NCBI GenBank assembly: GCA_000818095.1
Contig: CP009416.1
Span: 1,844,501 to 1,908,500 of the forward strand
Source of the DNA: Jeotgalibacillus malaysiensis
GTDB taxonomy: Bacteria > Bacillota > Bacilli > Bacillales > Jeotgalibacillaceae
Direction: 5' to 3'
Length of the DNA stretch: 64,000 nt
Shown here in pieces: positions 1-64,000 of this stretch. Numbering within the stretch: position 1 is the stretch's first letter; the number at the start of each line of letters is the position of its first letter. The position numbers and the translations under genes were made by a program. A model generated the notes under the pieces. It was not told the DNA's origin, made no database searches, and was given only the letters and a program-made list of their open reading frames with translations.

Positions 1-339
1 TTTTACAGCTTCGTGATGGTAAATATGCTGAACTTCTTTTTGGCTTAATTCTGTGTTTACATGTACCATGATTCGGATACAAAATGGCAGCGCATCTTTT
101 ACAGGAATTTCTCTCATACACATTACCGGTACAAATTCCCATCCTTCAATTTTTCTTAAAGCCTTTGCAGGAAACACTGATCTGATATCTTCGGTTGTAG
201 AAATAAAAACTGAGGCAGTATCTTCAGGATCGATTTTGTTTTTTTTGATCATATCCTGCAGTAGTGTAAATGTGGCTTCAACAATTGCATCCTGCCCGTC
301 ATGATCGACTGTTGTTGCTCCTCTTATTCCCCGTATCAC
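1..339 (-). CDS. aroH: Chorismate mutase AroH, 3' end beyond window
   Basis: Monofunctional AroH-type chorismate mutase, converting chorismate to prephenate in the cytoplasm for Phe/Tyr synthesis. Translation from a GTG at 339 gives an N-terminus with IRGIRGATTV, followed by STTEDIRSVFPAKALR and VPVMCMREIPVK, the pattern of the small trimeric AroH family (about 120-127 residues). 113 codons are present and the reading frame runs off the left edge, so the C-terminus is missing. The GTG overlaps the aroB stop codon (GTGA), indicating translational coupling; a GGGGG-type ribosome binding site lies just upstream. In B. subtilis trp genes follow aroH, so a trp operon may lie beyond the edge (inference). 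Confidence 0.9.
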   Translation of the reverse strand, partial: MIRGIRGATTVDHDGQDAIVEATFTLLQDMIKKNKIDPEDTASVFISTTEDIRSVFPAKALRKIEGWEFVPVMCMREIPVKDALPFCIRIMVHVNTELSQKEVQHIYHHEAVK

Positions 340-1412
340 TGTATTTCCCCCTTCCGCTTAAGTGAATGATGAATGTATTCAAGTTCAGAAGGTTCGACCT
401 TCGTTAAAACAGGTTGACCTACCGTTTTCAATAATACGAAACGGATCATTTGATTCAGGTTTTTCTTATCTTTTTTCATCAGTGCCAGTAATTCTCCAAA
501 AGGAGCATCTATGTGAATTTCATAACTTAAAGACTTCACCCAACCAATAAACTCATCAGTATTAAAATCCAGGCTGGTTTTTCTTTCGCTCAATAACAGT
601 GCATAAACCATCCCGATCATCACACTTTCCCCGTGCAGCTTATCACCAAATCCTGACCAGGCCTCAACAGCATGACCATAAGTATGACCAAAGTTCAGAT
701 AAGCTCTGACATTCTGTTCACGTTCATCCTGCCTGACAATTTCACCTTTTATCTGAATGCCTTTTTTTAATGCATATAATAAAAATGACTCGTCAATTTC
801 TTTAAGATCTTTTACATGATCAATAAGCTCTTTCAGAAACTCAGGGTCTGCAATCAGCGCGTGTTTTATTACTTCTGCAAAGCCTGACCTGATTTCTCTT
901 AAAGGTAAAGTCGATAGAAAAAGACTGTCATAGACGACTGCAGACGGCTGGTGAAATGCTCCCGTCATGTTTTTACCAAATGGATGATTGATTGCTGTTT
1001 TACCACCAACTGCACTGTCATGGGCAAGAATGGTTGTCGGGACCTGAATATATCTGATCCCTCTCATATAAGTTGCTGCAGTGAAGCCTGCAAGATCTCC
1101 TGCAGCACCGCCTCCGCATGCAATAATTAGTGAATGTCTGTCAAGCCCTGCTTCAAGCGCTGCTCCCATTGCTTTTTCATAAACTGAAAAGGTTTTAGCC
1201 TTCTCACCCTGAGGCAAAACGTAAAGCGCGTCGTGGGGAAGGTTCTGTTCAACAGTCTGCTGATGAAGCTGATAAACTTTTTCATCAATTAATAATAAAA
1301 CTGAAGAGACTTTCGGTTGCAGATCCTGAATCAGCTTGTTCACCTCACCTAGAGCGTGCTCTCCTATCAAAACCTCATATGGCTGCGCTGCATGAATTGT
1401 TAGCCGTTCCAT
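336..1412 (-). CDS. aroB: 3-dehydroquinate synthase AroB
   Basis: Second enzyme of the shikimate pathway, converting DAHP to 3-dehydroquinate with NAD and a divalent metal. 358 residues, normal for the family. Visible motifs: GGGAAGDLAGF (about residues 100-110), DSAVGGKT (132-139), the metal ligand Glu in FAEVIKHA (about 180) and the two His of FGHTYGHAVE (about 243 and 247). An ATG twelve codons upstream exists inside aroC, but the ATG at 1412 is preferred because AAAGGA lies about 8 nt before it and the protein then starts MERLTI. It follows aroC by 1 nt and overlaps aroH by 4 nt, so aroC-aroB-aroH is one operon. Confidence 0.96.
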   Translation of the reverse strand: MERLTIHAAQPYEVLIGEHALGEVNKLIQDLQPKVSSVLLLIDEKVYQLHQQTVEQNLPHDALYVLPQGEKAKTFSVYEKAMGAALEAGLDRHSLIIACGGGAAGDLAGFTAATYMRGIRYIQVPTTILAHDSAVGGKTAINHPFGKNMTGAFHQPSAVVYDSLFLSTLPLREIRSGFAEVIKHALIADPEFLKELIDHVKDLKEIDESFLLYALKKGIQIKGEIVRQDEREQNVRAYLNFGHTYGHAVEAWSGFGDKLHGESVMIGMVYALLLSERKTSLDFNTDEFIGWVKSLSYEIHIDAPFGELLALMKKDKKNLNQMIRFVLLKTVGQPVLTKVEPSELEYIHHSLKRKGEIQ

Positions 1413-1413
1413 T

Positions 1414-2583
1414 TTAATAGTCCTTTGCGTAAGCTCTATGGTCTTCAACTGACTTTTTCAAATGATCAAACCTGTCACTGTCGAATTGTTCACAGATTGC
1501 TTTTGCAACCTCCCAGGCAACGACCGCTTCAGCCACAACTGCAGCAGCAGGAACAGCACAACTGTCTGAGCGTTCGATGCTTGCACTAAAGGCTTCTTTC
1601 GTATCAATATCCACGCTTTCAAGGGGTTTATATAGAGTAGGAATTGGTTTCATAACGCCTTTAACAACAATTGGCATACCTGTTGTCATACCACCTTCAA
1701 ATCCTCCGAGACGGTTTGATTTTCTGTAATACCCTTTTTCATCCGACCAGGCGATCTCATCGTGCACCTGACTGCCAGGAAGTCTTGCCATTTCAAAACC
1801 AAGGCCGAATTCTACACCTTTGAATGCATTAATGCTCATAATTGCTGCAGCTATTTTAGAATCAAGCTTTTTGTCATAATGCACATAACTGCCTAATCCT
1901 GCAGGAACATTTTCAATAACAACTTCTACGACTCCACCAATTGAGTCACCATTCTTTTTGGCCTGGTCAATCGCTGCTTTCATTTCCTCAGAAGCTTCAG
2001 GGTCAATACATCTGACTTCACTCTGTTCGGATTTCTCCCTGATTTCATTTGCTGTAAGCACCTGCTCACCTGCCACAACACCACCAATTTCTTTAACATG
2101 ACAGGCTACATTAATACCCAGGTCTTTAAGAAGCTTTTGCGCAAGCGCACCTGCTGCTACTCTGACAGTCGTTTCCCTAGCGGAGGACCGTTCAAGCACG
2201 TTCCGCATATCTCTATGTCCATATTTAATACCACCGTTTAAATCAGCATGACCGGGTCTCGGTCTGGTAATTTTTCGTCTTACTTCTTTTTCTTCCTCAT
2301 CAGTAATTGGTTCTGCACCCATAATTTTAGTCCAGTGGGTCCAGTCTTTATTTTCAACGACAAGTGCAATAGGAGATCCAAGTGTCTTACCATGTCTTAC
2401 ACCACTCAGAATTTGTGCCTGATCGGTTTCAATCTGCATTCTCCGTCCACGGCCGTATCCTTTTTGTCTTCTTGCAAGATGTTCATTTATATCAGCTGCT
2501 TCCACGCTAAGTCCTGCAGGAAGACCTTCAATGATTGTTGTCAGTTGCGGACCATGTGATTCTCCCGCTGTTAAATATCTCAT
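1414..2583 (-). CDS. aroC: Chorismate synthase
   Basis: Chorismate synthase (called AroF in B. subtilis) makes chorismate from EPSP using reduced FMN. The 389-residue product has the family landmarks: N-terminal TAGESHGP, the basic [15 protein letters not shown] block, [30 protein letters not shown], and C-terminal [13 protein letters not shown]. The start at 2583 gives [11 protein letters not shown]; an adjacent ATG at 2586 is equally possible and has slightly better spacing from the GAAGGAGG ribosome binding site. First gene of the aroC-aroB-aroH operon, with cheR upstream, as in B. subtilis. Confidence 0.96.
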
Positions 2584-2674
2584 CATAACGCTTTCCTCCT
2601 TCAACTCGCTAAAGTGATATTTGTACAGTCTAACATATTTTTTATTTTGTATGTAGTGAAATTATCCGGCAAAT

Positions 2675-3466
<792 letters not shown>

Positions 3467-3518
3467 TTACAGCTATTATAAGCTACTATAGTAAATCATT
3501 TTAAAAAATGCTATAAAA

Positions 3519-3542
3519 AAAAGCACCTGTTTAGGTGCTTTT
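3519..3542 (-). terminator. Intrinsic terminator after ndk
   Basis: Perfect 10-bp stem (AAAAGCACCT / AGGTGCTTTT) with a 4-nt loop, followed on the minus strand by a run of T. It lies directly after the ndk stop codon and separates ndk from cheR. Confidence 0.85.
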
Positions 3543-3547
3543 GTTAA

Positions 3548-3994
3548 TTAATATACCCATTCGTCACTGGATTTTTTGTATTCCAGTGCTGCACTCTCAC
3601 CGAAGAAAAGAGCCATTTCACGTTCTGCGCTCTCAAGAGAGTCAGATCCATGAATGATGTTTTTACCAACTGTCAGACCAAAATCTCCGCGGATTGTACC
3701 AAGATCAGCCTCACTTGGTTTAGTCGCACCCATCATATGACGTGCAGTTTTTACAACATCTTCACCTTCCCAGATCATTGCAAAAACAGGTCCGGAAGTA
3801 ATAAAGTCTACAAGTTCACCAAAAAACGGCTTATCTGCATGTTCACCATAATGCTTCTTAGCAAGATCATCTGAAATCACCATCAGTTTTCCTGCTGCAA
3901 GTTTGAAGCCTTTTCTTTCAAATCGGCTGATCACTTCACCGATTAACCCTCTTTGTACCCCGTCTGGCTTAACCATTAAAAATGTCTTTTCCAT
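3548..3994 (-). CDS. ndk: Nucleoside diphosphate kinase
   Basis: Transfers the gamma phosphate of ATP to NDPs through a phosphohistidine, balancing nucleotide pools. 148 residues, the usual length. [20 protein letters not shown] opens the protein, and the phospho-accepting His is in KNIIHGSDS (about residue 115). The ATG at 3994 is chosen over one five codons upstream because GGGGGAA lies 6-7 nt before it. Placed between hepT and cheR in the same order as B. subtilis; a strong terminator follows. Confidence 0.97.
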
Positions 3995-4086
3995 GTCATA
4001 TTCCCCCAACTATGTATGTCGGTCTCAAGAAGACCCTCTAAAAGATTATCACTCATTTGATTTTTTGGCAACGTTTTCATTACTTA

Positions 4087-5049
4087 TTAGTACTTTCTTT
4101 TGCCAATAAAAATCGCAATATCTCTTAATGACTTTTTAGCGCGGGAAGGCGGAAGTTCATCTAATTGTTCAAGCGCTTTAACAAGATAGCGCTGGCTGAT
4201 AACAGATGATCGTTTAATGGCATCTGTCTTTAAGATGAGGTCAATAATGTCCTGCAAATCTTCCTTTGGCATATCTTCATGGATTTTCCTGATTCTATGA
4301 CCAAGCTCCCGGTCTTCCATTGCAAAAAACACCGGCAGCGTAATGTTGCCCTGAAGCAGATCGCCGCCTGCTGGTTTACCAAGTTCTTTTTCAGTACCTG
4401 TAAAATCAAGAATATCATCAGTGATCTGATAAGCCATACCAACATAATAACCGAAGCGGTATAATCTTCTTTGCGCTTCAGCACTTGCTTCTCCTGCTAC
4501 AGCACCGAGCTGACAGCTGACAGCAATGAGCAGCGCTGTCTTTCTCTTAATCCTTCTGAAATAATCCTTAATGCTTTGATTAAACCTGTATTTATCTTCA
4601 ATCTGGGCAATTTCCCCAAGGCACAGCTCAACAATTGCATCAGACAGAATACGGTGTGCGGTTGCATCTTCAATGACCGTCATGTAATTAAGTGCTCTTG
4701 CAAACATATAGTCTCCTGTATACATTGCCACCTGATTATTCCACTCTGCCTGTATTGTTGTTCTGCCCCTGCGCATTTCAGAATTATCTATTACATCGTC
4801 ATGAACGAGTGACGCCATATGAATCAGCTCGAGCGCCACTGCAGCGTTTTTGACACGATGGATATCATAATGACCTGTTTTCGCAGATAACAGCACAAAA
4901 ACAGGTCGGATACGTTTACCTCCGGCCTGAAGTAGATGAAGTGATGCATTTTTTAATAATGCAGTCTCTGAATCAATTGCTTTACTCAGCTCTTTTTCAA
5001 TTTCTTCGATATCCGCTTTTAAAAACGAATACAGCATCGTTAATTTCAT
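4087..5049 (-). CDS. hepT: Heptaprenyl diphosphate synthase component II (HepT)
   Basis: Catalytic subunit of heptaprenyl diphosphate synthase, which builds the C35 side chain of menaquinone-7 together with HepS. 320 residues. The two aspartate-rich prenyltransferase motifs are present: LVHDDVIDNSEMRRGR (DDVID about 84-88) and YQITDDILDFTG (DDILD about 211-215), as is GGKRIRP (43-49). An AGGTGG ribosome binding site lies 7 nt before the ATG. It sits 11 nt downstream of menG in the hepS-menG-hepT operon, typical of Bacillales. Confidence 0.96.
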   Translation of the reverse strand: MKLTMLYSFLKADIEEIEKELSKAIDSETALLKNASLHLLQAGGKRIRPVFVLLSAKTGHYDIHRVKNAAVALELIHMASLVHDDVIDNSEMRRGRTTIQAEWNNQVAMYTGDYMFARALNYMTVIEDATAHRILSDAIVELCLGEIAQIEDKYRFNQSIKDYFRRIKRKTALLIAVSCQLGAVAGEASAEAQRRLYRFGYYVGMAYQITDDILDFTGTEKELGKPAGGDLLQGNITLPVFFAMEDRELGHRIRKIHEDMPKEDLQDIIDLILKTDAIKRSSVISQRYLVKALEQLDELPPSRAKKSLRDIAIFIGKRKY

Positions 5050-5060
5050 TTAACTTCCAC

Positions 5061-5774
5061 CTAATCTGCATGTTGAGCTTTTTTATAGCCGATATGCATT
5101 GCTGCCGCTCCACCACTGAAAGGTTTAAAATGCACACTTGTAAATCCGGCTTCCCCAAACATGTCTGCTAATTCTTTTGCACCAGGAAAATCTTTTGCAG
5201 ATTCCTGAAGCCATGAATACTCATTATAGCTTTTCGCCAGCAGCTTACCAAAGACAGGCATAATATATTTAAAATAAGCATAATAAACCTGTCTGAACCC
5301 CGGAAGAGTAGGCTGGGAGGTTTCCAGGCATACAGCCATTCCCCCAGGCTTTAATACACGATTCATTTCCTTTAAGACCTGAAGATAATCCGGAACGTTT
5401 CTGAGACCGAAGCCGATTGTGACATAGTCAAAAGAGTTATCTTCATAAGGCAGTGACATTGCATTTCCATGGACCAGTTGAATCTGAGGATAATTTTTCA
5501 CCTTCTCATGGCCGGTTTTCAGCATATTCTTGCTGAAATCAAGGCCAATTACTTCACCCTCTGTACCCGTTGCCTCAGCTAGCGCAATTGTCCAGTCAGC
5601 TGTCCCGCAGCATACATCAAGCGCCTTTGAGCCAGGTGCTACCTGCATTTTGTCCATCGTATATTTTCTCCAGCGAACATGCTGCTGAAAACTGATAATC
5701 GAGTTCATCTGATCATAGCGGCCGTGGATCTTTTCAAAAACCCCATGAACTTTTTGTTCTTTTTCTGTTTGCAT
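5061..5774 (-). CDS. menG: Demethylmenaquinone methyltransferase
   Basis: Class I SAM-dependent methyltransferase (MenG/UbiE) that performs the final C-methylation to menaquinone. 237 residues. The N-terminal signature [20 protein letters not shown] and the SAM motif [12 protein letters not shown] (about 51-62) are clear, followed by GFGLRNVPD and MNRVLKPGG. It starts 2 nt after the hepS stop, with AGGAAGGG ahead of the ATG, so hepS-menG-hepT is co-transcribed and probably coupled. Confidence 0.96.
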
Positions 5775-5776
5775 AA

Positions 5777-6553
5777 TTACCCTTCCTCTGCATACATAAT
5801 CAATCTTTCGTAAAAAGAGCTGAAGATTGGCAGGTGCTTAGCAGATGAAGGAATGTTAAGTTCCTTTACCTGATCATCAATCTCTTCAGTAATCTTTTTA
5901 ATCAACCTTTTATATACCCGTGTATAATCTGATGCTTTAATGTGGTGCGCCCCATGCTTGAAAAAATAAAACAGGCTTGAAAAGTGCCCTTCTGAATAAG
6001 CTTTATTTTCTCTTTTCAGGCGTTCTGCCAGCAGCAGGTTTTCTGCAAGCGGCACCATTTCCTGAAAACCAAGATGTTTGAAAAGACCTGAAATGATCGA
6101 GGATTCGATTTTTTTTAGACTATACAGGAATTCACTTTCTGTTAAAGCATGACCTGGTGAAATCTCTATTTTATGTTCGTTGATTTCTTCAATCGCATGC
6201 GCAATTTTTCTGATAAGTTCAATATCAGGTATCTCTGATAATATTTTATAATAGAGACCGCTGTAATAATCTCCTGCAAGTACCGTTAACTGCTTAATCC
6301 TGTGTGATTCATCATTTAATGAAACTTTCTCATGGGTGTCCAGTGCCTGCTGAATTAAAATGGCTGTTGCTACGTAAGACTGATCGAGTTTCGTGTATTT
6401 ATTTTTTAGATAAAAGGGGAGTAAAAGCAGTGACAGCCTGTTCAGATCAATCTCAGGCTGTCCGATTGCTGCATGGAGGTAGGGATGATGAATTTGGTCG
6501 GTTATGTGTTGCACTGTCTCAGTCATCCAGCGCTCAGATTGTTTAAAGCTCAT
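5777..6553 (-). CDS. hepS: Heptaprenyl diphosphate synthase component I (HepS)
   Basis: Small regulatory subunit of the two-component heptaprenyl diphosphate synthase; it has no DDxxD motifs itself and binds allylic substrate and HepT. 258 residues, close to the B. subtilis protein. Internal features include [28 protein letters not shown] and [14 protein letters not shown]. Identity rests on those features and on being directly upstream of menG and hepT. Ribosome binding site GGGGAGAAG precedes the ATG. HepS sequences diverge strongly, so context carries much of the call. Confidence 0.9.
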
Positions 6554-6698
6554 CGTCTTCTCCCCGTTTCCTTAGTTCATATGTATAAAATGCCTGAGTT
6601 ATTTGCATTTACTCCAAATAAGGCATCATTAAATTCAAGCCAAATCTATAAATCCCTACCATTATAGCATATCAAATACAGAAGTTGTGTAGTCAAAA

Positions 6699-6720
6699 GA
6701 AGCCAGCACCTGCTGGCTTC
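6699..6720 (-). terminator. Intrinsic terminator after mtrB
   Basis: Nine-bp stem GAAGCCAGC / GCTGGCTTC with an ACCT loop, followed on the minus strand by TTTTGACT. It ends the folE-mtrB transcript before the hepS operon. Confidence 0.75.
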
Positions 6721-6731
6721 AATTCACTACT

Positions 6732-6962
6732 TTACTTTTTCGTTTTTTCTTCACTCAGCACTTCACCATGTGCCGTCAAAATTGAAGCTTTGCCACGCAC
6801 TTTTACAGCTGATGTATGTTCTGTAAATTGCGCGATCATCACTTCACCCTTATCCAGCTTCTCAGAATGATGAAATTTTGTGTCTGTTCCGCGCGTAAGT
6901 CCAATGACATTAACGCCATCTTCAAGTGCTTTGATACTGATGAAATTACTCTGGTCACTCAA
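6732..6962 (-). CDS. mtrB: trp RNA-binding attenuation protein (TRAP)
   Basis: TRAP forms an 11-mer that, with bound tryptophan, wraps G/UAG triplet repeats in trp leader RNA and causes termination. 76 residues. Recognisable segments are [19 protein letters not shown], the tryptophan-pocket region KFHHSEKL and [16 protein letters not shown]. The start is a TTG behind AAAGGAG with about 10-nt spacing, which suggests modest translation. It is 17 nt downstream of folE, the mtrA-mtrB arrangement of B. subtilis. Confidence 0.95.
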
Positions 6963-6979
6963 AAAAATTCGCTCCTTTA

Positions 6980-7588
6980 TTAATCCATCTTAAGAAGAGT
7001 CATTACTTCATTTCTTAGTACAGAATCTTCTTCGTATACACCGCGAGCTGCAGTAGTAACCGTTTTGGCTCCAGGCTTTTTAACGCCGCGCATTGTCATA
7101 CACATATGTTCAGCTTCCACAATGACGTAAGCCCCGTGTGGAGCGAGCATTTCCATAATTGCGTCAGCAACCGTTGACGTAATTCTTTCCTGAAGCTGAG
7201 GTCTTCTTGCAGTTGTTTCCACTGCTCTTGCCAATTTACTTAGCCCGGTCACTTTCCCGTTTTTAGGAAGGTATGCTACATGCGCTTTTCCGTAAAAAGG
7301 AACCAGGTGATGTTCGCACATTGAGTGGAAAGGTATATCTTTAACAAATACGAGTTCTTCGTGATCTTCATTAAATACTGTTTTAAAATACTCTTTCGGG
7401 TCACTATGAAGCCCTGAGAACATTTCTTCGTACATTTTTGCTACTCTTTTTGGTGTATCAAGTAAACCTTCACGTGAAGGATCTTCTCCTACCGCCTCTA
7501 GAAGCATTGTAATTGCTTTTTGTATCTTTTCCCGGTCCACCCGGCCTGTATCAGTTATGGTTGTTAATTGTTCAGTTGTATGGTCCAT
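6980..7588 (-). CDS. folE: GTP cyclohydrolase I
   Basis: Zinc enzyme converting GTP to 7,8-dihydroneopterin triphosphate at the head of folate synthesis. 202 residues. Motifs: [16 protein letters not shown], the zinc-binding [10 protein letters not shown] (Cys91, His94) and HMCMTMRGV with the third ligand Cys, and RPQLQERIT. Strong GTAGGAGG ribosome binding site. It is followed closely by mtrB, forming the mtr operon. Confidence 0.96.
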
Positions 7589-7622
7589 TGTCCAATCCTC
7601 CTACACTGCTATATTTCACTTC

Positions 7623-7652
7623 ATATTAGCATAACGGATGAAAAAGGCGCAA
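7623..7652 (-). promoter_or_regulatory. Possible sigma-A promoter for folE-mtrB
   Basis: On the minus strand TTGCGC and TAATAT are separated by 18 nt, about 35-65 nt upstream of the folE start. Placement is right, but the -35 box is weak and spacing is one over optimum. Confidence 0.4.
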
Positions 7653-7696
7653 AGGCAACTGCTCAGTTAATGTGCGATCATTTTTTTATCATATAA

Positions 7697-7721
7697 AAAA
7701 CCGCACGAAATGTGCGGTTTT
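7697..7721 (-). terminator. Intrinsic terminator after hbs
   Basis: Ten-bp stem AAAACCGCAC / GTGCGGTTTT with a 5-nt loop just past the hbs stop, followed on the minus strand by T-rich sequence. Confidence 0.85.
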
Positions 7722-7738
7722 CTCGCTAAAGATATGTA

Positions 7739-8011
7739 TTATTTAACAGCATCTTTTAGCGCTTTACCTGGTTTGAAAGCAGGCACTTTGCTTGCTGAGA
7801 TTTCGATTTCCTCACCAGTCTGCGGGTTACGGCCTTTACGGGCAGCACGCTCGCGTACTTCGAAGTTACCAAAACCGATCAGTTGTACCTTATCACCTTT
7901 AGCAAGTGCATCCTGTACTGTATCGAATACTGCATCAACTGCTTTAGTCGCGTCTTTCTTAGAAAGTTCAGCAGACTCAGCAACTGCGTTAATTAGTTCA
8001 GTCTTGTTCAC
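7739..8011 (-). CDS. hbs: DNA-binding protein HU
   Basis: Histone-like HU, an abundant nucleoid protein that bends DNA as a dimer. 90 residues, nearly identical in pattern to Bacillus HBsu: [31 protein letters not shown] and [15 protein letters not shown]. The reading frame is open 24 codons further upstream, but the GTG at 8011 has GGGAGGAGGTG immediately before it and gives the canonical N-terminus. Confidence 0.97.
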
Positions 8012-8420
8012 GTCATTCACCTCCTCCCAAAAAAAGTATGGGCAAGTCTCTGTTGCATTGTGAACATTGAAAAGCATCTTCACGATTTTTAATTTATCGT
8101 TAAAAAGCCCATAGAATCAATGTTTTAGATCAATTCTGTTAAAAGATTATCACATTAAAAATACATTAGCAAGAATAATACGATAATTATTGGCAATCTC
8201 TTCTTATTATCTCCTGATATATAGGTTATAAACCTATATTTACGAATAAATCCCTTGAAACTAAGGTTTTTAAGGTGATTTGAACAAGGGCATCATTTTA
8301 AAACATCCATTTTACTAATGCCCATTTTTATTTACACAGTTATAATCAACAGCCAGCTTTAACATATACTGAATATGCATCATAGCACATTCAGTGAGCT
8401 TTTACGAATGGGAATAAAAC
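8012..8420. other. hbs upstream region, no gene seen
   Basis: AT-rich gap between hbs and the spoIVA terminator. It must hold the hbs promoters on the minus strand, but I see no convincing -35/-10 pair and no conserved coding frame. The last 30 nt before hbs contain its ribosome binding site. Confidence 0.4.
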
Positions 8421-8446
8421 AAAGCAGCCCACAAACAGGCTGCTTT
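8421..8446 (-). terminator. Intrinsic terminator after spoIVA
   Basis: Nine-bp stem AAAGCAGCC / GGCTGCTTT with an 8-nt loop, followed on the minus strand by TGTTTTATT; lies 13 nt beyond the spoIVA stop. Confidence 0.75.
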
Positions 8447-8458
8447 AAGTCATTTACA

Positions 8459-9937
8459 TTACAGGATAATGGTAATCATTCCGCCTGAACCTTCATTAAT
8501 GACCCTTTCGAGTGTCTCTTTAAGCTTATACCTCGCATTTTCAGGCATGATGGCAAGCTTTGCCTGTATACCCTCTCTGACAATTGAGCTAAGACTTCTC
8601 CCAAAAATATCAGAACTCCAGATAGATAGCGGATCGTCTTCAAAATCCTGCATTAAGTAATGAACGAGCTCTTCACTTTGTTTTTCAGTACCGATGATCG
8701 GTGAAAATTCAGATTCAACATCCACTTTTATCATATGGATCGAAGGTGCGACTGCTTTTAACCTCACACCATACCGTGCACCCTGACGGATGATTTCAGG
8801 CTCATCAAGACTCATATCTGATAAAACAGGAGCTGCGATGCCATAACCGGTCTGTCTGACCATTTTCAGCGCGTCAGAGAATTGATCGTATTCTTTCTTC
8901 GCTTCTGTATAATCCTTTATTAATGATAAAAAGTGATCTTTTCCTGTTACACGTTCACCGATGAGCTCTTCTATCACCTGATCGTACAATTCTTCGGGAG
9001 CATGAAGGTCAATATTAGCTACACCGCCACCCATATCCATCCCTGAGAGCTGAGCTGTATCTACGTAGTCAAACTCCTCAAACTGTCTGACTACCCTGTC
9101 AACATCCCTGATTCTGCGGATATCATGAATGACATCTCCAATCGCTGTTTCAAAATGGGATCTGAGCCAGTGCTCCTGATCGAGGACCATTACCCATCCC
9201 GGAAGCTGCACGTTCACTTCAAGAACAGGAAATTCGTATAATGCTTCTTTTAGCACCATCATCACATCTGTTTCCCGCATACTTTCAACACTCATCGCTA
9301 CAACAGGCACATCATATTTCACCTGTAATTCTTTTCTTAACGTTTCAGTCTGCTCCTGGTGTGGCCTAGCGCTGTTTAAAACCATAATAAATGGTTTGCC
9401 GACTTCTTTTAACTCTGCAATTATTTTTTCTTCAGTTTCCTCATAGCTCTCTCTCGGAATTTCACCGATCGTGCCATCAGTAGACATCATGACACCGATT
9501 GTTGAGTGATCCTGAATTACTTTTCTTGTACCCGCCTCAGCAGCTTCATCAAATGGAATAGGCTCGTCATACCAAGGCGTATGGACCATTCTGGGACCAT
9601 ATTCATCCTCGTGGCCTTTAGCTCCCGGTATTGTGTAGCCTACACAATCCACCATTCTGACATTGACTTCAAGTCCCTCAGATACTGTAATTTTCACAGC
9701 CTAATTAGGGATGAATTTGGGCTCAGTTGTCATAATTGTGCGACCCGCGGCACTTTGAGGCAGTTCATCCTGTGCGCGCTCTTTTTCTGCAGCATTTTTC
9801 ATATGGGGTATGAGAGCAAGCTCCATCATTTTCTTTATAAAAGTTGATTTACCAGTTCTCACCGGACCAACAACACCAATGTAAATATCTCCTCCCGTTC
9901 TCTCTGCAATATGTTCGAATACATTTTGTTTTTCCAT
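8459..9937 (-). pseudogene. spoIVA: spoIVA, interrupted by in-frame amber codon 79
   Basis: SpoIVA is the ATPase that polymerises on the forespore and anchors the spore coat. From the ATG at 9937 (ribosome binding site GGGGGG) the locus spans 492 codons, the length I recall for B. subtilis. Codons 1-78 include the Walker A motif GPVRTGKST and MTTEPKFIPN, then TAG at 9701-9703. Reading continues in the same frame with AVKITVSEGLEVNVRMVDCVGYT to the normal C-terminus ending GSGGMITIIL. The TAG falls where I recall Gln79 in B. subtilis, so one CAG-to-TAG transition explains it. No other lesion is visible. A GTG at 9697 could start a 412-residue fragment, but it would lack the P-loop. A base-call error is the main alternative. 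Confidence 0.88.
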
Positions 9938-10006
9938 CTGCAAGCCCCCCTGTTTCAGCATCACGCAATTATATTCTATGAGGACATGCTGCAAAAAGAA
10001 CTAAAA

Positions 10007-10032
10007 AAACCGGCTCACTTAAGAACCGGTTT
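10007..10032 (-). terminator. Terminator overlapping yphF stop
   Basis: AAACCGG / CCGGTTT stem whose loop contains the yphF stop codon, followed on the minus strand by a T run. Stem is short (7 bp), so strength is uncertain. Confidence 0.6.
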
Positions 10033-10738
10033 CTTCTCTTCCATATTCAATTTCACCGTCTTCACCCAGGAAGTACGGAACACTGTATGCCGGGATAATC
10101 CTGGATTCCTCAATTAAGATCGGACGCAAATCCTGATCCGCCTGAAACGATGATAAATCACGGTCCTGTGTCAGCTGATAAAGATCAGTAATATAATCCA
10201 GATAAATTGTACCATCTCCACTTGCTACAAACGGCAGTTCATTACCCGTATATGGACTGACAGCAGTCGGATCCTCATCGAATCCAAGCTTACTGTAGTC
10301 AATTGAGTACATATTATCTCCAACCTGCTCTTTAAAAGGAATTCCTCTGTTAGCCTGAACTCTGATTTGAATTGTTCTGATCGTCTCTGCCACTCTTAAG
10401 TCAAATACATAAACAGTTGGATCTTCTTCTACATTTAATAACGCGTACTGAAAAACACCGCCGTTTTCGAATGCATTACCTGGAAGCTCTGCCATAAACC
10501 TCGGCTTCAGCAACGAAAAATCAATCTGATATTTTCTGTAAACAGGTGTATCATTCTCTACAGTTTTAATTGGAAGAAGACCACCCGTATTCTCCTGGTA
10601 CTGGTCTACAGCGGACTGCACACTTTCAATCTGTTCTTCATAAGCAATTTCGTTACCCGCTCTTTCCTGGGAAGGAAACATACAGCCGCCAAGCATGACA
10701 GATAATGCCGCAGCAAGTACAACCAGGCGCTTTTTCAT
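10019..10738 (-). CDS. yphF: YphF-like lipoprotein
   Basis: Predicted lipoprotein of unknown function. 239 residues. The N-terminus has a lipoprotein signal: basic KKR, hydrophobic core and lipobox LGGC with Cys at about residue 19. The rest is soluble and would be displayed outside the membrane. I recognise it as YphF of B. subtilis mainly from position, between spoIVA and yphE, and general pattern. The start has a good AGGGGGAG ribosome binding site. yphE lies 17 nt upstream, so the two are probably co-transcribed. Confidence 0.8.
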   Translation of the reverse strand: MKKRLVVLAAALSVMLGGCMFPSQERAGNEIAYEEQIESVQSAVDQYQENTGGLLPIKTVENDTPVYRKYQIDFSLLKPRFMAELPGNAFENGGVFQYALLNVEEDPTVYVFDLRVAETIRTIQIRVQANRGIPFKEQVGDNMYSIDYSKLGFDEDPTAVSPYTGNELPFVASGDGTIYLDYITDLYQLTQDRDLSSFQADQDLRPILIEESRIIPAYSVPYFLGEDGEIEYGREETGS

Positions 10739-10754
10739 ATTACTCTCCCCCTGC

Positions 10755-10958
10755 TCAGGCTTCCATTGTCGGACCGCTTAAAACGACCCACAGCATGATT
10801 AAACCTGCTAAAATCATAAATACATATGCTGCAAAAGCAGTAATAAACTTAAAAACCCTGTTTGAAATTTTATATCGGCTGAAATAAATAATAATAATTG
10901 CCAGAAACATAAATCCCATTGAACCGAATGAAATCCACATTTTTGTTAAAGCATCCAT
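10755..10958 (-). CDS. yphE: Small membrane protein YphE (DUF2768-type)
   Basis: 67-residue protein with two predicted membrane helices (about 9-27 and 36-61) and a short basic loop between them. Length, two-helix layout and position upstream of yphF match the YphE family found near spoIVA in Bacillus. Function is not known. Ribosome binding site AAGGGTGAG precedes the ATG. Confidence 0.75.
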   Translation of the reverse strand: MDALTKMWISFGSMGFMFLAIIIIYFSRYKISNRVFKFITAFAAYVFMILAGLIMLWVVLSGPTMEA

Positions 10959-11084
10959 TAAAGCTCACCCTTTCACAAAACGTGCCGTTATATTATAGCA
11001 CAAAAAAATATGAATCCCGATTGTTGATCTGGAAGAGTCAGAAAAAGTTCATTCTTTCGAAAATCATGTATTCAATACATTAAA

Positions 11085-11109
11085 AAAACCGGGATTAGTT
11101 CCCGGTTTT
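11085..11109 (-). terminator. Terminator overlapping the gpsA 3' end
   Basis: Ten-bp stem AAAACCGGGA / TCCCGGTTTT with a 5-nt loop, containing the last gpsA codons and followed on the minus strand by a T run. Confidence 0.8.
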
Positions 11110-12150
11110 ACCGTCCTGATCTTCAAGAATATTAACGAGATCTTCCATTTCATGCGTTTTCACTCTCGCCATCAGCTGGTCGACTGCTTCTTTAGGATGC
11201 ACACCTTCAAACAATACATGATACAACGCTGATGTGATCGGCATTGATACATTATATTTATCAGCAAGCTGATAAGCAGCTTTAGTCGTTCTGACACCTT
11301 CTACGACCATTCCCATACTGCTGAGTACTTCTTCAAGCTTGTGACCCTTACCGAGCATATTACCAGCTCTCCAGTTTCTTGAGTGTACACTAGTACAAGT
11401 TACTATCAGATCTCCTACACCCGTAAGACCTGAGAAAGTAAGTGGATTGGCACCCATTTTTGTTCCCAGTCTTGCAATTTCTGCAAGCCCGCGGGTAATC
11501 AGGGCAGCCTTTGCATTATCTCCATAACCAAGGCCGTCAGTAATGCCGGCAGCAAGCGCAATGATATTTTTAAGTGCTCCCCCAACTTCAACACCAACTA
11601 CGTCTGTGTTTGTATAGACTCTGAAATGCTGATTCATGAATGCATCCTGTACTTTTTCTGCTGCTTCGATCTGATCTGAAGCGGCTGTGACAGTTGTGGG
11701 ATGTCTTTTCACGACCTCTTCTGCATGACTCGGTCCCGAAAGAACCACAAGGTCAGACATTACATCAGCAGAGAGTGTTTCTTCAAGAATTTCAGATATT
11801 CTCAAATGTGAATCAGGTTCAATACCTTTACTCACATGAACCACTATTGCCTGCTTCTCTGCAGCAGTGTTTACTTTTTCTGCGACTTCTCTCGTTACTT
11901 TTGCTGGTACTGCAAATACAATCATATCAGCAGAAGAAACTGCTTCTGCCATATCTGAATAAGCTCTGATCAGCTCAGGCAGCTCCGTATCCGGCAGATA
12001 CTTTTGATTTGTATGTGTCTGATTAATTATATCAGCCTGAGCTTCTGTATGAGTCCAGAGTCTCACCTGATGTTTATTATCAGCAAGCACAAGTGCCAGA
12101 GCCGTTCCCCAGCTCCCTGCCCCAAGTACGGCAATGTTCAGATTTGACAC
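11095..12150 (-). CDS. gpsA: Glycerol-3-phosphate dehydrogenase [NAD(P)+]
   Basis: Reduces dihydroxyacetone phosphate to sn-glycerol-3-phosphate for phospholipid synthesis. 351 residues. N-terminal NAD(P) motif VLGAGSWGTALA (about 9-20), VFAVPAKVTREV, and the catalytic region GGALKNIIALAAGITDGLGYGDNAKAALITRG. Lies 20 nt downstream of der with a good ribosome binding site, as in B. subtilis. Confidence 0.96.
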   Translation of the reverse strand: MSNLNIAVLGAGSWGTALALVLADNKHQVRLWTHTEAQADIINQTHTNQKYLPDTELPELIRAYSDMAEAVSSADMIVFAVPAKVTREVAEKVNTAAEKQAIVVHVSKGIEPDSHLRISEILEETLSADVMSDLVVLSGPSHAEEVVKRHPTTVTAASDQIEAAEKVQDAFMNQHFRVYTNTDVVGVEVGGALKNIIALAAGITDGLGYGDNAKAALITRGLAEIARLGTKMGANPLTFSGLTGVGDLIVTCTSVHSRNWRAGNMLGKGHKLEEVLSSMGMVVEGVRTTKAAYQLADKYNVSMPITSALYHVLFEGVHPKEAVDQLMARVKTHEMEDLVNILEDQDGKTGN

Positions 12151-12170
12151 AATTAAAACCTCCCCTTATC

Positions 12171-13487
12171 CTACTTCCTTGCTCTTGCAATCAGCCTAAT
12201 CGGTGTTCCTTCGAATCCGAATGCTTCTCTTATACGGTTCTCGAGAAATCTTTCATATGAAAAATGCATCAGCTCAGGTTCATTTACAAAAATAACAAAG
12301 GTCGGCGGTTTAACAGCAACCTGAGTGGCATAAAAGATTTTCAATCTTCTGCCGTTTTCTGTAGGTGTCGGATTCATGGCTACAGCATCCATCACCACTT
12401 CGTTCAGTATGCTTGACTGAACTCTCATTGAGTGATTTTCACTCGCCATATTAATTACCGGGAGCAATGTGTGTATTCTCTTTTTCGTGAGTGCGGATAC
12501 AAATACAATTGGCGCGTAATCAAGGAACTGGAAATGAGCCCTGATTGTTTTTTCAAACTTGTCCATTGTTTTTTCGTCTTTCTCTACAGCATCCCACTTG
12601 TTTACGACAATAATCACGGCACGACCTGCATCATGTGCATAGCCAGCGATTTTTTTATCCTGATCGATGATTCCCTCTTCTCCATCAATCAGCACAAGCA
12701 CAACGTCTGAACGTTCAATTGCTCGCAGTGCCCGAAGCACGCTGTATTTTTCAGTGGATTCATAAACTTTACCTTTTTTACGCATACCTGCAGTATCAAT
12801 AATGACATATTCCTGACCGTCATATTTGTAAGGTGTATCAACCGCATCTCTGGTCGTACCTGCTACATTGCTGACAATTACCCGCTCTTCTCCGAGCAGA
12901 GAGTTAACAAGGGATGATTTCCCTACGTTAGGTCTGCCAATGAGAGAAAACTTAATAACCTCATCACCGTAATCTTCAATTTCACGCTTATCAAAGTGCT
13001 CTGCAGCAGCGTCAAGCAAATCTCCAAGGCCAAGACCATGAGAGCCAGAGATTGGGTAAGGTTCTCCAAAACCGAGTGAATAAAAATCATAAATCTGGTC
13101 TCTCATTTCAGGATTATCGACCTTATTCACTGCAAGGACGACAGGCTTGTTAGACTTATATAAAATCTTTGCTACGTGTTCATCTGCAGAGGTTACCCCT
13201 TCACGTCCGTTTGTCATAAAAATAATGACATCCGCCTCATCAATGGCGATTTCAGCCTGCTGTCTGATCTGCTCTAAAAATGGCTCATCACCTATATCAA
13301 TACCACCTGTATCAATAATATTAAAGTCATAATTCAGCCATTCTGCTGAACTGTAAATACGATCTCTAGTAACTCCGGGAGTATCTTCCACAATTGATAC
13401 TCTTTCTCCTACAACTCTGTTAAAAATAGTGGATTTCCCTACATTCGGGCGACCAACTATCGCAACGACCGGCTTTGCTTTTGCCAT
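12171..13487 (-). CDS. der: Ribosome biogenesis GTPase Der
   Basis: Essential double-GTPase for 50S subunit assembly. 438 residues. Two G domains each with a P-loop GRPNVGKS (about 12-19 and 183-190), DTPG / DTAG switch motifs and NKVD / NKWD specificity motifs, then a C-terminal KH-like domain ending IRLIARARK. The ATG at 13487, preceded by AAAGGGTG, is preferred over an ATG nine codons upstream. The stop is TAG, showing that TAG is a normal terminator in this genome. Confidence 0.97.
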
Positions 13488-13603
13488 GACGTTCACCCTT
13501 TCTACACACTTCATTTAAAGTGTACTATCAATTTATTCGTTCTATACAGCCAAATCATTGTATCAGTAATTAATTTAATGCACAATGACTCTCCATACAA
13601 GTA

Positions 13604-13634
13604 AAAGCTGATTTCTGGTAAGGAAATCAGCTTT
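13604..13634 (-). terminator. Probable terminator after fni
   Basis: Twelve-bp stem AAAGCTGATTTC / GAAATCAGCTTT with a 7-nt loop, between fni and der. The T run on the minus strand is short (TTTTACTT). Confidence 0.6.
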
Positions 13635-13659
13635 CATTATAACATTATTTAATCACTAC

Positions 13660-14709
13660 TTAAGATCTTCTGCTGAAAAGTTCAGGTGAAAAGCCTCTTA
13701 CATTCAGCCAATGATATAGATTGCCTGTCAACACGACAGGTATATGTTTCAGATCAGCAACAGTTTTACATCCAAGTGCTGTCATCATCATAATCAGATC
13801 ATCCTGAAAAAATTTAATTTCTTCGACTAACTGCTTTTCACCCTGTTCAGTTAGAATTCTCAAAAACGATCCTGCAATTCCCGCTGCAGATGCACCGAGT
13901 AATAAGCTTTTTAACACATCTGAACTTTTATGTATCCCGCCGGAAGCAAGTACATCCTTATTCGTAACTGCGGCTGTCTCAACAATAGAAGCGGCAGTTG
14001 GAATTCCCCATTCATTAAAAAACAGCTTTTTTCTCTCCTGTCTGTTATTTTCAATGCTAGAGAAATTAGTTCCGCCATAACCCCCTGCATCAATCGCTGC
14101 AATCGATGTCTCGTTCAACTTAACTGCAGCTTCACTGCTGATCCCAAAGCCGGTTTCTTTCACAATTACCGGTATCGGTAACTCATCTGAGATCCGTGCA
14201 ATCCTTTCGAGCGCCCCGTTGAAAGCGCGGTCTCCTTCAGGCATAGCAAGCTCCTGAATCACGTTCAGATGAATCTGGAGCGCATCAGCTTCAATCATTT
14301 CAGCTGCTTCGATTGCTTGTGATACGGTTGCTTCACTTCCAATATTACCGAAAATCAGCCCGTCAGGATTTTCTTTTCTCACAACCTGATAAGTATGACG
14401 TTCCTGCTTATCTTTAATAGCAGACATCTGAGATCCTACAGATAGTGCAATCCCTGTTTCTTTTGCTGCTCTTGCAAGAGAAGCATTAATTTCTGATGTT
14501 TTCTCTCCACCCCCGCCAGTCATGGCGTTGATAAAAAAAGGCGAACTTAGTAAAAGTCCGCCTACTTCAGAGTGAAGAGAAACATCATTAACAGAACGAT
14601 CCGGCAGACTCTGATGAACAATTACCACTTCATCAAAGCCTGTTTTTCCGGATTGTTTGTCAGATAAAGCATATTCAATATGATCTAATTTTCTTTTCGC
14701 TCTGCTCAC
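13660..14709 (-). CDS. fni: Isopentenyl-diphosphate delta-isomerase, type 2
   Basis: FMN-dependent interconversion of IPP and DMAPP. About 349 residues. Motifs: NAMTGGGG (substrate/FMN loop), SVGSQMSAIKD, QIHLNVIQELAMPEGDR, the phosphate-binding GGYGGTNF and LASGGIHKSSDV. A GTG at 14709 is taken as start because AGGTGG lies 6 nt upstream and the protein begins MSRAKRK; an in-frame ATG at 14715 abuts the ribosome binding site. Directly downstream of the S1-domain gene. Confidence 0.95.
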   Translation of the reverse strand: MSRAKRKLDHIEYALSDKQSGKTGFDEVVIVHQSLPDRSVNDVSLHSEVGGLLLSSPFFINAMTGGGGEKTSEINASLARAAKETGIALSVGSQMSAIKDKQERHTYQVVRKENPDGLIFGNIGSEATVSQAIEAAEMIEADALQIHLNVIQELAMPEGDRAFNGALERIARISDELPIPVIVKETGFGISSEAAVKLNETSIAAIDAGGYGGTNFSSIENNRQERKKLFFNEWGIPTAASIVETAAVTNKDVLASGGIHKSSDVLKSLLLGASAAGIAGSFLRILTEQGEKQLVEEIKFFQDDLIMMMTALGCKTVADLKHIPVVLTGNLYHWLNVRGFSPELFSRRS

Positions 14710-14723
14710 ATTCATCCACCTAA

Positions 14724-15869
14724 TTACTTATCATTATTTAAATCCTTCAGTTTATCACCAATCATTTCACCAAGCTGGAAACCGGATGATTCTTCAGGCA
14801 TTTCATAGTTTTGTGAAGAAGAACCTTTGTCTTCTTTTAATTCCTTGATTGATAGTGACAGTCTTTGATCATTTACATTCACATCAAGCACCTTCACCTG
14901 AACCTCTTCACCCTCTGTCAGCACCTCATGAGGAGTTCCGATATGCTGGTGTGAAATCTGTGAAATATGAACAAGGCCTTCTACACCCGGGAATACTTCT
15001 ACAAATGCACCATAGGAGACAAGACGTCTTACTTTACCATCAAGTACGGATCCTCTTGGTGCTTTTTCGTCAATGTCAGACCATGGTCCGGGCAGCGTTT
15101 CTTTAATCGAAAGCGATATTCTTTCATTATCACGATCAACCGAGAGAACCTTCACCTGAACTTTTTGACCTTCTTCTACAACATCGGATGGTTTCTCCAC
15201 ATGCTGATGTGACAGCTGGGAAATATGAACGAGTCCATCTACACCGCCAATATCTACGAAGGCTCCAAAGTCAGTAATGCGCTGGACTGTACCGTCTAGT
15301 ACATCATCTGCCTGGATCTTTTCAAGCAGTTCTTTCTTTTTTTCAGCCTTTTCTCCCTCAATTACAGCCCGGTGAGAAAGAATCAGTCTGTTTTTTTCTT
15401 CGTCAAGTTCTACAATTTTAAAAGTAAGAGATTTATCTCTATAATCTTCAAAATCTTCTACATAGTAATCCTCAACAAGAGAAGCAGGGACGAAGCCTCT
15501 TACGCCAAGATCAACAACAAGACCGCCTTTTACAACGTCTTTAACCTCAGCTTCAAATACTTCTTCCGTCTCATATCTGCGCTTCATTTCTTCCCACGCT
15601 TTTTCTGCTTCAACTTTACGTTTAGAGAGCACGAGCAATTCTTCTTCGACCTTCGTTACGACCAGATCAAGCTCGTCCCCTTCTTTTACAACGTCAGAGG
15701 CTTTTTCTACATGGAGGCTCGAAAGTTCTGAGATCGGAATAATACCGTCTATCTTGCTGTCTTTAACATCCACAAGAACCTGTTTTTCCTCCACCTTGGT
15801 TACAGTCCCGGTAACCCGATCTCCTACCTCTAATGAGTTTACTTCGATGTTGTTCATATCCTCTGTCAT
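14724..15869 (-). CDS. ypfD: S1 RNA-binding domain protein (YpfD, 30S S1 homologue)
   Basis: Contains four consecutive S1 domains (roughly 15-85, 100-170, 185-255, 270-340), each with a G-x-V-x-x-[LIV]-x-x-x-G-x-x-V/F-x-[LIV] pattern, for example DGTVQRITDFGAFVDIGGVDG and DGKVRRLVSYGAFVEV. The 381-residue length and position between cmk/plsC and fni match B. subtilis YpfD, a shortened ribosomal S1-like protein. Probably binds mRNA or associates with the 30S subunit. Strong AAGGAGGAG ribosome binding site. Confidence 0.93.
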   Translation of the reverse strand: MTEDMNNIEVNSLEVGDRVTGTVTKVEEKQVLVDVKDSKIDGIIPISELSSLHVEKASDVVKEGDELDLVVTKVEEELLVLSKRKVEAEKAWEEMKRRYETEEVFEAEVKDVVKGGLVVDLGVRGFVPASLVEDYYVEDFEDYRDKSLTFKIVELDEEKNRLILSHRAVIEGEKAEKKKELLEKIQADDVLDGTVQRITDFGAFVDIGGVDGLVHISQLSHQHVEKPSDVVEEGQKVQVKVLSVDRDNERISLSIKETLPGPWSDIDEKAPRGSVLDGKVRRLVSYGAFVEVFPGVEGLVHISQISHQHIGTPHEVLTEGEEVQVKVLDVNVNDQRLSLSIKELKEDKGSSSQNYEMPEESSGFQLGEMIGDKLKDLNNDK

Positions 15870-15995
15870 ATGTACTCCTCCTTAATCCAAGACTGCTGAA
15901 ATTGACTTAAATGTGAAAAAATTCACAGTTTAATGTTAAATTCAGAATATACTACTAACTTCTAATAAATAGCCCTGTTTGTCAAGCGAGAACTT

Positions 15996-16580
15996 TTAGC
16001 GATGATTGTCGGAAAGTGTTTTGATCTCATTCATAATAATCTCAGTTACCTCTGTAGCGGAGGCTTTTCTTTCTTTTAATTCAGCCATATTAATTGGTTT
16101 GCCATAAACCACTTTCAGGCGTCTGGAAAATTTATATGGTCCGATGATTGCACACGGTACGACTGCAGCGTCGGATCTTAATGCGAAAAATCCGGCACCT
16201 GCAAGACCTTTTCCGATCTGACCGTCTTTGCTTCTTGTGCCTTCCGGGAATAAACCGACAACATTTCCATCCTTTAACTGCTTCAGTCCCTTTCGAAGTG
16301 CTTCACGGTCACTCATCCCTCTTTTGACCGGAAATGCATTTAAGTTCGGAAGGAGCTTTTTCAGTACCGGCATATTGAAAAGTTCCTCTTTTGCCATGAA
16401 TGAAACAGGTCGTGGCGAAGTAATCCCCACTACAGGTGGGTCGAGCACGTTAATATGGTTTGCACATATTAATACGCCGCCATGCTCTGGTATATGTTCT
16501 TTACCCACTGTTCGTATTCTGTAAGCAGGCGTTAATACAGTTTTTACTAATCCTTTTGCAAAAGCATATAAATTCATCAT
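15996..16580 (-). CDS. plsC: 1-acyl-sn-glycerol-3-phosphate acyltransferase
   Basis: PlsC-family acyltransferase that makes phosphatidic acid from lysophosphatidic acid at the inner membrane. 194 residues. Catalytic block I NHINVLDPP (NHx4D about 37-43) and block III FPEGTRSKDG (about 114-123) are intact. Its ATG overlaps the cmk stop (ATGA), so the two genes are coupled. Confidence 0.93.
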   Translation of the reverse strand: MMNLYAFAKGLVKTVLTPAYRIRTVGKEHIPEHGGVLICANHINVLDPPVVGITSPRPVSFMAKEELFNMPVLKKLLPNLNAFPVKRGMSDREALRKGLKQLKDGNVVGLFPEGTRSKDGQIGKGLAGAGFFALRSDAAVVPCAIIGPYKFSRRLKVVYGKPINMAELKERKASATEVTEIIMNEIKTLSDNHR

Positions 16581-17260
16581 ACAGCCCCCCGGTCAGCAGC
16601 CAGTTCAGTTACTTTATTTACTACTTCAGAAATTGACATATGAGTTGTATCAAGTTCAATAGCATCTTCTGCTTTTACAAGCGGGGATACAGCTCTCGTT
16701 GAATCAATATGATCACGTTTCTCAATTTCAGCCTGAAGCACATGAAGATCAGATTCTATTCCCTGTTTCTGATGTTCCTCAAATCGTCTTCTAGCACGCT
16801 CTTCAGCTGTAGCAGACATAAATATTTTCAGCTCAGCATCCGGAATAACGGCTGTTCCGATGTCACGGCCGTCCATCACGATTCCCCCGTTTTTCACAAG
16901 TTCCTGCTGCCTTCTGACCATCTCACTTCTAACAAGCTGATGAAGCGCAACGTCAGAAACGTTTTGCGTTACATCCTGCTGTCTGATTTCTGTTGTAACT
17001 TCTTTTCCGTCTAAATACACAAGCTGTCCATCTATTCCTGGTTTAAGCTCTATTACTGTATTCAACAGCAGGTTATATAATTCCTGCTCATTTTTTGGAT
17101 CGATCTGATTTTTTAATGCTTTATAAGTAAGTGTGCGGTACATAGCACCTGTGTCTATATAAATAAAGCCAAGCTTTTCTGCAATTTTTTTCGCAGCTGT
17201 GCTTTTTCCGGCAGCTGCTGGTCCATCAAGCGCGATTCTGATTTTCTTTGTATTGTTCAC
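16577..17260 (-). CDS. cmk: Cytidylate kinase
   Basis: Phosphorylates CMP and dCMP. 227 residues. P-loop LDGPAAAGKSTAAKK (about 11-25), YIDTGAMYRTLTYKA and the catalytic VMDGRDIGTAVIP are present. The start is GTG with GAGGAG 8 nt upstream. First gene of a cmk-plsC pair, with ypfD following after a gap, as in many Bacilli. Confidence 0.96.
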   Translation of the reverse strand: MNNTKKIRIALDGPAAAGKSTAAKKIAEKLGFIYIDTGAMYRTLTYKALKNQIDPKNEQELYNLLLNTVIELKPGIDGQLVYLDGKEVTTEIRQQDVTQNVSDVALHQLVRSEMVRRQQELVKNGGIVMDGRDIGTAVIPDAELKIFMSATAEERARRRFEEHQKQGIESDLHVLQAEIEKRDHIDSTRAVSPLVKAEDAIELDTTHMSISEVVNKVTELAADRGAV

Positions 17261-17331
17261 TAGCGATTCTCCTCAATCTAATATAATCTCAATTATTGTA
17301 TCATATCTCAACAGGTGAAAAGCACTCAAAA

Positions 17332-17360
17332 ACGCACCTGCTTTTAAAGAGCAGATGCGT
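17332..17360 (-). terminator. Terminator after motI/ypfA
   Basis: Eleven-bp stem ACGCACCTGCT / AGCAGATGCGT (one G-T pair) with a 7-nt loop; followed on the minus strand by TTTTTGAG. Located just past the gene's stop. Confidence 0.75.
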
Positions 17361-17365
17361 AGAGT

Positions 17366-17998
17366 TTATTTTTCTTTCATCTTCAACTGGCATTCAAACG
17401 TATACCTGAGCAGTAATTGTCTCTCAAGCGCAGTTAAATTTTTAAATTTTAGCATTCCGACCTTAACACCGTTGACCATTTTTGATCGTGTGATTTCCCC
17501 ATCAGCCTTCAGGTATTGATTTTCACCATTTCTCATTGGCAGTACCATCATCAGGGTGACCGGATCGGCTGTATGGAAATCTAATCCTTCTTTCATAATA
17601 AAAGAAAGTCCACCTGCACTGACATCTTCAGTTACTGTATGAAATGAGATTGACTTACTTTTCACTGAAAGATCAATGGAAGTATTTACTCTGACAAACT
17701 GTCTGCGCTGTACCTTTATTAAATCTTTTTCATCCGGCTGATCCAGCAGAATCATTGGGATATTAATGTTTTTCCGGCCCTTCACTTCTGTTTCAAATGA
17801 ATATGCATCATTCTGGTCATTTGTGTAACTGACTCTAAGCTGCATACCATCAATCAGAAAGACCGTTTTATTCGTCATCATATTAATGGGATAATCAATA
17901 TACAGCTTTCCACCACTCATTTCCACCAGCCTGCTTTTATATTTATCCTGGTTAGAAGCATGCATCGGTTCAATGGTCAGGACAGTTCCTATTTTCAT
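17366..17998 (-). CDS. motI: c-di-GMP receptor with PilZ domain (YpfA/MotI)
   Basis: 210-residue protein with a YcgR-like N-terminal domain (about 1-95) and a PilZ domain (about 100-205). The c-di-GMP binding elements are VQRRQFVRVNT (RxxxR) and DVSAGGLSF (DxSxxG). In B. subtilis MotI (DgrA/YpfA) binds the flagellar stator MotA and acts as a clutch when c-di-GMP is high. The ATG at 17998 has AGGTAGGTG upstream; a GTG three codons earlier lies within that site. Found between cmk and the ypeB remnant, the expected place for ypfA. Confidence 0.9.
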   Translation of the reverse strand: MKIGTVLTIEPMHASNQDKYKSRLVEMSGGKLYIDYPINMMTNKTVFLIDGMQLRVSYTNDQNDAYSFETEVKGRKNINIPMILLDQPDEKDLIKVQRRQFVRVNTSIDLSVKSKSISFHTVTEDVSAGGLSFIMKEGLDFHTADPVTLMMVLPMRNGENQYLKADGEITRSKMVNGVKVGMLKFKNLTALERQLLLRYTFECQLKMKEK

Positions 17999-18079
17999 CG
18001 GATACACCTACCTATCGTTCGCTTTATAGGTATTATCTCACAGAAAATTACTTTTACAATTCCTTTTACAGTAAATTGC

Positions 18080-18228
18080 TTAAAGCTTTTCTACTTTTTC
18101 TTCCTGACCGTTGTCTGCATCAATATAAATTCTATAGGTTTCATCTGGCCCTTCTGATATGCTGCAAAAGCTGCAGCAGAAAAAGCAGTTAAAAATAATA
18201 CGATGAGGATTGTTTTTTTCCAGTTCAT
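18080..18228 (-). pseudogene. ypeB: ypeB remnant with large internal deletion
   Basis: YpeB is a ~450-residue membrane-anchored germination protein that stabilises SleB. Here, 16 nt after sleB and behind an AGGAG site, an ATG at 18228 opens a basic, hydrophobic N-terminus (MNWKKTILIVLFLTAFSA...) that continues for about 28 codons. Further down, in another frame, 18080-18142 reads ETYRIYIDADNGQEEKVEKL then TAA, which I recognise as the conserved YpeB C-terminus. Around 400 codons between them are missing, with the junction near 18141-18150. The fused frame codes only a 45-residue peptide. The motI gene follows as in intact genomes. Confidence 0.83.
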
Positions 18229-18244
18229 TTGGCATTCTCCTTCT

Positions 18245-19012
18245 TTACAGACAGAAAATATGTTCACCTATCTTTTTAATTTGAGGTCTTGTCCAAATCC
18301 ATTTACTAGTAGCAGTAACTGGATTGAAATAATACAACGCATTTTCAGACGGATCCCATCCATTTATCGCATCCATCACTGCACGCCTTGCCTGATCATT
18401 TGGGGTCAGCCAGATCTGTCCGTCAGCTACGGCAGTAAATGCCAGCGGTTCAAAAATGACTCCAGATGCCGTGTTAGGAAAAGCCTCATCCTCAATACGA
18501 TTTAAAATTACTGCAGCAACAGCCACCTGCCCTTCATACGGCTCCCCTCTTGCTTCTCCATACACTGCATTCGCCATAAGTTTAATATCGTTCTCTGAAT
18601 ATCCATTAGGTAACTTTAATTTTTTTGAAACTGTTTCTTTTTTCACCTGATTCTCAAGAGGTGTTCCCCCGTAATGAGTAAATTTTGTTCCTTTATTTAT
18701 GTTCTCTTTAACAAATGACTCATTGTATTGACTGGCATTGATTAGCTTCTGTCTAGTTTCAGGACCCGCGAGGCCGTCAATTTCCATACCATAATCAGCT
18801 TGAAAATTTCTCAGTGCCCAATAGGTGCCCCACCCAAAATCTCCATCAATTTGCCCTTTATAGTAGCCGATATATTGAAGTCTGGATTGTAGCTCGATCA
18901 CATCATCACCAAAAGCCCCTTTTTGAATAACCTGTCCACTGAATGAATCAGTTTCTGCTACGCTGCTAAAAAAGACCGTTAGTGCAAAGATAAAAACAAA
19001 ACTTTTTTTCAT
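18245..19012 (-). CDS. sleB: Spore cortex-lytic enzyme SleB
   Basis: Lytic transglycosylase of spore cortex peptidoglycan, used in germination. 255 residues: signal peptide (about 1-22), a peptidoglycan-binding domain with GDDVIELQSRLQYIGYYKG and RNFQADYGMEIDGLAGPET (about 30-95), a linker, then the catalytic Hydrolase_2 domain (about 145-255) with NAVYGEARGEPYEGQVAVAAVILNR carrying the catalytic Glu. Start at 19012 behind GGAGGAA. The gene looks intact although its partner ypeB next door is destroyed, so the product may be unstable or inactive in vivo (inference). Confidence 0.92.
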   Translation of the reverse strand: MKKSFVFIFALTVFFSSVAETDSFSGQVIQKGAFGDDVIELQSRLQYIGYYKGQIDGDFGWGTYWALRNFQADYGMEIDGLAGPETRQKLINASQYNESFVKENINKGTKFTHYGGTPLENQVKKETVSKKLKLPNGYSENDIKLMANAVYGEARGEPYEGQVAVAAVILNRIEDEAFPNTASGVIFEPLAFTAVADGQIWLTPNDQARRAVMDAINGWDPSENALYYFNPVTATSKWIWTRPQIKKIGEHIFCL

Positions 19013-19107
19013 ACAGATTCCTCCAGTTGAACTGTTACTCTTAATCTGAACCAATATTCGCGTTCTATTCAAAACAAATGAAACGACATAGACCAAAAAT
19101 CAAAATA

Positions 19108-19133
19108 AAAAAGCATGCGGCTGCATGCTTTTT
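19108..19133 (-). terminator. Terminator after prsW
   Basis: AAAAAGCATGC / GCATGCTTTTT stem with GGCT loop, immediately downstream of prsW on the minus strand with flanking T run. Confidence 0.8.
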
Positions 19134-19798
19134 CAGGTCAATTTTGTTTTATGGTGCGCATCAGTCAGAATATGAGCTTTTTTTACCTTCCACAAACCAA
19201 ACCACCAGAGAAAGAGCATAAAAGGTACCATGTAATAGATCCAGTTCCTGCTGCTGATTAGAATAAAATCATAAGTAGTATGGAGAAGAATTGGTAATAG
19301 TAATGAAATCAGCACAAATAATTTTCTGTTAAGATGGAACTTAGCTTTTCCTATGTAATAGCCCATCACTACTCCAAAAAGCGCATGGCTTGATACTGGT
19401 AAAAGCGCTCTCCCGACTGCTGCATCCAAACCGTAAACAGCCAGATATAAAACATTTTCGAGTGTGGCAAATCCCAGTGAAACCGCAGCACCGTATACAA
19501 TACCATCATATGGTTCATCAAATTCAACAAGATGAAAAATAAAAAAATATAAAATAAACCATTTAAAAAATTCTTCTAACAATCCGTATGCGAGAAATGA
19601 CTGCACCAGCATACTGGAAAAATCAGTTTCAACCTCAATCACATATTGCAAAAACATAACGGGAAACGTAACAGCAACTCCTAAGATAAACGCTCTGAAA
19701 ACGACCCTGACTGGCTCTGAGTCATATTGGTCCCTTAAATAAAAATAACTTAGAAGAGCAAGTCCCGGTGCTATCGCAGCTGAAATTAGAGCGATCAT
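19133..19798 (-). CDS. prsW: Intramembrane protease PrsW
   Basis: Site-1 protease that cleaves the anti-sigma factor RsiW in response to envelope stress. 221 residues with about seven to eight hydrophobic segments. Catalytic landmarks of the PrsW/CAAX-like superfamily: GLLEEFFKWF (EExxxK), AAVSLGFATLENVLY and SHALFGVVMGYYIGKAKF. The ATG at 19798 is chosen over one six codons upstream because AGAGG lies 7 nt before it. Located beside sleB as in B. subtilis (ypdC). Confidence 0.93.
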   Translation of the reverse strand: MIALISAAIAPGLALLSYFYLRDQYDSEPVRVVFRAFILGVAVTFPVMFLQYVIEVETDFSSMLVQSFLAYGLLEEFFKWFILYFFIFHLVEFDEPYDGIVYGAAVSLGFATLENVLYLAVYGLDAAVGRALLPVSSHALFGVVMGYYIGKAKFHLNRKLFVLISLLLPILLHTTYDFILISSRNWIYYMVPFMLFLWWFGLWKVKKAHILTDAHHKTKLT

Positions 19799-19882
19799 GC
19801 TGTTGCCTCTTTTCAATCCGTTTTTCTCATCGTATCATGGAAAAGAATTCATTTACACAATTAACTTTTCAGGAGTGATAAA

Positions 19883-20854
19883 ATGTCGAAAAAAACACTT
19901 TTACTTATACATACAGGCGGAACGATTTCAATGTCAGAAGATGAATCAGGTGCAGTAAAAACAGAAGGCAACAATCCGTTGCTGAGACATACACATAACC
20001 TTAATGACTATGCAGATTTCATCGTTGAAGCGCCTTTTACACTCCCTTCCCCACATATTACACCGGATCACATGCTGGAATTAAAAAAGCTGATCGAAAA
20101 ATATTATCTTGAAGATGGTATTCACGGAGCTGTTATTACTCACGGTACTGATACGCTCGAGGAAACTGCTTATTTTCTGGATCTCACGCTCAGACTGTCC
20201 ATTCCAATCGTTGTAACAGGGGCGATGAGATCATCTAATGAGATAGGGTCAGACGGTCTTTATAATTTAATCAGCGCTGTCAGGGTAGCTACGTGTGAGG
20301 AGGCATTCGGTAAGGGTGTGCTCGTTGTATTAAATGATGAGATTCATACCGCAGTAAATGTAACTAAAACGCATTCCAGCAATGTCTCTACTTTCCAGAG
20401 CCCACAGTATGGTCCGATCGGGATTGTCACTAAAGGAGGGGTCCTGTTTCACCACACGCCTAAGCTAGACGTAAAATATACCATTTCTGCTCTCAGTAAG
20501 AACGTGGCGATCATTAAAGCATATGCAGGTATGGACTCAAGACTGCTGAGTGCGCTTGCTGATTTGAATTTTGACGGTGTGGTCATTGAAGCGCTCGGCC
20601 AGGGTAACCTCCCTCCAGCAACAATCGAAGGCATTGAAGAGTTAATTAGTAAGAATATCCCTGTAGTGCTAGTATCAAGATGCTTTAACGGTATTACGCA
20701 GGATGTATATGGCTATGAAGGCGGAGGCAGACAACTGAAACAAAAAGGCGTTATTTTTTCTAACGGTCTTAACGGACAGAAAGCAAGACTGAAGCTGATG
20801 ATCGGATTATCCCAGACTGATGATCCTGAGTATATTGCATCGATGTTTAAGTAA
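19883..20854 (+). CDS. ansA: L-asparaginase, type I
   Basis: Hydrolyses L-asparagine to aspartate and ammonia in the cytoplasm (no signal peptide). 323 residues. Catalytic threonines lie in LLIHTGGTISMSEDE (about 7-21) and ITHGTDTLEETAYFL (about 88-102), followed by VVTGAMRSSNEIGSDG. AGGAG lies 7 nt before the ATG. It stands alone on the plus strand, divergent from prsW, and ends at a bidirectional terminator shared with ypdA. Confidence 0.95.
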   Translation: MSKKTLLLIHTGGTISMSEDESGAVKTEGNNPLLRHTHNLNDYADFIVEAPFTLPSPHITPDHMLELKKLIEKYYLEDGIHGAVITHGTDTLEETAYFLDLTLRLSIPIVVTGAMRSSNEIGSDGLYNLISAVRVATCEEAFGKGVLVVLNDEIHTAVNVTKTHSSNVSTFQSPQYGPIGIVTKGGVLFHHTPKLDVKYTISALSKNVAIIKAYAGMDSRLLSALADLNFDGVVIEALGQGNLPPATIEGIEELISKNIPVVLVSRCFNGITQDVYGYEGGGRQLKQKGVIFSNGLNGQKARLKLMIGLSQTDDPEYIASMFK

Positions 20855-20900
20855 TTTGCGAGACCTGCTTGAGAAAACTTAGGGCCTCTGCAGAAAGTCA

Positions 20901-20927
20901 AAAAAGAAGCTGAATCAGCTTCTTTTT
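20901..20927. terminator. Bidirectional terminator between ansA and ypdA
   Basis: Near-perfect palindrome AAAAAGAAGCTGA-A-TCAGCTTCTTTTT. It can end ansA on the plus strand and ypdA on the minus strand. Confidence 0.85.
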
Positions 20928-21880
20928 TTGATGATTGCCTCTGCAATTTGATTCCCATGAAATCTGCCGTTTTCAATAAAAATTTCATTTGCATTGTTAC
21001 CTGCAGCAATCACTCCTGCAATATAGATTTCTTCAACGTTCGTTTCCATCGTTTCAGGGTTAAATAATGGTCTGCCAGTATCATAATCAATTTCGACGCC
21101 CATTGCTTCAATGAAAGAATGGTCCGGATGATAGCCTATCATCGCGAATACGATATCATTTTTTATTGTTACGTCTTGAAAACCATCTGTATAAGTCAGT
21201 TCATCTTCTGAGATCCCTTTAATATCTGCATTAAATATCATGTTAACAGTACCGTTTTTAACAAGCGCTTCAAATTCAGGAAGAATCCACGGTTTAATAC
21301 TTTGCGAATAATCACTGCCTCTGTATAACACAGTCACTCTTGCTCCTGCTTTTTGAAGTTCAATCGCTGCATCGACCGCCGAATTTTTACCGCCAATCAC
21401 TGCTACATCCAAATCGAAATAAGGATGCGCTTCCTTAAAATAATGATGAACTTTTTCAAGGTCAGCTCCATTGCATGTTAATCTGTTCGGATGATCATAA
21501 TAACCGGTTGCTACAACTACTTTTTCAGCTGTATATTCATCTTTATCTGTCTCTACGATAAATGAGTTGTTATGCTTTGAGACATTTTTTACTTTTTCAA
21601 AACGATTAATCCTTAAATCGTGTCTTGAAGCCACTTCTCTATAATAGACAAGGGCCTGATTTCTCTTTGGCTTATGCTGCTCGATGATAAAAGGCACATT
21701 CCCTATTTCAAGCTTTTCACTTGATGAAAAAAAAGTCTGGTGAGTAGGGTAGTGATAAATTGCATTTACAATATTACCTTTTTCAATAATCAGCGGGTTG
21801 ATTCCTTTATTTTTAAGTTCGATCGCTGCTGAGAGCCCGCATGGCCCTCCACCGATCACGATTACCTGTTCATTTTTCAC
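20915..21880 (-). CDS. ypdA: Bacillithiol disulfide reductase YpdA
   Basis: FAD/NADPH-dependent reductase of oxidised bacillithiol (YpdA/Bdr). 321 residues. N-terminal FAD motif VIGGGPCGLSAAIEL with the conserved Cys at position 14 (GGGPCG 10-15), HQTFFSSSEKLEIG, a second nucleotide-binding motif AVIGGKNSAVDAAIEL and C-terminal GVIAAGNNANEIFIENGRFHG. A GTG at 21880 is used because GAGGAG lies 8 nt upstream. Implies bacillithiol as the low-molecular-weight thiol. Confidence 0.94.
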   Translation of the reverse strand: MKNEQVIVIGGGPCGLSAAIELKNKGINPLIIEKGNIVNAIYHYPTHQTFFSSSEKLEIGNVPFIIEQHKPKRNQALVYYREVASRHDLRINRFEKVKNVSKHNNSFIVETDKDEYTAEKVVVATGYYDHPNRLTCNGADLEKVHHYFKEAHPYFDLDVAVIGGKNSAVDAAIELQKAGARVTVLYRGSDYSQSIKPWILPEFEALVKNGTVNMIFNADIKGISEDELTYTDGFQDVTIKNDIVFAMIGYHPDHSFIEAMGVEIDYDTGRPLFNPETMETNVEEIYIAGVIAAGNNANEIFIENGRFHGNQIAEAIIKKRS

Positions 21881-21923
21881 TTTATTCACTCCTCGGTGCA
21901 AACCGTTGATATCCGGTTCATTA

Positions 21924-21956
21924 AAAAACTCCTATTTTATCATAATAGGAGTTTTT
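21924..21956 (-). terminator. Terminator after the MerR-B12 regulator
   Basis: Thirteen-bp stem AAAAACTCCTATT / AATAGGAGTTTTT with a 7-nt loop, 15 nt beyond the regulator's stop on the minus strand. Confidence 0.85.
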
Positions 21957-21970
21957 ACGTTCTGATACAA

Positions 21971-22882
21971 TTAATTTGCAGACATATTCAGTGATTTACT
22001 GATCCAGTCTTCCCAATCTTCTTTATTGAGACCTACAAGGTTTTTTTCAAATCCTTTTTTCTCTTCTTCAGACATCATATTAACGGCATGGCCACCAAGA
22101 CCGATTGCAAGATCTTTATATTCCGCTTCAAGGTCTTTTATTAGATCTGTTGCACGTGATAAATTCGCTTTTAATGTACAAGACATAAATAAGAATTTTG
22201 GTTCAACAGTATCCAGCACTGTCTGGATATCACCTTCTTTTATGCTTGAACCGAGATAGATTACATTAAATCCTTTTCTTCTGATATAGAGCGTAAAAAT
22301 CAGCAAGCCGAGCTCATGCCACTCTCCGGGTGAACAGACTGCAACCACTTTTGGCAGAAAATTATTCTGAGGGAAGGAGTGCATTAAGATCCCGATCCTT
22401 GACCTTAAAATCGACGTTGCAAAATGTTCATGGGCTGTCGTGATTCTGCCTTCTTCCCAAAGCAAACCTATTTTTATGAGAATGCTTCCAAGAATATCTA
22501 CAAGTACTTTATCTACAGTATAAAGCGAAAAAGCTTCATTGATCAGGTCATGCGCTTTGCTTTCATCAAACTTCATCAATGCATTCAATAAATCTTCTCT
22601 AAGTACTGTCAGCTGGTTTTCATTCTGATCACCTGCTATAATCTGATCTTGTTCCTGTTCAGAAAGTGCCACAGCCTGGCTAATTGTAAAGCCTGCGTTT
22701 ACTTTTGAAACCAGCCATTTAAGTTTTCTGATATGCTCATCAGTATATAATCTGTGCCCTGAATCATTCCGTACGGGGGCGATCATTTGATATCTACGTT
22801 CCCACGCTCTGAGCGTACCAGGTTGAATTCCAAGCATATTAGAAACAGCTTTAATATTATATTTACCTTCATCCGCTTTCAT
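21971..22882 (-). CDS. MerR-family regulator with B12-binding photoreceptor domain (CarH/LitR-like)
   Basis: 303 residues. A MerR helix-turn-helix (about 8-75: YNIKAVSNMLGIQPGTLRAWERRYQ) is followed by a B12-binding helical domain (about 90-175) and a Rossmann B12 domain (about 185-300). LWEEGRITTAHEH is a W-x9-EH motif, and GEWHELG is E-x-H-x2-G, the pattern of CarH light sensors that bind adenosylcobalamin and release DNA on illumination. Start at 22882 behind AGGAGG. No carotenoid cluster is adjacent, so targets are unknown. Light sensing is inferred from motifs only. Confidence 0.85.
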   Translation of the reverse strand: MKADEGKYNIKAVSNMLGIQPGTLRAWERRYQMIAPVRNDSGHRLYTDEHIRKLKWLVSKVNAGFTISQAVALSEQEQDQIIAGDQNENQLTVLREDLLNALMKFDESKAHDLINEAFSLYTVDKVLVDILGSILIKIGLLWEEGRITTAHEHFATSILRSRIGILMHSFPQNNFLPKVVAVCSPGEWHELGLLIFTLYIRRKGFNVIYLGSSIKEGDIQTVLDTVEPKFLFMSCTLKANLSRATDLIKDLEAEYKDLAIGLGGHAVNMMSEEEKKGFEKNLVGLNKEDWEDWISKSLNMSAN

Positions 22883-22970
22883 GTCCAACCTCCTGCTCAA
22901 GACTGTTTGATACCTAATTATATATTCATTATACAAAGATGTAAAATTTGTATAGGTTTTATATAACTTT

Positions 22971-23717
22971 TTAATAAATCTTCAGCAGATGGACTTCAGA
23001 TTTAGCACCAAGTCTCATTGGAATCACTGTTGTGCCATACCCGTTACTGATTAATTGAGTGTAATGATCTTTTTTGATTAATTGACCTTTCTCATAGGGT
23101 CCAAAGCCGAATATCCTGATCTGACCGCCGTGTGTGTGACCAGAAAGGATAAGCCTGATTTGATCTGACCGTTCAGCACCTGCTAATTTTCTCGCTACTC
23201 TCGGGTCATGGCTCAGCAGTATAACATTCCTGTTCCCTACTTCTTTAAACGCCGCATTCAGGTCATCTTTCCGGTAATTAATATCCCCAATTCCTGAAAG
23301 TGCGTAATGATCGTCCAGCACAACAGACTCATTTTCAAGCACTGTTATACCCGCACCTTTCAAAATACCGCTCAGTCGATTTTTATCTACTTCCTCATCG
23401 TTATTACCGAATACAAAATAGGCATTGCCAGCTTCAGCAAGCAGAGCAGCATTAGCTTTGACCCGGTCATAAGATACACCTTTTTCAGTCATATCCCCTC
23501 CAATTAAAACCAGATCAGCATCAGGTAAAGAGCGGAACCATTGTTCGGGAATTTTTCTACGATGTATATCGGATATAAACAAAATTGTTAACGGACGATG
23601 AATAGAATCGTTATTAATATGAACTTTATGAGTGACCAGGTTATTTTCATATGCTCTTTTTAACATCCATAGACCTAATGATAAAAAGAAAATAAAACCT
23701 GTATAGATATATTTCAT
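22971..23717 (-). CDS. ypbG: Membrane-anchored metallophosphoesterase (YpbG-like)
   Basis: Calcineurin-like phosphoesterase of unknown substrate. 248 residues: one N-terminal membrane helix (about 3-20) then a catalytic domain with all metal motifs: FISDIHRRK (DxH), LIGGDMTEKG, FGNNDEE (GNxD/E), LLSHDPR and LSGHTHGGQIR. The active site should face outward if the helix is a signal anchor. Located between the B12 regulator and the ypbE-ypbB group, in the ypb region as in B. subtilis. Confidence 0.87.
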   Translation of the reverse strand: MKYIYTGFIFFLSLGLWMLKRAYENNLVTHKVHINNDSIHRPLTILFISDIHRRKIPEQWFRSLPDADLVLIGGDMTEKGVSYDRVKANAALLAEAGNAYFVFGNNDEEVDKNRLSGILKGAGITVLENESVVLDDHYALSGIGDINYRKDDLNAAFKEVGNRNVILLSHDPRVARKLAGAERSDQIRLILSGHTHGGQIRIFGFGPYEKGQLIKKDHYTQLISNGYGTTVIPMRLGAKSEVHLLKIY

Positions 23718-23826
23718 TTAATCCTCCTGATTAAGAGACATTTATTGACGGACAATGATTTATTATATTTGATCATAGTTAAACTTTACATATGTACTGC
23801 CTAAGTTTTTAAAAATTTTAGAAGGG

Positions 23827-23953
23827 TTAAAGCTATGTGCTGTTTTTGCACAGCTGCTGATTGTGCTGCAGGAGAAGACGGGGATGGCGCCATCAAACGG
23901 CGCACCTGCAGAAAGCACGCACTCTCGCTCCAATCAACAGCCCATTTTAACAA
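23827..23953. repeat. Intergenic palindromic repeat, long copy
   Basis: Starts TTAAAGCTATG and ends ATTTTAACAAG. Outer parts TGTTTTTGCACAGCTG-TGATT and CAATCAACAGC-CATTTTAACAA also occur at 58985-59039. The arms are inverted relative to each other (GCTGCTGATT against AATCAACAGC), enclosing a GC-rich core with further inverted segments (GGCGCC, CTGCAG). It resembles the extended palindromic intergenic repeats common in Bacillaceae genomes. No coding frame. It occupies most of the 346-nt gap between ypbG and the CBS gene; the rest holds only a terminator. Confidence 0.65.
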
Positions 23954-24028
23954 GAAAATTCTTAACATGCGTTGTTTAGAGGGAGTGTCCCGGTAAATCC
24001 GAATGAAATAGATTAAAGGATCAAAAAA

Positions 24029-24057
24029 ATCATTTCCCTATGAGTCAGGGAAATGAT
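24029..24057 (-). terminator. Terminator after the CBS-domain gene
   Basis: Eleven-bp perfect stem ATCATTTCCCT / AGGGAAATGAT, 7-nt loop, followed on the minus strand by TTTTTTTG. Confidence 0.85.
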
Positions 24058-24063
24058 CGGCTG

Positions 24064-24696
24064 TTAATCTTCTTTAATATCCAGGATTCTGAACCCTGAT
24101 TTTTCTAACTGTTTTAAGAATTTATCCAGGTTATCTTTCTTCTCAATTTTTAAGACGATTCTTCTGACAAGCTTATCAGTCTCATCAAACGTAACAAGTG
24201 AGATAACTGATTCATGAAACTGCTGGATAATTTCTGCAAGTCGGGAGATTCTGCCTTCTGTTTCTACAGAGGTAAACGCAATACGTACACCCTCTTTATG
24301 CATACCGAATGCGCTTCTGAACTGGTTGAACACATCATATCTTGTAACGATTCCTTTAAACCTCTTATCAGGATCTACGACTGACATCAGCGGAAAATCA
24401 TTTAACTGATAGAGTGTTGTCTCAAAGATTTCATCACCCTGCAGAAAGTTATCTTCATGAGTTAAAATATCTCCTGCCTTTTTAGTTGAATAGAAATCCT
24501 GCTTAGACAAACCTGACTTAAAAAAGTCCTGATAAATATGATATCGTGTTGTGACACCTTGATATGTATCCCCGTTCAGGACCGGCAGTGCATCAACTTC
24601 TTTCTCCTCAAGCAGATTGATCACGTGTTCAATTGATTCATCCGCCTGCACTGTATAACATTTTGCTGCAGGCACCATTGCGCTTTTAACAAACAT
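24064..24696 (-). CDS. CBS-domain pair protein with ACT-like C-terminus
   Basis: 210 residues. Two CBS motifs (about 1-60 and 70-130: VINLLEEKEVDALPVLN, FETTLYQLNDFPLMSVVD, GIVTRYDVFNQF) followed by an ACT-like segment (about 138-210: VRIAFTSVETEGRISRLAEIIQQF). This is the AcuB-like layout, expected to bind adenine nucleotides. Start at 24696 behind GGGGTG. Its partner enzyme is not apparent from the context and I assign no specific role. Confidence 0.8.
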   Translation of the reverse strand: MFVKSAMVPAAKCYTVQADESIEHVINLLEEKEVDALPVLNGDTYQGVTTRYHIYQDFFKSGLSKQDFYSTKKAGDILTHEDNFLQGDEIFETTLYQLNDFPLMSVVDPDKRFKGIVTRYDVFNQFRSAFGMHKEGVRIAFTSVETEGRISRLAEIIQQFHESVISLVTFDETDKLVRRIVLKIEKKDNLDKFLKQLEKSGFRILDIKED

Positions 24697-24776
24697 ATCC
24701 TTCACCCCAATTGATTGATAACAGCAAAGCTGTTTATAACTCATTCTACAAGTAACAGCTTAAATCCTTTATCCAA

Positions 24777-25436
24777 TTATGGAAGCTGTAAAACCTGTCC
24801 GACGTAAATTTCATTATCCCCCAGATTGTTCAGCTGTTTTATTTGCTCCACTCCATCTGGACCCAATCCGTAATTGACGGAAATTCTGTAGAGTGTTTCA
24901 TTAGCCTGAACGGTATGCGTTGTGCCGGATGGTTCCTCTGCAGGGGTTTCTTCAGGCTGCTCTTCAACAGTTTCTTCAACTGGCTCTTCCGGGACATCTT
25001 CAGGTTCTTCTGCAGGTTCAGATATTTCCTCCTGAACCTCTTCAGCAGGCTCTTCAGCCACTTCCTCAGAAGCTTCTTCATCGTCATTTGTAACGCCGGC
25101 TAATACCGGTTCAGCTTTATCACTTAGTGCAGTTTCTCTATTTTTTTCGATTTGAAATTCATTTGCATTTTCAAGTGTTGCATTCGTAATGCCTGAATCA
25201 CTGTTGGAAAAGAAAAAGATCGATACCAGCACAACCGTCAGTGGAAGCAGGACGAATGACGCCAGTAATAATCCAATTAACGGAAAAGGTTTTTTGGTGG
25301 ATTTTTTTTCTTCTCTTTTTTTGCCATGCAGTTCAAGTCTGGATGTTACTTCTTCCTGACTTTCAGCATCACTGTTTGCTGTCATCAATTCTTTGCGGTC
25401 TTTTTCAGCTCGGTCTCTATAAGGATCTCTTTTCAT
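24777..25436 (-). CDS. ypbE: YpbE-like membrane protein with LysM domain
   Basis: 219 residues: charged cytoplasmic N-terminus (1-50), one membrane helix (about 52-75), a long Glu/Pro-rich acidic linker (about 115-170) and a C-terminal LysM domain (TTHTVQANETLYRISVNYG...NEIYVGQVLQLP) that should bind cell-wall peptidoglycan outside. Position between a CBS gene and ypbD matches YpbE. Exact role unknown. The linker length and composition are likely to vary between species. Confidence 0.85.
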   Translation of the reverse strand: MKRDPYRDRAEKDRKELMTANSDAESQEEVTSRLELHGKKREEKKSTKKPFPLIGLLLASFVLLPLTVVLVSIFFFSNSDSGITNATLENANEFQIEKNRETALSDKAEPVLAGVTNDDEEASEEVAEEPAEEVQEEISEPAEEPEDVPEEPVEETVEEQPEETPAEEPSGTTHTVQANETLYRISVNYGLGPDGVEQIKQLNNLGDNEIYVGQVLQLP

Positions 25437-25437
25437 A

Positions 25438-26004
25438 TTAAACCCCTTCTTTATTGGAATAATGAATATAAATACCTAATATATAGTCTATTATAAAGTG
25501 AATAATGAAAACTGACCATAGACTTTCGGTAGATTCATACACATATCCCAAAAGAAAACTTAAAATAGTAACATTTATCAGCAAGTATGTATTTTTCAGG
25601 TACCTTACATGCACTGCAATAAATACAATACTCGCCAAAACATATCCAATATGTGTTTGCAGCACACCTCTAAACAGCAATTCCTCACTAAAAGCAATCA
25701 GCAGTGTGAGGAAAAAAATCTGAACGGGCTGTAAACAGGTGAACAGTCGTTCATTGATACCGCCATCATCAAACGCTTGCTCAGGAAGAATCTTCATTAA
25801 AAGCAGGTCTGCAGCGACACACACAGCTCCAACAATTAACCCGATTGCTAATACATTCATATCAAATGAAAATATCGCCATGAACTCATTGGTAGTTTGA
25901 AATAAAATACCTGCAAGGAGCAGTGCGGCTACTACAATGATCAACTGTGACAGCACGACGGCTCTGATCAGCACTGAACAGGGATAATACGTTTTACGAT
26001 TCAC
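25438..26004 (-). CDS. ypbD: CPBP-family intramembrane protease (YpbD)
   Basis: 188 residues, about five to six hydrophobic helices. The CAAX/bacteriocin-processing motif is seen as SEELLFRGVL (EExxxR, about 105-114), with later His in IVFIAVHVRY and FIIHFIIDYI. This fits an Abi/CPBP membrane protease; the substrate is unknown. Its start overlaps the recQ 3' end by 11 nt, so it belongs to the ypbB-recQ-ypbD-ypbE operon. Confidence 0.86.
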   Translation of the reverse strand: MNRKTYYPCSVLIRAVVLSQLIIVVAALLLAGILFQTTNEFMAIFSFDMNVLAIGLIVGAVCVAADLLLMKILPEQAFDDGGINERLFTCLQPVQIFFLTLLIAFSEELLFRGVLQTHIGYVLASIVFIAVHVRYLKNTYLLINVTILSFLLGYVYESTESLWSVFIIHFIIDYILGIYIHYSNKEGV

Positions 26005-27442
26005 GGGCTCCTCCGATCAGCAGATGGTTCAAACGATCTCTCCAGTGCATTGGTGATACGCCTTTTGGCTGTTTTTGCTCATTCATATCTTTAAGACCGC
26101 ATATATCACAGCACTGATCCCGTTTTTCAAAACTGTTTTCACTAAAAAAGCTTAGCAGCGATTCCCTTCTGCAAGTATTCGAATCGATATACTTTTTTAT
26201 ATCCATCACCTGACTTCTCTTTTTTTGAAGCCTGGCTTCAAGTATTCTTTCCACATCAGTTGGCCAGGAACCGGATTGCAAGTGATCAGCATAATAGACA
26301 AGCACCCTTAATTGAGTATCTGTCAGCATAAGCTCCTGCTGTATGTCATCAACTCGCTTTCCATTGGAAATCAAACGATAAAAACTTTCTATCTGAATAG
26401 GTTCAGGCTTTTCAAATTCAGCCAGCTGCAAAGGAATGGCCACGTCATATTCACTGTAAAGCAGAATTGAATGAGCAGGACAGCCGTCTCTCCCTGCTCT
26501 GCCAATCTCCTGCAGAAAGTTCTCAATGGAAGATGGCATATGGAAATGGATTACTGTTCTGATATTCTCTTTATTGATACCCATTCCAAATGCATTTGTT
26601 GCAAAAATCCAGTCCAGCTGACCTGTAATAAACTGCTGTTGAATTAAGATTCGCTGATCGGTTTCGATATCACCATGATAGACAGCTGACCTTATTCCCT
26701 TTATAACTGCATTAGCCTGCATTTCTTCTGCTTTCTTTTTGCTTGAAAAGAAAACAATGCCAGGAGCACGATTACTTTTTATTTCATCTATCAGTGAATT
26801 TTCTTTTGCATAGGAATCTGTCATTTTTTTAACTTCTAATGTTATGTTGGGTCGGTTAACTGAAAAAACCCATTCTTTCCAATGACTCAAATTCAGTTTA
26901 TCGGCAATATCTGTTCGGATCTCTTCAGTCGCTGTAGCTGTAAGTGCAAGTGTACACGGATTTCCCAATGCTCTTTTAAACCCGCCAAGCTTAAGGTAGT
27001 CAGGTCTGAAATCCGGTCCCCATTGAGATATACAGTGTGCTTCATCAATGACGAGCAGCCCGATGCCTATTTCTTTTAGTTTATTTAACACTTCAGTTGA
27101 AGACAGCATCTCCGGTGATAGAAAAATAAACCGGAACGATTCAAGATTACGCATAGTCAGCTTTTTTTCATTAAAATGTAAAAAAGAGTTGATTGCCACT
27201 ACTCTCTTTTCACCTCTCAGCTTAATTTGATCAACCTGATCCTGCATAAGAGACAATAGCGGGGATATAATTAACACTCGCTTCTGGTTAACATAAGATG
27301 GATATTGATAACAAAGACTTTTACCTGACCCGGTCGGCAGCATTGCGATCGTATCCTGATTTTTCAGTATGGTTTCGATGACTTCTTTTTGACCGCTTCG
27401 GAATGTATCATATCCAAATTTTTCTTTAAGTAGTTCTTCCAT
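25994..27442 (-). CDS. recQ: RecQ-family ATP-dependent DNA helicase
   Basis: 482 residues. Helicase motifs: Walker A MLPTGSGKS (about 34-42), motif II VIDEAHCISQWGPDFRPDY, motif III ALTATATEEI, motif V/VI FATNAFGMGINKENIRTVIHFHMPSS and QEIGRAGRDG, then a Cys zinc-binding region (TCRRESLLSFFSEN...RDQCCDICG). There is no HRDC domain, so it is the short RecS/YpbC type found beside ypbB. AGAGGTG precedes the ATG, which lies inside the 3' end of ypbB (79-nt overlap). Confidence 0.93.
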   Translation of the reverse strand: MEELLKEKFGYDTFRSGQKEVIETILKNQDTIAMLPTGSGKSLCYQYPSYVNQKRVLIISPLLSLMQDQVDQIKLRGEKRVVAINSFLHFNEKKLTMRNLESFRFIFLSPEMLSSTEVLNKLKEIGIGLLVIDEAHCISQWGPDFRPDYLKLGGFKRALGNPCTLALTATATEEIRTDIADKLNLSHWKEWVFSVNRPNITLEVKKMTDSYAKENSLIDEIKSNRAPGIVFFSSKKKAEEMQANAVIKGIRSAVYHGDIETDQRILIQQQFITGQLDWIFATNAFGMGINKENIRTVIHFHMPSSIENFLQEIGRAGRDGCPAHSILLYSEYDVAIPLQLAEFEKPEPIQIESFYRLISNGKRVDDIQQELMLTDTQLRVLVYYADHLQSGSWPTDVERILEARLQKKRSQVMDIKKYIDSNTCRRESLLSFFSENSFEKRDQCCDICGLKDMNEQKQPKGVSPMHWRDRLNHLLIGGARES

Positions 27443-28497
27443 ACATGTTCACCTCTTTCCGCTTTGGCCAGTACGAGTCTAATTTGGAAATAATCAGCTT
27501 CTGGAATCTGGTCTTTGATAAATTTAAGACGGCTACTTTTTATATGCAATGTCCTGATCCTCTCAGAAAGTGAATGATCTATAAATGGATCAATCGAAAA
27601 ACGCGGATCAAGTAAAGCAATCTCAAGAACATGATCCTCAATCGTACTTCTTTTTAATCTTCTCACAGCGGCAATCTGATCAATTGATAATCGATTTTTT
27701 AAGTACTGATAAGACTCCTCAGTCGATTTCGTAAAAGGTATCGCACTTTTTTCATCCGTTTTCATCATGTTAGTCAAAAGAGGAAATTGTTCGGGATGAC
27801 TTTCAATCTCCTGAAAAAGAAAATGCAAAACATTCATAAATCTCGTATTTAATTCGTCAGTCCCGCAATTAAAAAGTTCAGCAAGCTGACTATTAGTCAG
27901 GCCAATATGATTGTAGCCTGAAAATTGCCCGACAAGTAATTCAGGTGATTCAGGAAGCTCACTATTTTCTAACAAATTCTTTAATTCGTCATGCAGCTTC
28001 AGCGTAAAATCTCCCAAATGGTCACGGTGCTGTCTGATTGTATGTTTTACCCACTGCTGGACTTCAGCATCACGCGTTACAGGGATAAATCGATGATTGG
28101 AATAAATCAGATTTGACCCTGTTTGAATAGTCAGTGTGAGTCTTTTCCAGAACACATCCGTTATCTGATGATATTTCCATCCGTTTAAAAAAACAGGAAA
28201 TGATCGATCTGAAAAATAAGCATCAAGCGCCGTGCGTCCTGTGGATGTCAATCTGAATTTTAGCGGTTCGATTTCACGGATCAGACCCTTTTCTTTACAT
28301 TGCTGAATACGATGATCATAGTATGGTCTCTTTAAAGTCCGGTACATCTGAAATAGTGGAGAAAGACCGAATAATTGGGCATCCTGAATGGTTTGAGAGG
28401 TTTTTTTACCTTTAAGGAGATGATAAATAGAGGATTGGGTTCTTTCGCCATCAATAATATCGAGGCCTGCTAATACGATTGCGTCCAGATAATTCAT
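27364..28497 (-). CDS. ypbB: YpbB, helicase-associated helix-turn-helix protein
   Basis: 377 residues of mainly helical sequence. The C-terminal part (NRLSIDQIAAVRRLKRSTIEDHVLEIALLDPRF, about 270-305) is a helix-turn-helix typical of the YpbB family, often encoded before or fused to RecQ helicases. Function unproven. AAGGAG lies 7 nt before the ATG at 28497; another ATG two codons earlier abuts it. It overlaps recQ by 79 nt, so translation of the two is probably linked. Confidence 0.85.
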   Translation of the reverse strand: MNYLDAIVLAGLDIIDGERTQSSIYHLLKGKKTSQTIQDAQLFGLSPLFQMYRTLKRPYYDHRIQQCKEKGLIREIEPLKFRLTSTGRTALDAYFSDRSFPVFLNGWKYHQITDVFWKRLTLTIQTGSNLIYSNHRFIPVTRDAEVQQWVKHTIRQHRDHLGDFTLKLHDELKNLLENSELPESPELLVGQFSGYNHIGLTNSQLAELFNCGTDELNTRFMNVLHFLFQEIESHPEQFPLLTNMMKTDEKSAIPFTKSTEESYQYLKNRLSIDQIAAVRRLKRSTIEDHVLEIALLDPRFSIDPFIDHSLSERIRTLHIKSSRLKFIKDQIPEADYFQIRLVLAKAERGEHVWKNYLKKNLDMIHSEAVKKKSSKPY

Positions 28498-28607
28498 ACG
28501 CATACTCCTTCAACCGGTTAGTATGTATATTTTAACACTCTCTCATACAGTTCAACAGTTTTCTTTCTTTTGAAGATGGGTATTAAGAAATTAAGTACCC
28601 TTCAGTA

Positions 28608-28636
28608 TTGAAAATGAGTACACGTACGAGTAAAAT
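28608..28636 (+). promoter_or_regulatory. Predicted sigma-A promoter of fer
   Basis: TTGAAA at 28608-28613, 17-nt spacer, TAAAAT at 28631-28636, about 55 nt before the fer start. Confidence 0.5.
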
Positions 28637-28654
28637 AAGGATTGGACATTTTAA

Positions 28655-28939
<285 letters not shown>

Positions 28940-28940
28940 A

Positions 28941-28976
28941 AAAAGGGTGAGACATCTTGAGGTGTCTCACCCTTTT
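28941..28976. terminator. Bidirectional terminator between fer and rsiX
   Basis: Sixteen-bp stem AAAAGGGTGAGACATC / GGTGTCTCACCCTTTT (one G-T) with a TTGA loop between convergent genes. Confidence 0.88.
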
Positions 28977-28999
28977 ACTATTTCAAGCATTTTAAAAAG

Positions 29000-30244
29000 T
29001 TATTCTATAAACGCTGCATTACCACCTATCGGCACTTTAACCGGTTCAGTGAAATCGTAGCCAGGCAGATATTCATTTTCGAGACCGGTGAATTGCACTG
29101 TATTAAATGCAAATGATTCAGCAGTTAATAACACAGATTCAATCAACTTTCTTCGTTCAACTTCTGAAACCGAAGCCATATCCCCCTCAAATGAAACGGT
29201 TAAATCAGTGTTATCAACTTCATAGTTCATGTCCACATTACCCGGAACAGGTGACTCATACTGGTCGTTTGGAACCTGCTCCTCAATCGCCATCAATGCT
29301 TCCTGAACAGAACTGAACTGATTATAGCTTTTTACATAAAAATAACTGCCGTCTTCATTTTCGTAAATATAAAATCCTTTATTATCATTTTTCAGATCAT
29401 AAGATTCTACTTCTCCGAATTCACTGATTTCAACCGTTTCATTATTTTCATCTACAATTCTGAACTGATCATAGAAAGAACCAAACGTTTCCTTCAATAC
29501 ATCAATTAATATTGTAGCAGATGCTCCCTGTGTTTTTTCATCGAGCATTTCGATCATACCGCTAACAGTCTGTTCTTCCTCAGTTAAACTCCGGCTCACT
29601 GGGTGATAATCTATAAAGCCAAATGAAGCCTCGTCTATCTGATCAGCCCATTCCTTATACAATGATGCTGCTGACTGAGTTTCATCCCCCTGTGGAACAA
29701 CGATTGTAAATGGAATGACGTATGCGTCACTTGTGACAAGTCCTGCTTCGAAATAGCGATTATTACCAAGGTCCTCTTCAAATAAAACGCCCTTTTCACC
29801 CTCTTCATCTAATATCACAGTATCCAGTTCTTCTTCAGTTTCTGAAGGTTCCTCGATCGCTGCTTCTGTGCTTTCAGATGATTCTTCAGCTGTATCTGCA
29901 GCTTCAGACGATTCAAAAACTTCTTCATTGCGATCTTCCTGAGTTTCCTGCACAGTTTCTTCGGATGACTCTTCTTCTGCCAATTCTTCAACCGGTAATG
30001 CTGAATCTGATGACATTTGCTGATCGTTAGAGGAGTCCTGATTAAACAGCCCCGGTCCAAGAACGAGCATTAAAGCTGCAGCTGCTGTTCCCGCTGCAAC
30101 AGGCATCCAGTGAAACGGTTTATGTTTTCTATTCCGCAGTTTCACATGTTGATAAATATCGTCGGGATTTACACGGTTACTGATCACAGGCAGTTTTTTC
30201 AGTTCGTTTTCGATCTCCTGTTCTGTCCATTTCCGTTTAGTCAT
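29000..30244 (-). CDS. rsiX: Anti-sigma-X factor RsiX
   Basis: 414 residues: cytoplasmic N-terminus (1-45) with a short anti-sigma region, one membrane helix (about 46-66), a very acidic Ser/Glu-rich linker (about 75-145) and a large extracytoplasmic domain (150-414). The ATG overlaps the sigX stop, the usual sigma/anti-sigma coupling, and the membrane layout matches RsiX. It should hold SigX inactive at the membrane until an envelope signal. The extracytoplasmic domain has repeated GerMN-like segments (tentative). Confidence 0.87.
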   Translation of the reverse strand: MTKRKWTEQEIENELKKLPVISNRVNPDDIYQHVKLRNRKHKPFHWMPVAAGTAAAALMLVLGPGLFNQDSSNDQQMSSDSALPVEELAEEESSEETVQETQEDRNEEVFESSEAADTAEESSESTEAAIEEPSETEEELDTVILDEEGEKGVLFEEDLGNNRYFEAGLVTSDAYVIPFTIVVPQGDETQSAASLYKEWADQIDEASFGFIDYHPVSRSLTEEEQTVSGMIEMLDEKTQGASATILIDVLKETFGSFYDQFRIVDENNETVEISEFGEVESYDLKNDNKGFYIYENEDGSYFYVKSYNQFSSVQEALMAIEEQVPNDQYESPVPGNVDMNYEVDNTDLTVSFEGDMASVSEVERRKLIESVLLTAESFAFNTVQFTGLENEYLPGYDFTEPVKVPIGGNAAFIE

Positions 30245-30762
30245 TGAACTTCCTCCTCTTCATCTGACATCAGCTCTTTCAGTTTCTTAATCGCTCTGTG
30301 CTGAGTGGTTTTTACTTTTCCTTCAGACCACCCTAGTACTTCTGCAGTTTCACTAATATTCAAATCCTGTATATACCTAGTAATAATCACCATTTTTTGA
30401 TCTGTCGTGCAATAATCCAGGCAGGTATAGAGCTTTTTCACCTGTTCGCTTTGTTCAGCGATTTCTTCAGGCAGCGGCTCCTGACCGGATATTTCACGCT
30501 CCCCCCAGTCAAAGTGATCCATTACTCTCTTTCTGATCGTCTTTTGTTTTCTGAAGTAATCAATCGTTACATTTTTAGCAATTGAAAACAGCCACGTTTT
30601 TTCAGAGCTTTTTCCTTCAAAACGATGATAGGAATTCATCACTTTAATAAACACTTCCTGAAGCAGATCCTCAGCAGTGTCTTTGTTTTTTACCATATAT
30701 ATTAAAAATTGAAATACATCCTGCTGATACTCTTTGTACAGCCTGTCAAAAACGGAGTCCAT
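30241..30762 (-). CDS. sigX: ECF RNA polymerase sigma factor SigX
   Basis: 173-residue ECF sigma factor. Region 2 includes DTAEDLLQEVFIKVMNSYHRF and KTWLFSIAKNVTIDYFRKQK (about 29-90); region 4 includes CTTDQKMVIITRYIQDLNISETAEVLGWSEGKVKTTQHRA (about 118-158). Located downstream of resE and upstream of rsiX exactly as B. subtilis sigX, which controls cell-surface charge and cationic peptide resistance. Ribosome binding site GGGGAGGAG. An ECF-type promoter lies just upstream. Confidence 0.93.
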   Translation of the reverse strand: MDSVFDRLYKEYQQDVFQFLIYMVKNKDTAEDLLQEVFIKVMNSYHRFEGKSSEKTWLFSIAKNVTIDYFRKQKTIRKRVMDHFDWGEREISGQEPLPEEIAEQSEQVKKLYTCLDYCTTDQKMVIITRYIQDLNISETAEVLGWSEGKVKTTQHRAIKKLKELMSDEEEEVQ

Positions 30763-30791
30763 GAACCGTCTCCTCCCCGTTCATACCATTA

Positions 30792-30817
30792 GTCGTATTA
30801 CATGAAAAAAAGTTTCT
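30792..30817 (-). promoter_or_regulatory. ECF-type autoregulatory promoter of sigX
   Basis: On the minus strand GAAAC and CGAC are separated by 16 nt (gtcg at 30792-30795, gtttc at 30812-30816 on plus), 30 nt before the sigX ATG. This fits the AAC...CGwC pattern used by sigma-X/sigma-W and suggests autoregulation. Confidence 0.55.
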
Positions 30818-30914
30818 TGCTTCAGCACATTAATATGTAGACTTGATATCGTGATATTTTTCACATCACCATTTTACATGACCTTACAAATGATATAAAC
30901 ACACAATTAAAAAA

Positions 30915-30976
30915 GCAGACGCATGCAGCGCTTAATGAGTGCGAACGTCTCATCGGCAGCATTGCATTGCGTCTGC
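30915..30976 (-). terminator. Branched terminator after resE
   Basis: Outer stem GCAGACGCA / TGCGTCTGC, plus an inner hairpin (TGAGACGT...with...ACTCA), followed on the minus strand by TTTTTT. Unusually long (62 nt) for an intrinsic terminator. Confidence 0.65.
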
Positions 30977-30979
30977 AAT

Positions 30980-32743
30980 TTAATAAGGCAGGTAAAATGA
31001 AAATACTGTTCCTTCATCCACTTTACTTTCAGCCTTGATTTTCCCTTTATGTGCCTCAATTAGGTTTTTCACAATCGCAAGACCGAGACCGGTTCCGGCT
31101 CTGCCCCTTGTTCTGGCTTTATCAGCTTTATAAAACCGCTCAAATATAAATGGCAGATCATCTTCAGGGATACCCACACCGTTATCGATTACATCAAAGC
31201 GGATATAATGCTGATCTTTTTGCGTTTTAATCGTTATACTGCCATCAGCTTTCGTATGTCTGATCGCATTATCAAGCAGATTCGTCAGAACCTGTTCTAT
31301 TCTGTCCGGATCAATATGAATCGCTGTATGGTCATCAAGCGTTGTCTGATAAGACATTTTTATATCTTCATCATTCAGCCCCAGCTCAAACTTTGACAGC
31401 ACTCTAGTTGAAAATTCATTTACCGGTACTTCTTCTTTATTCAGCACAATATGCCCGGCTTCCATTCTGGCAAGATCAAGGAGCTCATTGACAAGCCGTC
31501 CCATGCGAAGTGATTCATCATAGATCACTCTCGCGATATCTTTTCTTTCTTCATCGCTTTGCGGAATATCGTCAATAATCGCTTCACTATATCCCTGGAG
31601 CATGGAGATTGGTGTTCTAAGTTCATGAGAAACATTAGCAATAAAGTCTTTTCTCAGCGTTTCTAGCTTTCTTTCCTCAGTCATATCTCTAAGAACCGCT
31701 ACTGCGCCTCTAACAGACTCACCGCTATAAAGCGGGCTGATGATCGCTGCATAAGACCGTCCATTCACTTCAAGTTCCCCTACCTGCTCTTCATTGGTTT
31801 GCATAACTCTTGTAATGAGGGACTCAAGCGTTGGTGGTAAAGCAAGCTTGGTGTAGCCCTCCTGCTCATTATACCAGTTCTGCAGAAAACGCTCTGCCGG
31901 AGGGTTCGAGACAAGTACAGTACTATCTTTATTGAAGGTAATAACACCATCAGCCATGGAACTGAGTACACTTGAAAGCTGTTCTTTTTCCTGGCTTAGT
32001 GCGTCAAGATGGTGCTTCAGCTGCCGACCCATCTGATTAAATGCTGTTGCAAGCTCACCAATTTCATCATTTGAAAGAATCGGTACCTTCGTGTCAAATT
32101 TACCTCTTGCCACTTCAAAAGCGCCTTCCCTCATTTTTCTTAGTGGCGCAGTAATTCTTGTCGATAGGAAAAATGCAAAAATTGTTGTTAAGATAATGGC
32201 AATAGCAGCAGCAAGAATAATCAGTCTTGTCGTTTGTTCCGTCGTTTGCTGAATTGCTTCTAGTGACTGATATACATAAACTGCACCAGCAGTTTCTCCT
32301 TCATCATTTGTAATAGGCGCACCAACAACCATGATGTTATTATAACGGTTGTCAAAGTCATCTCCTGAAGGAAACTCATCCTGTACAACGGTACCATTTT
32401 CATACACCCTGTCCATTGATTGACTACTGCTTATTGATTGCATCGTGTCACTGTACGAAAGCTCATCTGAGTAGAAAATGATATCATCGTTCATCTCAAC
32501 CACAGAATGAACCGGATCATCAAGTATCTCAGCTACGATTTGAATACTCATTTCAAGGTCTTCATGCTCTTCTAAAATACTTGCTGACTTTTGTGCTTCG
32601 TACCTTAGAGATTCTTCTACTTCTTCTACATGATAGTTTTGAAAAAACTCAAGCAGTAAAATTGTAAGGATGAATAAAACAAAGGAGACAAGCAGCAGAA
32701 TTGTCATCCACAGCTTGCCTACTACGCTTCTCCAGATTCTCAT
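30980..32743 (-). CDS. resE: Sensor histidine kinase ResE
   Basis: 587 residues: membrane helix (about 9-31), extracytoplasmic sensor (32-165), second helix (about 168-192), HAMP (about 193-245), PAS (about 255-350), HisKA with VSHELRTPISMLQGYSE (phospho-His about 370) and HATPase with NLLDNAIRHT and GIPEDDLPFIFERFYKADKARTRGRAGTGLGLAIVK. Partner of ResD; in B. subtilis ResDE activates respiration and anaerobic genes, sensing oxygen limitation and NO. Overlaps resD by 4 nt. Confidence 0.95.
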   Translation of the reverse strand: MRIWRSVVGKLWMTILLLVSFVLFILTILLLEFFQNYHVEEVEESLRYEAQKSASILEEHEDLEMSIQIVAEILDDPVHSVVEMNDDIIFYSDELSYSDTMQSISSSQSMDRVYENGTVVQDEFPSGDDFDNRYNNIMVVGAPITNDEGETAGAVYVYQSLEAIQQTTEQTTRLIILAAAIAIILTTIFAFFLSTRITAPLRKMREGAFEVARGKFDTKVPILSNDEIGELATAFNQMGRQLKHHLDALSQEKEQLSSVLSSMADGVITFNKDSTVLVSNPPAERFLQNWYNEQEGYTKLALPPTLESLITRVMQTNEEQVGELEVNGRSYAAIISPLYSGESVRGAVAVLRDMTEERKLETLRKDFIANVSHELRTPISMLQGYSEAIIDDIPQSDEERKDIARVIYDESLRMGRLVNELLDLARMEAGHIVLNKEEVPVNEFSTRVLSKFELGLNDEDIKMSYQTTLDDHTAIHIDPDRIEQVLTNLLDNAIRHTKADGSITIKTQKDQHYIRFDVIDNGVGIPEDDLPFIFERFYKADKARTRGRAGTGLGLAIVKNLIEAHKGKIKAESKVDEGTVFSFYLPY

Positions 32744-33453
32744 TCGTCAACCTCAAATTTATATCCTACTCCCCAAACCGTAACGATCATTTTTCCTGCC
32801 TTTTCAGAAACCCTGTTCAGTTTCTCACGCAGTCTTTTAACGTGTGTATCAACTGTTCTCAGATCACCGAAAAATTCATAATGCCAGACCTCTTTTAGCA
32901 GCTGTTCTCTGTCATATACTTTGTCAGGGCTTTTAGCTAAAAATAATAGCAGCTCATATTCTTTTGGTGTCAAGGTCACCTCATGACCGTCAGCAGTCAC
33001 CCTGTGAGCATCATTATCGATCACCAGGTGATTATAAGCGATCATATCTTTCGCTTTCGTATCTGTATTTACATAACTGCTCGTAGCAGTTCTTCTTAGC
33101 AGTGCTTTCACACGCAGGACCACTTCACGAGGACTGAATGGTTTAACAATATAGTCATCTGTCCCTACCTCGAACCCCTGGACACGATTTGCTTCTTCAC
33201 CTTTAGCTGTAAGCATAATCACAGGTGTTGATTTGGTCTCCCGCAGCTCTTTACAAACTTCAATGCCATCTTTACCAGGCATCATCAGGTCGAGCAGAAT
33301 ACAGTCAAAATCCTCTTCCAGTGCTTTTTTTAAAGCTTGCTCTCCGTCTTCAGCTTCCTCTATTGTGTACCCTTCGCGCTCAAGATACATTTTTAACAGC
33401 CTGCGGATTCTTTCTTCATCATCAACTACAAGAATATGACCAAGTTCATTCAT
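32740..33453 (-). CDS. resD: Response regulator ResD
   Basis: OmpR/PhoB-type regulator of 237 residues. Receiver domain with DDEERIRR (acid pocket), phospho-Asp in CILLDLMMPG (about 56) and Lys in DYIVKPFSPRE; C-terminal winged helix with LTPKEYELLLFLAK and YDREQLLKEVWHYEFFGDLRTVDTHVKRLR. Directly followed by resE. A terminator separates it from resC, so resDE may have its own promoter as in B. subtilis. Confidence 0.96.
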   Translation of the reverse strand: MNELGHILVVDDEERIRRLLKMYLEREGYTIEEAEDGEQALKKALEEDFDCILLDLMMPGKDGIEVCKELRETKSTPVIMLTAKGEEANRVQGFEVGTDDYIVKPFSPREVVLRVKALLRRTATSSYVNTDTKAKDMIAYNHLVIDNDAHRVTADGHEVTLTPKEYELLLFLAKSPDKVYDREQLLKEVWHYEFFGDLRTVDTHVKRLREKLNRVSEKAGKMIVTVWGVGYKFEVDE

Positions 33454-33489
33454 TGAAGATCCTCCTCATCGGATATGTATTTAAAAGAA

Positions 33490-33511
33490 GCCCTCACTTA
33501 CACGTGAGGGC
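33490..33511 (-). terminator. Terminator between resC and resD
   Basis: Eight-bp stem GCCCTCAC / GTGAGGGC with a 6-nt loop followed on the minus strand by TTCTTTT. Likely partial readthrough point between resABC and resDE. Confidence 0.7.
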
Positions 33512-33516
33512 ATTGA

Positions 33517-34704
33517 TTAAGCGTAAGAGTGTAGTCCTGCAATAATTAAGTTGACTGCTACTAGGTTAAACATAATAATAGCAAATCCAATTACTGCAAG
33601 CCAGGCTGAACGGTTTCCTTCCCATCCTCTTGATAGTCTGAGGTGAAGAAACGCTGCATAGAACAGCCAGGTAATGAGTGCCCATACTTCTTTTGGGTCC
33701 CATCCCCAGAAGCGTGTCCAGGCGATCTGAGCCCAGATCATTGCAAAGACAAGTCCGCCTAGTGTAAATACAGGGAAACCGATTAATACTGAGCGGTAGC
33801 CGATCTCATCAAGCATATCGAGATTGGCTTTTTTAACAAGCGGCTGAAATAATGCCGCGACTTTTTTTCTGGTGATCAATCTGATCAATAAGTATAAAAG
33901 TGCTCCTACCCCGACTGACCAGATCACTGTATTTAATCTTGGTGCGTTAACGAGGGCGTGCATTTCAAGTCCTGTTGAAAATGCGCCTTCAGTCAGCAGC
34001 TCACCATCATTTGGTGTAACGAGTGCCGGCATTGCGTACTGTACAACAGTTTCTTCTTCATCCGCATTAACAAAAGTAAATTCTGATTCATAACCTGTGA
34101 TTGAAAATGTAGTCGCACTAATAACGAATCCAACAACTAGAATAATACTGAACATAATCGCTTCAAGCCAGAATACCTGCTTTCCGCCTTTTGAAAGATC
34201 GATATCCTTTAACAGAAAGATCAGTCCCGCTACAAAGCTGATTGCAAGAATCGCCTCACCAGCTGCAACCGTAGAAACGTGAATGGCAAGCCAGTCACTT
34301 TGAAGGGCTGGAATCAGCGGTGAGATATCTCTTGGAAACATGCTTGAGTAGGCGATGATCAGCAATGCAATCGGCAGTGCAAATACACCAAGAATATGAA
34401 GTCTGTAAATAAAATAAATAATGATAAATGATGCTACGAGCATCATTGAGAAAAACGTAATAAACTCAAACAGATTACTGACAGGTGCATGTCCTGAGGC
34501 AATCCATCTTGTAATAAAATAGCCTAATTGAGCTGTAAAACCGATCAGTGTAATCGTGATACCAATCGTAGCCCATCTGTTTTTTCCGGTCTGATTCGTA
34601 TGTTTTTTTGATTTAATGGATCCTGCAAAAAATACAGTCGCTACAAGGTATAATAGAAATGCTGTATAAAGCAGGGTACTACTTATGCTGGCGAGTTGTG
34701 CCAC
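33517..34704 (-). CDS. resC: Cytochrome c biogenesis protein ResC (CcsA-type)
   Basis: 395-residue polytopic membrane protein. The haem-handling tryptophan-rich motif is [31 protein letters not shown] (about residues 325-355). Works with ResB as the system II cytochrome c synthase/haem exporter. GTG at 34704 is taken as start, 9 nt after AGGAGG; an in-frame ATG seven codons earlier is within that site. The start lies inside the resB 3' end (26-nt overlap). Confidence 0.94.
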
Positions 34705-36361
34705 TATCTTCTTCCTCCTTTGCATTGCTGTTGGATTCTTTCAGTTCCTGATGATCTTCAGGCTGATCGAGTCCCGCATCTTCGAATGCCGGAGCAATGT
34801 CTTTTTTCAATCCATACCAGTTTTTATTTGTATGGCCTGCTGCATACAAGATACCGTCAGAACCCTGCTTAATCCAGATTCTTCTGTGATTCCAGTAAGA
34901 CCCAACTACTACGCCAAACATAAAAATAGCGCCTCCAAGGGCCAGTATCCATAATGTCAGATCCTTTCTGACTGTTAAACCTGAGAGGTCTCTTGTTTCG
35001 ATTCCATTAAAGCTGATCTCATATTCATTTTCCCCCAGTGGTTCCAGGTTCTGCTGAATGGCAACAAAGGCTACTTCGCCATCCGGATGCTCGGGTGAGA
35101 TCATGTTAAATAGAAATGCCGGGTTATTTGGCAGCGGTGAAGCTGATTGTGGCTCCCCGTCTTCAAACCCGCTGAAATCAGGGTAATACCCTGTTAATTC
35201 AACTGAGTAGCCGTCACCTAGATCATATACACCTGAAGTTTCAGGAGCAAAGAGATCAACAGTAAACTCTCCAGCTGACTCGCCTGATGCTTTATTATCC
35301 ATTGTAAAAGTCATTTTATAAAGTTCATCTTCAATATAATCAGTCTGATATAAAGCAAACTGATCAAATTTCATTGGGATATTCACCTGAATCGCATGAT
35401 GCTGAACCTCGGTCAGATCATCCTTTGAGCCGGCTACTGCATCTTCATCTCTTTTATAAAGGATTGCGTCTGTCTGGAAGTTTTTCGCGATCGCACCGGT
35501 TCTTTGAATCGTATCATCAAAAACCTCAGAGTCGCCTTCCTGATAGGTTTCAACTGTAAAGCCTTCATTTTTTAAAAAGTATTCCTGATCAGTGCCTGGA
35601 ATTGACCTTGTCTCACCTTCACGGATCCACAAAATTTCATCAACATACATTCCGGGAACAAACCTCAGCATTGCACCGATTAAAAAGATGATAAGACCGG
35701 TATGATTGATATATGGACCCCATCTTGAGAACTGATTTTTTTCTGCCAGCAGGTGTCCATTTTCCTGTCTGACCTTGTAGCGGCGCTTTTTCAATCCTTT
35801 ATTTAACTGATCAAGGACTTCAGCAGAAGCTTTCCCTTCGTAAGCTGAAAATATCCGCTGTCTTTTAAGAAACGAATCATGTCTTTCAACACGCTGTTTT
35901 TTTAACGCTTTGTAAAGCGGAATGCCCCGGTCGAGACTGGCAATTATAATTGACGTCCCGATTGCTGCAACTAAAAGCATAAACCACCATGAACCGTAAA
36001 GGTCATGAAAACCGAGTACATAATAGATTTTACCAGGCAGGCCGTATCTGCTTTCATAATATTCCACTGCAGGAACATTCTGAGGAATGAAAAACTCCTG
36101 AGGGAAAATGGTACCGATTGCTGAAGCTACAAGCGTAATGACAATTAATGAAACCCCGACTTTTACTGAAGAAAAGAAATTCCAGATCTTATCAATAATT
36201 GAAGCGTGATAAGTCTGGGATCTTCTTGCCATTCCCTCATAACGCATGACGTCATGTGTCTTTCTTTTTGCAGCTTCTTCAGTCAGCGTGCGACCGCAGG
36301 CCTGACAGAGTTCTGATCCCTCGGGATTTTCGTGACCGCATTGACAGATTATTTTACTCAT
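34679..36361 (-). CDS. resB: Cytochrome c biogenesis protein ResB
   Basis: 560 residues. N-terminal zinc-ribbon-like [19 protein letters not shown] (four Cys, about 6-24), then membrane helices near 68-90, 120-140 and 205-230, a large extracytoplasmic domain, and a last helix near 475-495. Partner of ResC in cytochrome c maturation system II. Overlaps resA by 4 nt and resC by 26 nt, so resA-resB-resC are translated as a coupled set. Confidence 0.94.
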
Positions 36362-36912
36362 TCAGAAGACTCCTGACTATCTGGTTTAATCATTTCCATG
36401 TAGGATTTTACGTCTTCTTCAGTCATTTCACCTTTAATTACCTTAACAATTTCACCTTCCGGATTGACAAGCAATGTAGTTGGAAGTGGTCCGATTGAGT
36501 ATGCATCCATGACATCTTTGTTAACGTCTCTTACTACAGGAAAAGTAAGACCATATTCATTTGCGAAATTAGAGACCTTAAAGTGTGACTCGCCAACGTT
36601 TACTGCAAGCACTTCGATCCCCTGGTCCTGATAAACCTCGTATTGATTTTGCATATAAGGGAACTCTTTTTCACAAGGTTTACACCATGTTCCCCAGAAA
36701 TTTAAAAATACTCCCTGACCTTTATAATCAGATAGCTGATGAGACTCCCCATCTAGATCTTCAAGCTTAAAGTCAGGTGCCTGATCACCCGCTCCCACTA
36801 GCAGTCTTTCATCTCCTGCTACACTGGAGTAGATAGTGTATGATATTGCTGCCAGCAGCACCGCAAGAATAGAGACACGCATAACCAGCCTCTGCTTTTT
36901 CTTCTTACTCAC
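36358..36912 (-). CDS. resA: Thiol-disulfide oxidoreductase ResA
   Basis: Membrane-anchored extracytoplasmic thioredoxin-like protein that reduces apocytochrome c for haem attachment. 184 residues: N-terminal helix (about 10-31), then a TlpA/AhpC-TSA fold with FLNFWGTWCKPCEKEFPYM (Cys77, Cys80) and PLPTTLLVNPEG. GTG at 36912 is chosen because GGGGG lies 8 nt upstream. First gene of the res operon. Confidence 0.95.
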   Translation of the reverse strand: MSKKKKQRLVMRVSILAVLLAAISYTIYSSVAGDERLLVGAGDQAPDFKLEDLDGESHQLSDYKGQGVFLNFWGTWCKPCEKEFPYMQNQYEVYQDQGIEVLAVNVGESHFKVSNFANEYGLTFPVVRDVNKDVMDAYSIGPLPTTLLVNPEGEIVKVIKGEMTEEDVKSYMEMIKPDSQESSE

Positions 36913-36959
36913 TTTTGCTACCCCCTTTTTCATGCGTAAATCCATAAAGTTTCATTGTC

Positions 36960-36968
36960 ATTATAGCA
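36960..36968 (-). promoter_or_regulatory. Extended -10 promoter element upstream of resA
   Basis: TGCTATAAT on the minus strand, 48 nt before the resA GTG. A matching -35 box is poor, typical of extended -10 promoters. Confidence 0.45.
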
Positions 36969-37019
36969 TTCACTGCTATAGGACTAGGGCAGAGTATTTG
37001 AATGAACTGTGAAACTTCT

Positions 37020-37748
37020 TCAGCCCTGACCGTTTTCAGCCAGCGCTCTGAGCTGTTTTACTTCATGAGGGGTTAATTCTCTTGATTCTCCGGCATTTAG
37101 ACCTGACAAATGAAGAAAACCATACCTTTCTCTTTTCAACTTTTGTACAGGGTGACCTGCAGCTTCAAGCATTCTTCTTACCTGTCTGTTTCGTCCTTCA
37201 TGAATTGTAATTTCAATAATTGTTTTATCTTTTTGTTTATCAGCTGAAATTACTTTTGCTCTTGCAGGGGCAGTCATTCCGTCCTCAAGCTTGATACCTT
37301 TTTCGAGTTTTTTTATTGTTTCACGTTTAACAAGTCCTTTTACTCTTGCGATATATGTTTTTGGCACTTCATATTTAGGATGGGTCAGGAGATTTGCAAA
37401 TTCACCATCATTCGTTAACAGCAATAATCCTGACGTATCATAATCAAGACGGCCGACGGGATAAATTCTTTCTTCTACAAATTGAAAATAATCTGTGACA
37501 ACTTTCCGGTCTTTATCATCACTGACTGCTGAGATTACACCGGTCGGCTTATAGAAAAGATAATAAACTTTGTTTTCTCTTTCGATTTTTACACCTTCAA
37601 CTTCAATCTTATCTGACGGTGTAACTTTCGTACCAAGTTCAGTAATCGTTTTTCCATTCACTTTTACTTTTCCACCGGCAATCAGCTCTTCTGCTTTTCT
37701 GCGTGAAGCAACACCTGCGTGCGCAATCACTTTTTGTAATCTTTCCAT
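37020..37748 (-). CDS. rluB: 23S rRNA pseudouridine synthase RluB
   Basis: RsuA-family pseudouridine synthase, 242 residues. N-terminal S4 RNA-binding domain (MERLQKVIAHAGVASRRKAEELI...), catalytic motif YPVGRLDYDTSGLLLLTNDG (Asp about 105) and C-terminal IHEGRNRQVRRMLEAAGHPV. Position upstream of resA and divergent from scpA matches B. subtilis ypuL/rluB. Confidence 0.95.
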   Translation of the reverse strand: MERLQKVIAHAGVASRRKAEELIAGGKVKVNGKTITELGTKVTPSDKIEVEGVKIERENKVYYLFYKPTGVISAVSDDKDRKVVTDYFQFVEERIYPVGRLDYDTSGLLLLTNDGEFANLLTHPKYEVPKTYIARVKGLVKRETIKKLEKGIKLEDGMTAPARAKVISADKQKDKTIIEITIHEGRNRQVRRMLEAAGHPVQKLKRERYGFLHLSGLNAGESRELTPHEVKQLRALAENGQG

Positions 37749-37842
37749 CTTTTACACCTCTTCATTTGTTCTGCTTCTTACAGCATTATGTCATATCTAC
37801 CCCTAAAAGCAAATCAGGACCTAAAAATACCTCGTTTTACTG

Positions 37843-37871
37843 TTGGAAGTGGCAATTTATTCAGCTATAAT
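37843..37871 (+). promoter_or_regulatory. Predicted sigma-A promoter of scpAB
   Basis: TTGGAA at 37843-37848, 17-nt spacer, TATAAT at 37866-37871, about 50 nt before the scpA ATG. Confidence 0.6.
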
Positions 37872-37922
37872 TAGCAATATTGAGGAATCTCAGCAAGAAT
37901 TCTGTAAGAAAATGGTGAGAAT

Positions 37923-38678
37923 ATGGAATACACAGTAAAGGTCGATGCTTTTGAGGGACCGCTTGACCTGCTTTTACATCTCATACAGGGGCTTGAGATC
38001 GATATTTATGATATCCCGATGGCTGAAATATCTGAGCAATATACATTGTATATTAAAGCTATGAGTGTGCTTGAACTTAACACCGCAAGTGAGTATCTGG
38101 TTATGGCTGCTACGCTGATGTCAATTAAAAGCAGAATGCTGCTGCCTAAGCAGGAAGAACAGTGGGAAGAGGATCAGCAGTTCGAAGAAGACCCCCGAGA
38201 AGAGCTTGTAGAAAAACTGATTGAATATCGTAAATATAAAAAAGCGGCCACTGAGCTGAAAGATAAAGAACAGGAAAGAAGTATGCATTTTACTAAACCA
38301 CCGGAAGATCTAAGCAGTTATGCACAGCCTGATGTGTCAGATGAAAAAATGCAGATTGAACTTGCGGATCTGATTGGTGCTTTTAATAAGCTGATGAGGC
38401 GGAAAAAAATAAAGAAACCGATGTCTACAAGAATTACCAGACAGGAGATTTCTATTGAAACGAGAATGACTGAAATTCTGGAGACAATCCGTGCAGATGC
38501 AAGGCCCAAGCCTTTTTCAGCACTGTTCCCTGTAGCGGAAAAACCGCACATGGTCGTGTCATTTTTAGCAGTGCTCGAGCTTGTTAAGAGACAGGAAATT
38601 CATATTAATCAGGATCATAACTTTTCAGAAATTATGGTCGGAAGCACTGAAGGAGTGTCATTAGTTGGCCAGTCATAA
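37923..38678 (+). CDS. scpA: Segregation and condensation protein A
   Basis: Kleisin subunit of the SMC-ScpAB condensin. 251 residues. N-terminal SMC-neck binding region VKVDAFEGPLDLLLHLIQ, then ASEYLVMAATLMSIKSRMLLP and the C-terminal winged helix (FLAVLELVKRQEIHINQ). Overlaps scpB by 14 nt. Confidence 0.96.
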   Translation: MEYTVKVDAFEGPLDLLLHLIQGLEIDIYDIPMAEISEQYTLYIKAMSVLELNTASEYLVMAATLMSIKSRMLLPKQEEQWEEDQQFEEDPREELVEKLIEYRKYKKAATELKDKEQERSMHFTKPPEDLSSYAQPDVSDEKMQIELADLIGAFNKLMRRKKIKKPMSTRITRQEISIETRMTEILETIRADARPKPFSALFPVAEKPHMVVSFLAVLELVKRQEIHINQDHNFSEIMVGSTEGVSLVGQS

Positions 38679-39255
38679 TTATAAAGCAATTACAGAAGCA
38701 CTTTTATTTACAGCAGGAGATGCAGGACTTTCTAATGACCAGATTGCAAATGCACTTAACATATCACAGCTTGAAGCAGAACAGCTGATGAGTGAGATGC
38801 AGGAGAATTATCAGATGGATGAGTCAAAAGGAATTGAGATTGCAATTTACGCTGAAAAATATCAATTTGTCACTAAAAAAGATCTATCAGATTATATCAA
38901 GCTTTTAGCTGATTCTCCTTCCCCATCCACTTTGACACAGGCCGGTCTTGAGACGCTTGCTATTATTGCTTACAAGCAGCCTGTTACTCGTGTTCAGATT
39001 GAAGAGGTTCGTGGTGTGAAAACTGATGGCCCTGTCCATACGCTCATTGCCAGAGGACTGATTAAAGAAGTTGGAAGAAATGAAGGTGCAGGCAGAGCAA
39101 TCCTTTATGGTACAACAGAGGAATTCTTAGACTACCTTGGATTGAAGGATCTGTCTGAGCTGCCTCCTCTGCCGGAAGACGTCGAGGAAGATGAAAAAGA
39201 AGATAGTGATCTGTTTTTTGAATCATTGAAAAACGGGCTTTCAGCAAACGAATGA
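38665..39255 (+). CDS. scpB: Segregation and condensation protein B
   Basis: 196 residues; tandem winged-helix protein that dimerises and binds ScpA. Motifs: ITEALLFTAGDAGLS, QAGLETLAIIAYKQPVTRVQIEEVRGVKTDG and LIARGLIKEVGR. The start is TTG at 38665 with AGGAG 9 nt upstream, inside the scpA 3' end. Acidic C-terminal tail. A terminator follows. Confidence 0.95.
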   Translation: MASHNYKAITEALLFTAGDAGLSNDQIANALNISQLEAEQLMSEMQENYQMDESKGIEIAIYAEKYQFVTKKDLSDYIKLLADSPSPSTLTQAGLETLAIIAYKQPVTRVQIEEVRGVKTDGPVHTLIARGLIKEVGRNEGAGRAILYGTTEEFLDYLGLKDLSELPPLPEDVEEDEKEDSDLFFESLKNGLSANE

Positions 39256-39281
39256 CACATGCACATGCATGTGTTTTTTTA
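39255..39281 (+). terminator. Terminator after scpB
   Basis: Eight-bp stem ACACATGC / GCATGTGT with ACAT loop followed by TTTTTTTAT, overlapping the scpB stop. Confidence 0.8.
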
Positions 39282-39325
39282 TGGGACTAAATTTTTGTTT
39301 CTTCTCATATAGATAAATGTGAGAG

Positions 39326-40393
39326 TTGGTGGATCTTATTAAAAAAATCTTCATTGTTTCTTTACTTTTTTTTCTATGGTATAAGCCGGTTTTCGCAATT
39401 GATGTCTCTGCGCAATCCTCCGTTATGATTGAAGCGGAAAGCGGCAGAGTAATCTTCAATAAAGATGAACATGAAAAAATGAAAATAGCAAGCATTACGA
39501 AAATCATGACCGCTCATTTAGCAATTAAACACGGTGATTTGTCTGACAAAGTTAAAATATCCAGCAAAGCGTCATCTACTGAGGGATCGAGCCTTTATTT
39601 GAAAAATGGACAAACCGTTACGCTTGAATACCTGATTTACGGTCTCATGCTCAGATCCGGTAATGATGCTGCAGTGGCGATTGCTGAGCATATCAGTGGT
39701 TCAGTAGAAGCGTTCGCTGAACTGATGAATAAAGAAACTGAAGCATTAAAAATGACAAATACTTATTTCACTAACCCGCACGGACTAGATACAGACGACC
39801 GGCATGTCTCAACGGCTTATGATATGGCAATACTAACTCAGCAGGCAATCAGAAATAAAACATTTAAAAAAGTCTTTTCAACTGCAAAATATACTCCCTC
39901 TTATAAAGATGCCTATCCCTGGACGAATAAACACCGGCTCGTAACCGGTCTTTATCCTCATGCTGATCGAGGTAAAACGGGATATACGAAAAAAGCAGGC
40001 AGAACGCTTGTGACGACTGCACATAAAAACGATATGACATTCATAGCTGTAACGATTAATGGACCTGATGACTGGAATGATCATATGTCACTTTTCGAGC
40101 ATGCATTTACCCACTATAAAATGACGGAGCTCCTTGCAAAAGGTCCACTTCCAATTCTTCCTGGAATGCCTGATCAAATTCAGTACATATCAGAGGTTAA
40201 CCGAAAAATGCCTTTAACTACTGAAGAACGTCAACAGCTTGTCTATCAGATCGTGCCCGAAAAAAAACCGGTCTTAAATATATATATTAATCGTACAGAA
40301 ATCCTCAGCACCCCAATTAAGGAAAAGAAAATTGAAGCACCTTCAGCGTATGAGAACCTGATCAGAAAGTTAAAGGAGCTTTTCAAATGGTGA
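39326..40393 (+). CDS. dacB: D-alanyl-D-alanine carboxypeptidase DacB (sporulation type)
   Basis: Low-molecular-weight PBP that trims peptidoglycan side chains, in B. subtilis of the spore cortex (PBP5*). 355 residues: signal peptide (about 5-24), catalytic SITK (Ser about 56), SGN (about 111) and KTG in RGKTGYTKKAGR. Shorter at the C-terminus than the ~380 residues I recall. Start is TTG at 39326 or GTG at 39329 with only a weak GAGAG site, so the start is uncertain. Overlaps spmA by 7 nt. Reads intact despite sporulation lesions elsewhere. Confidence 0.88.
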   Translation: MVDLIKKIFIVSLLFFLWYKPVFAIDVSAQSSVMIEAESGRVIFNKDEHEKMKIASITKIMTAHLAIKHGDLSDKVKISSKASSTEGSSLYLKNGQTVTLEYLIYGLMLRSGNDAAVAIAEHISGSVEAFAELMNKETEALKMTNTYFTNPHGLDTDDRHVSTAYDMAILTQQAIRNKTFKKVFSTAKYTPSYKDAYPWTNKHRLVTGLYPHADRGKTGYTKKAGRTLVTTAHKNDMTFIAVTINGPDDWNDHMSLFEHAFTHYKMTELLAKGPLPILPGMPDQIQYISEVNRKMPLTTEERQQLVYQIVPEKKPVLNIYINRTEILSTPIKEKKIEAPSAYENLIRKLKELFKW

Positions 40394-40980
40394 ATTTAAT
40401 TTGGATTTTCATGCTTATCTCAGGTATTATTTACAGTATTTTCAACGGAACTGTTGATGAAGTCAATAAAGGTTTATTTGATTCAGCAGGGCAGGCTGTT
40501 GAACTGGTTATAGGTTTCGCTGCAGTTTTTACACTCTGGCTCGGTATGATGGAGATCGCTAAGCGTTCCGGATTGCTCAATAAGATTACAAAAATCTGCT
40601 ACCCTATTGTAAGAAAACTATTCCCTGATTTTCCTGCGAATCATCCTGCTGCAGGTTATATGATGACAAATTTTTCAGCAAATTTTTTTGGTTTAGGAAA
40701 TGCTGCCACGCCTTTTGGTGTGAAAGCGATGAAAGAATTACAGACAATCAACCCGACTCCTGACAAGGCCAGCAGATCAATGGTCACTTTTCTATGTCTT
40801 AACACAGCTGCTGTCACGTTCTTTCCTGCCACCATCGTTTCAATGCGTCTTTCTGAAGGCGTTGCGGATCCACTGGATATTGTTATCCCGGCATTTATTG
40901 CAACAATCTGCTCCTGCACGGCTGCAATGATCTATGACAGAATCAGCTGGAGAATTACTTCAGGTAGACATCATGATTGA
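40387..40980 (+). CDS. spmA: Spore maturation protein SpmA
   Basis: 197-residue nucleoside-recognition (Gate) domain membrane protein with several helices; in B. subtilis needed for spore core dehydration. Recognised by AAVFTLWLGMMEIAKRSGL, TNFSANFFGLGNAATPFGVKAMKEL and FLCLNTAAVTFFPATIVSMR. Sits between dacB and spmB with overlapping ends, the canonical dacB-spmA-spmB order. No lesion seen. Confidence 0.93.
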   Translation: MVNLIWIFMLISGIIYSIFNGTVDEVNKGLFDSAGQAVELVIGFAAVFTLWLGMMEIAKRSGLLNKITKICYPIVRKLFPDFPANHPAAGYMMTNFSANFFGLGNAATPFGVKAMKELQTINPTPDKASRSMVTFLCLNTAAVTFFPATIVSMRLSEGVADPLDIVIPAFIATICSCTAAMIYDRISWRITSGRHHD

Positions 40981-41515
40981 ACTGATCTATTTATCAAAGC
41001 TGATATTACCTTTATTAATACTTACGATTCTTTTAGCCGCTCTTTTTACAAAAACAGATGCATACAGTGCTTTTGTCAGCGGTGGTAAAGAAGGCTTGCA
41101 AATGGCTGCTGAACTCCTTCCTTTTCTGGTCGGTATGATGGCTGCAATCAGTGTATTACGATCATCCGGACTGCTGCTCTATATAACAAATCTGATTGCA
41201 CCTTTATTTGCTTACTTCAGCGTGCCAGCAGAGCTATTCCCGCTTTTTCTGACACGCCCGATATCCGGCACAGCAGCACTTAGTATAACAGCTGATCTGA
41301 CTCATACGTATGGACCTGAGCATATGATTTCACGGCTCGCAGCAGTCATTCAGGGTAGCACTGATACTACTTTGTATGTTTTGACTATTTATTTTGGAGC
41401 TGTCGGAATTAAAAAAATGGGTAGAGCGCTTGCAGTCGGGTTGCTTGCTGATCTGACAGGTATGATCCTTGCTGTAATGATTACAGTATGGTATTTCCAA
41501 AACATTTGGAGCTGA
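40973..41515 (+). CDS. spmB: Spore maturation protein SpmB
   Basis: 180-residue companion of SpmA with the same Gate-type fold: VSGGKEGLQMAAELLPFLVGMMAAI, FLTRPISGTAALSI and VIQGSTDTTLYVLTIYFGAVG. The ATG at 40973 overlaps the spmA stop by 8 nt and gives MIELIYLSKLI; an open frame continues upstream within spmA. Intact. Confidence 0.92.
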   Translation: MIELIYLSKLILPLLILTILLAALFTKTDAYSAFVSGGKEGLQMAAELLPFLVGMMAAISVLRSSGLLLYITNLIAPLFAYFSVPAELFPLFLTRPISGTAALSITADLTHTYGPEHMISRLAAVIQGSTDTTLYVLTIYFGAVGIKKMGRALAVGLLADLTGMILAVMITVWYFQNIWS

Positions 41516-41550
41516 GTGGGCGGTATGATAGACTAAATCAAAAATTGGAG

Positions 41551-42105
41551 GTGGCTGTTGTTCATTACCCAGATGCATATGTTCAGTTTTTAGTTCATTT
41601 TCACGGTGACCGTGATTATTTTGAATGCCATGAAATACTTGAGGAATACTGGAAGGAACATACTGATAGAGAAAAAAACTCTGTGTGGGTCGGGCTCATT
41701 CAGCTTGCAGTGGCACTTTACCATCATAGACGTAGAAACAATAAAGGGGCAGCAACCATGATTAGGCAAAGCAAGCAGAAGATCACCTCCTTCTCACCTG
41801 AATGCGAGGAGCTTGCACTCGATTCTAAAGATTTAATAAAATTAATCAGTGAGATTGAAGGTGCAATACTGACAGGTTCACCTTACCAAAGTGTTGTCCT
41901 CCCCTTAACTGACTCTGCGTTGATAAAAGTATGTAAAAATGAATGCAGACGGTCAGGTTATACATGGGGTAATGATAGTAATCTTTCAGATCCTGAACTT
42001 ATCGACCGTCACAAGCTTCGCGACCGATCAGAAGTGATTTCAATGCGAAATCAGGCACTTCTTAACCGGTCTAAGCTCAATGGAGGTCCGGAGCGTCATG
42101 AATAA
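41551..42105 (+). CDS. ypuF: DUF309-family protein YpuF
   Basis: About 184 residues. DUF309 signature: HFHGDRDYFECHEILEEYWKEH followed by SVWVGLIQLAVALYHHRRRNNKGA. Function unknown; the His/Glu-rich motif suggests a metal or nucleotide site. The start is unclear: GGAGGTGG lies at 41548, but no ATG/GTG/TTG is in frame at proper spacing behind it. The GTG at 41551 abuts it, and an ATG at 41488 lies in spmB without a ribosome binding site. Conserved sequence begins near HYPDAY. Confidence 0.82.
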   Translation: MAVVHYPDAYVQFLVHFHGDRDYFECHEILEEYWKEHTDREKNSVWVGLIQLAVALYHHRRRNNKGAATMIRQSKQKITSFSPECEELALDSKDLIKLISEIEGAILTGSPYQSVVLPLTDSALIKVCKNECRRSGYTWGNDSNLSDPELIDRHKLRDRSEVISMRNQALLNRSKLNGGPERHE

Positions 42106-42107
42106 AA

Positions 42108-42142
42108 ATGAAACCGCAGCCTTTATTCAGCTGCGGTTTCAT
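42108..42142. terminator. Bidirectional terminator between ypuF and ribT
   Basis: Thirteen-bp perfect stem ATGAAACCGCAGC / GCTGCGGTTTCAT with a 9-nt loop between convergent genes. It includes the ribT stop codon. Confidence 0.85.
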
Positions 42143-42482
42143 TATCTTCACATTTTTGTAGAAATCCTTCTGTATAAGAAGTACTTACCAATTCTTTTTC
42201 TGTATACATATCCTTAAGAGATGCAACAATACGCTGTCCCACACCCTCGTTCCGGTGAGATGGATTCACTGAAATATGACGTAGTGTAATCTTGTTATCT
42301 TCAATTTCCACTCCCGCTAGACCAATGATATCTTCTTCCTTCCACAAAAACAGCTGAAAGTTTTTTTCTTCTTCATACTGCTTCATCGACTGCTGCAATT
42401 GTTTAATGTCTTTTTCTGTCGGCATAAAAGACATTAAACCCATTGCAATTTTCTCAAAGGATTTTTTATAACGAATTAACAT
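42123..42482 (-). CDS. ribT: RibT, GNAT-family N-acetyltransferase
   Basis: 119 residues. The N-terminus (LIRYKKSFEKIAMGLMSFMP) matches B. subtilis RibT closely, and the acetyl-CoA loop is HISVNPSHRNEGVGQRI (Q/RxxGxG/A, about 82-97). In B. subtilis ribT ends the riboflavin operon; here it stands alone with no rib genes in the window. Substrate unknown. Confidence 0.9.
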   Translation of the reverse strand: MLIRYKKSFEKIAMGLMSFMPTEKDIKQLQQSMKQYEEEKNFQLFLWKEEDIIGLAGVEIEDNKITLRHISVNPSHRNEGVGQRIVASLKDMYTEKELVSTSYTEGFLQKCEDNETAAE

Positions 42483-42608
42483 ACAGTACTCCTCACCAAG
42501 TCGTAATCGTAATCTGCCACCTCTGCAGCAGGTGATCCGGTAAAATTTGTACAGCTTTTACACCGTTATATATCATACTAAATGTATCAGATCTTTTCAA
42601 TTTTGTCC

Positions 42609-42695
42609 TCAGACAATGAAAACCCAGTAAATAATCCCCCAGATTACTGCAAGAATTAAAAGTGAGATAAAGGTTAATGCATTTTGTTTTTTCAT
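42609..42695 (-). CDS. Possible 28-residue single-pass membrane peptide after lysA
   Basis: ATG at 42695 overlaps the lysA stop (TAATG) and encodes MKKQNALTFISLLIL... to a TGA at 42609. The peptide has two lysines then one hydrophobic helix ending WVFIV. AGGAG lies 13 nt upstream, farther than ideal, so translation would depend on coupling to lysA. No family recognised; chance is possible at this length. Confidence 0.4.
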   Translation of the reverse strand: MKKQNALTFISLLILAVIWGIIYWVFIV

Positions 42696-44020
42696 TATTT
42701 TACGTCCACTCCTGAATGCTTAAGTGGCAGGTCATGTCTGATTAAATCTTCATAGCTTTCTCTTTCAATCACTAGTTCAGCCTGACCATTTTCAGCAAAA
42801 ACAACTGCAGGACGTGGAATACGATTATAATTATTTGCCATTGCATAACCGTAAGCTCCAGTGCAGAATACCGCTAACACATCACCTGGTTCATGTTTTG
42901 TAATCGGAAGATCCCAGATCAGCATATCACCTGATTCACAGCATTTACCTGCTATTGAGACGATAGAGTCAGCTTTATCTTCCGGACGGTTCGCAATCAC
43001 CGCTTCATATCTTGCATTATAAAGAGCAGGACGAATATTATCACTCATACCGCCGTCAACAGCCAGGTAATTTCTTACATCAGGCACATGCTTAGACGAA
43101 CCAATTTTATATAATGTTGTACCCGCATCGCCTGTTAAGGATCTTCCTGGCTCAATCCAGATCTCTGGCATTGAAAGCTGATGCTCTGTCATTAGCTGCT
43201 TTACTTTGGTAATAATATCCTCTACATATTTACCTGGTGCAAGCGGTTCATCTTCTTTTGTATACCTTATGCCAAAGCCGCCACCAAGGTTCAGAACCTG
43301 CGCCTTAAAATCAAGCGCCGTGCTCCACGCTGCCATTTTTTCAATCATCTTTTCAGCTGCCATGATAAAGCCGGTAGTTTCAAATATTTGCGAACCAATA
43401 TGACAATGTAAACCAAGCACATTAAAATACCGGTCTTTAAGTACCATCTTTAATGCTTCCTCAGCCTGTCCATTCTGAAGATCAAAACCAAATTTTGAAT
43501 CTTCCTGACCTGTTAAAATATAATCATGCGTATGTGCTTCAATACCAGGCGTTACACGAAGTAAAATAGAAGCAGACTTGTCTTTTTCAGCGCAGATACG
43601 TGATAAAAGCTCAATTTCATAAAAATTATCTACAACAAAACAGCCAATGTTGGCATCAAGTGCCATAGCAATTTCCTCAGGGCTCTTATTATTCCCATGA
43701 AAATGAATTTTTTCAGGGTCAAAACCTGCTTTTAAAGCTGTATATAATTCACCGCCTGATACGACATCGAGACTTAAGCCCTCCTCGGCGATCAGCTGAA
43801 TCATTGCGATTGATGAAAAAGCTTTACTTGCATACGCAACCTGAGATGAAACACCAAGTTTTTCAAAAGTCTCTTTAAAGCCGCGGGCACGCTCCCTGAT
43901 CAGCTGAGTATCATAGACATACAGTGGAGTACCAAATTCATTTGCAAGCTCAATTGTATCTACGCCACCAATCGTCAGATGGCCTTTTTCATTAATTGAT
44001 GATGTACCGTAATAATGCAT
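42695..44020 (-). CDS. lysA: Diaminopimelate decarboxylase
   Basis: PLP-dependent last step of lysine synthesis (meso-DAP to lysine). 441 residues. PLP lysine in VAYASKAFSS (Lys66), HFHGNNKSPEEI, LHCHIGSQIFE, LNLGGGFGIRY, EPGRSLTGDAG and CESGDMLIWDL. In sporeformers lysA follows the spoVA operon, and here it follows the spoVAF pseudogene, which supports orthology. A possible stem (CTTTACTG / CAGTAAAG) lies just before the start. Confidence 0.96.
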   Translation of the reverse strand: MHYYGTSSINEKGHLTIGGVDTIELANEFGTPLYVYDTQLIRERARGFKETFEKLGVSSQVAYASKAFSSIAMIQLIAEEGLSLDVVSGGELYTALKAGFDPEKIHFHGNNKSPEEIAMALDANIGCFVVDNFYEIELLSRICAEKDKSASILLRVTPGIEAHTHDYILTGQEDSKFGFDLQNGQAEEALKMVLKDRYFNVLGLHCHIGSQIFETTGFIMAAEKMIEKMAAWSTALDFKAQVLNLGGGFGIRYTKEDEPLAPGKYVEDIITKVKQLMTEHQLSMPEIWIEPGRSLTGDAGTTLYKIGSSKHVPDVRNYLAVDGGMSDNIRPALYNARYEAVIANRPEDKADSIVSIAGKCCESGDMLIWDLPITKHEPGDVLAVFCTGAYGYAMANNYNRIPRPAVVFAENGQAELVIERESYEDLIRHDLPLKHSGVDVK

Positions 44021-44101
44021 GTTGCAATCCCTTCTTTACTGCAGAATATCATTAATAGATAGTAAGTACATTACCACAGTAAAGCGTTTTAATGCAATTG
44101 A

Positions 44102-45561
44102 TTAATGGGAACGATTCTGTCTGACCCTGTCTTCTGCTTTAACAATCATCGGTCTAATAACAGTGTTAGTGACCGGAACTCTTGTTTTGACCTGCCATAA
44201 TGCTAAAGGTCTGAATGGTAGCAACGGCCAGAGATAAGGTACGGTGAATACTTTCATCTGTGCAAGAAAAACGATTAAGAGCGTCAACCCGATAATAAAA
44301 CCTGAAGTATGGAAAAATGCTGTCATAATCAGCAGAAAAATACGTGCAAATTTATTCGCAATGCTCAGCTCATAGCTTGGCGTTGCAAACGTGCCGATCG
44401 CTGCTACCGCTACATATAAAATCACTTCAGGAACAAATAACCCGACATCTATTGCAATCTGTCCAATCAGTACTGCAGCAATTAAGCCCATTGCAGTAGA
44501 TAATGGCGTAGGAGTATGGATCGCTGCCATTCTTAAAAATTCAATACCGATATCAGCTAATAACAGCTGCAGGATTAAAGGCACGGCAGCATCTTCTTTT
44601 ACACCGATAAATGAAAGAGCGTCAGGCTTCAAAGCGGGATCGATCGCCATCAAATACTAGAGTGGCAATAAAATAATGGAAGCTGCGATACCTGTAAACC
44701 TGATAAACCTGAGCATGGTTCCGGCAGCAGGAGATTGTCTGTATTCTTCTGCGTGCTGTGTGTGATGAAAAAAAGTTGAAGGTGCAATAATAACACTTGG
44801 AGATGTATCGATATAAGTACATATATGTCCTTCGAGCAGATGCTCAGCGGCAATATCAGCACGTTCAGTAAATCTGACCATTGGATAAGGATTAAACCCC
44901 TGTTTTACAATATATTCTTCAAGTGATTTATCTGTCATCACAAGACCGTCTGTATGAATCTGTTTAATTTCCTGTTTAATAATATCAATTAATTCCTTGT
45001 TTGCAATTCCTTCAATATAGCCGATTGCCACATCCATTTTTGACCTTTCACCGATCTCAAGCATCTCAAAGCGGATCCCTTTATCTCTGATTCTTCTTCT
45101 GGTTAAAGCCGTGTTTACGATAATATTTTCAACAAACCCGTCCCGCGAACCTCTTACTACTTTTTCATTATCCGGTTCTTCCGGCTGTCTTCCGGGATAA
45201 GTTCTGACATCAATCAGAAAACATTCAGAGTCCCCATCAATTTTTATTGCAATCAGACCTGTAAAAACCTGTCTGATCAGCTCATCCACCAGATCTGTTT
45301 TTTCAACAGAATGGTGTATGATTCTCTGATTAACAAGTGCTTTAAAATCCTTTTTCCGATCCATTTCGTGTAAGGCACTTAGTTCATCCAGAATCTCCAT
45401 AGTAAAAAGTGTCTCACACAGCCCATTCACTGCACATAGCTGAATACTATGATGACCGAAATCAATTTTTCTCATGATGAAATCAAAACTTAAGCCCAAA
45501 CCGGCTTCTTTTAGCAGACTGTATAATTCCCGATTTTTTTAGGGATTTTGTTCTTTTTCAT
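44102..45561 (-). pseudogene. spoVAF: spoVAF with a frameshift and an in-frame amber codon
   Basis: GerA-like membrane protein of the spoVA operon, involved in germination. The locus begins at ATG 45561 with a GGAGGGG site, but that frame stops after 16 codons. The conserved frame (ELYSLLKEAGLGLSFDFIMRKID) is offset by one missing base, probably in the poly-A/GGG stretch at 45530-45540. It then reads well through VNGLCETLF, DVRTYPGRQPEEPD and RFTGIAASIILLPL until TAG at 44657-44659, and continues in the same frame with YLMAIDPALKPDALSFIG to a normal end. The TAG probably replaced Trp. Restored length is about 486 residues, near the family norm. Two independent lesions make it non-functional. 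Confidence 0.88.
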
Positions 45562-45635
45562 TCAACCCCTCCATATCGGTAAAAAGATCAGCCAGTAAAA
45601 TAGTGAACCGGCTACTTTTCCCGCTATAATTGCAG
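45562..45635 (-). pseudogene. spoVAB: Possible spoVAB tail
   Basis: In one frame this stretch reads AIIAGKVAGSLFYWLIFLPI then WRG and TGA directly before the spoVAF ATG. The pattern GK-x2-GSLF-x-WL resembles what I recall of the SpoVAB C-terminus. It has no start and joins a dacF scrap on its upstream side. Identification is from memory of a short motif, so it is tentative. Confidence 0.45.
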
Positions 45636-45841
45636 TGCAGAAGTGTACCGATCTTTGTCATTGAAGATGGTGGAAGCTGTTTATCTGCATTTTATTCGTA
45701 AAGCACCATACCGGTATCCGCATCTATTAAAATCGCGGACTTAACCTGCTCGAGATTGGGTTCTGCCGCAAATGCAGGGTTAATGAGACAAAAAAACAAG
45801 CTGACACAAAGTAGGGATAATTGTATCTTCAACTCACACAC
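45636..45841 (-). pseudogene. dacF: dacF 5' remnant
   Basis: From a GTG/TTG at 45841/45832 the frame reads a signal peptide (LKIQLSLLCVSLFFCLINPAFA) and KSAILIDADTGMVLYE, then TAA at 45692-45694, then NADKQLPPSSMTKI, the SxxK active-site region of DacF-type D-Ala-D-Ala carboxypeptidases. Homology ends a few codons later. The TAA replaces what is probably Lys. In sporeformers dacF heads the dacF-spoIIAA-spoIIAB-sigF transcript, and this position between pdp/deoB and lysA is its normal place. All downstream genes up to spoVAF are gone. Confidence 0.8.
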
Positions 45842-45987
45842 GCCCTTTTGAGGTTTTTATTATGATTGCTGAATCCGGCTATTTTTATACATTTCTTTGT
45901 AAAAGGAAGCTGTTTGTAAATGACAAAATAAACTCTTTTAAATGAGAGCAGTTGATTGATCACGTAATTAAAATCAGGCAAATAAAA

Positions 45988-46016
45988 AAGAGAGTGGACT
46001 TCAGTCCCACTCTCTT
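45988..46016 (-). terminator. Terminator after pdp
   Basis: AAGAGAGTGG / CCACTCTCTT stem with a one-base bulge near the loop, followed on the minus strand by TTTTTATT. Confidence 0.8.
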
Positions 46017-46053
46017 AACGAAATAAATTAAAGCATCCTGACATTGTTGATGA

Positions 46054-47361
46054 TTAAGCTCCCGTCACCTGATCGACAATTAGTGCCGGTGCGTGCCCCT
46101 CAGCTGATACTTCAATACTTTCATATAATTTTGACTTAACTTTCTCAACTTCACTTAAGTCATTTGCGTAAATTGTTACCAATGATTCTCCTTCATTTAC
46201 AGTGTCTCCAACCTTCTTTTGAAGCACAAGACCAACTGCAAGATCGATCTCACTTTCTTTGGTTGCTCTTCCAGCTCCAAGCCACATTGCTGCTGTACCT
46301 ACATTATCAGCAATGATACGGCTTACTTGACCACTTGATTTTGCAGGCAGCTCAATTTTATGCTCAGCCTGAGGCAGTTTTGATGGGTCATCCACAACAG
46401 ATGCATCGCCGCCCTGTCCAGCAAGAAAAGCCTTAAAGCGATTGAGAGCTTCTCCGCTCGAAATGGCGTCTTCGAGCATTTTCCTTGCTTCTTCATGCGA
46501 TTCAGCTTTTTTAGACAGTACAACCATATGACTGCCTAATACCAGACAAAGCTCAGTCAGATCTTCAGGTCCTTCGCCTTTCAGTGTATCAATTGCTTCT
46601 TTCACTTCTAGCGCATTACCAATTGCAAATCCGAGCGGCTGGCTCATATCTGAGATGACAGCCATCGTCTGCCTGCCAACATTGTTACCGATCTTAACCA
46701 TCGCTTCTGCAAGTTCACGCGCCTGAGCTTCATCCTTCATGAATGCGCCTGCACCTGTCTTGACATCAAGAACGATTGCGTCTGCACCCGCAGCTATTTT
46801 TTTACTCATAATAGAGGATGCAATTAAAGGAATACTATTAACTGTTGCTGTTACATCACGTAGTGCGTATAGCTTTTTGTCAGCAGGCGTAAGATTTCCG
46901 CTTTGTCCAATGACTGCAAGTTTTTCTTCATTTACAAGACGTGTGAATTCATCGCTTGATAATTCAACATGAAAACCTGGCACTGCTTCAAGTTTATCGA
47001 TTGTCCCACCTGTATGGCCCAGTCCGCGTCCACTCATTTTTGCAACCGGCACACCCGCAGCTGCCACTAGTGGACCAAGGATCAGCGTGGTTGTATCACC
47101 AACACCACCTGTAGAGTGCTTGTCGACTTTAATCCCTTCAATTGCTGACAGATCGATCTGATCACCAGACTCTACCATCGCCATTGTCAGATCCGCACGT
47201 TCTGACTGAGACATCCCCTCAAAATAAATCGCCATTAATAAAGCGCTTACCTGATAGTCCGGAATTGTTTCGTTCGTATAGCCCTCGATGACAAATTTAA
47301 TTTCTTCAGTCGTCAGCTCTTCACCATTTCTTTTCTTTTCAATTACATCTACCATTCTCAT
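46054..47361 (-). CDS. pdp: Pyrimidine-nucleoside phosphorylase
   Basis: Phosphorolysis of uridine, thymidine and deoxyuridine. 435 residues. Signature [41 protein letters not shown] and [14 protein letters not shown]-terminal biotinyl/lipoyl-like hammerhead fold domain. Lies 70 nt downstream of deoB, so nucleoside salvage genes are grouped; punA, which sits between them in B. subtilis, is absent. Confidence 0.96.
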
Positions 47362-47431
47362 TTTATAATGCCTCTTTTCAATGTATATTGTAATGGTTCA
47401 GGACAGCGGTACTGCCCTGAACAACCTAACA

Positions 47432-48619
47432 TTATTTCATTAGCTCCTGTAAAAAGCTTTTACCAAACTCAGGTGCTTTCACTTTAAAGTTATCTGCAAC
47501 TGTTGCACCGATATCAGCAAAAGTTTCTCTAAGCGGCATTTCCCCGCCGTTTTTCATTTTTGGTGAATAAACAAGAAGCGGGACATATTCCCTTGTGTGA
47601 TCAGTCCCGTGATGTACCGGATCATTACCGTGATCTGCTGTAATGATTAAAAGATCATCATCAGTCATCTTTTCAAATACCTCAGTCAGTCTCTGATCGT
47701 ATTCTTCAAGTGCTTTACCGTAACCTTCAGGATCCCTTCTGTGACCAAAAAGCGCGTCAAAATCAACAAGATTCAGGAAGCTGAGCCCAGTGAAGTTTTT
47801 ATCGAATGTCTGAATAAACTTATTCATTCCATCCATGTTACTTGATGTGCGGATTGATTCAGTCACGCCTTCACCATTGTAAATATCAGAAATCTTTCCG
47901 ATCGCAATCACATCATAGTTTGCATCTTTCAATTCGTTCATAACAGTTCGGTTGAATGGTTTTAATGCATAATCATGTCTATTAGATGTACGCTTAAACG
48001 ATCCCGGCTCGCCTACGAATGGTCTCGCAATAATACGCCCTACCAGATATTGATCATCAAGCGTCAGTTCACGGGCAATCTCACAAATTTTGTACTGCTC
48101 TTCAATCGGAATAATATCTTCATGAGCAGCAATCTGGAGAACAGGATCGGCTGATGTGTAAACAATCAGTGCTCCTGTTTTCATATGCTCTTCACCTAAT
48201 TCGTCTAAAATTGCAGTCCCGCTTGCCGGCTTATTTCCAATTACTTTACGACCTGTCTTTTCTTCAAGTGCCTCGATCAGCTCTTGTGGAAAGCCCTCAG
48301 GATATACTTTAAATGGCGTATCAATATTCAGGCCCATGATTTCCCAATGGCCAGTCATTGTATCTTTACCAACTGATGCTTCCTGCATTTTTGTAAATTT
48401 CGCCATAGGCTGATCTGCTTTTGAAATACCTTTAATTTCTTCAATATTGGATAATCCGAGCTTACCCATATTTGGCATCTTCAGTCCACCCATGTGATCT
48501 GCAATATGCCCAAGTGTATGTGCGCCTTCATCGTTAAATGCTGCAGCATCCGGTGCTTCACCGATTCCGACAGAATCCATCACAACGAGATGAATACGTT
48601 TAAATTGATTATCGCTCAT
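47432..48619 (-). CDS. deoB: Phosphopentomutase
   Basis: Interconverts (deoxy)ribose-1-phosphate and 5-phosphate; alkaline-phosphatase-superfamily metalloenzyme. 395 residues. Metal motif [14 protein letters not shown], phospho-acceptor region [13 protein letters not shown], and metal ligands in [14 protein letters not shown] and [19 protein letters not shown]. Excellent AGGAGGAAGATTAAATG start. Follows xerD. Confidence 0.96.
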
Positions 48620-48717
48620 TTAATCTTCCTCCTTCATTCATTAACTTTATTGTACCTATTCTCATATTAACCTTACAAGAGAAACGTCTGAAGTCTGACA
48701 ACTTATTTTTCCGAGAG

Positions 48718-49599
48718 TTAAGCCCTCGGATGAAACTTGGAATAGACTTCTCTGATCCTTTTCGTAGAAACATGTGTGTAAATTTGAGTAGTAGAAATAT
48801 CTGCGTGGCCAAGCATTTCCTGAACAGCTCTTAAATCCGCACCATTTTCAAGGAGGTGCGTTGCAAACGAATGCCTGAGTGTATGGGGCGTCAGTTCTTT
48901 TTCAATTCTCGCTTTATCAGTAAGTGCCCTGAGAATTTTCCAAAAACCCTGTCTGCTTAATCTCCGTCCGTGATGATTTAAAAACAGTGCCTGTTCTCCA
49001 GGTTTACGGCCGCTGCTCTTTCTTAGGTATTGGGAGATTACGTTAGATGCAGTTTGTCCAATAGGAATAATCCTTTCTTTATTTCCCTTTCCCCTGCACT
49101 TAATAAACCCCATCTCGAGGTTAATATCATCCGTATTCAAATTGATTAATTCACTTACCCTCATGCCTGTACCATATAGAACCTCTAGCATGGCTTTATC
49201 TCTCAGTCCCTGCTTTTTAGTCATATCCGGACTTTCAAGTAGCGCCTCTACTTCATCTATACTTAACACCTTTGGCAGCGTTTTTTCAGCTTTAGGAGTA
49301 TTTAAATGTTCTGTAGGATCCTGATCACACAGCCTGTTTCTCATTAAGTAATGATGAAAAGACCTGATTGAAGATGTATGTCTTGCGATTGTTTTTGCAG
49401 ATTTCCCCTGTTGTTTTAAATGCTGAAAAAACTGCAGCACATGTAATCTCTGTACATCACAAATTTTTGATATCATCTCGACCTTCATCAGGTAATCTGT
49501 ATAACTTCTCAGATCTCTTTCGTATGATTGAACTGTATTTTTAGACAGCCCTTTTTCAATAATCATATACTGTATAAAATCCTGTAACTGATCTTTCAT
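48718..49599 (-). CDS. xerD: Tyrosine recombinase XerD
   Basis: Resolves chromosome dimers at dif with XerC. 293 residues: N-terminal SAM-like core-binding domain (1-85) and catalytic domain with Arg in [12 protein letters not shown], Lys in [14 protein letters not shown], HxLRH in [18 protein letters not shown], His in MLGHADIS and Tyr in [11 protein letters not shown] at 49599 behind GGGGTGAGGG. Orthology to B. subtilis ripX/xerD is supported by fur upstream and deoB downstream. Confidence 0.95.
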
Positions 49600-49704
49600 T
49601 CCCTCACCCCGCTTCAATTCTATTTTAATAGCTATAAAACAGAAAGTCATCTATGTGGTCAACTTTAATTTCAGCGGTTACACATTAAGATGAAAACAAA
49701 AAAA

Positions 49705-49722
49705 CCATGCACGCATGCATGG
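49705..49722 (-). terminator. Terminator after fur
   Basis: CCATGCA / TGCATGG stem with CGCA loop followed on the minus strand by TTTTTTTG. Confidence 0.75.
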
Positions 49723-49733
49723 CTGAATATGTT

Positions 49734-50168
49734 TTACTGGCATCTATGACATATTCCATGGAATGTCAGTCGGTGATCTTTAATTTTAAAATTCCAGTCA
49801 CGTTCTACAATTTCTTCAACATCTTCTAGTAAATCATCCTGAATTTCATCAACAGCACCACACTCAAGACAGATCAAATGATGATGGAAGTGCGCTGCAC
49901 CCTCTTTACGTAAATCATATCTTGAGACGCCGTCTCCGAAATTAATTTTATCCACTACTTTCAGTTCTGACAATAGTTCAAGTGTCCGGTAGACAGTTGC
50001 AAGTCCAATTTCAGGCGCTTTATCTTTCACTAATAAGTAAACATCTTCTGCGCTAAGGTGATCAGCTTCGTTCTCAAGTAATACCCTGACTGTTGCTTCA
50101 CGCTGAGGGGTCAATTTATAGCTCGCTGAATGAAGCTGCTTTTTAATTCGATCAATCCGATTCTCCAC
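49734..50168 (-). CDS. fur: Ferric uptake regulator Fur
   Basis: Iron-responsive repressor, 144 residues. Winged helix with TPQREATVRVLLENEADHLSAEDVYLLVKD and ATVYRTLELLSE (about 55-70), metal sites AHFHHHLICLECGAVDEI (His-rich plus CxxC) and C-terminal HGICHRCQ (CxxC). It is placed next to xerD as in B. subtilis. A Fur/PerR-like palindrome lies upstream. Confidence 0.94.
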   Translation of the reverse strand: MENRIDRIKKQLHSASYKLTPQREATVRVLLENEADHLSAEDVYLLVKDKAPEIGLATVYRTLELLSELKVVDKINFGDGVSRYDLRKEGAAHFHHHLICLECGAVDEIQDDLLEDVEEIVERDWNFKIKDHRLTFHGICHRCQ

Positions 50169-50227
50169 AATTACCCCTCCCTCACAATATCATCAATATT
50201 ATATCAAACGAAATCCTATTTGCAAAC

Positions 50228-50240
50228 AATAATCATTATT
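50228..50240. promoter_or_regulatory. Fur/PerR-box-like operator upstream of fur
   Basis: Perfect 6-1-6 palindrome AATAAT-C-ATTATT, about 60 nt before the fur ATG. It fits the core of Fur (TGATAAT-N-ATTATCA) and PerR (TTATAAT-N-ATTATAA) boxes; which protein binds cannot be told from this. Confidence 0.5.
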
Positions 50241-50278
50241 AATTAGTAGTTCGACACATTACTTTATAACACTTATTA

Positions 50279-50861
50279 TTATGTAATAAAAATTCTAATT
50301 AAAAAAGACGGAATATAATATTCGATTACACCTGCGAGTCCTGCAACTATCGTAATACTGCCCAAAAGCATCAGATAAGTGACCCCTGTACTTTTAACAG
50401 TATATACAAAAGGCTGTCTTGCGCCAATGCCCTTCCAGATCAATCCTGCAAGAATTAATGACTCAGCACCGAGTACGAGATAAGCGGGAATCATCAGCAG
50501 ATTCTGAGGAACCAGAACAATCAGTGCTTCAGCCAGTCCTTTTAAGCCTCCTCATAAACCATCATGCCGGCAGCAAACCCAAAAAGGCAGCCTTTCATTT
50601 AGATTAAAAACCAAGCAATCGGCAGCCCAGCTAATGTAAATCCTGAAGTCCAGATAAACAATAAAATCAATAAATCAATTAAAACAGCACTGAGTACCTT
50701 TCCATCTCCTGTAAGCTCAAAGCCTGGCATCATTTGAACAGGCGCATAAATATTAACTAACAGGGCCCTTGCTGCTGTACCACCTGTAAGCAAAATGAAA
50801 ATAAATAAATAAATAATAGGCGATATGGTTTGACACGTGCTGCAATATGCTTCCGCTTATA
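50279..50861 (-). pseudogene. spoIIM: spoIIM with nonsense codon and frameshifts
   Basis: SpoIIM is a ~200-residue membrane protein of the engulfment DMP complex, normally beside fur. Pieces occur in order on the minus strand: KRKHIAARVKPYR (50819-50858, no start codon), then in another frame YLFIFILLTGGTAARALLVN...GLPIAWFLI ending at TAA 50599-50601, then in the same frame MKGCLFGFAAGMMVYEEA to another TAA, then in a shifted frame GLKGLAEALIVLVPQNLLMIPAYLVLG to the end. Total span is about 194 codons, near normal, so losses are small indels and point changes. At least one nonsense codon and two frameshifts are present. Confidence 0.83.
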
Positions 50862-50918
50862 TTTACCTCACTTGCCGCCACCTCCCTGCCTGAACATTTT
50901 ATGCAGGGACCAAATGGC

Positions 50919-51473
50919 TTATGTATTCTTTTTCATCTCTTCAAGTCGCAAATATTGAACTGCATATGCAGTCTTAGCATCAAAAATTCGCTGGTTAAGC
51001 ACCATTTCCTCTGCTTCTTCAAGTGTTACTTCAAGTAGTTCCACAAATTCATCCTCATCCGGGCCTTCAGCATCTTCAATTTTGTAAAGGTCTTCCGCTT
51101 TATAGACGTGAACTAATTCGTCTGCAAATCCAGGAGACGTATAAAATGAAATCAGATGAGTCAGTGATCTGCAGCCATAACCTGTTTCTTCTTCCAGTTC
51201 TCTTTCGGCAGTCACTTCCGGTAATTCACCAGGTTCAAGCTTTCCGGCAGGTATTTCAACAATAGATCGTTCCAGTGCTTTTCGGTATTGTTCTACCAAA
51301 ATCAGTTTCTGATCATCTGTTTTTGCAATTACACATACAGCACCAGGGTGTTTGATCAGTTCTCTTTTTGAGGTTTTACCATTTGGCAGTTCTACATCGT
51401 CTACTTGCAGACTGATAATTTTGCCTTTAAATAGCTCGTTTGTGGTAATTGTTTTTTCTTCAAATTTTTTCAT
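50919..51473 (-). CDS. nudF: ADP-ribose pyrophosphatase NudF
   Basis: Nudix hydrolase of ADP-ribose, 184 residues. Nudix box GKLEPGELPEVTAERELEEETGY (G-x5-E-x7-RE-x2-EE-x-G, about 84-106) is intact. The ATG at 51473 has GAGGAG 8 nt upstream; a GTG three codons earlier lies nearer the site. Located between spoIIM and yqkF as B. subtilis yqkG. Confidence 0.94.
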   Translation of the reverse strand: MKKFEEKTITTNELFKGKIISLQVDDVELPNGKTSKRELIKHPGAVCVIAKTDDQKLILVEQYRKALERSIVEIPAGKLEPGELPEVTAERELEEETGYGCRSLTHLISFYTSPGFADELVHVYKAEDLYKIEDAEGPDEDEFVELLEVTLEEAEEMVLNQRIFDAKTAYAVQYLRLEEMKKNT

Positions 51474-51586
51474 TGCGTTCACTCCTCTATAATTGTATTG
51501 TATCAGTGTTTAGACCTGTTTACCTTAAGCATTGTTTGAATCAGTATAAATTAGAGAATATGATGATTAAAGAGAGGAGAATGATC

Positions 51587-52498
51587 ATGGAAAAAAGAAG
51601 AATTGGTTCATCAGCGCTCGAAAGTTCATTACTGGGTTTAGGTTGTATGTCCCTTAGCACAGAACCTAAAAAGGCTGAAGAAATTTTAAAAACCGCTTAT
51701 GACAATGGCATAAATTATTTTGATACTGCAGATTTATACGATTACGGAACAAATGAAGAGATTGTCGGCAAGGCACTGAAATCTGTCAGGAGCGAGGTAT
51801 TAATCGCTACTAAAGTCGGTAACCGTGCGAAAGATGATTTAAGCGGCTGGTATTGGGATCCTTCAAAATCCTACATAAAAGAACAGGTCAAAAAGAGTTT
51901 GCAGCGGCTGCAGATTGATTATATTGACCTTTATCAGCTCCATGGCGGTACACTTGATGATCCGATTGACGAAACAATTGAAGCATTTGATGACTTAAAG
52001 CAGGAAGGTCTGATCAGAGCATACGGGTTTTCTTCAATTCGTCCAAATGTAATCCGCGAATATGCCAGTAGGTCATCTGCCGATTCAAACATGATGCAGT
52101 ACAGTCTGTTAGACCGCCGGCCTGAAGAACAGGCATTTGAAGTGCTCAAAGAGAATCAGGTTTCTATTATTACAAGAGGGCCTCTTGCAAAAGGGTTGCT
52201 TTCCGGAAATTATCAGGAGAAACTGTCAAAACATGATGAATACGTTCATTATTCAAAACGTGAGCTTGATCTTCTTTTACCAAAGATAGCAGAACACTTT
52301 CAACATAGGACGTTAACTGAAACAGCTCTGTTATTTAATGCAGCGCATCCAGAGGTTTCAACAATCATTGCAGGTGCCAGCTCACCTGAACAGGTACTTG
52401 AAAATATTAAAGCTATCAATCAGTCTCCTTTAACGAGAGAAGAAATCGAAGTACTAAAATCCATTACAAAAGCAGATGGGTATACACAGCACAGGTAA
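51587..52498 (+). CDS. yqkF: Aldo/keto reductase YqkF
   Basis: 303-residue NADPH-dependent aldo/keto reductase. Catalytic tetrad: Asp and Tyr in YFDTADLYDYGTNEEIVGKAL, Lys in VLIATKVGNR, His in IDLYQLHGGTLDD. Start chosen at 51587 (MEKRRIGSS) 7 nt behind GAGAGGAG; an open frame upstream crosses nudF and is not used. Physiological substrate unknown. Confidence 0.93.
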   Translation: MEKRRIGSSALESSLLGLGCMSLSTEPKKAEEILKTAYDNGINYFDTADLYDYGTNEEIVGKALKSVRSEVLIATKVGNRAKDDLSGWYWDPSKSYIKEQVKKSLQRLQIDYIDLYQLHGGTLDDPIDETIEAFDDLKQEGLIRAYGFSSIRPNVIREYASRSSADSNMMQYSLLDRRPEEQAFEVLKENQVSIITRGPLAKGLLSGNYQEKLSKHDEYVHYSKRELDLLLPKIAEHFQHRTLTETALLFNAAHPEVSTIIAGASSPEQVLENIKAINQSPLTREEIEVLKSITKADGYTQHR

Positions 52499-52503
52499 AA
52501 GTA

Positions 52504-52529
52504 AAAACTGAGGGCTTCCCCTCAGTTTT
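52504..52529. terminator. Bidirectional terminator between yqkF and yqkE
   Basis: AAAACTGAGGG-CTTC-CCCTCAGTTTT, perfect stem between convergent genes, overlapping the yqkE stop. Confidence 0.85.
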
Positions 52530-52746
52530 TATACTTTTTCCAGTCAAGACTGCTTTCATTTAACAGTTCTTCAAAGGATTTATTTTTTTCGCGCAGCTTT
52601 CTTTCTTCTTCTTTTCTTGCAGCCTCTTCTTTTCTTTTTTGTTCTTCTGCATTAGCAGCTTCCTGTTTAAAGCGTTGCAATTTATTCATTGTTTCTTCGT
52701 TAAGCGTATCTTTTAAGACAGGATCTTTATGAGTTTTTTTATTCAT
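52522..52746 (-). CDS. yqkE: Small charged coiled-coil protein YqkE
   Basis: 74 residues, very rich in Lys/Glu/Arg with a helical stretch (NKLQRFKQEAANAEEQKRKEEAARKEEERK, given here only as the region 20-50). DUF3886-type, like B. subtilis YqkE next to yqkF. Function unknown. Start at 52746 behind GGGAG. Only 16 nt separate it from scoB, so it is probably on the sco transcript. Confidence 0.82.
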   Translation of the reverse strand: MNKKTHKDPVLKDTLNEETMNKLQRFKQEAANAEEQKRKEEAARKEEERKLREKNKSFEELLNESSLDWKKYKN

Positions 52747-52762
52747 TTCTTTCACTCCCTGC

Positions 52763-53425
52763 TCAGAAGCTATCGGTTTTAAGCTGCTTACTGATCTGTA
52801 GTTCAGGTTCAGTTGAGTTGATAATATCGTCCACCGTGTAACCTTTTGCAACTTCGATCAGTTCGAGACCGGCAGAAGTCACTTCTATAACTGCACGTTC
52901 TGTAATAATCCGGTCTACGACACCCTTCCCTGTAAGAGGCAGTGAGCATTCTCTCAGGATCTTAGGGCTGCCGCTTCTGCTGACATGCTCCATAATAATG
53001 ATAATTTTTCTGGCACCGTGAACTAGATCCATTGCGCCTCCCATTCCTTTAATCATTTTACCCGGGATCATCCAGTTTGCCAAATCTCCCTTTTCAGATA
53101 CTTCCATGCCACCCAGGATTGCAACATCTACGTGCCCTCCCCTGATCATTCCAAAAGACTCGGCGCTATCAAAAAAAGCAGCCCCTTTAATTGCTGTAAC
53201 AGTTTCCTTACCTGCATTAATCAAGTCAGCATCTAGCTCATCCTCTTCAGGATATTTTCCAATCCCGAGAAGTCCGTTTTCAGATTGTAAAATGACTTCT
53301 TTTCCATCTGATAGATGGTTAGCAACCAGTGTAGGCATACCGATTCCCAGGTTGACATAGTCCCCATTATTAATTTCTCTTTCTGCTCTGATTGCAATTG
53401 TTTCTCTGACCTTTTGTTTATCCAT
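52763..53425 (-). CDS. scoB: 3-oxoacid CoA-transferase subunit B
   Basis: Beta subunit of succinyl-CoA:acetoacetate CoA-transferase. 220 residues. Catalytic Glu in LQSENGLLG (about residue 49), [24 protein letters not shown] and [17 protein letters not shown]. Start at 53425 behind GGAGGT, overlapping scoA by 8 nt. Confidence 0.94.
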
Positions 53426-54125
53426 TTGCTTGACCTCCGGCAGAAACAGTTTTTCTTTCAATTCTTTTTTCCTGATCAGCCTGCAGCAGGCCCTGCACAT
53501 AAATACTTGGTGTATGTATATGATCAGGATCAAGCTTGCCTGTAGGATAAAGTTCTTCTACCTCAGCAATTGTCACTTTTCCCGCGGCAGCGATCATCGG
53601 GTTAAAGTTTCTGGCAGTTTTTCTGTAGATCAGGTTCCCCATCTCGTCCCCTCTCCAGGCCCTGACAATACTGACATCCGCTTTCAGTGCGCGCTCCATC
53701 ACGTATTCTTTTCCTTCAAATGATCTGATCTCTTTACCCTCTGCTATTTGTGTTCCAACGCCAGCGGGTGTAAAAAAAGCCGGAATCCCAGCTCCACCCG
53801 CCCTGATTCTTTCAGCGAGTGTTCCCTGTGGCACCAGTTCAACTTCAAGTTCTCCGGAGAGCACCTGTCTTTCGAATTCTTTATTTTCTCCCACATAAGA
53901 ACCGATCATTTTATTGATCTGTCTATTGTGCAGCAATAATCCCAATCCCCAGTCATCGATTCCACAATTATTTGAAATCACGGTCAGGTTTTTCACCCCG
54001 CTGTCTCTGATTGCCAGTATCAGCTGTTCAGGGATTCCACACAGTCCGAACCCTCCTGCCATCAGCGTATCTCCATCTTTGAGCACAGTGATTGCTTCTG
54101 TTGCCGATTGATAAATCTTTTTCAT
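53418..54125 (-). CDS. scoA: 3-oxoacid CoA-transferase subunit A
   Basis: Alpha subunit, 235 residues, with the glycine-rich [13 protein letters not shown] (about 25-37), [11 protein letters not shown] and [16 protein letters not shown]. With scoB it activates acetoacetate to acetoacetyl-CoA. Start at 54125 after AAAGGGG. Faces the HMG-CoA lyase gene across a 130-nt gap with a cre-like site. Confidence 0.94.
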
Positions 54126-54176
54126 TTTCCATACCCCTTTCACCACTTAAAAATAGTGATCTTATATCCACTTCTA

Positions 54177-54190
54177 TGTAAGCGCTTCAA
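54177..54190. promoter_or_regulatory. cre-like site between scoA and HMG-CoA lyase
   Basis: TGTAAGCGCTTCAA differs at one position from the relaxed CcpA consensus TGWAARCGYTWNCW. It lies 52 nt upstream of scoA and 68 nt upstream of the lyase, so CcpA repression of one or both is plausible. Confidence 0.5.
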
Positions 54191-54257
54191 TTCCTTCTTT
54201 TTTACATTGTTTTTTTCTGCTAAAGTTGAAGCATGACTGAAAAAGGAGATGGAAATT

Positions 54258-55160
54258 TTGAATTTGCCGCGTTCTGTCGAAATCATTGAAGTAGGACCGA
54301 GAGACGGGTTACAAAATGAAGCGAATTTTGTACCGACTGCTGTAAAAGTTGAATTTATTCGCGCACTGAGGCGCGCAGGATTTAAAGAAATGGAAGTGAC
54401 TTCATTCGTTTCTCCAAAATGGGTCCCTCAGATGAGTGATGCAGCTGAGGTGATGCAGCTAGCAGGTGATCAGCCTGGAACCATTGTATTAACACCAAAT
54501 AAAAGAGGAATAGATGCAGCACTGGCTTCCGGCGCAAAGGCTGTAGCAGTATTTGTCGGGGTCAGTACATCTTTTAATCAAAAAAATATTAATAAAACCA
54601 CTGAAGAGGCTGTCGAAGGATTAGTTCCTCATATAAAGGATCTTAAAAAAAATGGAGTGATTGTAAGAGCATGTATCTCAACTGCTTTTCACTGTCCGTA
54701 TGAAGGAAAAATTGAGCCAGCTGATACTCTTGCTTTATGTAAAACACTTGCAGAGGCCGGTGTTGATGAACTAAGTGTTGCAGACACAATTGGTAAAGCA
54801 ACACCTGATGAAGCCTATTCATTGTTTACACTTCTCAAAAAAGAACTGCCACAAGTTATGATGGCTGCCCATTTTCACGACACCAGAAAAATGGCATTAG
54901 CTAACATCTACGCTTCTCTACTGGCAGGGATTACGAGATTTGATGCTTCAGCAGGAGGACTTGGAGGGTGTCCATTCGCACCCGGTGCCAGCGGAAATGC
55001 TGCTACCGAAGACGTAATTTATATGCTTCACCGCATGGGTATAGACACTGGAGTGGATGTTGACCTTTTGAATGAAGCGATTGAAATAATTGAACCACAT
55101 GTATCCCGCGATCTTGAAAGCTGGTATTATCAATCATATAAAAAAAATCTGCCATCTTAG
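54258..55160 (+). CDS. mvaB: Hydroxymethylglutaryl-CoA lyase
   Basis: Cleaves HMG-CoA to acetyl-CoA and acetoacetate, the last step of leucine degradation (YngG type). 300 residues. Metal/substrate motifs EVGPRDGLQNE (about 11-21), HFHDTRKMAL and the active-site signature GLGGCPFAPGASGN. A TTG at 54258 has 9-nt spacing from AAGGAG; an in-frame ATG at 54249 abuts it. Its product acetoacetate is the substrate of ScoAB encoded divergently. No leucine-catabolic genes follow. Stop is TAG. Confidence 0.93.
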   Translation: MNLPRSVEIIEVGPRDGLQNEANFVPTAVKVEFIRALRRAGFKEMEVTSFVSPKWVPQMSDAAEVMQLAGDQPGTIVLTPNKRGIDAALASGAKAVAVFVGVSTSFNQKNINKTTEEAVEGLVPHIKDLKKNGVIVRACISTAFHCPYEGKIEPADTLALCKTLAEAGVDELSVADTIGKATPDEAYSLFTLLKKELPQVMMAAHFHDTRKMALANIYASLLAGITRFDASAGGLGGCPFAPGASGNAATEDVIYMLHRMGIDTGVDVDLLNEAIEIIEPHVSRDLESWYYQSYKKNLPS

Positions 55161-55175
55161 AAAGCAGGGATCTCT

Positions 55176-56096
55176 GTGAAGAAGAAAAGCATCGCAGCCC
55201 TAACAGCTGCTGCCGGCATCAGTGCATTCGGCATATATTTATCCAATAGAATTATGTTCATGAAATTAAAGGATCCTGCAGAAATTGAAGAAAGAGAACG
55301 TGGAGCAGGATTTTATGAACCGGAAAAATATTTGCAGATGATCAAAAAAGAACTGAGAATCCCTTCACCTGCCGGGTATGAAATCCATACAGTATTTCTG
55401 GAACAAAAGCCCGGTGCACCTTATATGATTTTTTGTCATGGGGTAACAGAAACGAAAATTAATTCTCTGAAATACGTTCAACTTTTTATGAAAAAAGGCT
55501 TTAATGCCGTTATCTATGATCACAGACGGCATGGGGGCTCAGGAGGCAACAGTACAAGCTATGGTCACTTTGAGAAAGCTGACCTTAAAGCAGTTGTGGA
55601 TTGTCTGCTTGAAGAAGAAGGAGAAGATACCGTCTTTGGCATTCATGGAGAATCGATGGGCGCTGTCACCATGCTTCTTTATGCCGGGAGTATAGAAGAC
55701 CGAGCAGCTTTTTATATTGCAGACTGTCCGTTTTCTGACCTTACAGAGCAGCTGTCTTTTCTCATGACAAAATCATCGCGACCATCCATCTTATCAAAAA
55801 TGGCATTATCTTTAGCGGGATCATTTATCTTTTTAAGAGACCGTTACCAGATCAGAGGTGTTTCTCCTAAAGAAGCGGTCAAAAACATCGAAAAACCAGT
55901 ACTGTTTATACACAGTAAACACGACAGTTTTATTCCTTCGCAAATGACCGAAACCCTGTATACGTTAAAGAATGGTCCTAAAAGACTGTTTATACCTGAA
56001 GCCGGTGAACACGCACAGTCATATGTTGCTAATCCTGAGTCTTACAGTAAGGAAATTGACCATTTTTTACATGACTATTTTACGATCAGGCGCTAA
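55176..56096 (+). CDS. yqkD: Alpha/beta hydrolase YqkD
   Basis: 306 residues: N-terminal membrane helix (about 5-25) then an alpha/beta hydrolase with nucleophile elbow GIHGESMGAVT (Ser about 153), oxyanion region FCHGVTETK, Asp in HSKHDSFIP and His in GEHAQSY. Predicted membrane-anchored serine esterase or peptidase-like enzyme; substrate unknown. GTG start 15 nt after the lyase, so co-transcribed. Confidence 0.88.
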   Translation: MKKKSIAALTAAAGISAFGIYLSNRIMFMKLKDPAEIEERERGAGFYEPEKYLQMIKKELRIPSPAGYEIHTVFLEQKPGAPYMIFCHGVTETKINSLKYVQLFMKKGFNAVIYDHRRHGGSGGNSTSYGHFEKADLKAVVDCLLEEEGEDTVFGIHGESMGAVTMLLYAGSIEDRAAFYIADCPFSDLTEQLSFLMTKSSRPSILSKMALSLAGSFIFLRDRYQIRGVSPKEAVKNIEKPVLFIHSKHDSFIPSQMTETLYTLKNGPKRLFIPEAGEHAQSYVANPESYSKEIDHFLHDYFTIRR

Positions 56097-56117
56097 TAAA
56101 GTCAGCCGCAAAATAAC

Positions 56118-56152
56118 GAGAAGGGGGAGACATCATCAGTCTCCCCCTTCTC
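56118..56152. terminator. Bidirectional terminator between yqkD and yqkB
   Basis: Fourteen-bp perfect stem GAGAAGGGGGAGAC / GTCTCCCCCTTCTC with a 7-nt loop between convergent genes. Confidence 0.88.
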
Positions 56153-56153
56153 A

Positions 56154-56480
56154 TTATTTCACCATGTTCTTAAAATTCATCCGTCCATTGATTGTCTGGC
56201 CTGGGCTTTTCAGTTGGAATGTCCTTGCTGATTCCGAAAAGTCGATTTTTAATTTTTTATCATAAAAAACCGTTTTAGACGTTTCTACCAGAATCGGCCG
56301 GTCATTTGTTTCAATCAGCTTATCTTCTTCCTCTGCAGCCTCTACATACCATAAAATCGGCACTCCATTAAGCACACAACCAGTTCCTTCAGTATCATAT
56401 TTCAACTTCAAATAACCGGTATCAGATTTTATTTTTTCAGCAATTTTTTCTGAAGCTGCTTTTGTAATTTCAATCTCCAT
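56154..56480 (-). CDS. yqkB: HesB/IscA-like core-domain protein YqkB
   Basis: 108-residue protein of the iron-sulfur biogenesis (HesB/YadR) fold family; it lacks the C-terminal CGC pair of true A-type scaffolds but keeps one Cys in TEGTGCVLNG. Matches B. subtilis YqkB by length and neighbourhood. Role in Fe-S assembly unproven. Confidence 0.82.
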   Translation of the reverse strand: MEIEITKAASEKIAEKIKSDTGYLKLKYDTEGTGCVLNGVPILWYVEAAEEEDKLIETNDRPILVETSKTVFYDKKLKIDFSESARTFQLKSPGQTINGRMNFKNMVK

Positions 56481-56595
56481 CGAATCGCCTCCTGCCTTTA
56501 ATTATATCACTTCACGATCTACTCTACCGCTATCTTGCTTTCGAAAGAGTTTTCAAGTAGCATCAAATACGATATACATAACTGGAGGGGTTTTA

Positions 56596-56811
56596 ATGGA
56601 AAAAAAGGTGCAGATCAAAGTAATGGATAATGGTTCACTTAAAGTAACCGGTGATGTGGAACTTGTTGATATGGATGGTAATGCGTTTCCTGTAAAACCT
56701 GTTTTTTCACTCTGCAGATGCGGCCGCTCTCAAAGAATGCCATTTTGTGATGCATCTCATAAGGGTGTATTTGAATCCTGTGTACGTGCTGAAAAGGTCC
56801 TTGACGAGTGA
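56596..56811 (+). CDS. CDGSH iron-sulfur domain protein
   Basis: 71 residues. The CDGSH-type 2Fe-2S motif is LCRCGRSQRMPFCDASH (C-x-C-x8-C-x3-H, three Cys and one His, about 39-55), though the Gly of CDGSH is Ala here. Likely binds a labile 2Fe-2S cluster. GGAGGGG precedes the ATG. Ends at a perfect palindrome. Confidence 0.88.
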   Translation: MEKKVQIKVMDNGSLKVTGDVELVDMDGNAFPVKPVFSLCRCGRSQRMPFCDASHKGVFESCVRAEKVLDE

Positions 56812-56868
56812 AATCAAAAATAAAACTACCCGGTGCAACGGTTGCACCGGGTAGTTTTATTTTTGATT
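56812..56868. terminator. Perfect 57-bp palindrome, bidirectional terminator
   Basis: Two perfect 28-nt arms (56812-56839 and 56841-56868) around a single G. Arms end in AATCAAAAATAAAAC/GTTTTATTTTTGATT with a GC core CCCGGTGCAAC. Lies between the convergent CDGSH gene and yqjQ and contains the last yqjQ codons and stop. Confidence 0.85.
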
Positions 56869-57642
56869 AAATCCTTTTTTACCAAGTCGCTCAACCATTC
56901 CTGGAGCGAGCGAATAGGCTTTTGAGGCCGCGTTCATCCAGCCCGGAAGATTGATCTCCCTTTTATCAGTAAAGAAAACCTCAACTGTTTTACCCGCCAC
57001 CACGCGTGGTGAAAGCATAAATTTTTTTACACTGTCAGCATATCTCCCGCTTGAATCTGCTGTTTCAAAAAAATCAGTTTCAATCGGTCCAGGATTAATG
57101 GTTGTTACAAATATCCCGTCTTTAGCAACTTCCATTCTCAGGCTGTTTGAAAATCCAAGCACAGCATGTTTGGCAGCTGAGTATATAGACGATTTCGGGG
57201 TTGCCAGCTTTCCGGCCTGAGATGCAATATTAACAACATGCCCTCCACCCTTCATAGATGGCAATACTGCTTTGCTAAGCAGCATAAGCGAAATAACATT
57301 CACATTAATCATAGAGCTGATCTTCTCATCAGGTGTATCTTCAAGCCTTTCAAAAAGCCCGAAGCCCGCATTATTGACGAGTACATCTACTCCCCGGACC
57401 TCATCTATCAACTCTTGTGCAAAAACAGGAACCTGGTCTGTCTGATTTAAATCAAATGGACGAATCAACACAGAACCGGCTCCGAATTGGCGGCACCTTT
57501 CACCAGTCTGGATCAGCTTCCTTTCATCTCTTGCAGTTAAAATCAGGTCTGCCCCAAACCTTGCAGCCTCTTCTGCGATGGCTCTGCCAAGACCTCCTGA
57601 TGCACCTGTGATCCATACTTTCTTTCCGGAAAATTTTTTCAT
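56857..57642 (-). CDS. yqjQ: Short-chain dehydrogenase YqjQ
   Basis: 261-residue SDR. Cofactor motif WITGASGGLGRAIAEE (about 11-26), NNAGFGLFE, catalytic Ser in VNIASQAGKL and YxxxK in YSAAKHAV. Substrate unknown. Start overlaps the yqjP stop by 4 nt; yqjP-yqjQ is the B. subtilis order next to proI. Confidence 0.92.
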   Translation of the reverse strand: MKKFSGKKVWITGASGGLGRAIAEEAARFGADLILTARDERKLIQTGERCRQFGAGSVLIRPFDLNQTDQVPVFAQELIDEVRGVDVLVNNAGFGLFERLEDTPDEKISSMINVNVISLMLLSKAVLPSMKGGGHVVNIASQAGKLATPKSSIYSAAKHAVLGFSNSLRMEVAKDGIFVTTINPGPIETDFFETADSSGRYADSVKKFMLSPRVVAGKTVEVFFTDKREINLPGWMNAASKAYSLAPGMVERLGKKGFNQK

Positions 57643-58607
57643 AGTTTCACACCACTCCCAGCCTGATAAATGATGGCTTCTCCGTTCATATCCGCTGCAG
57701 TGATCTCACCGTTATAGATCAGATAATCTAATTGTCCAACCGTTTCTGACAGCGTAAGCCCAAGCTGCTTTTTATAAATGTTTGGGAAAAGCTGCTTACA
57801 AACCTCAAATGCTGTTGTTTCTTTATATTCAATAAGAGATTTCACGTACATTGCTCTTTCATGCTGCTTTTTTAAACGGTTTTTAACCAGTTCCACCACA
57901 TGGCTGACAGGTTCACCATGTCCCGGATAAACAATACGGGGATGAAGTGATGACAATTTATTCAGGGACTGATTATATTGCAGCTGTGGCAATGGACGGG
58001 GCTGATTTATGCCAAATGGCGGTTCGATCAGCGGGTTAGAAGAAATGTGTCTGATCAGCAGGTCTCCCCCAATAACGGATCCTTCTTCACTGACTAATGA
58101 TATGTGCCCCTGCGAATGTCCGTGGGTTTCAATCACGCGCCAGCCTTCATGTCCGGGTAATGCATCTCCTTCAGTCAAATAGTGATCAACTTGTCTTCTC
58201 CCCATTGCTTTTAAGGGATCCTTCATTTTATCAAGCAGGATCATGTATTGTTCAGGCAAGCCAGCCTGTTTAAAAAATTCAGCGTAAAAGAAGTCGTGTA
58301 AATTCATAAATGAATCATCTCTTAATAAAAAGCGTTCACTGTTCTTATGTGCAAAAAGCCTGGCCCCATGAAAAAATTCAGTCAGACCCGCGTGATCAGG
58401 ATGATGATGTGTCAAAATGACCTGATCAATGTCCTCTGGTTTTAGACCGGTCTCCTTAAGTCTTGCAGTCAACACTTCCTTACCCTCTGCCGTATCCGGA
58501 CCGGTATCAACGAGTGTAACTGCATCACCGATCATTAAATAAGTATGCACGTCCCCAACTGCAAATGGTGTGGGGATCGTAAGCTGATGGATAACCGGAT
58601 CTTTCAT
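57639..58607 (-). CDS. yqjP: Metallo-beta-lactamase fold hydrolase YqjP
   Basis: 322 residues. Zinc-binding motif LTHHHPDHAGL (HxHxDH), ETHGHSQGHIS, GGDLLIRH and YPGHGEPV, typical of glyoxalase II-like MBL proteins, with a C-terminal helical extension (about 225-300). Substrate unknown. Divergent from the proI leader, with GGAGG before the ATG. Confidence 0.92.
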   Translation of the reverse strand: MKDPVIHQLTIPTPFAVGDVHTYLMIGDAVTLVDTGPDTAEGKEVLTARLKETGLKPEDIDQVILTHHHPDHAGLTEFFHGARLFAHKNSERFLLRDDSFMNLHDFFYAEFFKQAGLPEQYMILLDKMKDPLKAMGRRQVDHYLTEGDALPGHEGWRVIETHGHSQGHISLVSEEGSVIGGDLLIRHISSNPLIEPPFGINQPRPLPQLQYNQSLNKLSSLHPRIVYPGHGEPVSHVVELVKNRLKKQHERAMYVKSLIEYKETTAFEVCKQLFPNIYKKQLGLTLSETVGQLDYLIYNGEITAADMNGEAIIYQAGSGVKL

Positions 58608-58694
58608 TTTTTTACCTCCTGGAATGAATAACTATTCACTTTTCTTCTAGTGTAGCCTTTTTCTATTGTTTTGTTAAGCGGTTCAAAAAATAAC

Positions 58695-58723
58695 TTGACA
58701 AACATGTGTAAACTCCGCATAAT
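58695..58723 (+). promoter_or_regulatory. Strong sigma-A promoter for the proI T-box leader
   Basis: Consensus TTGACA at 58695-58700, 17-nt spacer, CATAAT at 58718-58723. Transcription would start near 58730, just before the T-box stem I. Confidence 0.75.
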
Positions 58724-58739
58724 CTCAATAATATCTAAA

Positions 58740-58960
58740 ATCGATGACAGGGAATAGTAAGCGGCTCAGGAAACGTAAGAGAGCAGAATTCAAAGGCTGA
58801 AAGATTCTGCCGTAACTCCTTCCGCTGAACCTGCCCCCGGAGTGACGACCGTCCGCAATGCCTGCGTTATTGGCTTAATGAGTGTGCGGAGCAGTCTGCA
58901 AAATAAGGTGGTACCACGGAAGAACCCTTTCGTCCTTTTACAGGAGGAAGGGTTCTTTTT
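58740..58960 (+). promoter_or_regulatory. T-box riboswitch, probably tRNA-Pro specific
   Basis: Tandem features of a T-box leader: AGTAAG and long stem I, a candidate specifier CCT (Pro) at 58830-58832 within CTGAACCTGC, the T-box sequence AAGGTGGTACCACGG at 58905-58919, and an intrinsic terminator AAGAACCCTT...AAGGGTTCTT at 58920-58958 followed by T-rich sequence. Uncharged tRNA would favour the antiterminator and proI expression. B. subtilis proI is also T-box controlled. The specifier assignment is by eye. Confidence 0.88.
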
Positions 58961-58984
58961 ATTTTTAGCTATGTTAAAGATCAA

Positions 58985-59039
58985 TGTTGTTTTTGCACAG
59001 CTGGTGATTCTCGCTGCAATCAACAGCGCATTTTAACAA
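58985..59039. repeat. Intergenic palindromic repeat, short copy
   Basis: TGTTGTTTTTGCACAGCTG-TGATT and CAATCAACAGC-CATTTTAACAA flank only 8 nt. These are the same ends as the copy at 23827-23953, which has about 65 nt more in the middle. The element sits between the T-box terminator and the proI ribosome binding site. Confidence 0.6.
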
Positions 59040-59069
59040 AGCCTATTTTTAAAACGGGAGGAATGTTCA

Positions 59070-59882
59070 ATGAAAATCGTATTTATCGGAGCAGGATCAA
59101 TGGCAGAAGCGATGATCAAAGGAATGAAAAATGCTAAAGCCTTTCAGCAGACTGAGCTTTGGGTAACTAATAAAAATGATAAAGAAAGACTTGACCTTCT
59201 AACAGAAACTTATGATATCAACAGCAGCTATGACACACGCAGTTTACTTAAAGATGCAGATATCGTTATTCTGGCTGTGAAACCCAAGGATGCAAGTGAT
59301 GCCCTTCATACAATCCAGCCGTATATGAAGGGTCAGCTATTGATATCAGTACTTGCCGGACTTTCTACCGGTTATATTGAGAGTATAATTGGTCCCTCTC
59401 CAATTGCACGTGCGATGCCTAATACATCTGCAATGATAGGACAGTCTGCAACTGGATTGACTTTTAACGAACACATCCTGGACACGCAGCGTGAAATGAC
59501 TGTATCAATTTTCTCAGCAATTGGATCTGTAACTCAGGTCGAGGAAACCCGTCTTGATCTAGTTACAGGACTATCAGGCAGTGGTCCTGCCTACATTTAT
59601 TACATTGTTGAAGCGATGGAAGAAGCTGCAGCGGAACTCGGTGAGGATGCAATGCCTTTTATCGTTCAGACGCTAAAAGGCGCAGCTCAAATGCTTGAAA
59701 CATCAGGCAGAACTCCCCGGGAATTAAGAAAAGCTATTACAAGTGAAGGTGGTACGACAGAGGCCGGAATCGCCCAGCTCGAATATCATCATGTTAAGGA
59801 AGCTTTTACTGCATGTATTAAAGAAGCGACTGATCACTCCGGCAGACTACGCAGACAATTTGAGCAGGCACATAACATTTAA
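59070..59882 (+). CDS. proI: Pyrroline-5-carboxylate reductase ProI
   Basis: Last step of proline synthesis (NADPH-dependent). 270 residues. N-terminal FIGAGSMAEAMIKGM (about 4-18), ILAVKPKD, RAMPNTSAMIG, and the C-terminal signature GLSGSGPAYIYYIVEAMEEAA and SEGGTTEAGIAQLE. GGGAGGA precedes the ATG. Expression is controlled by the T-box upstream. Confidence 0.96.
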   Translation: MKIVFIGAGSMAEAMIKGMKNAKAFQQTELWVTNKNDKERLDLLTETYDINSSYDTRSLLKDADIVILAVKPKDASDALHTIQPYMKGQLLISVLAGLSTGYIESIIGPSPIARAMPNTSAMIGQSATGLTFNEHILDTQREMTVSIFSAIGSVTQVEETRLDLVTGLSGSGPAYIYYIVEAMEEAAAELGEDAMPFIVQTLKGAAQMLETSGRTPRELRKAITSEGGTTEAGIAQLEYHHVKEAFTACIKEATDHSGRLRRQFEQAHNI

Positions 59883-59937
59883 AAGTTGCAGGCTATACTG
59901 CTCATTATGTACGATGGTCAAAAAGGAGCTGTAGACG

Positions 59938-61077
59938 ATGCTCTTTATCCTGCTTACCTTTACGGCTCTCTTCTGGATGATCATTGCAATCGATACGTAT
60001 AGAGGCTTAGCATTGCTGCATGCTCTCGAAAAAGAAGCACCGGTTCGCGGAATCGGAAAGATCAGTGTGATTGTACCTGCGAGAAATGAAGAAGACCATA
60101 TCACTAAAAGTATCAGCTCTCAACTAAATCAGACCTATCGTCAGCTCGAGTGGATTTTAATTAACGACCGCTCAACCGATCAGACAGGTAAGTATATGGA
60201 TCAGCTGGCTGAAAAAGATCACAGAGTTCGCGTCATTCATATTCATGAACTGCCACCGGGATGGCTCGGAAAAAACTACGCACTCCACAGAGGTGCAAAG
60301 GCAGCAAACGGTGATGTGTATTTATTTACAGACGCTGATGTTTTATATGAACCTGATCTTCTATCAAAAGCAGCAGGTTATATGAAACGTTTAAAAATTG
60401 ATCACCTGACTGTCTCTCCTGACCTTCAGTCAAAAAGCTTTTTACTAAAAGGATTTGTATCGTTTTTTCTGTTTGGATTTTCTTACTATAAAAGACCATG
60501 GTCAGCTAATAGAGACCAATCTAATAATGGTATGGGGATTGGCGCCTTTAATATGATTACAAAAAATGCCTATCACAAAATCGGAGGACACGAAGCAATC
60601 AGACTGCGCCCTGATGATGATCTTCAGTTAGGAATGCGCATTAAACAATTCGGTCTGCGTCAACGGATGGCAACTGCAAAATCCATGTTGAAGGTTGAAT
60701 GGTATCCAAATATAAAAGAAGCGCTGAAGGGGCTTGAGAAAAATGCTTTTGCCGGGCTCCACTACAGTTATATATTCACGATCCTTGCGATGACAGGCGT
60801 ATTTATTTCTCAGGTACTTCCCTTTATAGCAGTGTTCAGTCCCGACCCATATACTTCAGCGATGGCCTGGGTATCGATCGGGGCCATTATGGCGGTTTAT
60901 ATACCGATTACGAGAAGACTAACGACCTATTCTTCATTCCATGCGCTATTATTTCCTGTTTCAGCACTGCTTTTTATTACTGCCGTTTTAAGAGCTGCTG
61001 GATTAACCATGCTTCGTGGCGGCGTAATGTGGCGTGGAACGATTTATCCAATAAAAGAGTTGAAAAAAAAGAGCTGA
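59938..61077 (+). CDS. Family 2 glycosyltransferase, membrane bound
   Basis: 379 residues: N-terminal helix (about 1-22), GT2 domain with ISVIVPARNEEDHI (about 42-55), ILINDRSTDQT, the metal-binding LFTDADVLYE (DxD) and LRPDDDLQLG, then C-terminal helices (about 280-365). Resembles the CrtQ/HpnB-like group that glycosylates lipids or carotenoids; the acceptor cannot be told. AAGGAG lies 9 nt before the ATG. It follows proI by 55 nt with no terminator between. Confidence 0.85.
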   Translation: MLFILLTFTALFWMIIAIDTYRGLALLHALEKEAPVRGIGKISVIVPARNEEDHITKSISSQLNQTYRQLEWILINDRSTDQTGKYMDQLAEKDHRVRVIHIHELPPGWLGKNYALHRGAKAANGDVYLFTDADVLYEPDLLSKAAGYMKRLKIDHLTVSPDLQSKSFLLKGFVSFFLFGFSYYKRPWSANRDQSNNGMGIGAFNMITKNAYHKIGGHEAIRLRPDDDLQLGMRIKQFGLRQRMATAKSMLKVEWYPNIKEALKGLEKNAFAGLHYSYIFTILAMTGVFISQVLPFIAVFSPDPYTSAMAWVSIGAIMAVYIPITRRLTTYSSFHALLFPVSALLFITAVLRAAGLTMLRGGVMWRGTIYPIKELKKKS

Positions 61078-61092
61078 AAATTCAGCTCTTTT
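61067..61092 (+). terminator. Terminator after the glycosyltransferase
   Basis: AAAAGAGCTGAA / TTCAGCTCTTTT stem with AA loop followed by TTTCTTG; includes the stop codon. Confidence 0.8.
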
Positions 61093-61140
61093 TCTTGTGG
61101 TGTTATACTGGGATGGAATGTAAATACAGGAGGTCATCAT

Positions 61141-62163
61141 ATGAGTACAGCTTTATTTTCACCTTATTCAGTAAAAAATGTGACGCTAAAAAACAGAATC
61201 GTCATGGCGCCTATGTGCATGTATTCCTGCTACAACCAGGATGGGATTGTGACGAATTTTCATAAGGTTCATTACGCTTCTAGGGCCGCAGGACAAACCG
61301 GTCTGATTATGCTTGAAGCGACCTCTGTTACGCCTCAGGGAAGAATATCAAATGAGGACCTCGGGATCTGGTCAGATGAGCATATTTCAGGATTAAAAGA
61401 ATTATCTGACCTGATTAAGGAGAACGGTGCAAAGACAGCCATTCAACTGGCACACGCCGGCAGAAAATCAATGACTGACGGCTCGATTATTGCACCTTCA
61501 GCAATTGCGTTTAATGACAAAATGAAAGAACCTGAAGAAATGACGCAAGAACAGATTCAAGAAACGATCCAGGCTTTTAAAGAAGCAGCAAGAAGGTCTA
61601 ATGAGGCAGGCTTTGATATTATCGAGCTTCATGCAGCACATGGGTATTTGATTAATGAATTTTTATCCCCACTCTCTAATCAACGTACAGATGATTACGG
61701 TGGAACAGACGAGAACCGGTACCGATTCTTAAAAGAAATCATTGATGCTGTTAATGAAGTATGGGATGGTCCGTTGTTTGTAAGAGTCTCAGCCAGTGAC
61801 TGGGATGAAGAAGGGTTAACACCGGAGGATTATGCTACATATGCCAAATGGATGAAAAAGCAGGGTGTGGATTTAATTGATGTCAGTTCCGGTGCTGTAG
61901 TTCCTGCTGCAATTCATGCTTATCCAGGCTACCAGGTTCCAATGGCTGAGACTATTAAACATAAAGGAAATATTGATACTGGTGCTGTCGGATTGATTAC
62001 AAGCGGATTGCAGGCTGAAGAAATTCTTCAGAATAAACGTGCAAACCTGATTTTTATTGCACGAGAGCTGCTAAGAGACCCTTATTGGGCAAGAACTGCT
62101 GCACTTGAATTAAAGACGTCAATTGAATCACTTGAACAATATAAGCGGGGTTGGGTATTTTAA
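61141..62163 (+). CDS. namA: NADPH dehydrogenase NamA (YqjM, old yellow enzyme)
   Basis: FMN-dependent ene-reductase of the thermophilic-like OYE class, reducing activated C=C bonds and nitro compounds. 340 residues. Cys26 and Tyr28 in VMAPMCMYS are the redox-sensing and substrate residues of Yqj[10 protein letters not shown] (His/His), [17 protein letters not shown] and [13 protein letters not shown] follow. AGGAGG precedes the ATG. Confidence 0.95.
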
Positions 62164-62167
62164 TGAG

Positions 62168-62199
62168 CAGCACACTGATGAATAATCATCAGTGTGCTG
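62168..62199. terminator. Bidirectional terminator between namA and rnz
   Basis: Fourteen-bp perfect stem CAGCACACTGATGA / TCATCAGTGTGCTG with ATAA loop, followed by TTTTC on plus; convergent genes. Confidence 0.85.
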
Positions 62200-62202
62200 T
62201 TT

Positions 62203-63114
62203 TCAAATATCTTCTTCAAGCAGGTCATGCGCAAGATAACTACTCGGCATAATTTCTCTGGCCTGATTTAGAAGTTCCTGCTCTTTCCCATCAGCATACC
62301 TGGCACTGATATGTGTCAGCCAGAGTTTTTTTACACCGGCAACTACTGCAACTTCTGCCGCCTGGACTGCTGTAGAGTGGTAATAGTCATAGGCCATCTC
62401 CGCATTTTCCGATCCGAACGTTGCTTCATGTATAAGAATATCTGCCTCTCTTGCAAGCTCTACTGCAGCCTCACATTTTCTTGTATCCCCTGCAACTGCA
62501 ATCACTTTTCCTTTTATCGGCGCTTCAATAAAATCATTACCATTAATTAACTGTCCTTCCCATTCAATTGTCTCTCCATTTTTCAGCTTTTTATATGCAG
62601 GACCCGGGTGAATACCCAACTGCTGCAGTTTTTCAGCGTTCAGTCTGCCCGGTCTATCCTTCTCCTGAACTCTATAGCCATATGAGGGTATGACATGCTC
62701 AAGTTTTTTGACAGAGAGAATAAAATCCTCTTCATCAAAAATTTCTCCGTCATTAACTTCTATGATCTCGAGTTCATATTTTAAATATGTTCTGCTTAGT
62801 TTAAGTGAAGTCGTAATGTAATCTTTAATTCCCTCAGGACCATAAACTGTCAGAGGTTCTGTACCCCCCTGAAAGGATCGGCTTCCAAGAAATCCAGGCA
62901 GGCCGAAGATATGATCCCCGTGCAGATGGGTCACAAAAATTTTCTTTACTCTCCTTGGCTTAATTGTTGTATGAAGAATTTGATGCTGGGTTGCTTCACC
63001 GCAGTCAAACAGCCAGATATCGCCGTGTTTATTGATCTGTCTTAATGCAAACGAAGAAACATTCCGTTCTTTCCCGGGCACGCCGGCACCGGTACCTAAA
63101 AAATGCATGCGCAT
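62203..63114 (-). CDS. rnz: Ribonuclease Z
   Basis: Endonuclease removing tRNA 3' trailers. 303 residues. Zinc motif [24 protein letters not shown]-terminal [37 protein letters not shown] and the HST / LTHISARY ligands are present. Divergent from zwf, as yqjK-zwf in B. subtilis. Good AAAGGAGGAAAATT start region. Confidence 0.96.
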
Positions 63115-63198
63115 AATTTTCCTCCTTTATATGTAACCATTGTCTTTGCTTAAGTTGTTAAAATTGTTCTGCCTGTATGTTCAAGTTCTGCGTAAAGG

Positions 63199-63227
63199 TT
63201 GCATCTCTTACAAACCCGCTATACAAT
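63199..63227 (+). promoter_or_regulatory. Predicted sigma-A promoter of zwf
   Basis: TTGCAT at 63199-63204, 17-nt spacer, TACAAT at 63222-63227, about 58 nt before the zwf GTG. Confidence 0.5.
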
Positions 63228-63284
63228 TTAGATATTGTATTTCCGGCTAATGGCCGAATTGAATAATAAAGTGAGGTCCTGAAA

Positions 63285-64000
63285 GTGAAACAGACATCTA
63301 CACCCCCAACATTAATTATGATTTTTGGCGCAACCGGAGACCTTGCTAAACGCAAATTGTACCCTTCATTATATCAGCTTTATCTGAAAGGTAGCTTAGA
63401 AAAACAATTTGCAGTGCTTGGTATCGGACGGCGTGAATGGACAAATGATCAGTTCATACAGCACATTCGCGATTCCTTAACACAAGCCTCAAGTAATCAT
63501 GACGAGATTGAGTCGTTTATTGAGCATTGTGTTTATGAGTCACATGATGTGGAAGATTCCTCATCATACATAAAACTAAAAGATAAAGCGAATGAATTAG
63601 ATGAGAAGTTTGATCTAAAAGGAAACAGAATCTTTTATCTGGCAATGGCACCGGAATTTTTCGGTACGATTACAGATCATTTAAAAGCTGATGGTCTGAC
63701 TGATAATGATGGATTCTGCCGACTGGTAATTGAAAAACCGTTTGGTCATAACCTGCCATCTGCTAATGCATTAAATGATCAGATCAGACAATCCTTCCCG
63801 GAAGAGTCAATTTACCGGATTGATCATTACCTCGGAAAAGAAATGGTACAGAATATTGAGGTCATCCGTTTTGCCAATGCTTTATTCGAGCCTTTGTGGA
63901 ACAGCCGTTTCATTTCAAATATCCAGATTACATCCTCTGAGGTTCTTGGTGTTGAAGAACGTGGCCGGTATTATGAAAAAAGTGGTGCTTTAAGAGATAT
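63285..64000 (+). CDS. zwf: Glucose-6-phosphate 1-dehydrogenase, 3' end beyond window
   Basis: First enzyme of the oxidative pentose phosphate pathway. 238 codons are present before the right edge. NADP motif [22 protein letters not shown] (about 12-33), [18 protein letters not shown] and the active-site signature [13 protein letters not shown] (about 178-190) identify it. Start is GTG at 63285 with GTGAGG 9 nt upstream. Full length should be near 490-500 residues. Confidence 0.95.

Follow-up and report, generated by a model that had tools for sequence, protein, structure and literature searches.

A 64,000-nt stretch of the chromosome of Jeotgalibacillus malaysiensis D5T (hereafter, the window) raises the question of whether this bacterium still forms spores. 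In a sequence-only reading of the window, five loci with sporulation or germination roles (spoIVA, ypeB, dacF-sigF-spoVA, spoVAF, and spoIIM) appeared to be broken among otherwise full-length genes, and a newly asporogenous lineage caught in mid-decay was proposed. The objects for comparison were 0.89 Mb of D5 sampled against its nearest congener, G004, and, for selected genes, 11 congeners and the whole D5 genome.

Sporulation genes in the window

All five lesions are real (Table 1). Apart from its stop codon, spoIVA is colinear with the gene of G004 (98% identity, one stop). The 412-aa part downstream of the stop matches TIGR02836 with 647 bits, and spoIVA is stop-free in all 11 congeners. 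SpoIIM was found above the cut-off in 11 of 11 congeners. Genome-wide searches revealed no second spoIVA or spoIIM in D5, the sole copy of each being the broken one. The nearest NCBIfam model for the spoVAF frame was GerXA, with a match below its cut-off; therefore, the gene was named by position, and we assume it to be spoVAF from its location between spoVAB and lysA. The ypeB remnant was recognized by tblastn of a congener YpeB, in which Pfam YPEB domains were identified, and by size comparison.

Table 1. Sporulation-related features of the window, numbered from its first nucleotide
Feature	Position	Strand	State
spoIVA pseudogene	8459..9937	-	Interrupted by one in-frame TAG (9701-9703) at codon 79 of 492; the stop lies downstream of the P-loop
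ypeB remnant	18083..18228	-	Reduced to its two ends, about 33 codons at the start and 30 at the end; 1.17 kb gone
sleB	18245..19096	-	Open frame; small indels in the N-terminal region only; TIGR02869 above cut-off
dacB-like D-Ala-D-Ala carboxypeptidase	39326..40393	+	Intact; 355 aa in D5 and G004; carboxypeptidase families
spmA	40387..40980	+	Intact; Pfam Gate domain, full length
spmB	40934..41515	+	Intact; Pfam Gate domain, full length
spoVAF pseudogene	44102..45535	-	In-frame TAG at 44657-44659
spoVAB 3' remnant	45565..45645	-	27 codons, forming one side of the deletion junction; congener protein matches PF13782
dacF 5' remnant	45638..45832	-	65 codons, in-frame TAA at 45692-45694
spoIIM pseudogene	50282..50811	-	Indels of 4 and 1 bases and one stop

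In the dacF-spoIIAA-spoIIAB-sigF-spoVAA-spoVAB region, the dacF 5' remnant adjoins the spoVAB 3' remnant, and about 3.5 kb comprising the 3' part of dacF, spoIIAA, spoIIAB, sigF, and spoVAA is missing (dacF and spoVAA are presumed names, taken from gene order). A profile search of the whole D5 genome found no sigF, which scored above the cut-off in 11 of 11 congeners, and none of the 20 matches to sigma-70 region 2 in D5 reached the sigF cut-off. The loss of sigF noted in the sequence-only reading therefore concerns the whole genome. Intact copies of sigF, spoIVA, or spoIIM elsewhere, which that reading named as evidence against it, were not found. As it also described, the lesions range from point mutations (TAG stops) and small indels to losses of 1.17 kb and about 3.5 kb.

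The sporulation genes of the window are not uniformly destroyed, since dacB, spmA, spmB, and sleB, the last with a changed N-terminus, all have open frames. SleB comprises 283 aa in D5 vs 287 aa in G004; the names dacB, spmA, and spmB are assumed from gene order. As a control, with 14 sporulation genes set aside, 63 G004 ORFs of 60 aa or more could be mapped to the window at an identity of 45% or higher, and 60 of them were simple full-length matches. In our reading, the other three are not lesions: one is a short spurious ORF, and two differ in their start or end, in line with the claim that the other genes of the window are full length.

Sporulation genes outside the window

Broken genes outside the window included spoIIE, spoIIIAB-AF, spoIVB, spoIVFB, spoVB, spoVD, spoVE, yqfD, gpr, ylmC, and safA. 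The middle of spoIIE, a gene whole in all 11 congeners, is gone, and its N-terminus and phosphatase part are left. The genes spoVAC and spoVAD were lost at a locus separate from the sigF deletion (SpoVAD was above the cut-off in 11 of 11 congeners), and cotZ and cotO are broken or lost relative to G004, the only genome used for this comparison. In total, about 17 loci are damaged in D5, with eight measured losses of 0.4–3.5 kb. Counted separately, the gerXA-gerXB operon of G004 is missing from the sampled part of D5, again in the comparison with G004 only.

The genes sigE, sigG, sigK, spo0A, spoVT, and sigH are full length; Spo0A matches TIGR02875 with 392 bits and is full length relative to G004. 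The genome search proposed in the sequence-only reading thus found spo0A, sigE, sigG, and sigK whole, spoIIE and spoIIIAB-AF broken, and sigF absent. Open frames were also found for spoIID, spoIIP, spoIIR, spoIIIAG, spoIIIAH, dpaA, dpaB, two SASP genes, and cotE. A deletion of spoIIIAG and spoIIIAH was considered and rejected, their frames being open. The ORF at D5 positions 1652056-1652583 is presumably cotE, judging by its N-terminus; the first cotE candidate was discarded as the gene of the GlpP antiterminator. The N-terminus of SpoIID may be shortened, because its frame (324 aa) is shorter than those of 10 of 11 congeners (334–354 aa; 339 aa in G007). A 1-base insertion in spoIIIAA and a 2-base deletion in spoVS, both near the 3' end, result in shifted C-termini.

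A published core list contains 58 sporulation genes, of which 45 were assessed (spo0J, cwlD, dapB, spoIIID, spoIIIJ, jag, spoVK, stoA, ylbJ, ytvI, yyaC, alr, and lgt were left out). Whole frames were present for 24, two had shifted C-termini (spoIIIAA and spoVS), and 19 were broken or absent, including sigF, spoIIE, spoIVA, and spoIVB.

Specificity of the lesions

Of the 45 assessed core sporulation genes, 19 were broken, vs 3 of about 722 non-sporulation genes of the sampled 0.89 Mb (Fisher p = 8e-23). For the latter count, G004 ORFs had to be 100 aa or longer and to have a match with an identity of 45% or higher; 759 remained after subtraction of 25 broken or absent sporulation genes. ORFs below 100 aa, those with best identity below 45%, and G004 ORFs without a match were excluded; the 82 unmatched ORFs of at least 90 aa belonged mostly to a phage-like stretch and a G004 island. 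Of the 759 ORFs, 743 passed and 16 were flagged. We read the flagged ORFs as three broken non-sporulation genes, spoIIIAA, three cases at stretch edges, one intron case, and eight start differences or spurious or variable ORFs. Subtraction of 24 labelled sporulation or core genes from the 743 left 719 whole non-sporulation genes, among which a few unlabelled sporulation genes may persist.

The three broken non-sporulation genes encode an ABC-F ATPase (many stops), an EamA transporter (1-base deletion), and YqhG (12-, 1-, and 12-base deletions). General genome decay is ruled out for the sampled part, where just these three non-sporulation genes are broken. The selective destruction proposed in the sequence-only reading was thus borne out in that lesions are nearly confined to sporulation genes, but it was overstated with respect to the four genes of the window that remain open.

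The ribonucleotide reductase gene of D5 is split by an insertion carrying its own endonuclease ORF; the insertion was read as a putative intron, and the gene was scored as unbroken.

Amino-acid change on the D5 branch

Nucleotide alignments, trimmed near deletions, were used to compare the numbers of amino-acid changes on the D5 and G004 branches. For 12 broken sporulation genes, the ratio was 117:36, vs 906:591 for other genes (p = 8e-5). The 117 changes compare with 55 expected (36 x 1.53), an excess of about 60. Seven open sporulation genes together gave 60:41, which differs from the broken genes (p = 0.005) but not from the other genes (p = 0.83). The share of the terminal branch passed without constraint was estimated at 5% (2–8%) for the broken genes and 1% (0–5%) for the seven open ones. 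This pattern of excess change in broken genes and none in the survivors taken together is consistent with recent and continuing decay, as the sequence-only reading suggested.

For single genes, the unconstrained share was 0.68 for the dacF remnant (0.22–1.0, 43 sites), 0.20 for spoIVB (0.06–0.35), and 0–0.04 for spoIVA, in which 5 vs 3 changes were found over 472 sites. Heterogeneity of loss dates among genes had p = 0.048; a single date fits just marginally, because the dacF remnant and spoIVB seem older than spoIVA. Taken singly, sigE (0.05, 0.01–0.11) and sigK (0.10, lower bound 0.01) showed a weak excess of change.

Origin of the loss

Very probably, D5T descends from spore-forming Jeotgalibacillus, and its selection for sporulation ended at a late point of its own branch, the decay being recent and natural. 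Once this selection had weakened, genes that serve spore development alone would have fixed nonsense mutations, small indels, and deletions. In the established pathway of B. subtilis, normal activation of sigma-E and sigma-G requires sigma-F. With sigF and its regulators spoIIAA and spoIIAB gone, the usual route to active sigma-E and sigma-G would be closed; neither engulfment nor the cortex would be completed, and by analogy with the B. subtilis pathway, a heat-resistant spore would not be formed. Genes kept open may have vegetative roles (spo0A and sigH) or may by chance still be unhit (sigE, sigG, sigK, spoIID/P/R, and dpaA/B). We infer that D5 makes no heat-resistant spores. A newly asporogenous lineage in mid-decay, with sigE, sigG, sigK, and spo0A still full length, is therefore supported at the level of the genome, and the phenotype is predicted from it.

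Two publications count against spore loss. PMC7924749 places D5 among sporulating species, and in PMC5027565, at least 10 sporulation genes were reported to be induced by high salt, and endospores were suggested as a possibility. This induction should not be equated with spore formation absent a test.

Among alternative explanations, D5 could form a resting structure by a pared-down, sigma-F-free programme, like the 'cryptosporulation' that has reportedly been proposed for Kurthia. Open frames of sigE, sigG, sigK, spoIID/P/R, spoIIIAG/AH, dpaA/B, two SASP genes, and cotE agree with this, as does the lack of relaxed constraint in the seven survivors together; such a residual programme would leave its footprint as staggered loss, in which the dacF-sigF deletion is old and the spoIVA stop very late. 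However, chance survival after recent loss suffices, because the interval for the survivors overlaps that for the broken genes; sigE and sigK show weak excess change, and spoIVA, spoIVB, spoIIE, spoVAC/AD, and gpr are likewise broken. We consider this programme very unlikely, and equally so that, after loss of sigma-F and the classical spore, selection maintains a remaining set of mother-cell and forespore genes (sigE, sigG, sigK, those for DPA synthase, SpoIID/P/R, and SpoIIIAG/AH, and coat and SASP genes) for a sigma-F-independent resting state.

Alternatively, the type strain could have ceased to sporulate while it was being cultivated, ahead of sequencing; such loss is fast in batch or continuous culture, and PMC11914059 describes quick loss in the laboratory. 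The near absence of other changes in spoIVA would fit, but damage at about 17 loci with eight sizeable losses is beyond what passage is expected to fix, and the excess amino-acid changes in the 12 broken genes far exceed that expectation, making laboratory domestication very unlikely.

The D5 assembly was obtained with PacBio RS II only. Residual errors of this technology are typically 1-base indels; several lesions are of this type, and two of the three non-sporulation lesions (EamA and yqhG) include one. Because the assembly is PacBio-only, sequencing errors could account for the single 1-base indels in ylmC, spoIVB, and spoIIIAA and for the one in spoIIM. As an explanation of the whole pattern, error is extremely unlikely: it has no reason to favour sporulation genes, nonsense substitutions and kilobase deletions are not errors of this type, and the surplus of amino-acid changes is separate from the indels.

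Stop readthrough or a suppressor tRNA keeping TAG-bearing genes functional has a practically negligible probability. In its favour, spoIVA and spoVAF are both cut by TAG, which terminates only 4 of the 64 listed window genes, and a large tRNA array is present on the megaplasmid. However, a CUA anticodon was found in none of the 43 tRNAs of this array (an odd 4-base anticodon occurs in one), and the deletions of sigF, spoIIE, and spoIIIA, beyond any rescue, largely refute it. Compared with laboratory loss and assembly error, recent, natural, and continuing decay gives the better fit.

Comparison with known systems

The non-sporogenous Firmicutes sensu Onyenwoke 2004, also termed conditionally non-spore-forming, are summarized in Galperin 2012 (PMC3533761) as having 'only a few' mutations. 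Like them, D5 has Spo0A, many sporulation genes, and a recent mutational loss, and its close relatives carry the genes that it lost (sigF, spoIVA, spoIIE, SpoIIM, and SpoVAD in 11 of 11). Unlike them, D5 has about 17 damaged loci with remnants still readable. Deeply asporogenous Firmicutes retain few if any sporulation genes, and in D5, 24 of 45 assessed core genes are whole. With more lesions and readable remnants, D5 is thus placed between the non-sporogenous class and deep loss.

According to Table 5 of PMC3533761, Bacillus selenitireducens, Exiguobacterium, and Macrococcus resemble D5 in having Spo0A and lacking essential sporulation genes, among them sigF, spoIIE, spoIIM, and spoIVA. In contrast to D5, which lacks only sigF of the four sigma factor genes and keeps two SASP genes, they are listed without sigE, sigF, sigG, sigK, and any SASP gene. 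Eubacterium rectale in the same table shares with D5 the lack of functional sigF, spoIIAA, spoIIM, spoIIIAB, and spoIIIAF, but it is a clostridium that also lacks spmA, spmB, and yabQ, all open in D5.

For the same strain, PMC7924749 already noted the loss of SpoIIIAC and SpoIIIAE and the absence of SpoIIM. There, D5 is treated as sporulating and these engulfment losses as lineage variation, whereas here they are part of a wider decay including sigF. Their absence in D5 is consequently no evidence that spore formers can engulf without these proteins. Loss of sigF or sporulation in J. malaysiensis was unreported in the titles and abstract openings of the open-licence papers searched, a set without the IJSEM 2015 species description.

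Relative to these sources, the phenomenon as such is familiar; its novelty lies in the half-way snapshot and in the conflict with the 'sporulating' label in PMC7924749. The spore-less Bacilli of PMC3533761, listed without any of the sporulation sigma factors, represent ancient loss with an unreadable order. Since D5, a type strain in culture whose genome is complete and whose relatives keep the genes, was caught part-way, the order and pace at which a developmental programme is dismantled can be measured in it.

Damage to sporulation genes in the window

All five sporulation loci that the sequence-only reading had described as broken are present in the window in damaged form. The spoIVA gene is a single frame of 492 codons interrupted by one stop past the P-loop, and this pseudogene is 98% identical to the copy in the nearest congener, G004. 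Only the two ends of ypeB remain. The dacF-spoVAB region has lost about 3.5 kb: spoIIAA, spoIIAB, sigF, and spoVAA in full, together with the greater part of dacF and of spoVAB; the adjoining spoVAF carries a stop, while spoIIM has one stop and indels of 4 and 1 bases. The proposed selective loss of sporulation genes holds for these five loci, but four sporulation genes of the window still have open frames: dacB, spmA, spmB, and sleB, whose N-terminal region is altered. As a control, 60 of 63 G004 ORFs mapping into the window (14 sporulation genes excluded) were simple full-length matches, and in our reading the other three have no true lesions. Nucleotide identity to G004 in the window is about 79%.

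Damage elsewhere in the genome

The genome of Jeotgalibacillus malaysiensis D5T consists of two replicons of 3,516,439 and 603,070 bases, the sizes given for chromosome CP009416 and megaplasmid pJeoMA in PMC5027565; the window covers chromosome positions 1,844,501–1,908,500. Sequencing was by PacBio RS II and assembly by HGAP. A total of 1,066 ORFs of G004, the sister of D5 (support 1.000), were compared with 0.89 Mb of D5, window included. Codons ~102–517 of spoIIE, whole in 11/11 congeners, are missing, as are 2.6 kb of spoIIIAB-AF (spoIIIAG and spoIIIAH remain open), so that both spoIIE and the spoIIIA operon have large internal losses. Further deletions removed 1.6 kb of spoVD and 0.4 kb of yqfD, with the frame kept in both, and left 43 codons of gpr and 150 of 503 codons of spoVB. 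Smaller lesions were found in spoVE (three 1-base indels), ylmC (1-base deletion), spoIVB (one stop and a 1-base deletion), spoIIIAA (1-base insertion close to the gene end), safA (several stops and indels), and a gene with a 33-base insertion and a 2-base deletion, which we take to be spoIVFB from its Pfam M50 match and position. Another locus has lost spoVAC, cotZ, and most of spoVAD, and its cotO contains a stop; SpoVAD exceeds the cut-off in 11/11 congeners. In all, lesions affect five loci of the window and some twelve others elsewhere in the genome, not counting spoVS (2-base deletion close to the gene end) and the gerXA-gerXB operon, absent from sampled D5 in a comparison with G004 alone. 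The initial observation is correct, and its real extent is larger than described.

The sigF operon of G004 includes spoVAA, spoVAB, and spoVAF, and spoVAC-AD-AEB sit at a separate locus, unlike Bacillus subtilis, where the spoVA genes form one single operon.

State and location of features (C1, chromosome; C2, megaplasmid or G004 contig; L, separate sequence stretches)
Feature	Location	State
spo0A, sigH, sigE, sigG, sigK, spoVT, yabP, yabQ, yabG, dpaB		open
spoIIGA, dpaA, spoIIIAG		open; scores under NCBIfam cut-offs
spoIIP, spoVID, spoIIIAH		own copies open; families matched on G004 proteins
spo0B, spoVG, yqfC, pth, obg		open
two SASP genes		open
spoIID		open; 324 aa vs 334–354 in 11 congeners
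spoIIR		open; under cut-off in all 12 genomes
spoVAEB		open
dapA, spoIIIE, cotE (presumed from sequence and gene order)		open
spoIVA	window 9701–9703	TAG
spoVAF	window 44657–44659	TAG
ABC-F ATPase (non-spore)	C1:1728810–1730399	heavily decayed
EamA transporter (non-spore)	C1:2264849–2265777	1-base deletion, possible PacBio error
sigF operon and spoVAC-AD-AEB locus of G004	G004 C2:497050–502314 (L137) and L263	
43 tRNA genes	C2:400600–411800 (L264)	dense array, single strand
ribonucleotide reductase	C1:1959088–1962907 (L151 10588–14407)	split by ~1.1 kb insert
glycine riboswitch aptamers (Rfam RF00504)	L151 19207–19380	two side by side

Second copies and sigma factors

A genome-wide profile search found no sigF match above the cut-off in D5, where the top match is sigG, while the model exceeds the cut-off in 11/11 congeners. 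A sigma-70 region 2 scan located 20 matches in D5. Full-length sigH, sigE, sigG, and sigK are present, each scoring as its own type; sigG, at 455.6 bits, falls just short of its TIGR cut-off (457) but passes that of a second SigG model. Each of the 12 genomes has one spoIVA copy, with the stop in D5 alone, and SpoIIM, above the cut-off in 11/11 congeners, is only a fragment in D5. Intact copies of sigF, spoIVA, or spoIIM, which would have spoken against the initial claim, were not found elsewhere in D5.

Selectivity and age of the decay

Of 58 published core sporulation genes, 45 were assessed: 19 are broken or absent, two have a shifted C-terminus, and 24 have whole frames. Under one stop and coverage criterion, 743 of 759 other matched G004 ORFs passed; among the 16 flagged, three are broken non-spore genes as judged by hand, two of them being the ABC-F ATPase and EamA transporter genes of the table. 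After removal of 24 labelled spore or core genes, 719 non-spore genes are whole and three broken. This bias (19/45 versus 3/722; Fisher's exact test, p = 8e-23) is not what would be expected from errors in sequencing or from decay of the genome at large.

Amino acid changes at sites where outgroups G001, G006, and G011 agree were assigned to the D5 or G004 branch. Other genes showed 906 changes on the D5 and 591 on the G004 branch. The corresponding counts were 117 and 36 in the 12 broken spore genes (p = 8e-5 versus other genes) and 60 and 41 in seven open ones (spoIIGA, sigE, sleB, dacB, spmA, spmB, and spoIIP; p = 0.83 versus other genes). In a simple model with a neutral replacement rate of 0.36 per codon, our own setting based on the rate at four-fold sites, the unconstrained share of the terminal branch was 5% (2–8%) for broken and 1% (0–5%) for open spore genes; sigE singly had a weak excess (0.05, 0.01–0.11). 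Three of 152 control genes had intervals above zero, one being sigK, unlabelled beforehand. The dacF remnant (0.68, 0.22–1.0) and spoIVB (0.20, 0.06–0.35) look older and spoIVA (0–0.04) younger, with marginal heterogeneity among genes (p = 0.048). Within the limits of small numbers and a rough model, these values point to recent loss on the D5 branch, with the spoIVA stop apparently one of the last changes. Even so, far more change has accumulated than would be expected to become fixed during passage in the laboratory.

Other genomic features

One of the 43 arrayed megaplasmid tRNAs has a 4-base anticodon; PMC5027565 describes the reason for the many tRNAs on pJeoMA as unclear. The ribonucleotide reductase insert holds an ORF of ~300 aa resembling Vsr/DUF559 endonucleases and is probably a group I intron that encodes a homing endonuclease, with no intron reported there by Rfam at the gathering threshold.

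Predicted consequences for sporulation

By analogy with the established B. subtilis pathway, Spo0A and sigma-H could still act at sporulation start, but without sigma-F and its regulation by SpoIIAA, SpoIIAB, and SpoIIE the forespore programme would not begin. Parts or triggers would also be missing for SpoIIR signalling to sigma-E, engulfment (SpoIIM), the SpoIIIA channel, the coat basement (SpoIVA), sigma-K activation (SpoIVB, SpoIVFB), cortex (SpoVB, SpoVD, SpoVE), and DPA uptake (SpoVAC/AD). D5 should, on this prediction, make no heat-resistant spore. A selected sigma-F-independent resting state is a bolder reading, unneeded to explain the data and very improbable. Most simply, D5 is read as a lineage that became asporogenous recently and in nature.

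In the literature, Jeotgalibacillus is described as endospore-forming (PMC13348283), high salt raised at least 10 sporulation genes in D5 and possible endospores were proposed (PMC5027565), and D5 was counted among sporulating species, its missing SpoIIIAC and SpoIIIAE being a motive to study how such organisms sporulate (PMC7924749). No D5 spores are shown in the consulted passages of PMC7924749 or PMC5027565, and no report of sporulation loss in D5 was found in the titles and abstract openings of open-licence papers. Until spores are demonstrated, the D5 gene profile is best not used to argue for unusual modes of engulfment; D5 is useful as a half-way snapshot of sporulation loss and for correcting the literature. 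Recently spore-less Firmicutes are already a known class (PMC3533761), which D5 matches apart from the large number of its lesions.
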